Assembly: GCA_022792415.1 (NCBI GenBank)
Contig: JAAWAY010000211.1
Span: forward strand, 1-55,489
Source of the DNA: Eggerthellaceae bacterium
Lineage (GTDB): Bacteria > Actinomycetota > Coriobacteriia > Coriobacteriales > Eggerthellaceae
Direction of reading: 5' to 3'
Length of the DNA stretch: 55,489 nucleotides
Positions 1-55,489 of the stretch are shown here, in pieces. The notes under the pieces were generated by a model. The model was not told where the DNA came from. It worked only from the letters and a program-made list of their open reading frames with translations, and made no database searches. The position numbers and the translations under genes are program-made. Positions within the stretch are counted from its first letter, which is position 1; every line of letters begins with the position of its first letter.

Positions 1-337
1 GAAGGCGCCGAACGCGAAGCGCGAGGGAGTGCAGACGGGCGCCGAACACAAAGCGCGACGGATTGCGAGTGAGCGTCGATTGCTAAGCGCAGCCGAATGC
101 GGGGTGCCGTCGAACGCGAAGCGTGAGGGGGGCGGCCGGGTATCGAACGCGAAACACGACGGAAGGTGGGTGGGCACCGAACGCGGATGGCGCCGAACGC
201 GAAGCGCGGCCGAAGGAGAACGGACGTCGAACGCGAGGTGCGGGGGGGGGGTGCACAAGAGGGTGTCGCAGATCGGGCGGCAGCGCGCCGTAGGGCGCCG
301 GAACGGATGGGCGGAGAAGCCGCGGCGCGTGAGCGAG
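1..337. repeat. Degenerate short direct repeats, left arm beside parS
   Basis: No credible gene is seen. The stretch holds imperfect copies of a 12-17 base motif around CGAACGCGAAGCG, at about 8, 42, 113, 143, 178, 192 and 228, spaced irregularly (14 to about 70 bases). The strand is purine-rich (G over C, A over T). A run of ten G lies at 242-251. Open frames here overlap one another on both strands and have repeat-driven, Arg/Pro-rich translations, so they are taken as by-products of the repeats. Function is unknown; the position beside parS suggests a role in or near the centromere-like region (inference). Confidence 0.7.
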
Positions 338-353
338 TGTTTCACGTGAAACA
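338..353. promoter_or_regulatory. parS site (ParB/Spo0J binding, chromosome segregation)
   Basis: The 16 bases TGTTTCACGTGAAACA form a perfect palindrome identical to the conserved bacterial parS consensus, which is recognised by the ParB/Spo0J HTH domain. Flanks extend the symmetry with one mismatch (cgag on the left, ttcg on the right). parS sites normally cluster near oriC, where ParB loads, spreads and recruits SMC. Here it lies about 940 bases upstream of the giant gene's start, in a gene-free region, at the centre of an inverted arrangement of short repeats. The sequence match is direct; function rests on the known conservation of parS. Confidence 0.93.
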
Positions 354-650
354 TTCGTTCGCCTCAATTCGCTTCGCGCCGCTATCCCCTCGTCCTACGC
401 CTCGTGTTCATTTGTGCGCACTCGTTGGGGTAGTGGGGAGGTCGTCGCCTCGCATTTGTTGGCCTCGCGTTCGTTGGATCAGGGGAGGGACTCCGGCTCG
501 CATCGCCGCCTCGTAATCGTTACCCCACGTTCGCTGTCTCGTGCCCGTCGGTTAGCGTCGGATGGGCTCGCATTCGTCGTCTCACATCGGATGGGCTCGT
601 GTTCGTTGGTTCGCATTGGATGGTTCGTTTTCGTTGGGTGGGGAACGGGC
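354..650. repeat. Degenerate short repeats, right arm of parS (inverted relative to left arm)
   Basis: No gene is seen. Repeats of the type GCCTCGCGTTCGTTGG recur (about 400, 447, 462, 508, 580, 596). Their reverse complement contains CGAACGCGAGG, which is found as such in the left arm at 228-238; the matching right copy is at 463-473. The strand is T-rich, opposite to the left arm, so base skew switches across parS. The arms are not exact palindromes but share the motif in opposite orientation at similar distances from the parS centre. Confidence 0.65.
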
Positions 651-660
651 TGCGCATCCG

Positions 661-821
661 CCGCGCCCGCCGCGCTGCCGCGCCCGCCGCCGTGCCGCAC
701 CAGCCGCCGTGCCGCACCAGCCGCGCCCCTGGTCGTGCCGCCGCTCCGCGCCGCCGTGCCGCACCCGCCGCGCCGCGCCAGCCGCGCCGCACCCGCCGCG
801 CCGCACCAGCCGCCGCGCCCC
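661..821. repeat. C-rich tandem array, 14/17-bp units
   Basis: Two exact tandem copies of the 17-mer CCGCCGTGCCGCACCAG lie at 687-703 and 704-720, with a one-base variant at 751-767. Then follow 14-base units at 768-781, 782-795 and 796-809, which are the 17-mer lacking three internal bases. The whole stretch is almost free of A and T. The open frames it creates on both strands are low-complexity Arg/Ala/Pro or Gly/Ala and are not credible proteins. No function is recognised. Confidence 0.85.
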
Positions 822-849
822 TCTTTCACGCGCGCGTATATGGAGAGGG

Positions 850-868
850 TGTGAAAACCTGTGGAAAG
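850..868 (-). other. Pair of weak DnaA-box-like 9-mers
   Basis: On the minus strand the region reads CTTTCCACA, one base, then GTTTTCACA. Each fits the relaxed DnaA box TTWTNCACA except at position 1, and they sit head to tail with 10-base phasing. They mark the border between the GC-rich arrays and an AT-richer stretch (840-1066). No perfect TTATCCACA is present and no dnaA or dnaN is in view, so this is a weak call supported mainly by the nearby parS. Confidence 0.3.
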
Positions 869-1031
869 TCTATTGATAATCGATGAGCGGCGTTGTCATC
901 TCAACGAGCGGAAATCGGGGGCTTTTCTTGGCCCAAATTAGGGTCATCTATCATCGAGAGCATCAACAACTTGCCCGCTAGAGGCCGCATTTTTGAATTT
1001 ATTGCGCAGAACGATTTGATTCCCAAAAAAC
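869..1031. other. AT-richer intergenic stretch without a recognised gene
   Basis: This is markedly lower in G+C than the rest of the window. There is no open frame with a ribosome binding site, no tRNA-like cloverleaf and no hairpin followed by a T-run that would make a convincing terminator. It is probably the upstream region of the promoter at 1032-1060. Confidence 0.5.
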
Positions 1032-1060
1032 TTGGCTTCATGTAACGAAAGGGTTACAAT
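1032..1060 (+). promoter_or_regulatory. Vegetative (sigma-70 type) promoter of the giant gene
   Basis: A -35 element TTGGCT (1032-1037; 4 of 6 consensus bases) is followed after a 17-base spacer by a -10 element TACAAT (1055-1060; 5 of 6). Transcription would start near 1067, giving a 5' leader of about 229 bases. It is the best promoter-like match upstream of the giant gene and lies in the AT-richer part of the region. Confidence 0.6.
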
Positions 1061-1074
1061 GAATTAACCTATGG

Positions 1075-1175
1075 GCGACGTATGCCCAAAGGTGGAAATC
1101 GGGGCGAAGAGGAAGGCATCACCCCGGTGCTGTTTCAAGCTTTGAGCGGTACTAGCGGGATGCTCCATACGTCGC
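1075..1175 (+). promoter_or_regulatory. Structured leader RNA closed by a perfect 10-bp stem (riboswitch-like, class unknown)
   Basis: GCGACGTATG at 1075-1084 is exactly complementary to CATACGTCGC at 1166-1175, so the leader can fold into a domain closed by a 10-bp helix starting about 8 bases after the predicted transcription start. Inside, two short hairpins can form: GCATC/GGTGC around a C-rich loop, and TTCAA/TTGAG around a 3-base loop. CGGGG just upstream could pair alternatively with that C-rich loop. The conserved cores of the c-di-GMP, cobalamin, TPP, SAM, glycine and FMN riboswitches were looked for and not found. A regulatory role is inferred from structure and position only. Confidence 0.45.
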
Positions 1176-1198
1176 CTCGAGCGATTGAAAGACCAAGG

Positions 1199-1224
1199 GT
1201 CGTCTGGACGGCAAACCAGGCGAC
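1199..1224 (+). promoter_or_regulatory. Second leader hairpin
   Basis: GTCGTCTGG (1199-1207) and CCAGGCGAC (1216-1224) can form a 9-bp stem with one G-U pair and an 8-base loop, between the large leader structure and the ribosome binding site. No U-run follows, so it is not an intrinsic terminator. It could be part of an expression platform or simply protect the leader. Confidence 0.4.
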
Positions 1225-1282
1225 GCGGAGGGCGGCGCGCCGTCAGGATGGCGGCGCATCGGCAAGAGCCCTCATAGGGAGC

Positions 1283-1298
1283 AAGGATTGAAGCGATG
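1283..1298 (+). promoter_or_regulatory. Ribosome binding site and start of the giant gene
   Basis: AAGGA (1283-1287) lies 8 bases before ATG 1296-1298. An in-frame TAG at 1275-1277 bars any start further upstream, and the only alternative nearby, ATG 1416, lacks a comparable SD. A small hairpin CCCT-CAT-AGGG (1269-1279) ends just before the SD and could influence its access. Confidence 0.8.
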
Positions 1299-1502
1299 AG
1301 GCAGCAATTCGAGCAGTTCGAAGAGAAGACGCAGGGCGTGCCCGGCGGGGACGGCTACCAGCCGCCCGTCGAGGGTACCTCTGCCGGTATCGTGGCGACG
1401 ACGGCGCCGCGGCGGATGTCGCTCCCCAGGCGCATCCTGGCCGTGATGCTGTCGGTGTTGCTGGTGAGCACCATGTGGACCGACGCGTCCATTGCTGAGG
1501 CG
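1296..1502 (+). other. Signal peptide (residues 1-69) with extended N-region
   Basis: About 40 polar residues precede a basic patch (RRMSLPRR, residues 39-46), a hydrophobic core (residues 47-58) and a polar region ending in Ala-Glu-Ala (67-69), a good signal peptidase I site. Long N-regions occur in signal peptides of very large surface proteins. Starting at Met41 (ATG 1416) would leave a conventional 29-residue signal, but the SD favours Met1. Confidence 0.8.
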
Positions 1503-4500
1503 CGCACCATGGTGTTCGGCGAGAGCGCCGCCACCCCGGTTACCCCAGGGTCGGATGACGACGCCTCGAAGGCCGACGATGCCGATACCGACGGCGATGC
1601 CGACGCCGCCGACGATGCTGCTGACGATGCCGCGGATGCCGCCGCGGACGATGCCGACGACGCCACCGATCCGGCCGCCGAGGCCGAGGCCGCCCTGGAC
1701 GCGCTGCTCCCCGCGAACCTGGTCGAGGCCGACAAGGTGCTGCCCCAGGTGTCCGACAAGCTGCAGGACACGAAGCGCGAGTTCCTCATGAACCGCGCCG
1801 CCGCCAAGGATGCCGACGTCGAGGCCGCCCTGCGCGATCGTCTCGCCTTCGGCCTGACCCCCTCGGGCGCCCTGCAGGCGCCGGACGGGTCGTACCAGCT
1901 GGCCGGCGCCACGCTGGACCTGGCCACCACCCTGGGCAACCTGGACGTGCTGCTTGAGGGCGGCTACCTGGGCGGTGCCGAGTCCACCGACGTGGTGGCC
2001 CTCACCTACACTGCCCCCTACGTCTACGTGGACGACCAGGGCGCGGCGCACCAGACGCTGTCGCAGGAGGAGTGGAAGCTCAACGGCGGCGAGGCCGCGG
2101 GCATGCGCGTGACGCTGTCCGCCGACGACATCCCCGCGGGTTGGACGGTGTGGACCGAGCACCGCGGCCGCTACCTGAAGCACACGGCCGCCGAGCTGAA
2201 GGCCGGCCTGTCGGGCACCATCGTGCTGCGCTACGAGGGCGCCCAGGACAACAACGGCATCACCGTCGCCGAGACGCGCGGCCAGCTGGCTGCCGGCGCG
2301 ACCATGCCCGTGCTCACGGCCGCCATCCAGGGCGACGTCCCCGCTGACCAGAAGCTGGCCGTCACCGCCGGCTTCACCGTGAACAGCTACACCGCGCCGA
2401 CCGTGGACAAGCCGGCCGATGACGCGGACGCCGACGCCCCCACCACGGCGGGTGGCCGCGAGGTGGACACCGACCGCAAGCCCGGCGAGCCCGCCTTCGA
2501 CGACATCGTCATCCCCGTGGACGACCAGCAGGCCGCCCGCGTCACGCTGGTGAACGTGGAGCCCAAGGTGGGCGCCACCGCCTCCATCGCCCCCATCGCC
2601 GCGCCCGTCATGGGCGAGCGCGCGGGCTGGGCGGCCTTCGCCATCACGCTGCGCGCCGCCAAGGGCGACTACGCGCTGGAGGGCTACACCATCGACCTGA
2701 CCGACCTGCCCGACGCCGAGGGCCTGGGCACGCTCAACGCGGCCCGCACGATGGCCTTCGACATGACCGAGCTTTCCGCCGAGCAGCGCGCCGCCATCGA
2801 CCCGTCCGACCCTGAGTCGCTGGCCACCCTGGCCGAGCTGGACGTGACGCCGACGTATGGCACTGCCGCCGGCGAGGGCGCCGCATCGCTGGCCATCGAC
2901 CTGCGCGACCCGGCCGACGCCACCGACGACGGCCCGCGCCAGGACGCCCGCACCACCCGCATCGCGCAGAGCACCGAGCGCGTCATCTACCTGGCCGTGG
3001 CCTACGACGCCGACGCGCTGGCCCTGGCCGAGGACGGCAGCGCCTTTGCGCCCACCGACCTGGACGTGGCGCTGACGCCCGCGATGAAGGCCCAGCTGGT
3101 GCAGGAGGAGGGCATCAACGCCCAGACGAAGGCTGACGCCACGCTGAAGGACGAGCGTGCCACCCAGCGCCTGGCCCTGGGCACGCAGGCGCTCAGCTTC
3201 CCGCTGCCGCCGGCGCCTGAGCCCGAGCCCGACGACGAGGGCGATGCGCCCGCCGACACCCCCGAAGGTGACGGCGACGACGCCACCGCGGGCGACGACG
3301 ATGACGAGTCCGACCAACCGACCGACGCCGATGAGCCCGCCGACGACGGCGACGACCAGCCCGCCGGCTGGCAGCCCGCCGGCCCGGCCTACCCCAACGC
3401 GCTCGACTACCTGGACGAGGCCGACGTGCAGGACAGCCTGCTCGTCATGGAGAACGCCAGCGTCTCCACGCTCGACGACGTCACGAACCAGCTGAACGAC
3501 CTGGGCGGGCAGGATCCCGTCATGGTGTCGGTGGCCGTCATGATGTACTCCGTCAGCCGCGCGGGCATCAGCCCCATCTCCATCGCGCCCCAAAGCCCCA
3601 TCGGCGGTCCGCTCAACGAGAGCCTGTTCGACCCCAACCTCATCCCCAGCGGCATGTCCACGTCGCTGGGCACGGGTACCTACCTGGTCAACTCGCAGGA
3701 GACGCCCAACATCACGCTGGGCATCCGCTTCCAGAACGCCACGAGCGGCTACTTTGGCGGCTTCATGCACCCGGGCAGCGGATCCACGAGTTACGGCCCC
3801 GACTTCTTCGGCACCATCGACGAGTTCGACGACTATGAGCCCGGCCCGGGCGGCTTTGCGACGCCCGACGAGGCCATCGCCGCCGCGCGCGACACGTACG
3901 GCTATGATCTGGGCTGGGAGGTCATTCCCGACAGCGCCAGCGACATCGAGAAGAAGCGCCTCATGCTGGCCGACTACAACCGCTCGCGCGAGGTGGACGG
4001 CTACCGCGCCATGGGCACCACGCTCGAGCTGCGCGTGCCGTACCTGTACATCAACGAGAACGGTGGCACGGCGTCTACCTATAACTACTTGGATTGGTAC
4101 CAGATGGGCGGCCGCTACAACGAGGACGGCACGCCGGCCAATGACACCAACTTCCAGCTGTTCACCATCGACTTCGACACCCAGCTCGACAACGTGCTGG
4201 CCTACTGGAGCGTGTACTGGGAGGTGCCGGGCACGGGCGGCAATGAGCGCATCCTGCTGGACGACTACCTGAAGTACGGCGACAAGCAGGCCATCACCGA
4301 CATGATCGCCAAGTACCCCAACTTGGACGGCCTGTCGGAGATCAACTTCTCCAAGGGCCTCACGGGCGTCATCTACTTCGTGTGGCACGGCGAGCAGGAC
4401 AACAGCTATCCCACGCAGTACACCGAGAAGCTGTACGTGAGCGGCCATCTGACCAAGTCGCCCGCCATGAAGGTGAACATGCTCGGGTCGATCCCCGAGA

Positions 4501-7500
4501 ACGCCGGCGGCACCATCCTGTACGGCGGCAGCACCCACATGTACTCGCGCATGAACGGCCCCACGGAGTACTACTTCTATCCTGACAATGTGCGTGGAAG
4601 CCAGTACAACGCCACGGTGGGCACGGGCACGGTCAACTCCATCCGCTCGCTCACGCTGCTCAAGACCAACCTGAACTGGGAGACCACCTACGAGCCCATC
4701 TCGAACAACGTGCTGTACGACCGCTACAACTACATGGTGTACAAGGTGACCACCACCAACACGTCCACCGGCTCGGCCGAGATCGACTCGCTCGAGTACT
4801 TCCTCACGGTGACCAACACCCAGCTCAACAACAACCAGGGCATCACGCCCCAGGACCTCATGCAGTGGAAGTACACCGGCGAGAACACCCCGCCCGAGAT
4901 CAACGACTCGTTCGACACGGGCGGTGACAGCGGCGGCACCACGTCCACGCAGTACGTGGGCGTGCCCAACCGCGGCGGCGTGCTCTTGTACGACACCACC
5001 GACTGGCTGCCTCAGGACTACGAGGCCCTGGACATGCGCACGTTTGGCAACCTCGACTCCATCATGGCGCGCGCCAACGCGCGTGATCGCATCTACACCG
5101 AGGTGAAGGACGATAAGGGCACCCTGCTCGGCTACACGCTGAGCTACGACGACTCCGGCGACAACGACGGGCAGATCTACGACTCGCCCGTCGACGACAA
5201 GGGCAATCCCATCCTCACCACCAAGTCGATGCCCTACGGCACCAACAACCAGTCGGGCCGCGTCGTCTTCACCGTGCCCGAGGACGAGGGCGGTCACCTG
5301 TACCCCAACGAGCGCGTGGCCAACGGCGGCAACGGCTCGTACACGTTCCTCATGGCCGTGCCGTTCACCACCAACATCCAGCAGTCGGTGGGCGCGCAGG
5401 GCCTGGGCTACTACGTCCACCTCAACCCGCAGACCACCATCCGCTTCGGCAAGCTGGGCGCGAGCAACTACTCCTGGTCGGACAGCGTCGGCCAGGTGCC
5501 GGCGGCCTTCGGCATCCCCGAGGCCACCATGAGCGCGGCCAAGAACGCCCTGGAGACCTACACGCGCGGCGCCAACAACGCCATTGTGGAGAAGGACCCC
5601 GAGCCGGTGATGACCACCACGTACAGCTACCTGGGCTACCCGGTGAGCTACGAGATCGGCGACTTCGCCACCAAGGGCAACATGCCGCTGTACGGCGAGA
5701 ACTCCAGCAGCGCCACGGCCGGCCCGGAGATCCTCGACAGCCTGCCGGACTACTTCCGCCTGTACAACCTGGAGTTCGAGGTGGAGGGCCCGCGTCCCAT
5801 CGAGGATGAGACGAACGAGATGGCCCCGCTGGCGCGCTACTTCGACACCAACACCGACGACTTCACCGACAGCCTGCTCGCCGTCAACAACGGCGACAGC
5901 TCGGTGGTGCAGCTGCAGGTGTCGTCCCCGGCCAACGACCCGGACAACCCGGATGCCGAGGACTACGACTGGGTGAACGTGGGCAAGCCCGTCTACGTGG
6001 AGACCAAGGAGAACACCAAGGCGGACGGCACGAAGTCCTATACACATATATATAGGTTGGGCGGCACCGACAAGAAGTCGAGCCTGGCCGCCAAGCTGGA
6101 GGCGCGCGGCATCGCGCCTTTGCCCGGCGTGGCCCCGGCCGTGAGCGAGGACGACGACAACACCGACAACTTCAAGTTCACCGGCGACATGCGCATCGTG
6201 TTCAGCACGCCCATCGAGGCCAACATCACGCTGCCTGTGAAGGTGAAGGTCACCGGCGTCATGGTCATCCCGCGCAACGACTACCGCAACACCATGGCGG
6301 TGAGCTACGGCAAGCGCATGTGGAACTACGCCGCGCAGAACTACTCGGCCAACCTGGAGAGCACCGAGCGCGTGATGGGCGCCTTCCTGCAGGCCAACCC
6401 GCCCGTGCCCACCGTGACGGCCACCGCCGTGGCCATGGCGGGCACGCTGTACGACGACAAGGCCGCCATTAGCGCCAACGATGGCACGAAGCAGCCCATC
6501 CTCAGCCGCGACGGCGCGGGCTGGCGCTTCACCATCAACAACACGAGCTACTCCAAGATGGAGCCGGCCACGTTCACCGTGGGCGATATGTACGGCTCCA
6601 CCGCGGCCGCCGGCTTCGACGTGGATCAGATCGGCATCAGCCAGGGCATCCTCAACTCGTCGGAGATCGCCAAGATCGTCATCAACTACCGCACCCGCCC
6701 GGGCACCGGCGGGGGCCTGCTCACCACCGAGCAGCGCACCATCGAGGGCTCCGAGCTGGCCGACCTGCTGGTGAGCCACGCCGCCGTCATCACCAACGCC
6801 GACGGCTCCACCACGCCCAACGGCGTGGTGCTCACGCCCGAGCTGTGGCAGGACGCGCTGGGCCAGCAGGGCTACTTCGTGTCGATGACCATCCACTTCG
6901 ACTCGTTCAACGGACGCCAGGGCATCAACGCCACCGAGAAGATGATGGTGGAGGTGCAGGGCTCGCCCGAGGAGCTGGACACCATGGCGCTCACGGGCAC
7001 GTTCACCACGGCCTACGAGCAGCTGCGCGCCGACCTGAGCCGCTACAACGCGTCGGCCCGCGCCACGGCGCAGTTCACGTCGCGCAAGGCCCCCTACAAC
7101 CTGCAGGTGACGGCCACCGGCATGCGCGAGAGCCAGACGCCGGGCGACCCCAACGCGCTCACGGGCAACTGGGAGTACATCCGCGACGACAACGGCAACA
7201 TCCAGTACGGAACCGACGGCAAGCCGCTCATCGAGAAGGACGACGCCCAGCAGGACGTCGTGTTCGAGGGCTACATCGGCGATCCCGGCACCGGCTGGCG
7301 CATCACCGTGTCCAACGACTCCAACTTCGCCATCGGCAGCGCCGTCATCAAGGGCGGCTGGGTGCTCAAGGAGTCCATGGGCCAGGGCAAGCCGGTGGAC
7401 AAGACCGACTCGGCCGACATGCGCATCCCCTACATGAAGGGCGGCCGCACCGACTACGAGGCCAAGTCCATCATCATCAGCCCCGCCCTGTGGCAGACCA

Positions 7501-10500
7501 CCCTCGAGGACAAGGTGGACGCCGAGGGCAACGTGGTGAAGGACGACAGCGGCAACGTGGTGAAGGAGCAGCGCCTGAAGGGCGGCGTGCTGTCCGACCT
7601 GCACCTGACCTACTGCCTGACCAGCGACACCAATGCCACCACCCCGACCGAGCATGACTTCGTCGTGGACGGCCTGCTGCTGCGCGCCGCCACCGGCACG
7701 CTCACCGACGCCGACAACAAGGCCATCGCCGCGGGCACCATCCCCGCGCCCACGGCCCAGCAGATCGCCGACGCGGGCATCAGCGTGACGGCCGACGGCT
7801 TCGTGGTGGTGTCGCTCGAGGACAACAAGGAGTGGCAGTCCACCTACTACCTGCGCGGCTTCGAGCAGTACTTCACCGACTTCGGCTACGGCCTGAAGCA
7901 GAGCGACAACGCCTACATGGACATCTCCGGCACCATCGTCAACCAGGACAAGATGGAAGTGGGCGCCACGTTCTCCACCGCCTACGCCAAGCCGTCGTGG
8001 GACACCGCCGTCGACTCCAAGGGCGTCGTGGACGGCAAGCCCTACCCGGCTGACGGCACGCCGCTGGTGGAGGCCATCGCCAACCTGGCCGGCGACGACA
8101 AGCCCGCCGACATCCACAGCACGAGCGGCCTGCGCACGCAGTCGACCACCGGCACCACGGTGACCGACGTGCTGGACACCAACGGCAACAAGGTGACGGT
8201 GCCCCAGCAGACGGCCTACTACGACTACGACTCGGGCTACAAGATCACCGTGGCCAACGACACGAAGTACGCCATGAGCCTGGGCGGCACGCTGACCATC
8301 GGCACGCTGCCCACCGACACGCTGACCGACGAGCGCGAGCGCTTCGACGGCACGACGGCCGTCGAGGAGTTCGTCGACTACGAGACGCACCAGCTGGTGC
8401 TGTCCGAGGCGCTGTTCAAGCCCGGCAACCGCGTGGCCGGCGACAAGCAGGCCGTCCACGCCGGCGACGTCATGGACGCCTACATCGAGTACTACGACAA
8501 GACCGACACCACCAACCCGCAGCTCAAGCGCATGCCGCTCAAGGACGTGGTCGAGTGGGTGTACGGCCACGGCATCGACGCCGAGGGCAAGGACGACGGC
8601 ACCGTCGTCACCAGCCTGCCCGACTGGGCCACGGCCAAGGTGACCGACGAGAAGGGCAACCCCACCAGCGCCGACGTGGTGTCGGTGGACGCCGACGGCA
8701 ACATCGTCATCGACTGGCAGGCCTGGGGCAAGGGCTTCTTGGTGAACGTGGTGGTGGACTACAGCAAGTTCAACGGCTGGGTCAACGCCAACACGGGCGC
8801 CTTCGTGGAGCTGCGCGGCAAGACGACCAACCGCGGCGTGTTCCAGATGAACGCCAAGTTCAAGACGAAGCAGGCCATCGAGGACTGGACGCGCTCATGG
8901 ACGAGCTCGGTGTCCCTCAACTCCATCCTGCCTCCCATCCGCCCCAACTCCGCCATCGGCGCGTACGGATCTGAGACCAACGCCAACCACCCGGCCGCCG
9001 TTGACGGGCAGATCCTCAAGCCCGGCACCGACGACCTGACCACCACGCACATCAACCAGGAGACCCTGTACGCCACCGGTACCGTGCGCGAGAAGAACGA
9101 GTTCGCCAAGAACTACTACAACCAGTACCCCGTGACGGCCCAGGAGATTCGCCTGGACAAGTCCATCGCGTACCGCGAGGAGCGCAACTCGGGCTACCGG
9201 GCCATCGTCACGAACAAGTCGGACTTCCCCATGTACCTGGGCGCCAAGCTGACCATCGGCAACCTCGTGCCGCGCTGGGACAGCTACGGCAAGGCGCTTG
9301 ATGAGACGCTGGGCTACCACACCACCGACCTGTCGCTGAGCGCGGGCCTGCTCGACCACAGCCAGATCGAGTACATCAAGGTGCGCTACGTGCCCGCGGG
9401 CATGAAGATGAAGTCCGGCAGCGGCTCGGGCGTGCTGACGGGCCTGCCCAACACCACTACCAACAGCTCCGTCCAGGTGGGCGGCAACCAGGCGCTCATC
9501 CCGGGCGGCCTGGAGGTGCGCCTCAACTGGGATACCGAGCTCAAGCCGTACTGGGATGCCGACGATGACGGCGTGCTGGACGGCACGTGGGACACCGACG
9601 GCGACGGCATCGCCGACAGCCCCAACCTGAGCCTGCCGGCCAGCCTGTGGCACAACGGCGACGCCTACTACTTCGAGATCCACTTCAAGCGCATCGACGC
9701 CAACCTGACCGAGGCCGACAAGGCCTGGGCCGACCTGTTCGGCTACGCCATCGACTCGTGCAACGTGTCGCTGGCCACCGACCCCTATCACGCCGAGTCG
9801 GACGACCCCAACCCCGTGGCCGACCAGTACGACATCCTGCACGTGGGCGAGACCCACGGCTGGGGCTGCCCGGGCGGCGGCTACAACGTGCAGCGCCGCT
9901 ACTACGGCTACAACGCCTACGTCGGCAACTACTACGTGACCATCCAGGCCGACAGCCGCCTGAAGGCCACCTACCCCGATTCCAGCTGGGACCTGCTGGG
10001 CAAGGCGTCCAAGACGAGCAAGGCCGGCGAGATCACGTTCTCGGATGACCAGGCCAACCTGTACGCCATCGCCGGCATGCCCGTGACGGGCGTGACGGCC
10101 GACGCCTATGCCGACAACACGAAGACGGCCGACCAGGCCATGGCGGCCAGCGGCATCAGCGGCAGCGGCGTGGCCACGCCGGCCAACTACGCCACGGGCG
10201 CCAAGGCGTTCTGGGGCGAGGACGGCGCGGGCTACCGCTTCCACATCGTCAACTCGGGCCGCAAGATGTTCGAGAGCGAGCTGCGCATCGGCACGAACTC
10301 GCAGAAGGTGTACACCGACCCCAAGGGCAACGAGACCACCAAGAGCAGCGAGCATCCCTACAACACCGAGATCGCCAACGAGGACGTTCCCGGCACCGAC
10401 GACGTCGAGGACTACGAGAACGCCAAGCGCGGCTACCAGACCAAGGCCGTCATGCTGTCGAAGGGCCTCATGGCCAGCACCGACATCACGAGCGTGGATG

Positions 10501-13500
10501 TCACGTTCTACCCGCAGGCCCCGGCCGGCACCGTGCCGTCCAAGCAGACGAAGAGCCTGGCCTACGACGACCTGCTGAGCGCCGGCTACGTCAACGCCGA
10601 CGGCAACATGGTCATCCCGTGGGACGAGTGGGGCCAGGGCTTCCTCACCAACGTGGTGGTCAAGTTTGACAGCATCGACGTCAACGCCGGCCTCATGGGC
10701 CGCACCATCCCGTCGGGCGCCGACGAGGCCACCGTCAACGGCATCATCCGCACGGGCGACTGCTACGTCGACCTGTGGGGCGAGGCCAACTCCGTCATGG
10801 ACATGCCGCTGTCCGCCTGGTTCGGCTGCAACTACGCCCAGGACGGCTGGCACTACCGCCTGGACGAGCCGCGCCAGCCCTACGGCGCCAACGTGGCCGG
10901 CTACGCCGAGTACGCGTGGGACGGCACGAACGAGGGCGTGTACGCCCACGGCACGTCCAACCGCTGGAAGGCCGGCTGGCCGAACGGCTGGACGCAGGGA
11001 ACCAACGCCGGCGGCATCTACAGCTGGGGTAACGGCTACACCCGCATCGGCGACTTCGTGAAGTACGGCTCGGACAACGGCACGGTGGGGCCGAACGACC
11101 TGCAGCATCCCGAGAGCTGGTATACCGCGGCGCGCGCCCCCATCTTCAAGCGCCTGATCGCCCAGTGGCAGAGCTACTGGCGCGGCGCCAACGTGTGGCA
11201 GTCCGGCGCGGCCACTGCGTGGATCTACGGCCGCCCCTACGAGGTGAACGAGCAGATCACCGCGCAGACGTTCATGCGCTCGACCGGTCCGGCGTCCGAC
11301 AGCGGCTACGGCGACACCGCCAGCGCCAACAACACGGGCACCGACCAGACCAACGGCAAGCTGCAGCGCAACAGCACGACGAACGCCTACTTCGAGGAGA
11401 CCGGCTCGGGCTTCCGCTTCACGCTGGCCAACGACACCGACTACCGCATGCGCAAGGCGTACTTCGCCACCGAGGCGCTGCCGTACCAGAAGTACGAGGG
11501 CAACCTGGTCAACTTCACCACGGAGTCCATCGTGCTGTCCAAGGGCCTGTTCAAGCAGGCGCAGCTGAAGGACCTCACGCTGTACTCCATGGCCTACGAT
11601 GCCGACGCCGACGCCACCACGCCGCAGACGACCGTGCTCGACGGTACCGACCTGCACGTGTTTGCCACCGACGCCACGGCGTCCGACCTGGTGGGCACCG
11701 AGGCGTGGTTCGACGACATCCAGATGGTGGACGGCGTGCTGACGGCCTACGACGCCGACGGCAACGTGACCATGTACCGCGACGCCGCGGGCAACGTGGT
11801 CATCAACAAAGCGCTGTGGGGCGGCCACTACTTCCTCAACCTGGAGACCCATATGCGCGACTTCGCGGCGCGCACCACCAACGCGAGCGGCGCCTTCATC
11901 GAGTTCTGGGGCACCGGCTCGTACCGCTGGCTTGAGCGCGACATGTACGCGACGTTCCGCACCGACTGGATCACCATGTGGTGGAACACCAACAACAAAG
12001 AGGACAGCGACCACGACAACTGCGACAACCACGGCACGCGCCTGCTCACCAACGACGCCAAGCGCGCGCTGACCACCGCCCCCAACGTGTCGGGCGGCTT
12101 CACGGGCACGTACTTCAAGGGCAACACGTACCTGCATGACTACACCTACGGCACCACCGAGTACCGCTACAACGTGTACAGCCAGGCCAAGGGCATCTCG
12201 GCCGCGCCCAGCAAGGCCACGTCGCTCAGCGGCAACGCCCCCTACACCACCACGGTGTCGGCGCGCCTGAACGTGGCCCTGCAGCCGGTGCGTCCCAACG
12301 TGGAGATGTGGGCCTACAAGGACGCCGCCCAGGCCAACCAGACGCACAGCCTGCTCACGGCCAAGTACGCCACCTCCGGCACCGCCAGCGCCGTGCCGTA
12401 CGTCACCACGCGCCGCTCGGCGGCGTGGGGTAGCGAGCCCAAGGCCTACTGGCAGGACGAGCACGTGGGCTACCGCGCGGTGGTCACCAACAACTCCATC
12501 TACGGCATGACCCACGGCGCGCGCATCACCATCGGCGACATCAACCCGGTGTCGGACACGGCCGCGCCCGCGCTGCTGCAGAACGCCGGCTTCCGCACCA
12601 CCAACCTCACGCTGTCGCGTGAGCTGTACGACGCCGGCCAGAAGCCGGTGGTGGACGATGAGGGCAAGCCGACGGGCGCCACGGAGAACACCATCAAGTC
12701 CATCACGCTGCGCTGGTACGTGCAGGGCGCCAAGGCCAACGTGCAGCGCCAGAGCACGACGTGGAACAAGAGCACCTACGACACGACGCGCACGCTCAAC
12801 ATCACCGGCACCTCCAGCCTGCTGGGCACGAAGGTGTACACCACCACCTACACCGGTGACCAGGTGGCCAAGTGGTTCACCGACGGCACCGACCTGACGC
12901 AGGATGTGGACCAGGGCGACGGCACCACCGCGACCGAGCCCGTGGAGGGCACCACCGACTACGTGCCCGGCGCGGGCGAGACCGTCACCACCATCGGCGG
13001 CATCAAGCGCAACAACGACGGCGACGTCACGCTGACGAGCGAGAAGTGGCTCGGCGGCGACCTGGCCGGCGTCATCATCGACTACGGCTACTTCCAGAAG
13101 GAGCTGACGGGCACCGACGCCTACGTCGACTTCTTCGGCTACACCATCGACTCGCCCGATGCCGACAAGCGCCGCGAGGTGACGGACACCTGGTGCATCA
13201 ACGACGGCTGGGAGGCCGACGACGGCTACGACGTGACGCAGTTCTGGGATTGGTACTACAACATCGTCAAGCTGCCCACGGAGTTCCGCACCACCTACAA
13301 GGTGCCCGAGTGGAACTATCTGTACAACGGGTCGGACTACGGCACGGGTCGCGTGCCCAACCAGTACAACGCCTACACGGCCAACAAGTTCAGCGAGCTG
13401 ACCAACACGCGCGACTGGGGCGAGCTGTACGCGCACACCCCCGCGTCCAGCCAGAAGGTGACGGCCAAGAGCTACTTCGTGGACGCCGCCACCCCCATGG

Positions 13501-16500
13501 GCAGCGTGGGCACCATCCTGAGCGTGGGCAACACCGGCAACGACTCCACCACCGCGTACTTCCGCTACTACGGCGCGGGCTGGCGCTTCGGCTACACCAA
13601 CTACGCCAACCCCACGGTGGTGCAGGCCAACAACAACTACCCGAGCCTCACGGGCGGCAAGAGCACGTGGGATCCGGACTCCTACGTGTACGACCGCGAC
13701 TACGAGATGTTCGACAGCACCATCACCGTGGGCGTCATGCCCGCCGAGAAGGTGCCGGACGGCACGGCCGCCAACACCGTGGACGAGCGTGACGACTACG
13801 ACAACGCCTGGCGCTCGTTCGACGCGCGCTACCTGAGCCTGTCCGTGGGCCTGCTCGACGCGGCTACGTGGAGCAAGCTGGGCACCACGCGCGGCAACGC
13901 CGTGAAGACCATCACCATCGAGGCCTACCCGCGTCCTGCCGCCGACGGCGACGGTGACGACGATGCGACGGGCGGGGATGACCCCGACCCCGACCCAGGG
14001 GTGACGGTCACCACCGAAACCCTGGCCGACGGCACCGTGCAGGAGACGACCACCCGCGCCGACGGCACCACAGTGGTCAAGCGCACCGCCACCGACGGGA
14101 CGGTGACCATGGCGTACACCTACACGCTGGCCACCGCCGCGTCCTACGCCAAGGCCGCGGGCGCCGGCTATGACGCCGACAACAACCTGGCACTGCCGAG
14201 CGCGCTGTGGGAGGACGGCTACTTCACCAAGCTGACCGTGGAGCTGGCGCACTTCAACGCCGGCGTGAACGAGGATGACGACGCCGCCATCGACGTGCTG
14301 GGCCGCACGGACGTGTCCCAGAAGAACATCACGCTGACGTCCAACTTCAACACGAGCTACGGCAAGAACCCCTCCATCGACGGGTTCACCACCCCGGCGG
14401 AGTGGGATCACCGCGACGACCGCTACGGCCGCTGGGGCAACGCCATCAACACCGGCTCGGCCCAGACCGTGCAGGCCGACAGCGACGGCACGCGCAACAA
14501 CCATGTGAACCGCGCGCTCACGCTGGACAAGAACGGCAACCAGGCACTGCCCTTCAAGACGCTGGGAAGCACCCTGTACGGCTACAGCTACCTCAACCGC
14601 TCCAACGGCATGGACATCGAGGACAAGGCCACCCTGGTGAGTCAGATCGACCCCATCAAGCCCGACGTGCTGGGCGAGACGTTCCTGGGCGCCCCGCGCC
14701 CCGGCACCGACCGCGACGCCCTGGCATGGGACGGCAGCGAGAAGGAAGAGGACCCGGGCAAGTACTACGCCGACAAGGAGCTGGAGACCCTCATGGGCTC
14801 GCCCACGTCCGGCTGGCGCCTGAGCCTGACCAACACGTCCAACTACAGCATGGACCACGCGCGCCTGAGCGTGGGCCCCATCTACTCCGAGTACGTGGAC
14901 GGCGTGTGGCGCGGCTTCGACGTGGAGAACCTGTACCTGAGCACCGACGCCCTGGCAGCGGTGCTGGCCGGCAAGATCGCCGAGAAGAACGGCTACGACT
15001 TCGGTGACAACCTGGAAGCCATCGGCGGCTACGACGTCCAGACGTTCGCCAAGGCCAAGACCGAGTTCGCCAAGCTGAGCGTCGATGACGTGAAGGCGAT
15101 GCTGGCCGGCTACACGGTGGACCTGTACGCCGTGGACCGCAGCGACAAGACGGTCATCGCCGACCCGAACGCCGCGCGTCCCACCGCCAAGACGCCCACG
15201 ACGCCCAGCGTCACGCTCAACCTGGCCGACTACGTGGTGGAAGAGGACATCTACGTCGGCGACACCGACACGCCCACGGGCAATAAGCGCATCGTGCTCA
15301 ACATCCCGTCCGACGCGTGGAACGGCGCCGACGACTACCTGCTGAAGGCCGTGTACCACCTGCCCGGCTTCGCGTCCAACGTGCCCGGGTTCACCACCGA
15401 CGACACCCCGTCGAAGAACCCCTTCGGCAACGACGTGTACCTGGACGTGTACGGCGCTCCCACGCGCGCTACCACCATGCGCCTGAACGCCACGCTCAGC
15501 ACCGAGTACAAGACGGAGAGCTGGAACCAGAACACCTCCACGCGCACCACCGACACCGACTACTCGACCATGCTGCCCCTGACGGCCGAGCCGGCCATCC
15601 GCACCACGTTCAACTGGACGGGCGGCGAGTCCAACGAGAGCCACCTGGGCGTCACCATGGTGGAGCGCGGCTACACCGATTCCGACGGCAACTCCACCGA
15701 CCGCAACACCTACAATGCCACCACCAGCTACGTGCCCTACCGCTGGGGCGAGGGCCCGCTGGTGGACGCCAACGACCCCACCACCGAGACCGAGTGGGCG
15801 TGGTACGAGTACATCCTGGAGAACGCCACGCGCTCCACGGCCGAGAACGGCTACTACGACCTGGTGCTGAACAACGCGTCGGGCACCGCCGCCGATCCGC
15901 GCGGGTTCGTGCCCAAGCGCCTGGAGATCGACGGCTACCAGCGCTACTCCACCGAGGGCCGTCGCCCCGTGCTGACCAAGGACGACTTCGCCGCCAACCC
16001 CAACGTGCCCTACACGTGGGGCAACCGCGCCGGCACCATCGGCGAGCTGTGGATCTTCGGCGCCAACCAGACGGTGTACCACGACAACGACGACCACACC
16101 ATCGCCGAGGCCACGCCCATGGCCAAGATCCCGCTGACGAACGACTTCCTGGAGCAGTACCTGGGCAACACCGTCAAGGGCGAGCAGGGCACGCTCATCC
16201 TGCCGCTGGACGAGGCCACCCTCACGCCGTACCTCACCCCGGGCGCCACGCTGGCCCCCATCGGCACCGTGCGCCTGGTGTACAACAGCATGGCCGCCAA
16301 CCTGGTGTGGAACGCCGACGAGAGCAAGGACACGTCGTTCACGGCGCGCCTGTACGGCGACGTGCGCACCCACGGCGTGCGCAGCTCGGTGACCGACCAG
16401 ACCAGCTGGTCCAACCAGATGTCGTCCACCACGGCGTACTTCCCGCTGTCGTCCTACTACGGCAACATCAACCGCACCACCGAGTGCAAGGTGAACATCG

Positions 16501-19500
16501 CCAGCTACTACGCCACCACCACGTCCACGGCGTTCAAGGGCGCCAACGTGCGCCCCAACGCGGGCACGGCGGCCAGCAACTCCACCATCGAGGACGTGCA
16601 GGCCACCACCACCAACGGCGGCACGCGCCAGCCCCTGGTGGCCGTGGATGACGGCAACTACCCCTACATCCGCAACAACAAGAGCATCGCCGACGGCGCC
16701 CGCGCCGTGGTGGAGGTGGCCAACAAGGCCGACGAGTCGGGCTACAGCTTCACGTACCGCAACTCCACGCGTGCCCGCTCCGACGAGGCCACCATCACCA
16801 TGCGCATCGACTCGGTGTCGATGAAGGCGCGCCAGATGCTGACGGGCGCCTACAGCGACGACGCCGACCTGGACACCAACGGCTACTTCATCAACCGCGG
16901 CGTCGTGCGCGGGTTCCAGACCAAGACGCTCGACTTCAGCTCGGCGCTCTTGGCCATGGGCAAGCTGGAGAACGCGGAGCTGACGTTCCTGCAGCCCAAC
17001 GGCGCCAAGTTCACGCTGCGCCTGAGCCCCGCCTTCCTGAGCGGCGCCGGCATCAAGAACCCCAACGGCAGCTACACCATCGACTTCGCCCGCACGTGGG
17101 GCACCACGCTCGTGCGCGACCTGGTGACGTCCACCGACCTGGCGGGCAGCAGCTGGGGCACCACGCTGGCCACCGACTGGACGGCCACGCCCTACACCAT
17201 CGCCGACTGCTACCTGTACCAGGTTGACCTCAACTACGCCTCGCTCGAGCCCAGCTGGCGCCCGACCAACCAGCTGGAGAAGGCTGACGCCGCGGCTGAC
17301 GCCAAGGGCTACCTGACGGTGAAGGCCACGGGCAAGACCGACTGGTACAACGCCGAGGGCAACGTCGACACCAACAAGCACACGCACAACGGCGTGACGC
17401 AGGACCGCTGCCAGTCGCAGTACTTCACCACGTACTACAGCAACGGCACGCGCTACAACAACTACTACCCGCACAACAACACGCTGCACACCTCGCTGCA
17501 CCTCACCCAGAAGGGCGTCAACGACACGCGCGCCCTGGTGGAGAAGTGCGCTGCCATCTCGGTGCCGCGCCCGCGCATGGAGGTGCACAGCTACATCCAG
17601 TACGGCCAGGCCGACTACACCGAGCAGAGCCGCTCCGATTCCAGCAACACCGATGGCAACCGCACCGAGGTGACGGTGCCCTACGCCAAGACGTTCAGCT
17701 TCCGCGCGCAGCTGCGCAACGAGCCGCGCTCGGGTGACAAGGCGTACTCCAAGCTGGACGACGTGGACGTGACCATCAGCTACCCGCTGGAGTTCGAGGC
17801 CAACATCCTGTCGAGCGGCGGCACCAGCAACAACAAGATGAGCACGTGGACGGGCTTCCACCCCATCCAGACCACCATCTCGGGCTCGTTCATCAAGACG
17901 TTCGCCAACTATGACGGCGTCATCCCCGGCACGGGGCCGCAGTACGGCTCCACCGTGGGCAAGATCCGCATCTACGGCTACACCAAGGCCAACGTCACCA
18001 ACGCCAAGAACCTCTCCTCCGACCCGAACTACGCCCAGAGCAAGATCGTCCTCAAGCCCTACTTCGACGCCACCACCGGCGCGCTGCTGGGCTGGGAGGC
18101 CGAGAAGGTGGCCTCCGGCGCCACCGTCGGCGTGGGCACCAAGTTCCCGCTCGAGCCGGTTTCCGGCGACTTCGTCCTGTCCGAGGATGACGTCTACGAG
18201 ATGGGCATCGAGATCCCCACGACGTTCCAGCTGCTGTCCTGGAAGGCCATGAATGAGGATCCGTGGAACTACGCTGACCAGAACATCGTGGTGCAGGGCT
18301 ACACCGACACCTACTTCGAGCGCCAGCGCACCATCCGCGTGACCACCCAGAACCACCTGGACGGGTTCCGCGAGAGCCCGCTCGACCTGCCGCTGTTCAC
18401 GTCGGGCCAGCCGCTCGTGACGGGCAGCGTGTACGGCAACGCCAACACCGTGGCCGACAACTACATCGTGTCCTACACCGACAGCTCGCTGTACTTCGTG
18501 TCCAAGATGTACTACGACGCCGTGAGCCGCGCCGCCTACGCCGACGTGGTGAGCGGCCAGGCCGTCGTGGACAAGAACGATCAGGATTCCAACAAGCCGC
18601 CGGTGGAGCAGGCCGAGGGCAAGCGCTACGAGCTGGCCGCCGACGGCGACGCCACCGTCGACACGCTGTACCGCTTCGTCGAGAGCAAGGTGTCCAACGG
18701 CTACACCGCCATCCCGGCCGACCAGCTGGGCAGCTACGTGTACGGCGATGACGTGGCCGAGGCTGGCCGCACCAAGGTGTACTTCCTGCAGCCCGCCGAG
18801 CCGGGCGTGGAGGGATCCGTCGACCGCTACGTGGAGGTGACGCTCAACGCGGCCGCCGACGGCAACGGCTACACGTACTCCATCGGCAACGTCACGCTGC
18901 CCGCCACCGGGCTCACGTTCTACACCTATGACGCCGCGCTCATCTCCGACGGCTACGAGGTGGTGCCCTCGGGCAGCATCGCCAGCTACCTGACCAACGG
19001 CGAGCAGCTGTTCGCCGCGACGGCGGACGGCTACGACCCGGTGAAGCTGGTGAAGGGCGAGACCCAGGAGGACGGCTCGTACGACATCACCTACTGGGTG
19101 ATGGGCGACACGCTGGAGAACGCCAGCGACGCCGAGAAGGCCACGGCCAAGTGGATCCTGCGCAACGGCAACTACGACATCACGGTGACCTACGCCGTGA
19201 GCGACCCCGAGAAGGACTCGTCGGGCAACATCATCACGGCCGCGGTGCCCAAGGACTACGTGGTCAGCGTCACCGAGGACCAGGCGCCCACCGCGGAGAC
19301 CCGCGGCAAGGTGACCGTGGTGGTGTCGCTGGGCACCACCGAGGAGCAGCCCAAGACCGACCCGATGGACGACTTCGTCGGCCTGACCGAGGCGGCTGCC
19401 CGTGCCGGCATCAACGCGCTGACCGACTACGAGGTGCAGGCTGACGTCAAGTACGAGTACAGCAGCACGGTGCCCCAGGGCAACGTCATCGCCATCACCA

Positions 19501-22500
19501 CGACGAGCACGCGCCTGGAGCAGGACGCCAACGGCAAGGACGTGCTGGTCAACATCGTGCAGCTGACGGTGTCGCTGGGCGTGTACGTCAAGGGCGAGTT
19601 CGACGACTACCTGAAGATGACGCCCGCAGACGCCCGCACGGCGCTCATCGCTGCCGGCTACGAGCTGAACCCCACCGTCTACGAGGGCAACGACGCCATG
19701 AAGGTGGATGAGATCATCCGCATCGTCAAGGACGGCGACGCCTACGACGAGACGGTCGAGGTGGACGACCTGACCAAGCCCATCGAGGACGAGGACGGCA
19801 ACCCCGTCCTGGACGACGACGGCAACCCCACCTTCGAGAAGAAGACCGAGATCATCCACCATGACACCCAGGTGCACCTGGTGGTGTGCTCGGGCAAGAC
19901 GCCCCAGACCCAGGAGAAGGAGCGCTTCGCGGGCTACAAGAACCAGCCGCGCCAGGACGTGCTGGACGCGCTGGCCGCGCTCAACTACACCGTGGCCGAC
20001 GCCGACATCATCGAGCAGCAGGACGACCTGGTGGACGCCGGCATGGTCATCAGCGTGGAGCGCCTGGGCGCCTTCAGCGACGACGAGGACGACCGCGGTG
20101 CCGTGCGCGTGACCGTGTCCACGGGGCTCACCCCCGCGGGCGAGCGCGCGCGCCTGTTCAACGAGTGCGTGGGCCTGACCGAGGAGGAGGCCCGCACGCT
20201 GCTGACCGAGGGCGGCTACACGCCCAAGTCCGAGGTGGGCTATGAGGCGAGCGACGACATCGTGAACGAGGAGGGCGAGGTCACCTCGCCGGCCATCGCC
20301 GCCAACCACGTGGTGTGCATCCACGTCATCGACGCCGACGGCAACGAGGTGACGGGCGACGACGTCCCGCTGGGGCTGAGCACCGTCAAGATCATCCTGT
20401 CGTCGGGCCCGAGCGATGGCGAGGGGTCGAGCGGCACCATCAGCGGCGCCCTGAGCGGCCAGCCGACGAACCTAGTTGACAAGACGGTGGCCACGCGCAC
20501 CGACCTGGACACTGGTACGCCCGAGACCGCCCGTTTCACCAACTACAACTCCGGGTCGAACGACGGCCACCACCAGGGGCATTCGAGCTGCTGGGGATCG
20601 TCGGCCGACGAGGGTTCGGGCGACCTGGCCATCGGCTACAAGGCCCAGGGCTCGTTCCTGACCGACTTCCGCCAGGTGAACACGTACCCCAACGCCCGCG
20701 GCATGGGCAACACCACCACGCCCTACCCCGAGGGCACCACCTACATGCAGCAGGGCAACTCGGGCTACTGGACCAGCATCTGCACCACGTGCAACAACTG
20801 GGCCTACCATGACCGCACGTTCCACTGGATGTACGGCAGCCTGAACAACAACGCCACGGGCAACATGCGCCGCATCTACCACTACAACTACGGCTACTAC
20901 AACCAGTACCACAGCTGCACCGAGTACGAGGACAACAGCTCTACGACGCTGTACAACAACAGCGCCACGAGCGGCAACCCGCACTACGAGTCGGTGGGCT
21001 CCGTGACGTACAACACCGGCGCGCACCTGACCATGACCCAGAAGCTGCAGGGCGACGGCTTCGACGCGTACTACGTCAAGATCAAGCGCCAGGCGCTGCC
21101 CTACATCGACAAGGTCACGGTGAACTACCGCAGCGGTGAGTCTCTGGTTGTCAAAGGCGCTGATATTCGCGCTGAGTACATCCGCGAGCTGACCGACGGC
21201 GATGATGTGTACACGTCGGTGCAGCGCGACCAGGACGGCAACTACTACTTCCGCCTGAACCTGCTGGCCCGCGACGCCAACGGCAAGCCGGTGGTGTCCT
21301 TCGGCATCGACAACAACGCCGCTTACCGCGATACGTTCAACGACTACAAGCAGGGCATGGACATCGACTACGTGTCGAACATCGTCTACGACCTCAACAT
21401 CAACCAGGGCACGCTCGACAGCGACGGCAACGCGCTGCCGGCCGACTACGGCAAGTGGTTCGGCGACCGCCAGACCGACCCGGCCGCGTGGGTGCGGCTC
21501 ATGTCGTTCGAGGTGACGGGCCGCTTCGTCAAGGCCGGTTCCTACAACTCCGACGGCACGTACGCTCCGGCCACCGTGACGGCCACCACCGAGACGGCCA
21601 TGACCATCGGCGGCAAGTACTCCGGCACGAACTACCGGCACCCGGCCGCCCAGCGCTACGACTCGCCAAACCAGCGCTACAACGGCACCAACGCCAACGA
21701 CACGTCGAGCAACGAGTACGGCCGCGGCACGTGGTCGTACGCCAACTACCACCGCAACGGCGCCTGCCACAACACCAGCTGGTACCACAACGGCTGCGGC
21801 TGGCACGGCCACCACACGCACTACTACAGCTTCGACGAGGGCAAGATGCGCCACCTGCGCACGAGCGTGCGCTTCCTCACCTACGAGAGCCGCAACTACG
21901 TGCGCAAGTCGGTCACCCGCGATGCGGGCAGCCTGGGCGTGACAGGTAACACCTACAACTCGTCCAACAACTCTGACCAGCGCGTGTTCGCCGGCGATGA
22001 GGCGTTCTATATGTCGCTGTACCGCTACCCGGCGGGCTGGAACTCCACCAGCTACAGCGAGCACGACTACCGCCCGTGGGCGGGCTACCAGTCGGCGGCC
22101 GACAACATCCGCATCACCGACACGCTGCCCACGGTGTACCCCGACAAGGACATCGAGTACTTCGGCTTCGTGGGCACGGGCCTCAAGTTCTTCAAGGGTG
22201 CCACCAACGGCGCGAGCAACGACAACAGCAGCATCTGGGCGCACCTGAACCCGGTCACCAACCTGGCGGCCCAGGAGCGTTCGGCCAACTTCGACAAGGT
22301 GTACATCACCCTGCGCACCACCAAGTGGGCCGAGCAGGCCGACACGTCGGTGTGGCCCAACGGCTGGGCGCCCGACAGCACGGGCGACCGCACCATCCGC
22401 ATCCGCAAGAACAACATGTACCTGGTGAACGCCGACGGCACGGAGACCATGGTCGACGAGCACCTGCAGGCGCTCGGCAACGCCCAGGCCGCCGGCGCGG

Positions 22501-25500
22501 GCGAGTCGTCCGACAACCCGTCCAGCCCGGGCCTGACCTACCTGTTCAGCAAGGGCCTCAACAAGGACGGCGACGCGGTCATCTACTTCAACCGCCCCTA
22601 CGACTACACGCCGGACTTCATGGACGCCGCCAACTGGGTGAGCTGCCCCGAGTACCCGGCCTACGACAAGGACACCGACACGCTCACCGCGACGACGGGC
22701 AACACCGGCCACGCGCCGCTGACCATCTACCTGCCCGACGGCGAGTTCGTGACCAGCTACACGCTGGACCTGGGCCCCTACGGCGGTGACGCCGACGCCA
22801 CGGCCGAGACGACGCGCGCCTACGACGGCGACGCCGGCACGGACGCGAACACGTCGGACTACGCCGTGCTCGGCCGTCCCTACATCTACAAGGGCCAGGC
22901 CAACAAGCTGCAGAGCAAGGGCATCGGCGCCACCAACTACATCGACAACGCGCTGAGCCGCGCCACGGTGGCGGCCACGCACTACGTCGACCCGTCCGTG
23001 CAGATCGCCTCGCCGGTGAAGTCGACGTACTACAACAACGCCTACCGCATGACCAGCGGCGGCACGCTGCACAACTCCAGCCCGGTGGCGGCCAACGGCT
23101 CGCTGCCGCTGTGGAGCCACGCCTCCGCCGGCCGCATGGAGTTCAACAACCTGGGCAGCTACTCGTACAGCTGGGTGCCGCGCGAGGCATCGTCTGACAC
23201 GGCCTGGATGGTGGGCTACCGCGTGGCCTACGGCTACGCCGCCGGCATCCAGACCGAGCAGAACGGCACGACGCGCGACCCGCAGGCCGGCGACAACTGG
23301 TTCAAGGGCACCAACGAGCTGTACCGCACCCAGTGGATCAACGACCAGAGCCAGTTCAACTACAACCCGGCCGACCACAACACGCAGCAGACGTTCAACA
23401 CCGACGTCAAGTACATCTACGACTACGGCGACGGCACGGCCACCGACAACCTGACGCCGACGCGCGCCGTGTACGAGGTGCGCTTCCAGAACCGCGCCGA
23501 CGAGGGCAGCGACACCAACCAGCGCCGCGCCGCGCACCTGAGCAACATCTCGCTGCGCACCGTGTTCGATGAGAACATCGCCGCCGTCACCGGCAGCACC
23601 GACGAGCAGAAGGCGCGTAAGGCGTTCCGCCTGCAGAACCTGTACCTGCCGGCCTACCTGGTGGGCAACACGGGCCACAACTGCGCCGACCACGCCACGG
23701 GCACGTGCCTGAGCTACCAGTACACGCCCTACGTGGATGAGAACGGCACGTTCGTCGAGTACACGGGCAAGCGCCACGTGGAGGACGGCAAGCAGAAGGC
23801 CGAGGACGGCCGCCAGATCATGCTGTCCGTGAAGGGCGCGGCCTACGTGGCCAACGACCCGAACGCCTACATCGAGGCCCTGGCCTGCAACGGCGCCTCC
23901 GCCAACGCCGACGAGGGCGTGGAGGCCCAGGCCGCCGACGGCTGCTCGGTGGACTGCCTGGCCTGCGACGGCCAGTGGTTCAACGCCGCCCAGTTCTCGT
24001 TCAAGTACATGGATGCCCAGGGCCACGAGCAGACGGTAACCACCACCTGGGCCGACCTGGTGGCCGAGGGCCGCGTGACCGGCCCGTTCGCCATCGACAA
24101 GCAGGGCAACGTCGTGTACAAGGCCGACGGCACCCCCGTGGGCATGGCCGACGGCGACTACACCATCGCCGCGGACGGCTCCGAGCCGGCCTACACCGTC
24201 AACGCGCTTGACGGTGACTACGTCATCGACATCGAGAGCTACTTCCGCGCCGCCACGGCCGTGACCGACACCGACGCCGAGGGCAACACCGTCGTCACCG
24301 GCTTCGAGAACGCCACCGCCACCAACGACGCGGGCGACACCATCACCTACCCGGTGTTCAAGGCCTACGAGACCACCAACACCAACACCATCGACGGCTT
24401 CAGCGCCACGTCCCCCGAGGACCAGGACTACGCGCGCGCCGTGGTGACCGAGCTGACCGTGGACTTCGAGGCGCCCAACGCCAACCGCCGCTTCCCCGGC
24501 ACCATGCTGGACAGCGGCCAGTGGCTCACGCGCGCCAGCGAGGTGAACGGCAAGTCCGGCAACGCCATCAACTGGAACCACGCCTACTACGGCTACGACG
24601 CCACCAACACCAACTACGCCTTCAAGTACGACGGCACGTTCATCGACCGCCCGGCCGACGAGTTCACCAGCGCCACGGCCGCCAGCTCCACGCTGACCAA
24701 CAACAACGTGCTGACCGGCGCCGACAAGGAGGAGAACGCGGGCAACTGGGACTACGAGTCCACCCCGACGTTCGGCAAGCAGGCCAACGAGTACGTGGGC
24801 ACCGACTCGCGTCACCGCCTCATCGTGACCGTCAAGTCCAAGGACCCCAACACCGAGGGCATGTCGGCCTACGTGGACGACACGGCCGCCTATCGCGTGG
24901 CGCATAAGATCGGCACCATGGACGTGTCCTACGTGCGCGGCCGCAAGGTGACCCCCATCGAGTACGGCACGGCCCAGAAGGACACGGTGTTCGCCTATGA
25001 CGCGGACGACCGCTCCATGACCAACGAGTTCAGCTTCCGCGCGCCCAACTCCACCAGCGACATCCCGGACGGCGCGCTGTACGCCGGCGACTACCTGGAG
25101 TACACGCTGTACGTGGGCGCCAACCTCAACTCGCAGCTGCCGCTGCGCCACGTGGACGCGCGCTTCACCGTGCAGCCCGGCCAGCGCATCGTCGGCTGGG
25201 AAGTGGTGCGCGAGGACGGCACGGTGCTCAACACCGTGGGCACCACCGCCGCCGTGAGCGACGGCGTCGTCGACGACGAGGGCAACAAGACCACAAGCGC
25301 CGACTGGTTCGTGCCGGCGTCGCAGAGCGCCCGCGTGACCGCCCAGATGCTGGACGGCAACGGCTACGTGACCCTGGCCGACGTGCCGGAGTCCACCGAC
25401 GTGACCAAGGTGTCGCATCAGGTGCGCGTGCCCGTGGCCACGCCCGACCCCGACCCCGAGCCCGTGGAGCCGACCGATCCCGACGAGGGCGAGGCCACCG

Positions 25501-28500
25501 ATCCCGACGAGGGCGGTGACACCCCCGAGACGCCCGAGGTTCCCGAGGCCCCCGAGCCGACCGAGCCAGAGTACACCGTGGTTAACACCGAGGCCGGCAC
25601 CGAGCACTACGCCGAAAACCGCGCGCTCGTGTTCTCGGTGGGCAGCCAGTACCAGCAGATCGAGCCCGGCGAGGGCGTGTACCTGCGCGTCATCACGCAG
25701 ATGACCGACGAGCTGCAGGCCAACCCGTCCGCCGACGACTACAACGCCACGGGCAACAACGCGTTCACCCAGAACGCCGACGCCCCGTCCTACAGCGCCA
25801 GCGAGGTGAGCGCCACCTACGTCGCCACGGCCACGCCGCTGCACGGCTACGCGCAGTACCGCGTGGGCGAGGCCACCAAGGCCCCCACGGCCGGCAACGC
25901 CAACGGCGGCGGCGCCGTGGGCTCGGCCGCCAACGAGTACCTCAACCTGTTCGACGAGGGCCTGGACGCGGTGCACTACTTCCACGAGACCGACCTGACG
26001 GCCAACCTGACCGGGCGCGCCCAGTACGGCAGCCGCATCACGTCGAAGGTGCGCTTCTACAGCCACGCCAACGACCGCCACGGCGTGCTGGCCAGCGCCG
26101 CCGTCGACGCGGCGACGGGCCTCATCGCGTCCACGTCGACCAACCGCGACGCCGAGGACCAGATGACCGGCACGACCAACCGCCGCGTCAACGAGAGCGC
26201 GGCCGCCAACCACACCACGGGCGACGTGCGCATCGCCTACCAGTGGACCAACGAGTCCAAGACGCGCCGCGCCACGGCCAACCAGGACGGCAACCCCGGC
26301 CGCCTGACCGTGACGGGCCTGAAGAACCCGACGTTCCACACCAACGACGTCACCGTGATGGTCAACTTCACCAACGGCTTCGACACGACGGCCCAGGCGC
26401 CGACGGGTCGTCGCGTGTTCGAGGTGTACGGCCACAACATCGACTACCCCGACGGCATCCCGGCCAACACCACCAGCGGCGTGGCCACCACCGACGGCGA
26501 TCCCACCCTGCGCGACGGCGTGGGCGGCGCCAAGGGCCCGCAGGCCGCCGAGGGCCGCCGCAACGTGCGCGTGGAGTACTACGTGCCGCTGACGGCGCTC
26601 GACATGGACGACCTGGCCCGCGCCCAGGCTGCCTACCCCGACGGCGTGACGCTGGCCACCAAGGAGGAGACCACGACGCCGGCCGAGGGCGGCGACCCGG
26701 TCACCACCACCAAGACGCTGGGCGCCTGGTTCGCCGAGGACCAGGACACCAAGGCCCTCACCGTGTTCATGACCGGCCGCACCAACCGCGTGCAGGGCAC
26801 GGCCAACGACTTCACGGGCGACGGCAGCCGCACCGACCGCGGCGTGTACGACATCAACCTGTTCCGCGAGGCCACGGCCATGCGCTGGACGTACTTCGAC
26901 GTGCCCGCCACCGCCGACGGCGTGAGCCCCTTCCTGCTGGACGACGTGGTGCTGGACGGCGTGGGCCGCTTCAACGACACGCGCAGCCTGCTGACCACCT
27001 GGAAGGACATCGCCAACTGGTATGAGAGCAAGGTGTCGGTGGACGTGGCCTACAACCACCTGCACAACGAGGACACCACGCTCGACTTCGCCGGCAACAC
27101 GACGGCCGTCGAGCACGGCCTGTGGCGCACCAAGCAGAACGAGTGGGCCGAGAGCGACGTCATCCGCGTGTACCGCCGCAGCCCCAACGCGCAGTACCAG
27201 AGCCAGGTGTTCCAGACGCGCGAGCAGGCACTGGGCACCTATGACGAGAACGCCGCCCAGAAGACGGGCTACGTGCCGGGCGAGACGTTCTGGTACAAGA
27301 ACACGATCAAGAGCGCCAAGCTGTCCGTGGCCGCCAGCGCCATCAGCTACACCATGTACGACAACGGCAACTGCGGCAACTGGTGGAGCGGCAACAACAC
27401 GAGCGGCTACTTCAGCACCAACCACGGCCACAGCTCGTGGGCGCAGATGCGCATCGACTTCACCGTGTACAGCACCACCACCATCTCGTGGGAGCAGTAC
27501 GTGTCGTCTGAGAGCTCGAGCTACGACTGGCTGCGCTACTACATCTACAAGAACGGCGTGAACATCGGCGAGTACGGCAACTGGGGCGGCAACGTGGCGT
27601 GGCACACCCGCAGCCACACGCTCGACCCGGGCAACTACAGCATCTACTTCCGCTACCGCAAGGACGGCTCGGTCAGCCGCGGCGACGACCGCGCGGGCGT
27701 GCGCCGCATCAGCATCGTCAACAGCATCGACTCCTACAGCCAGGGCGGCACCATCGGCGCCGACGAGCCCAAGGACACGATGATGATCCCGACGACGCAG
27801 GAGGACGGCGCCGGCGAGAGCGAGATCTACAACCCGGTGTTCTACGAGCGCATCCCGCTGGACTACCTGAAGCAGGCCGCGGGCTACGCCTACGACGACG
27901 CCGGCACGGCCAGCGCCAAGATGGGCGCCACCATCGACGGCACCTACCTCGAGAACATCCTCAACTCGCGCGCGGCCGACGGCTCGCTCGAGAACATCGT
28001 GTGGCGCGACCGCTACGGCAACGACGTGACGGCCGACCGCCTGCGCGGCCTGCGCGCCAAGGTCACCCTGGTGGGCACCACCACCGAGGCGGCCGACTAC
28101 GGCGGGTCGATGAACTACACGTCCACCACGGTCAACAGCGGCTTCTGCCCCGTCAACGGGGCCGACACCTGCGTGGCCGGCTACAACACGCGCACGGGCC
28201 GCATCTTCAACGACCTGAACCCGCGCGCGGAGGGCGTGTCCAACGACACGACGTTCGGCCTGTTCAAGATCGAGTGGATCGCCGAGGAGGGCATGGGCGC
28301 CGAGCCGGGCACCAGCCGCTTCCTCGATGAGAACGAGATGGCCACGGGATCCAAGCTCGACGACGCCAACAAGGCGCTGCGCCCGGTGGACCGCCCCGAC
28401 TACAACTCCTGCGTGCTGGAGGTGGGCGACACGTTCTCCATCGCGTTCCCCGTGCGCGCGGCCGAGAGCGACCTGCCCCAGGTGTACAAGGACCTGGACA

Positions 28501-31500
28501 ACTCCACCACCACGGCCACCAACGCCGACGGCACGCCCAACACCACGGGCCTGGAGCCGGCGTACCTGCCGCGCCTGGGCGAGTACTATTCCACCAGCTA
28601 CCACAACTGCGACAACGCCAGCTGGGGCGCGGGCAACTTCCAGGTGTACCCCGGCGCCAACAACGCCACCTTCGGCCTGTCGGGCAACATGTCCGGATCG
28701 GGCGCCAGCAAGATCCAGAACCAGGGCGTCCTCATGGACATGGACTCCCTGCTGCTCGACTCGGCGTTCAGCTCCGACAAGCCCAAGCACGTGGACACCT
28801 ACGAGATGTACGCCAAGTCCTACACGTTCATCCCGGGCACGAGCAGCAACACCACGTCTGACAGCTACAACAGCTGGGTGCGCGGCAACAACAACATCTT
28901 CATGGACAACGACGTGCGCTCGAGCGCCACGCACCAGAAGGTGAGCTACATCCTGACGGGCACGCCCACCACCGGCACCGTGAACGACGCCGTGAACGGG
29001 CTGCCCCTGCAGTACACCTACGTGACGGCCGGGCAGACGAGCACAGGCTACACCCGCGACTACTTCCGCTACGTCACCGCCACGCGCATCGCCGACGCGC
29101 TGTCCACCCTGACCGGCGGCCGCGCCACCAAGACACAGGACGTCAACGTGCTCATGAGCAACACCGGCACGGTGGCCCTGGGCGACGGCGAGGACGCCCC
29201 GACGGTGTCGGGCGCCAAGGCGCTGTCCAGCACGCCGCTCATCTGGTCGCAGACGCGCGTCCACATGCAGAAGGCGTGGCTGGCCACCACCTCCGAGATG
29301 GTGAGCGACCTCGACGACGGCTACGGCGCGGACAACGCCTCCGACGACTACCAGGCCGCCCGCAAGTACAGCGAGGACGGCACGCTGTTCACCGGCTACA
29401 ACTCCAACGTGTCCGCCACGGTGGCCCCGGCCGACCCGAACTACGACGACTACCACAAGATGGTGCGCGGCAACGCCCAGAACAACCTGATGAAGAATCA
29501 GTACGACAACCGCGAGATCGAGTTCGGCCAGTACGAGGACGCCCTCGAGCTGGGCCAGGAGTACACCAGCCAGCTGACCGCCTACAACTACGGCGACCGC
29601 AACCTCGACGGCGTCGAGTTCACCTACATCATGCCGCGCGGCGTGGAGCCGGTGCTCGACGAGGACGGCAACGTGGTGCTGGACGCCGAGCTGCTCAAGA
29701 CGGTCAACGGCGTGTCCAACGGCCGCGGCGCCTCCGCCAACAACGGCGCGCCCTACGTCAACGAGACCTACGAGACCATTCCCGCCGACCTCATCGACGT
29801 GGAGATCATCCAGACGCCCTACGGCACCTACCAGGGCTATGACGCCCCGAGCGCCATCCAGGACCCGGCGGAGTACCGCACGGGCAGCGTCATGACGGCC
29901 GAGACCGACCTGTCCGCCGCCATCGACCGCTCCACCTACACCGCCGTGAGCGGGGCAGGGGAGTCCGGCGCCGGCGACAAGGTGGTGGACGGCAAGATCG
30001 TGGCCGACCCCGCCCAGATGCGCGGCGTTGACTACACGCAGAGCTCGCAGCCGTGGGTGCTCAAGATCACCGTCAAGCAGGACCTGGGCAAGTGGTTCGG
30101 CCGCAGCGCCGACGGCACGGCCGTCAACGCCGCCGACCCCGACCCGTCCAGCCTGGCCGACTGCTACGCCACGGGCGGCTACAAGCTGCGCGTCAACCTG
30201 CGCAGCCACATCTTCGGCAACAACGAGGACGAGGCCTGGTTCGACCGCCTGCTCACCGCCCCGTGGGACGACCTGGACAACACCGGCGGCGTGGACGCCG
30301 CCACGGTGGGCGAGGTGGACGCCGACGGCGCCCAGGTGACGCCCGACCGCGAGCCGTTCAACTCGTCGGCCTACTACCAGGTGTACGACGTGGACGTGTA
30401 CGAGGGCAACGCCGCCCCGCAGACGCGCCGCCAGAACGTCCAGCCCTTCGGCATGGATTACACGTGGACGCTCATGCACGGCAGCCTGGCCGGCGCCCAC
30501 GCGCCGCTGTACGCGCAGTTCTACGGCTCGCCCAACTTCCCGGCCATCAACGGCTACACGGTGATGAACAACTCCGTGCTGGCCGACGCCAACCTGGCCG
30601 CCAACGACCAGCAGGCCGACCTGGCCGCCATGGGCCTGCGCGTCACCGACGCCGCGCAGGTCAACCATGATGACGCCCTCAAGCGCGCCCGCAACGCCGA
30701 CGGCACCGTGGTGGCCGGCTCGGCCCAGACGCTGTACGCCCAGACGGGCACGCACGCCGTCATGCGCAAGCCGATGGTGCGCGTGTGGTCCACCGTGAGC
30801 GACTACGAGCCCGAGGTGGGCGTGACCTCCGACGCCGTGCAGGCCGTCAACGAGACGTACTACGTGGACACCGAGGCCGACATGCGCCAGGTGAACGTGC
30901 ACGTGGAGAACCGCTACTGGCTCAACGACCAGCCCTACCAGTGGGAGCGCGTCAACGGCAGCTACCCGTATTCCTACAACGGCTACGTGTTCAGCTCGAA
31001 GTACCGCAACAACTACGCGGTGGACGGCGGCCAGAAGGGCTCGCTGACGCTGCCCGTGGTCACGTTGGTGCTGCCCTACGGCGTGGCGCCGTACTCCAAG
31101 GTGACGGGCCAGCCCTACCTGCCCGAGAACTCCGGCAGCGCCCTCAACGTGGACGACTGGGACGTGTCGGCCGTGGTGGGCGCCGATGCCACCAACTACG
31201 AGAACCTGACGGCCACGCCGGCCGACCCGTCCGACCCGACGGGCTACCAGACGCTGTCCAGCGTCAACGACAACATGAGCCGTGAGTGGAAAGAGGCCAA
31301 CTGGAACGCCTCCTACACCTACGAGCCCGTGACCACCGACTCGGGCGCCACCGAGTACCGCTACGTGCTGCGCTTCGAGCCCAAGGCCGACGGCTACAAC
31401 GACCCGAACGACCTGGTGACCCAGATCGTGTCGGGCGGCCTGGACACGTTCAAGGTCAACGTCATGACCTACGACGAGCCCAAGATGGGCCTGGAGCCCA

Positions 31501-34500
31501 CCGTGACGGCCCGCGGCTACGAGAACATCCGCGCGTTCGTGACGTCGAAGGTGGACGGCTACAAGTTCCTCACCGACGAGAACATCACCGTGGTCAACGG
31601 CAAGACCGAGGACCGCACGGTGCAATACGACGTGAACGGCGAGGCCACCACCGTGGTGGGCACCACCGCCTTCAACCCCTTCACCGTGGGATCCGAGGCC
31701 CAGCTGACGCGCGACCAGCGCCTGACGTGGCTGAAGTACCGCGCCGACCACAGCAACTGGACCACCATCAACTCCACCACCTACAGCAACCTGTACCGCA
31801 ACGCCGGCTGGTACAACGAGGACAAGCGCCTGGACGCCACGCAGACCACGTACTACACGTACCGATCCAACTGCGACTGCGGCCATGACTTCACGGCCAC
31901 CGAGCACGTGACCGGCTTCATCCCGGCCAAGTACATCAACTGCGGCGTGCGCACCAACGAGCGCGTGCCCAGCAACTACCTGGTGGGCTTCAACGGCCGC
32001 TACGTCGAGTCGTCCGGCACCACCCGCATCCCCAACGCCATGGGCGCCGCGGGCACGGCGGCCCGCCCGCTGTACGGCGGCAAGGTCACCGTGGGCATGG
32101 ACGCCGAGCCCATCCCCGCCGACCAGCAGGTGGACAACGGCAAGGGCCTGCTCGTGGGCGACTACGAGTACGACAACACGTCCTACGGCCTGTCCGCCGC
32201 CACCACGGCCGACCTCAACCGCGCCGGCGACGGCGCCACCACGCACGCGGAGCGCTTCGCGAGCCGCCTGACGGCAAACGCGGACAACCCGCAGGGCGTG
32301 GCGGCCGTGCACACCGACGACGGCGTGTACAACACCGTGAAGCTGCGCACCAAGGTGCCCACGCTCAACGTGGACTACGAGGTGGAGGCCAACCCGCAGG
32401 ATCGTCCGAGCGACGACCCGTCCAAGCCCAACGGCGCCGGCGACAAGCCGGGCACGAGCGCCACGGGCAAGGGCGCCGGCAAGGACTCCATCATCAACAC
32501 CGACGGCTCCATCGTGTCCGCCGCCGTCACCGAGGGCAGCACCACGAGCCGCGTCATGTCCGACACCAACGGCAACGAGATCATCCGCGTGACGGAGACC
32601 ACGGCCGCCGACGGGTCCGTGACCACGGTCATGGAGCAGAAGAACGCCAGCCAGCAGATGGAGCGCTATGCCAAGCGCGTCGTGAGCGCCGACGGCCGCA
32701 CCATCACCGTGACGCTCAAGCACTACGAGAACGGCGTGTGCGACTGGTCGCTCGTCAAGACGTTCACCCTGTCCCAGCTGACGGGCGAGGTGGACCTGAC
32801 CAACGCCAAGCTCTACGAGGGCGACTGCGACAGCGCCGACGGCAAGCACGTCATCACCGAGACGTACCGCCGCACGCGCCGCATCGTCTACGGCGTGATG
32901 CCCGCGGCCTACGAGCCGGTTCCCACGGCCAGCCTGGGCGACTACGTGTACGGCGACAACGTGCCCGAGGCCGTGCGCGCCGACGTGTACGTGCGCCCCA
33001 ACCCGGCCGACCCCTACACCAAGGTGACGCTCAACCGCGAGGCCGACGGCACCCTCAGCTACACGCTGGCGGGCGTCACGCGCCCGACGGCCGGCGTGAC
33101 GTTCTATGTCAACAGCGGATCCACGTCCGCCGTGGGCACGACGTTCTACACCCAGAGCTACCTGTACGAGCCCGCGGCCGTGGACTACACGGGCACGCGC
33201 TACGTGCAGCGCCCCGCGACCGACGCCAACGGCGATCCCATCGAGGGCGAGTTCCAGTACATCGAGGAGTCCAAGGCCCTCGACGTCACGAGCGAGGAGA
33301 CGCGCTACAGCCGCGAGGAGGTCTACACGGCCCTGCCGCGTGAGGAGCAGGCGCTCACCGACGCCATCGCGTCGGGCACCAAGCTGTACGTGGGCGAGGG
33401 CGAGGCCTACGTGTCCGCCACCGTCCAGCGCCTCCCCGACGTGGAGAAGGTGGAGATCGACCCCTACAGCTACTTCGAGTACAAGCCGCAGTCCACGGGC
33501 ACCTACGAGGTGCTGGGCGCCACGTTCTACCGCCTGAACGACGCGACCAAGGAGTACGTGGAGGAGCGCATCACCAGCATCGACGACCTGCGCTTCTGGG
33601 CCACGCCCGGCGCGCCGGCGCTGTACGTCAAGACCACCCTCAACGGGCAGGACGCCTACCTGCGCGCCCGCCTGGCCTCCAAGAACCTCGACCCGCTGCT
33701 GGACTACGGCTACCGCGTGGACGGCTCGACGGCCGACCATGACGTCATCGACGTCGACTTCTTCACGCGCACCGAGAGCCAGCAGCAGAAGCTGGACGAG
33801 ACGGGCGAGCCCGTGTACGAGGAGGGCGAGGACGGCAAGCCCGACTACGACAAGCCCGTCATGGAGACGGTGTACCACTACCAGCCCGCGACGGTGGACA
33901 TCAACACCATCGACGTGTACCTGGCCAGCGACGCCCCCCAGCTGTACGTGAAGGACGGCGACGACTACGTCGAGGCGCGCCTGCTGCGCCGCACCATCGA
34001 CCCGCGCACCAAGTACACCTACACCCTCGACGACATCGCCCAGCTGACCGCCGTGGGCGCCCAGTACTACACGGCCCAGGAGGTCACGACCAACCGCCCG
34101 ATGCTCGACGCTGACGGCAACGTCATGACCGACGAGGCGGGCAACACCATCTACCAGACCGAGTTCGTGTACACGGCGCTGCCCGACACCGAGAAGCTCG
34201 GCGACTACCTGGAGCCCGAGGCCAACCAGCTCTACATCAAGCTGCCCGTCAACGGCTCCGACGAGTACGTGGCCATCGACCTGGTGCGCGTCAAGGAGGA
34301 GGAGCCCGAGGTCGAGCCCGACCCGTACGACCGCTTCGTGTACCGCGCGCAGCAGACCGTGCAGGACGTGCGCTTCTCCACCACGCGCAAGGTCATCTTC
34401 GAGACCGAGCTGCGCGACCCCGACGTGCCCACCGTCCCCGACCCGGAGACGGGCGTGGACGTGCCCTACACGTTCAGCGGCTACGTGGTGGACGGCCACA

Positions 34501-37500
34501 CCCTGGCCTGGGTGACCGAGAACGACATGTACTACCAGTTCAACGGGTTCAAGTACGACCCGTCCATGCTCGACAGCTTTGGCATGGACAACGACTGGAT
34601 CAACCATGACACGCTGTTCCTGCCCAGCGAGGAGCGCGACGCGTGGCAGTACAACGAGAACCCCTGGTTCGCGGCCACCATCCTCAACTCGGCCGACCGC
34701 CTGAGCAAGGACGAGTACACCGACATCGTGGAGGCCCAGGGCAACCTGAAGCACGCCAAGCTGGTGTACGCCATGCACCTGCCCAGCCAGGTGACGTTCT
34801 ACGACGAGGCCATGCTCACCGACGACAAGGAGCTGGCCGACAGCAACAAGGCCTACAAGTGGATCGGCGACTACGAGGACGACGACTACGCGTTCTACGT
34901 GGAGCGCGTGTACCGCGACCGCCATGCCACCACGGCCGACCTGGATGCGGGCGAGTACGTCGCCGACGCCCAGGGCCACAAGATCGATGGCTTGGACACG
35001 GCCGACCTGGATGCGGGCGAGGGCGTCATCAAGACCGAGCGCCTGACGCCCAAGCAGCTGCTGGAGAGCGGCTGGACGGTCAAGGTGACCTACCAGCCCG
35101 ACTACGGCGACAACAACTACGCCACGAGCGGCAGCCTGGCCGGCCGCGGCGGATCCACCAACGCCCACTACGGCAAGGCCGACGTGGACGACCCCAACGA
35201 CACCGTCGAGTCGCACGGCCTGATCGTGGACACGCTGGCCGGATCGACCACCGCCAACGACGGCGTGGGCTCCTACAGCACCACCAAGCCCCAGCGCCAC
35301 GACAACGAGGTGGTCGTGTTCGAGCTGGCCGCGCCCGATGACGCCACCGACGACGAGTTCGACAAGTACGACAGCCTGCTCAACGCCTTCTACGGCGGCG
35401 CGCATGCCGACGGCTATCTGGGCTACGGCGACTCCGTCACCCTCAAGGTGAAGACGCGCCTGGACAACCTGGGCGACGTGGACTCCGCCATGGACGACAG
35501 CCTGTACCAGGACGGCGCGCTCGTCAGCTACAAGAAGCAGATGCAGGCCATCAACAGCTGGGAGAGCGACGTGGCCCAGGTGTACGCCACCGCCCACGAG
35601 ACCAAGCTCAACTGGCTGTCCGACGACCCCGACGACAAGGCGTGGGACCACATCTACGAGGACGGCGACAAGGACAACAAGCCCAAGGCCACCGAGGGCG
35701 GCAAGACGCTCATCGGCACGGCGTTCCACGGCCAGTCCGTCAACCGCTTCTACCGCGCCGGCGAGAAGGCCGAGGACCACTTCCGCAGCAACCTGAACTA
35801 CGACCGCGACAGCGACTACGACGACCTGTACGTGACGGCCCAGTCCGGCTGGTTCCACGTGCGCAAGCCGTCCGTGTCGGTGCGCGCCGACACGGCCCAG
35901 CTGCGCACGCTGCTGTACAACTCCGACATGAACGTGTACACCGGCCAGGACGTGCAGCTGCGCGGCGACAACAGCTTCTACATCACGCAGGCCATCAACA
36001 CCGGCGGCGCGGTGAACAGCTTCATCGTCGACTGGCAGGTGCCCTTCTGGGCCACGGCCAGCGCCAGCCTGGGCGGCAACGCCATGACGGTCGAGAACGC
36101 CAACTTCGAGAGCACCGAGTACGCCCTCGGCCGCTTCCAGTCGCTGTTCCAGTCGGTGTCGACCGGCGTCTGGGAGGTGCCGGGTGCCGAGTACGAGCTG
36201 AACGGCCAGCAGGTGCTGGCCAACACGCCGGGCGCCGTGGCCGTCAACGAGGCCGCCGAGACCGAGCAGCAGCTGAGGCTGTTCATGTTCGCGCGCATCA
36301 ACACCACCGACACCGCCGCCGAGCTCAACGTGTTCAACGAGCAGAACGGCCCCACGTACAACGACTACGAGAACTTCGCCCTGCCCGGCAGCGACGCCGA
36401 CCGCGACTACTGGTACGGCGAGGACGAGCGTGACGACTTCGGCAGCACCGACGCCAACAACGCCGACAGCCAGCAGTGGATCGCCATCGGCGACCCGCAG
36501 GGCTATGCCATCACCGACAAGGAGAACGTCACCATCGACGACTCCTTCCTCGACCGCTACCCCAACAGCCAGGTGCGCCAGATCCGCTGGGTCATCAAGG
36601 CCGTCGACCAGGACAACCCCAACGTGGCGGACGACTCGGTGTCCAACAAGGTGGCCGTGCCCCACGGCTTCCGCCTGGACGTGGACGCCATGCTCGACTC
36701 CGACGGCATCCAGCAGGACAACGCCGGCAACATCGTCGACCCGGCGGGCAAGCAGGAGGCCGACGACTTCGACCCGCTGCGCCTCAACGTGGGCTGGAAG
36801 TACCGCCTGAACAACCGCGGCCTGCTCGACACGCTCGATTCGGCGGGCAACTACTACCCGGATACCACCGTCAACATCCACGAGGGCATCACCAACGGCG
36901 CCCCCATGGTGCGCTTCTCGTCGTCCGTCATCAGCGACCTGGTGGTGGGCCTGGGGTCCAAGGAGGGCCCCGACGAGTCGACGGCCCGCTCCGCCGACAG
37001 CAGCGAGGTGCACGCCAACCACTTCGTGAGCGCCGTGCCCCGCTACGACGACACGAAGAACGTGGAGACCCAGCGCGCCCGCGCCGGCTTCATCCGCACG
37101 CCTGAGAGCCCGGTGCTGGCGCTGACCATCAGCCAGGGCTACTTCACCGGCGACAGCAAGCTGTACCAGTGGCGCAGCGGTGCTAACACCATCGACAAGC
37201 GCACGTCGCGCATGATGCGCTACAAGATCGTGCTGTCCAACCTGAGCGCCGAGCAGATGGCGGCCCTGGGCTTCGAGGGCCACGAGCCCGACAACTGCGG
37301 CAACCCGCAGATCTCGCAGATCCTGCCGTTCGTGGAGGGCTACGCCGAGGCCGAGCTGGCCGGGCGCCCGCTCACCTACGTCAGCTACGAGGCGCTGCAG
37401 GCCGACAAGCTGGCCGCCAAGCCGCAGTACGCCTACTTCGATTGGGACTACCGTTCCGAGCGCCAGGGCAAGGTGAACGCGTCCAACATCAACAACGAGA

Positions 37501-40500
37501 CGCCCATCTGGACGTACTACCTGGCCGACATGACCGACTACCTGGACGTGGGCACGGTCATCACCGAGCAGTCGTCCAGCACGCCGCGCATCAACGACAC
37601 CAAGATCGGCGGGGACTTCCTGGTGCAGGACAAGCCCGGCAGCCTCGACCCGACCACGGGCGAGCCGGTCATGCCCGAGCGCAAGTTCATGAACTGGCGC
37701 TTCAGCGGCCGCCGCACCACGCAGACCACCGAGGACGGCACCGAGTACACCGACACGGCCCGCGGCATCCTGCAGCCGGGCCAGGGCCTGGTCATCGAGA
37801 TCCTCATGCCCATCGACAGCGAGAACAACGACCTGCTGTCCGAGGACCTCATGATGACGTCGGCCTACGGCTACAAGCCGGGCAACTTCATGCCCTACAC
37901 GCCCACCTCGGCGCCGAACGACGGCTCGACGCGCGGCCTGGTGTCCGACACCCGTGACGTGAACCTGGACGGCCAGCAGAGCCAGTCCATGATCATGATG
38001 CAGCTGAAGGCCCTCGAGTTCGAGGCCCAGGGCACCCTCAACATCACCAAGACCGTCACGAGCGACCTGGAGGCCCTGACCGACCTGGCCGCCGTGCCCG
38101 AGGGCGGCACCTACAGCTACTACTCCACCATCCTCAACAACGACGGCGAGGACAAGAAGGCCCAGGCCTTCAAGGACATCGTGTTCTACGACATCCTGCC
38201 CTACGAGGGTGACAAGCGCATCCTGGCCGCCGACGCCAACGGCGACGCCTCGCCGCGCAACTCGCGCTGGAGCGGCACGCTCACCAGCCTGGACTCCATC
38301 CAGGTGAAGATGTTCTCGGCCAGCACGACGTTCGGCCTGCCGGCCGAGGGCAAGACGCTCGAGGACGGCAACGAGGTGGAGCTGTGGGTCGGCCCGTTCA
38401 AGGAGGACGAGAACGGCTACCTGTCCGTGGGCACCGAGGACGACCTCATGTGGCTCTACGACAAGACGGAGAAGTGGACGTACGGCCCGCGCTACCCAAC
38501 CCCCGAGATCCAGGCGCAGCCCGGCTTCGACATCAACGCGACCAACCCCGACGGCACGCCGTACTGGGACTTCAACGACTACACCAAGCGCGATGACACC
38601 GTGCACGAGACCATCGAGGCCATGCGCATCGGCCAGTGGGGCGACGTGGACGGCAACTACCAGGAGATCAAGAGCGCCGAGGCCATGAAGCGCGAGAACG
38701 GCCTCATCAAGCTGTCCGAGCTGAAGGAGTACGTGGCCGACCATCCCGAGCGCGAGGACGAGCTGACCCGTGGCGTGCGCGCCATCTGGGCGCAGTCGCC
38801 CCAGAGCGTGTACGTGCCGCCGCGCGGCTACGTGCGCCTGGTCTGCGAGCTGCAGGCCCCGCTCAACCTGCCCAAGTACCTGGGCAACAAGACGCGCAAC
38901 CCTGACGTCATCCTGTCCGACCAGACCGCGACCGAGGCCGAGAAGGGCAAGGCCGTGTTCATGCAGGGCGTGCAGCAGACCAACACGTTCCTGCCGCGCG
39001 TCAACCAGACCGACGTCATCACGCCCGAGACCGTGTACAAGGACGAGTCCCCCGAGGCCGGCGCCTTCGTGGACGCGCCCGACGAGCGCGGCTACATCGG
39101 CGACTACGTGTGGCTCGACCAGGATTGGTCGGGCACGCCCGAGGACGACGTGGAGGGCTACCAGACCGACGCCGACGGCAACCCGGTCATCGGTGCCGAC
39201 GGCCATGTGGTGGGCAGCGCCTTCGAGGAGAGCGCCAACGGGCGTTGGCTCATCCGCGGCGAGAAGCGCTCCTACGACAGCGCCGGCAACCTGACCACCA
39301 CGCGCTACGACAACTCCACCACCACGGTGGACGGCAAGGAGGTCACGCGCTTCAAGGACCTCGACTACGACGGCGTCGAGGAGGACCCGGGCCTCAACGG
39401 CGTGAAGGTGGAGCTGCTCAACGAGTACGGCCACCCGGTCAACCGCGACGGCGAGGTCGTCCAGCTGGTCAACAACCCGCTGACGGGCAACCAGAACCGC
39501 TGGGTCGTGTGCGACGCCCGCTCGGGCAAGCCGCGCATGGACGCGTGGGGCAACTACATCAACGCCGACTCCGGCGCGCCCTGCGTCGCCTACACGCAGA
39601 CCGACTACTACGGCAACATGGGCTACTTCGTGTTCTCGAACCTGGTGCCGGGCAACTACCGCCTGCGCTACACGTTCCCCGAGGAGTACTACAACTTCTC
39701 GCCCACGACCAAGTCCATCGGCCAGGCCGGCGTGTACCTCAACGCCAACGACACCGACCTGACCATCGAGCGCGTCGAGAAGGACGTGCTCAAGGGCATC
39801 GACGCCGCGCTCATCATCACGACGGCCACCGTCAAGGTGGACCCGGTGGCCTACGATGAGGACGGCTACGGCAGCAACGGCTACGACGCGTCCGTGCACA
39901 AGGCCTACGACGAGGCCATGACGTCGCTCAAGCTGGGCATCGCCCAGGGCATCACGTTCGAGGGCGTGACGTACCGCGACGACATCCTGGCCAACGGCGA
40001 CCCCGAGGCCGACACCGAGATCAACTCGCTGCTCGACTCCATCAACGTGGGCACGGGCCGCACCGAGGAGCAGATGGCCGGCGCCACCGTCGTCGACGAG
40101 AAGCGCCTCGAGGGCATCCGCGTCAACGTGTACGAGTACGACGACGGCGCCATCAGCTCGACGCTGGCCACCGACGCCGACGGCAACCCGGCCACGCTCA
40201 TCACCGACGAGACCGGCTTCTTCCGGTTCCGCCTGAAGGCCGGCAAGCAGTACATCATCAAGACCTCGGACACGGTGGAGAACCGCCTGATCAAGCCCAC
40301 GCTCACCACGTGGAGCCAGGACGCTTTGCAGTATCCGACCAACAACCTGTTCTATGACGGCACGGCCGTGAAGGTGGCCGACAACGACCTGCGCTACGTG
40401 TCCGGCTCGGCCCGCACGTACCCCATCACCGCCGAGATCCCGCTGGACGAGAACGGCGTGGCCATCTACGAGGACTACCGCAACCAGTGGATGGGCTACC

Positions 40501-43500
40501 AGCGCCAGAACAAGCTGGCCCTGGGCTACGTCGACGGCACCAAGGGCTACCTGGGCAACAACGTCTGGAACGACGAGAACTACGACGGCATCCAGCAGGC
40601 CCACGAGCAGGGCGTCGGCCAGGGCATGCAGGACGGCGGCGTCAAGGTGAAGATGGAGACGTGGTACTACGCGCCCGTCAGCTTCAGCGTGACGTCCGTG
40701 CCCAAGACCGACGAGAGCGGCAACCCCGTCTACGAGCTGGACGAGGAGGGCAACCCGCGCCTCGATCCCGACACGCGCCTGCCCATCCCCGTCATGGAGG
40801 ACAAGGTGGAGGCCAGCGACGAGTACGCCTGGCAGCTCTACCCCGGCGAGGACCTGCGCGAGGCGTGGACCGGTGACGCGGCCAGCGCCGGCGTGTACCT
40901 GTTCCGCGACGTGAGCACGTACATGATCGACCCGCGCGACACCCGCGATTTGGAGGACGACTACAAGACCAAGCGCCTGGCGGGCTACCGCCTGCGCATC
41001 GACGCCGAGGACCTGGCCAACCTGGACGAGGACTTCGCCATCACGCTGCGCGACGCCACCTACACCGACGTCGACGGCAACAAGGGCCAGTCCATCGACT
41101 CCGATTCGGACCTGATGACCAAGCCCGTGGAGACCTCGGTGCTGCGCCAGGCCGGCGGCGACCAGAACATCGACGGCACCAACGCCACCAACGAGACCGT
41201 GCTCACCTACTACCTGAACGAGAAGGGCTCCCAGCATGAGAGCGGCTCGTTCGAGGACGAGTACATCGTCATCGCGGCGGTGGGCCAGCACACGTCCAAC
41301 CCGACGCCGTTCACCGAGCTGCGCGAGGGCCAGACCCACCAGCAGGTGACCTACACCACGACGTACCGCAACGAGACCGACAAGGCCCAGACCGTGACGC
41401 TGCGCGATCCCTACCCGACGGGTGAGGACGTGACCGTGGTGGCCGGCAGCGCGTACTGCGACTACGCCGGAGCCACGCTCAACACCAACGCCGCGGACGG
41501 CGAGGGCAAGCCGGTGGTGGAGTGGTCCAACATCAAGCTGAACCCCGGCGACTCCGTCACCATCAAGGTCACCTACGACTTCACCGTCACCAAGACGGTC
41601 GTCCACGCGGTCACCGTGCTGGGCGGCGAGGACGGCGAGATCGAGACGAACCCCGTCAGCCACAAGGTGAACCGCAACATCGAGGCCCTGCGCCCGACGC
41701 TGCCCAGCTACATGGGCACCTCGCGCGAGGACCAGTTCATCCGCGTGTACGACGACACCACCGGCCAGCTGGTGGAGACGAAGGTGCCCGACATCCCCGT
41801 GCCGTCTGTCACGGGCAAGAGCTACGCCGAGGCCGAGGCGGCCATCCAGGCCGCGGGCCTCACCGTGGGCCGCGTCACCGCGTCGCTCACGCCGGGCACG
41901 CCGGGCACGGTGGCCAGCCAGCAGGCCGAGGCCGGCGCGATGAAGTTCGCGGGCGCGCCCATCAACCTGGTGGTGTACGGCTACAACCCGTCCACCGGCG
42001 CCACGTTCGGCCACGTGCCGACGCTCTATGACTCCACCGACGCCGTGGAGGCCGCGCTCGACACGCTGTACAACGACGTCAGCAGCCTGCTGACCGCCAT
42101 CCCGACCGAGCCCAAGGTGCCGCCGACGCCCGAGTCGCTCGACCCCGACAGCTCGGCGTACCTGTGGTCGAAGTTCCTGCCGAACGACAAGACGGTGGAG
42201 ACCGCCACGGCCGAGGAGAAGGCCCAGGCCGAGCAGGAGGCCGAGGCCACCTGGCGCGCCGACTGGTACACGTTCCTCACCGAGTGGTACAACGTGCTGG
42301 GCTTCAGCTACTACAGCGTGGAGGGCAAGCTCATCAACCCCGATCCGTCCCGCAACCCCGCGGCTGACGAGGCCAAGGGCCAGTACAACCAGCCCTACCG
42401 CCAGAACAACATCCTCATCGCCAGCCACACGACCGACGGTGACAGCGGCACGCTGGAGGTCGGCAAGGACCTGAAGGCGGGCTGGGCCGAGTACAAGGCC
42501 GCCTACTACGGCACGCCCGGCCATGTCTACGCCCTGTCCGGCGACGGCGCCATCTACGAGGACACCATCGACGAGGCGGCGTTCGACGGCTTCAAGGGCA
42601 TCTACGACAAGCTGAAGGCCGACTTCGACCTGGCCACGGCCGAGTACGAGAAGGCCCTGGCCGTGTACAACGTGCTCAACAACGAGTACACCAACTACAA
42701 GGCCGACTACCGCTACTACCTGGCCGAGAAGACCGACTACGAGTCCGAGGAGGACTACGGCTCCGGCAAGATGATGAACGGCCGCCCGGTGCAGGGCGCC
42801 GACCCCGACGGCGTCATCTACGACCTGGGCGACGCCGCCCGCCTGTACAACTGGGATGCCGGCCTGGTCATCGTGCCGCGTTCCACCATCAAGGGCCACG
42901 TGTGGGATGACTCCTACCACGGCACGCCTGAGGGCGCCGACGAGGCGACCCTGCGCGAGCGCGCCTACAACGGCATCCAGGACGGCGCCGTCACCGTCAC
43001 CGACGACGAGGGCACCGAGACCGTGGTGGCCGAGGCCGAGCCCGGCCTGGCCGACCAGGTGCTGTACCTGACCCAGTGGTACTACGCTCCCTTCGCCGAC
43101 CTGTCCGGCAAGGGCGATGACTTCTACTTCTCCACGAAGGACTGGGACGCCCTGTCCGACGCCGAGAAGCAGGCCGCGCTGGCCACCGCCGGCGTGACCG
43201 ACGAGCACACCGACGCCGACTGGGAGCTGGCCTCCGACGGGTCGGGCCTGTGGGTGCGCAGCCTCACGTTCGGCACCGACAAGCTCACCGGCAAGTGGAA
43301 GCGCGAGATCGTGCCCGCCGTGGACGAGTTCGGCAACGCCATCTTCAAGGAGGACGGCACGCAGGACACCATGCGCGTCGAGACGCTGACCGGCCCGCGC
43401 TCCACCGGCTCGTGGCAGGTGGAGGACAAGCAGGGCGTCATCGCCGTGTACTCCGACGGCGTCAAGACCACCGAGACGCCGCGCGTGGACGACGACGGCA

Positions 43501-46500
43501 ACCCGGTGACCGACGACGAGGGCAACCCCGTGGTGGACGTGACCTACGACGCCTCCACCGTGGGCGACTACGCCTTCGACAACCTGCCCTCGGCCTACAC
43601 CGCCGCGGACGGCAGCCACTACCTGGCGTCGTACCGCGTGGAGCTGGGCGAGTTCAACCAGGTCGACACCCGCGGCGACGAGCAGAGCACGTCCGACGAC
43701 GAGCAGTGGCTGCTCACGCGCTACCACGAGGGCACCGACATCCTGGCCGACTCCGACGCCAAGAGCGACATCGGCGTGGGCGGCGGCGTGGCCTTCACGG
43801 CCCAGGACCAGGTGGTCACGCTGGACGGCGCCAGCCATGACGGCATCCGCGCCCACAGCGGCCACGTCATCGTGGCCGGCGTGCGCAACGACACTGCCAA
43901 CTCCAACGTCGATCCCAACACCACGGCCATCGGCCTGCACTCGTCCAAGGTGACCATCCCGCTGGCCGACGTGCTGGCTGGCGCGGCCGCCCCGGGCGCG
44001 CCCACCGGCGGCCTGCTGGTGGACGAGTCCGCCTACATCACCTACGACTGGCTGACCTACCGCCAGACGGTCGACGAGAACGGCAACGTGGTCAAGGACG
44101 AGAACGGCAACCCCGTGCAGGAGGTGCTGGGCGGCGACGCCGGCCAGGTGCAGCCTCCCACGCAGTCCATCACCGGCGTGGTGTGGAACGACGCCGACAA
44201 CGACGGCATGCGCGGCGTGAAGGGCGCTGACGGCGCCTGGAGCGGCCTGGCCGACGGCGAGGAGTACCTGGAGGGCGTGCAGCTGACGCTGGAGCGCTAC
44301 TACCAGGTGGCCGACGACCCGCAGGCCGAGTGGACCTACGACCCGACGTGGGCCGGCAACGACGCGGCCTACCAGGCCGACCCGACCGTGGGCCTGACCG
44401 GCGACAACCACTACGGCGCCACGCCGGCGCCCGTGACGCCCGACCCCGACGATGACGACGACCCGGCCGCCCAGGCCGACGAGGACGAGGGCGACGAGCC
44501 CGAGGCCCCGGCCGAGGACGAGCGCCGCACCGAGGGTCACAACACGTGGACGCTGGCCGACGGCACGTACCGCTTCGACAACCTGAAGACCCAGGGCTAC
44601 CTGATGGTGCCCGTGGCCTCCGCCGACGACGCCGAGGGCGACGAGCCCGCGGCCCAGGACGGCGACGAGGCGCCCGCCACCGAGCGCAAGCGCGTCATCT
44701 TCGGCTACAAGGTGCGCGTGACCGACGCCGACTGGTGGAACCGCTACTGGGGCACCGCCAAGTACCTGCAGGGCGACAGCTACGCGCTGGCGTCGCAGGA
44801 CTGGACGGCTGACTCCGACCTCATCCACGCCGACGGCTACCTCATGGCCGCCGCCGAGGGCGAGGGCGTGCCGGAGGAGGTGACGGTGCTGCTGGACGTG
44901 GCCACCGGATCCTCGCCGACCATCAACGACGCCACGGTGGGCAACGCCAACAACGCCAACGGCAACACGGGCGACCGCTACGGCGCCAACGGCCGCTACG
45001 GCACGACGCCGCGCGACGGCGTGGCCGCCGTGGTGCCCGACGTGCTGACGAGCAACGCGGCCGCGGCCGCCGGCGAGGCCTTCGCGCCCGCCGTCACCTA
45101 CGACATGGCCCGCGGCGCCGACCGCGCCGGCAACGACGCCGGCCTGCGCGAGCCCGCCTTCGAGGACATCGAGGGCATCGTGTGGCACGACGCCGACTAC
45201 GACGGCCTGTACGAGCCCGACGACGTGACGGACGAGAACGGCGACGTCGCGGCCGGCGAGCAGGGCCTGGCCGGCAAGCGCGTCACGCTGAAGCAGTGGT
45301 TCTGGGCGCCCGTGGCCATCGAGGCCGAGGGCGGCGACGAGGGTGACGAGCCCGAGGCCGGCGACGACGCCGATGCCGACGAGCCCGCCGCCACCGGCGC
45401 GCAGGTGCTCGACCCGGCCACGCTCGACGCGGCCGACGAGGGCGTGACCTATGAGTGGAAGTGGGTGCTGAACGAGGACTTCGGCGCTGACAACTACACG
45501 CAGGCCATCGGGGCCACCGCCCCGGGCGACGCCGCGCTGCCCCACGGGCTCACGGCCGCCATCCCCCATGCTACCCATGATGCCACGCTGGGCGCCATCT
45601 GGACGCTCACCGAGGCAGCGGGCACCGACACGGTGCTGGGCCGTTACGCCTTCGGCACGCTGCCCACCCGCTACGTGCTCGACCGCCGCGCCGACGGCGC
45701 GGACACGAGCCGCCCGGCGCCCGAGTTCCTGGCCGGCTACACCATCGAGGTGCTCGGCGGGTCCGAGGACGCCGACCCGCAGGCCATCGCCGGCCTGCCG
45801 GCCACGCTGCTGCAGCAGGGCAGCCTGGCCACCGACGACATCAACTCCAACGCCGTGAGCGCCCTGGCCGCCAAGGCCGACGGGCAGAACTTCAGCGACT
45901 ACCTGGACGGCAACTACCCGGTGCGCTGGAACGAGCTGACGACGCAGAACACCGACGAGCAGGGCGCCACCACCAAGGCCACGCTCGACGGCAAGCTCAT
46001 CCTGGCCTCCCAGGCCCTGGCGCAGCCCGCCGAGGACGGCGCCGAGGCCACCCGCGACGCCGCCGCCGGCACGCGCACCGCCGCTGCCAGCGCCGCCGCC
46101 CGCGGCACCCAGGGCCAGTACTACGTGCGCGAGGTGCGCGCGGCCGACGCGGCCGGCTCGGCCGCCGGCGCCACCGTGCCCGCCGACGAGGACGCCACCG
46201 TGGTGTTCGACTTCTCGCGCGGCCAGTCCGACCGCCGCATGAACGCCGGCTTCGGCGAGTACGGCTACACCACCGTGTCCGGCAAGCTGTGGCAGGACCA
46301 GAACTTCGACGGCATCCTCAACCCGGGCGAGGTGCTCATCCCGCACGGCACGCTGTCCATCACCCAGTGGTTCTACGTGGGCGACGCCGCTGAGGGCGGC
46401 CGCTACTTCGACCTGGTGAACGCCCTGGAGGCCGACGCCGACAACTTCGAGGTGCAGCGCGTGACCAACACGATCACCCGCAACGCCGACAACACGCCCA

Positions 46501-49500
46501 AGGACACCGAGGCGGGCGCCTGGGTGCGCGTCAAGGGCACCGACGCCTCCGGCGCGGCCCTGGCCAACCCCAAGTCCACGTTCCTGGCCCGCACTGACCT
46601 GACCACCACCACCGACCCGGCCACGGGCGCCTACGCGTTCCCGCGCCTGCCGAGCTTCCTGTACCTGATGGTGGAGCGCGACGAGGACGGCGCCATCACG
46701 GGCGTGAGCCGCGTGCTGCAGCCCAACGACGCCGACCTGACCGGCGCCGACGAGGCCGACGCCGTGGCGCTCGACGAGCTGTTCCTGGCCGGCTACCGCA
46801 TCACCATGGGCGATGTGGCGCCCGACTACTCCCTGACCACGGCCCATGTGGGCATCAACGTGGGCAAGAAGCAGCTGGGCGACCTGACGGCCATCACCGT
46901 GCCGGGCTCCAGCCTGGAGGACTCCGACTCCGACGCCGTGCGCGGCGAGGATCGCGTCATCCAGGTGGTGCAGGAGTACTTCGACAACTCCTTCGACAAG
47001 CTGGAGGGCGACGCGGCCAACGGCGTGCCGTCCGACCCGCGCGACCATGAGAACCTGGGCGCGGCCAGCAACTGGCGCACCGACGGCTACGTCATCGTGG
47101 CCGACCGCGGCAACGCGGCCAACGCCTACCAGTACGAGGACATCTACAACTCCGTCGCCTACGACGTGCCGCGCCCGATGGGCGTGCAGCGCGGCGGCGA
47201 TGTGGGCCTCATCAAGATCCCGCGCACCAGCCTGACCGGGCGTGTGTGGGACGACACCGGCGTCAAGGGCGCCGACGGCAGCTACGACTACGCCACCGGC
47301 TACAACGGCGTGCAGGACGAGGGCGAGGCCGGCATCCCGGGCCAGACCGTCTACCTGACGCAGTGGTACTGGCTGCCCGACGCCGTGGCTACCGACGGCC
47401 AGACCGGCACGGGCCGCTGGGTGCGCAACACCGCGTTCGGCAGCGACACCTACACGTCCAACCTGCGCTCGAAGGCCGACGGCGAGAAGACCGCGCCCTA
47501 CGCCACCGACCGCGCCACGGGCCGCGTGCTGGAGTACCAGTCCACCGACGCCGCCGGCAACGACACGTCGGGCGGCATCCTGAAGGTGGTCACCGACGCC
47601 GACGGCCAGTGGACCGTCGACGGCCTGCCCACCGTGTACGTGACCGAGGACGACACCTACTACCTGGCCGCCTACCGCGTGGAGCTGGCCGACCTGTACA
47701 GCGAGCCCGGCGCCAACGCGGCCGACGGCTCCACCAACTACTGGTCGCTCACCCGCTACCACGACGACAGCACGGCCGACGACCACAAGGCCGAGCTGGC
47801 CACCGTCAACGGCAACGTGTCGGTCGTGTCCGACTCGGACGTGGCCAACGCCGTGCGCACCGACGGCACCGACGGCACCGCGGGCGGCATGGTCATCGCC
47901 AGCCGCGTGGGCGCCGCCACCGCCGGCGACGCGTCCGACGGCAGCGACGATGCCACCGGCGACGCGGCCACCGACCCGAGCCGCACCACCCGCAGCCACG
48001 ACGGCCAGATCATCCTGGCCGCCAAGGCGGCGGACGCCAACAACGCCAACGCCTACGTCACCCTGCCCGCGGGCGAGGGCATGGGCCCCGGCGTGGAGAC
48101 CTACGACTGGATCGCCGAGCCGGCCACGTTCGTCGGCGACGACGGCCAGGAGCTGACCGTCCCGGCCGAGGCCGGCGACGTGGGCCAGGTGAAGACGTCG
48201 CTGCAGAGCATCGGCGGCATCATCTGGAACGACAAGAACAACGACGGCCTGCAGGGCGACTACGTCGACGAGGCGGGCGCCACGGTGGCCGAGCCGGGCA
48301 TCGAGGGCATCCGCATCGCGCTCGAGCGCTACACCCTGACGGCCACCCAGCAGGCGGACGGCTCGTTCGCCGTGGCCGACGACGCCCAGTGGACGCGCGA
48401 CGCCGCATGGGCCGACTGGGCCGCCTACGACGCCGACCCCGTGGCCGGCCTGGCCAAGGGCGCCCAGAGCCGCGAGACGGCCACCGACGCCGACGGCGCC
48501 TTCGCCTTCGGCGACCTGCCGAGCCACCAGTACGTGCCCGGCGCCACCCGCGAGGTCACCGAGACCATCATCGTGGGCGAGGGCGACGACGCCCATGAGG
48601 AGACCGTCACCCGCGTGGAGCACGACCCGGCCACCGTGGTGCTGTACGGCTACCGCTTGCGCGTCATCGACCAGCGCTTCTGGGAGCGTGACCTGGGCAC
48701 GGCCAAGTACCTGCAGGACAGCGACTACGCCATCGACTCCGATCTGGTGTACGCCGACGGCTACCTGATGGCGCCCGGCGAGTACGACGTGCTGCTCAAC
48801 GTGGTGGAGGCCGACAACGCCCCGCTGACCAACCAGCTGGCCGCCCCCACCGCCAAGAACGAGAACCTCAACGGCGCCGACCGCTACGCCGTGGACGCCA
48901 CCGTCGTCGACGCCGCCACCGGCGCCGTGACCTCGGGCGCCTACGCGGCCGCCTCCGGCGTCACCCGCAACCTGCTGACCACGGGCCACGAGACCGCCAA
49001 CGAGCGCACCGACTCGGGCAAGCTGTCCGGCGCGGGCCTCAAGGACTCCGCCGCGGACGCCGACGGCGCGGTGTTCGGCCGCACGGCCGGCACCACGCTG
49101 GTGTACGACCTGGCCCTGGGCGCCGACCGCTTCGACAACGACGGCGGCCTGCGCGAGCCCGTGTCCAACGCCATCGGCGGCGTCGTGTTCAACGACACCG
49201 ACTACGACGGCACGCTCAACCGCGTCGTCACCGCCGAGGACGGCACCACGACCACGGACATCGAGCCCGGCTACGTGGGCAAGAAGGTCATCCTGAAGCA
49301 GTGGTGGTGGAACGGCACCGAGTGGGTGCAGAACACCTCCTTCGGCAACGACTTCTACACCTGGGCCGCCAACAACGCCGGCGTCAAGGCCAACCCCGAG
49401 GCCACGGTCATCCCGGACGCCACGTTCGACCGCGACCTGGGCGGCGTGTGGCTGCTCACCCAGCCCGCGGCGGCCGACGGCTCCACGCCGGCCGGTTACT

Positions 49501-52500
49501 ACGCCTTCGAGAACCTGCCCGCCCGCTACACCGCGGTGCGCGCCGCCGACGGCGGCGTGACCGGCGCGGCCACCGAGTACCTGGCCGGCTACACCGTGGA
49601 GGTGCTGGGCATCGAGGGCGCCGCCGACACGCCCGCCATGGCCATGAACGGCCTGCCGGCCACGCGCCTGCAGGTGAACGCCGACGGCGACGAGAGCTGG
49701 GCCATCGACCCGGCGACCGACCCCGTCAACTCCAACGCGGCCAGCGCGCTCAAGAACACCGACGACGCCTACGCCGCCGGCAACTACCCCGTGCGCTGGA
49801 ACGAGCACACCACCCAGGCCGAGGCCACGGCGGCCGGCGCGACCGAGCCGTTCGCCAAGGCCACGCTGGAGGGCAAGATCGTCCTGGCCGCGCCCGTGGC
49901 CGCCGACGACGCCTCCGGCAACGGCGCCACGCAGGGCCAGTACCGCGTCAACGCCACCGGCCACGCCACGGCCGACGCCGCGGACGCCACCGTGCCCGTG
50001 AGCTTCGATCTGTCGGTCGGCCGCGACCAGCTGGCCATGAACGCCGGCTTCGGCCTGTTCGGCACGACGTCGGTGTCCGGCCGCGTGTGGGAGGACACCA
50101 ACTACAACGGCATCTTCGACGGCGCCACCGTGGACGCCCAGGGCACCACCATCGCGGGCGAGCCCGTGGTGGACGGCAAGATCGTCACGCTGACCCAGTG
50201 GTACTTCGTGGCCGACGCCGACGGCGCCAACGACACGTTCGAGGCCGCCGACGGCGAGCTGGTGGCCACCGGCGCCGCCCAGCGCGTCGTCGAGGCCGAC
50301 GGCGCCGTCATCGGCGCCTGGGTGCAGGTGCCCGGCTTCGTCCAGACCAAGACGACCGGCGCCGACGGCGACCCGGGCCACTACCGCTTCGACGGCCTGA
50401 CCGGCTTCGTGTACGTGGAGGCCGAGGGCGGCACCAACGTCGTGCACCAGCCCGGCGCCCAGGCGGGCACCGATCCGCTGGAGAACGAGCACGCCGTGTC
50501 GGCCGACAAGCTGTACCTGGTGAGCTACCGCCTGGTGCTGACCGAGGTGGCGCCTGAGTTCTCGCTCACGCGTCCCTCCGTGGGCATCAAGGTGGAGACG
50601 GCCACGGCCTCCGCCCCGGCGGCCGACGGCACCGTCACCGTCAACCGCACCGAGAAGCCCGCCGCCCGCCCGTCGCAGCCCGACGGCACGGACGGCAAGG
50701 GCAGTGCCGTGGCCGACGGCACGCTCGGCCGCGAGGACCTGGACTCCGACGCGGTCCGCGACCCGGTCACCGGCGCCATCGAGATCCGCGAGGAGTACTT
50801 CGACGGCGTCCAGAGCCAGTGGCGCACCGACGGGCACGTGCTCGTGTCCGACCACGCCACGGCGCGCGACGGCCACCAGTACCCGCAGGCGTACGGATCC
50901 GGCGCGTCCGGGTCGGTCACCTACGACATGCCCGACCCGATGGGCACCCAGCGCGGCGGCGACGTGGGCCTGTTCCGCGTGCCTCGCAGCTCCATCACCG
51001 GCCTGCTGTGGAACGACGCGTTCTTCGGCAGCGCCGACGCGCGCACCTACAACGGCGTCCGCGACACCGCCACGACCATGCTGCCCGACGGCACCGCGGC
51101 CGTGGAGGAGGAGCCCGGCATCGCCGGCGAGGCCATCCTCATCACCCAGTGGTACTGGAACGGCACCGCGTGGGTGCAGAACACCCAGTTCGGCGCCGAC
51201 CGCTACACGTCCAACCGCGACGACGAGAACCGCGACGCGGCCGACCCGGTGGAGCCCATCCTCTACGACGGCAACACCAAGGACGCCGCCGCGGGCAACG
51301 CCACGGGCGACGTGCTGGGCTACGTGTACGCCACCGCCGACGGCAGCGTGGTGGACGACAAGGGCACGCTGCACACCGCGGCCACGCCCGGCGCCACCCG
51401 CGTGGAGGGCGTGCTCGCGCTCACCACGGCCGCCGACGGCACCTACTACTTCGACAACCTGCCGACGGCCTACGTGTCCGACGATGACCAGCACTACCTG
51501 GCGGCCTACCGCCTGGAGCTGGCCGACGTGGAGCACCAGGACAACACCGACGGCTCCGACAACCAGTGGCTGCTCACCCGCTACCACACCGACGAGACGA
51601 CCGACCGCGACCTCGACTCCGACGCGGCCGACGTGACGGCCAAGGGCATCGCCGGCGGCATCGTCATCGGCGGCAGCTACGCCGAGGGCGGCATCCAGAC
51701 GCGCGCCAACGACGGCCAGGTCATCCTGGCGGCCCAGCGCACGCTGCCGGCCGGCGCCATCGTCAACGGCGACGCGGCCGTGAGCCTGCCCGCGGGCGAG
51801 GCCATGGACACCCAGCGCGGCCGCGTGTACGACTGGACGAGCGCGGCGGTGGGCACCGACGTCTTCGGCAACGAGGGCGTGGCCACCGTGCGCGGCGGCG
51901 ACGTGGGCGAGACCCAGGCCCCCGTCCAGAAGATCACGGGCCAGCTGTGGTTCGACGACTCCAACGACGGCATCCGCGACGCGGCTGAGGACGTGGCCGC
52001 CGGCCTGGACGTCACGCTGGAGCGCTACTTCATGACCGTCATCCCCAACGGTGACGGCACGTTCACGCTGCCCGCCGACGCCGCGTGGAAGCGCGACGAC
52101 GAGTGGAACGCCGCCGACGGCGCCAAGTCGGCGTGGGCGAGCGCCGCCCAGTGGGCCGCCTACGACGCCGACCCGGCCGTGGGCCTGGGCGACGACAACC
52201 CGGCCGGCTCGGCCAGCGCCGACGACGAGGCTGTGCCGCGCACGGTCAAGACCGACGAGAACGGCACCTACACGTTCCCCAACCTCATGAGCCAGGAGCG
52301 CGTGGGCGACGTGCTGGTCATCTACGCCTACAAGGCCCGCGTCACCGACCTGGATTGGTGGAACCGCTACTACGGCACCGCCAAGCTCAAGGAGGGCGCC
52401 GACCGCGACGTCGACTCCGACCTGGTGTACGCCGACGGCTACCTCATGGCCGCCGACGAGTACGACGTGCTGCTGCAGCAAAGCGACGGCAAGTGCTCGC

Positions 52501-55489: not shown

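Follow-up and report, generated by a model that had tools for sequence, protein, structure and literature searches.

A giant gene of an Eggerthellaceae bacterium belongs to a conserved family of putative sortase-anchored surface fibres

The 55,489-nt stretch of Eggerthellaceae DNA analysed here (the window) carries a gene that runs off its end and is real, intact, large and conserved; it is neither an artefact nor a new kind of gene. We consider it quite likely that its product is a surface fibre of ~22,200 residues, exported by Sec and anchored by sortase, that serves in long-range attachment. New is the family around it: homologues are present in 18 of 138 Eggerthellaceae genomes, and their module order is kept nearly one-to-one across genera while length varies. 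Also new are poly-G tracts enriched at the starts of giant genes, which suggest phase variation in some members. The intact frame, its conservation, the module order, the anchor motif and the sortase-family genes were all observed in the sequence data. Coordinates of the features are listed in Table 1.

The window spans contig C138 of a 2.39-Mb MAG from end to end. The earlier note had described a single frame of at least 18,064 codons, still open at the window end and preceded by a promoter, a Shine-Dalgarno sequence and an upstream in-frame stop, with a signal peptide, and this description held. The + strand frame contained zero internal stops, and its codon-position GC was 0.61/0.46/0.98 (positions 1/2/3). 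Third-position GC was 0.94-0.99 in each 3-kb bin, which marks the frame as coding. Long antisense frames arise because the third codon positions are GC-rich, and one such frame (20472-55145, - strand, 11,557 codons) was rejected as a gene on the grounds that it is a by-product. The Nei-Gojobori dN/dS of ~0.7 is untrustworthy at a third-position GC of 0.98 and carries no reading on selection. The promoter, AAGGA and ATG are kept in two same-genus relatives, A. faecimuris (G058) and Enterorhabdus sp. P55 (G059), and the Shine-Dalgarno sequence sits in a block conserved in relatives, AAGGATTGAAGCGATG. The signal peptide ends ...LPRRILAVMLSVLLVSTMWTDASIAEA, directly followed by R, and the SIAEA-R motif is common to relatives G058, G059, G133, G078 and G136.

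Table 1. Features of the window, with positions counted from its first nucleotide.
Feature	Position	Strand	Basis or remark
Poly-G tract G10	242..251	+	~1.05 kb before start codon, upstream of promoter
Sigma-70-type promoter TTGGCT-17 nt-TACAAT	1032..1060	+	Read from sequence
5' leader, ~230 nt	1061..1295	+	Folds better than its shuffles, z -3.6
Conserved 25-nt element TATGCCCAWARGTGGAAATCGGGGC	1081..1105	+	Genome search
Upstream in-frame stop TAG	1275..1277	+	Read from sequence; stop-to-stop frame opens at 1278
Shine-Dalgarno AAGGA	1283..1287	+	Read from sequence; 8 nt ahead of ATG 1296
Giant ORF	1296..55487	+	ORF calling, codon-position GC, alignment to complete orthologue; runs off contig
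Signal peptide region, residues 35-69	1398..1502	+	Conserved SIAEA-R cleavage-site motif
10 Ig-like N-terminal modules, residues 1719-5372, ~240 residues each	6450..17411	+	Iterated HMM, AlphaFold, structure matches
PASTA domain	19365..19496	+	Pfam PF03793, E 2.7e-6
Most conserved central core, residues 8841-10363	27816..32384	+	Sequence comparison
14 of ~28 SdrD_B-like stalk units, residues 13077-18060	40524..55475	+	Iterated HMM; Pfam PF17210 above cut-off
PASTA domain	41796..41978	+	Pfam PF03793, E 2.7e-9

The source MAG consists of 234 contigs and is an estimated 77% complete; such fragmentation would favour an assembly artefact or several genes fused by sequencing error. Against this, window residues 36-18064 (18,029 residues) aligned with the complete protein of A. 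faecimuris JBNU-10 in one piece of 18,513 columns at 68.2% identity. JBNU-10 is an isolate of the same genus, assembled independently of the MAG, and its complete ORF spans 22,237 codons between stops, or 22,203 residues counted from the conserved ATG. Such a match would be broken by a hidden frameshift or a chimera, and both were therefore ruled out; the earlier note had named these artefacts as grounds for refutation. The second same-genus relative, P55, carries a frame of similar length (22,527 codons), and intact homologues of 20,000-35,000 codons occur in three more genera. We regard an artefactual frame as highly improbable.

The 3' end of the gene appears to lie on contig C88 of the same MAG, which opens within a frame of 1,861 codons. 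This frame closes with LPQTGDSDLMMKCLGLAGLAALLVLLLAWRRREEEE and a short acidic tail, comprising LPQTGD, a membrane helix and RRR. Residue 1 of C88 corresponds to A. faecimuris residue 20439, and C88 covers A. faecimuris 20439-22237 with 64-82% identity in two main segments; in both, a gene named purL from its sequence follows downstream on the minus strand. The window end corresponds to A. faecimuris residue 18175, leaving an unassembled interval of ~2,263 codons. No direct overlap of C138 with C88 or with C81 (see below) was found, and a search of the MAG contigs for a filler of this gap (~2,260 codons) returned only paralogous units of C138, C88 and C81. It is this colinearity and the shared purL, rather than assembled sequence, that assign C88 to the window gene. 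The projected length is 18,064 + ~2,260 + 1,861, or ~22,200 residues, from a gene of ~66 kb. The A. faecimuris protein has a mass of 2.40 MDa and a pI of 4.4, and the product of the window gene would likewise be ~2.4 MDa, acidic and almost cysteine-free. The window protein is rich in D, T, N and G and poor in K, R and C (D 9.5, T 9.8, N 5.5, K 3.3, R 4.1, C 0.25%).

An LPxTG-type anchor beyond the contig end, which the earlier note had suggested looking for, was thus located as the LPQTGD of C88, an assignment made by colinearity and synteny. LPXTG-type C-termini were also found in G058, G059, G001, G133, G136, G135 and the paralogue on C81. The MAG has matches to PF04203 (sortase family), one of them above the curated cut-off, and all eight relatives tested (8/8) have matches above it. 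Signal peptide, LPXTG, membrane helix, positive tail and a sortase-family gene in the genome together make the product a predicted sortase substrate. The long member of another MAG (G078, L073-L077, C5:257123-337354) showed no LPXTG motif within its last 1,500 residues; a frameshift close to the end and a different anchor are candidate explanations.

The N-terminal modules are clearly of the beta-sandwich class in the AlphaFold model of a module pair (mean pLDDT 88), and no specific relationship is assignable. In VIA-align comparisons they matched the pilin domains of BcpA and EbpB (Z 8.0-8.2, 2.8-3.1 A, 122-131 residues), where a Z near 8 is about the level expected from the common beta-sandwich arrangement alone. 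Across both modules, the pair matched integrin alpha chains, AgI/II C-terminal regions and PrgB with Z 8.6-10.9 and rmsd >7 A. In the MSCRAMM N2-N3 test, the SdrD A-region (4je0_B, 10pa), FnBPA and ClfB were among the Foldseek matches, with TM below 0.25. The central core was modelled with low confidence (pLDDT 62); Foldseek on this model gave no significant match, and no solved relative was found by sequence. Most of the N-terminal 13,000 residues were without a match in Pfam and NCBIfam scans. Stalk units matched PF17210 (SdrD_B) with 35.2 and 31.5 bits in window pieces and 68.8 bits in C88, where further such units lie (curated cut-off 29.7), and they weakly matched the solved S. aureus SdrD (E 4e-4).

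Searches with the central core found homologues in 5 of 48 Eggerthellaceae genera, none with internal stops, and a broader sample of 299 genomes from the order (107 genera) confined them to the same five. In 13 of the 18 genomes one or more long members were found (18,000-35,000 codons), and 11 of these 13 also have a short one (~8,000-13,000 codons). The Slackia-like genomes G135 and G136 showed long members only; in G009, G079, G087, G089 and G134 only short or contig-truncated members were seen. The source MAG has a complete short paralogue on C81 (L009-L011, C81:6859-44181; 12,440 codons stop to stop), which terminates in LPQTGD and is homologous over most of the window protein. Distant matches (27% identity) occurred in Massiliimalia timonensis, Faecalibacillus faecis and Ruminococcus callidus, and the phage collection searched contained no homologue.

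Seven long members were sampled for module content with the iterated HMM; C-terminal unit boundaries are fragmentary, and counts are good to ~1-2. The number of N-modules was 10, 10, 10, 10, 10, 11 and 13, and that of stalk units 28, 28, 28, 28, 27, 28 and 30, across total lengths of 22,237 to 34,927 codons. Best hits of the N-modules increased along the chain at 9/9 steps in all six comparisons, and those of the stalk units at 22 to 26 of 27 steps. Such ordered, unit-by-unit matches mean that the units possess individual identity, and length differences arise mainly by growth within and between units. That ~38 modules are retained nearly one-to-one across genera speaks against the usual picture of long adhesins as repeats that expand freely.

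The earlier note was right in predicting one very large secreted polypeptide and in the promoter, ribosome-binding site and signal peptide that it read; its view that the combination of modules is unusual was not supported. Other Eggerthellaceae have homologues built in the same way, and Toh et al. (2013) had reported two giant LPXTG genes of ~74 kb in A. equolifaciens, AEQU_0093 and AEQU_1251 (74,766 and 74,247 nt; PMC3778203), so that the window gene belongs to a known kind. The A. equolifaciens giants share with it the bacterial family, a single frame of tens of kb, a C-terminal LPXTG and a surface-protein composition, rich in D/E/T/S/N and poor in K/R/C, that is a described signature of giant surface proteins (PMC3778203). 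The window gene differs in that it is from another species and is shorter (~22,200 codons projected), and Toh et al. offered no analysis of domains, modules or family (PMC3778203). Shorter homologues of the A. equolifaciens giants are present in subsp. celatus (PMC8142583), and the giants are absent from strain 68-1-3 (PMC4599084). In A. equolifaciens DFI.6.87 (G002), which is not the type strain, we found homologues of the window ORF of 24,860 and 20,475 codons, whose best core segments match it at 63% and 59% identity. Several Eggerthellaceae homologues exceed the window gene, the largest being ORFs of 34,927 codons in Slackia sp. ZJ119 (G135) and 30,639 codons in G136, a single-contig assembly. 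Proteins longer than that of the window are also found in Chlorobium and Omnitrophota.

Staphylococcal SdrD and other MSCRAMM proteins resemble the window protein in their SdrD_B-type stalk units and sortase anchor. The window protein is more than 10 times longer than SdrD, has ~28 divergent units versus a few, and adds ten Ig-like N-modules and a conserved core whose fold modelling did not resolve. Mobiluncus mulieris has a giant adhesin of 7,651 residues with 51 Ig-like domains (PMC10619420), and Apilactobacillus kunkeei has the proteins Giant1-5 (PMC12863079). These, too, are very large, multi-domain surface proteins of Gram-positive bacteria, and they are shorter than the window protein by a factor of ~3 or more. 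A literature search, covering few subscription journals and preprints, returned no paper on this family, its module order or its poly-G tracts. With this analysis, one of the larger surface proteins of bacteria is assigned to a conserved family. Because some type strains in culture have members of it (A. muris DSM 29508, A. mucosicola DSM 19490 and Parvibacter caecicola DSM 22242), transcription, translation and export of a 2-4 MDa chain can be tested in the laboratory.

In the proposed mechanism, for which export, anchoring, fibre shape and adhesive function are what we infer, the long N-terminal extension and signal peptide would guide the chain into the Sec pathway. Sortase would cut at the LPQTGD end, with its membrane helix and positive tail, and link the chain to the cell wall. 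The ~10 Ig-like modules, which resemble those of Gram-positive pilins and adhesins, would form the outward part, and the ~28 SdrD_B-like units may act as a stiff spacer, with the conserved central core between the two. The most likely job of such a fibre would be to attach a gut bacterium over a long range to its host, to mucus or food, or to other cells.

The chain might also be made as one polypeptide and then processed into shorter, non-covalently attached surface proteins, or it might serve mainly as a surface coat or a barrier against phages or predators instead of as an adhesin. That Pfam and NCBIfam scans of the window protein identified no ligand-binding domain fits such readings, and the central core, as the most conserved part, is compatible with a processing or assembly domain. 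The Pfam scans contained no protease domain, however, and the C-terminal anchor implies that the N-terminal half faces outward; we judge processing or a coat role unlikely. Very large bacterial proteins are mostly NRPS or PKS (PMC11573180), which raises the question of a peptide synthetase or similar modular enzyme. No enzymatic domain was found in the Pfam scans, and a signal peptide, an LPXTG anchor and a surface-protein composition are present, so that a synthetase is scarcely conceivable and an anchored surface fibre remains the preferred reading.

Three genomes each contain a single copy of the 25-nt element of the window leader, always ahead of this gene (control 0). An Rfam search of the leader gave no match and no riboswitch; in seven flanking loci from relatives, the only hits were tRNAs and a single AdoCbl-II riboswitch. 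It is plausible that the leader is gene-specific and regulatory.

Some giant genes of other genomes carry poly-G tracts near their 5' ends. Between -500 and +400 of the start of the stop-to-stop frame, 11 coding-strand tracts of at least 8 G were counted in 8 of the 28 giant ORFs sampled at their 5' ends, versus 0.2 expected from the background rate and 1.1 from Markov-1 simulations (maximum 5 of 200); this zone was picked after the first tracts had been seen, which somewhat flatters the significance. No C tracts occurred in the same zone of the 28 ORFs, and 117 other ORFs of the same sequences, used as control, gave 2 G and 4 C tracts in 98 kb. The runs comprised 8-13 G, with lengths taken from single assemblies, in which homopolymers are error-prone: L051:10143-10155 (G135:C39), L170 (G089:C45), L172 (G133:C2), L175 (G003:C7), L174 (G001:C1), L039 (G058:C1) and L059 (G059:C261). 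In G133 and the short member of A. mucosicola (G003), the tract lies in frame between ATG and signal peptide in an identical context (CGCTCAT-G9-T). In the long member of G135 and the short member of G089, an upstream coding frame stops shortly past the tract and the giant frame continues in another register. The tracts of G058 and G059 sit in the leader or upstream of the promoter.

The positions in G003, G133, G135 and G089 match the usual anatomy of slipped-strand phase variation and suggest, from sequence, that some members are phase-variable. We give about even chances to the fuller reading that some Eggerthellaceae giants are phase-variable fibres, in which G8-13 near the start switches by slippage and ~10 N-modules and 28 stalk units stay near-constant across genera. 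If so, a costly product of 10,000-35,000 residues would be made by only part of the population, and the tracts, if confirmed, would explain how such a cost is carried. Only the fixed-module part of this reading applies to the window gene, since its leader has GCGGGATGC where its two nearest relatives carry G8-G10. The G10 tract of the window was rejected as a switch of the gene because it lies upstream of the promoter, probably outside the transcription unit. Separately, a tract of 21 G (L182:119-139) was observed on contig C132 of the source MAG (G000), ~200 bases before an apparent gene for a twin-arginine-exported reductase; it is a possible switch, or else a contig-end artefact.
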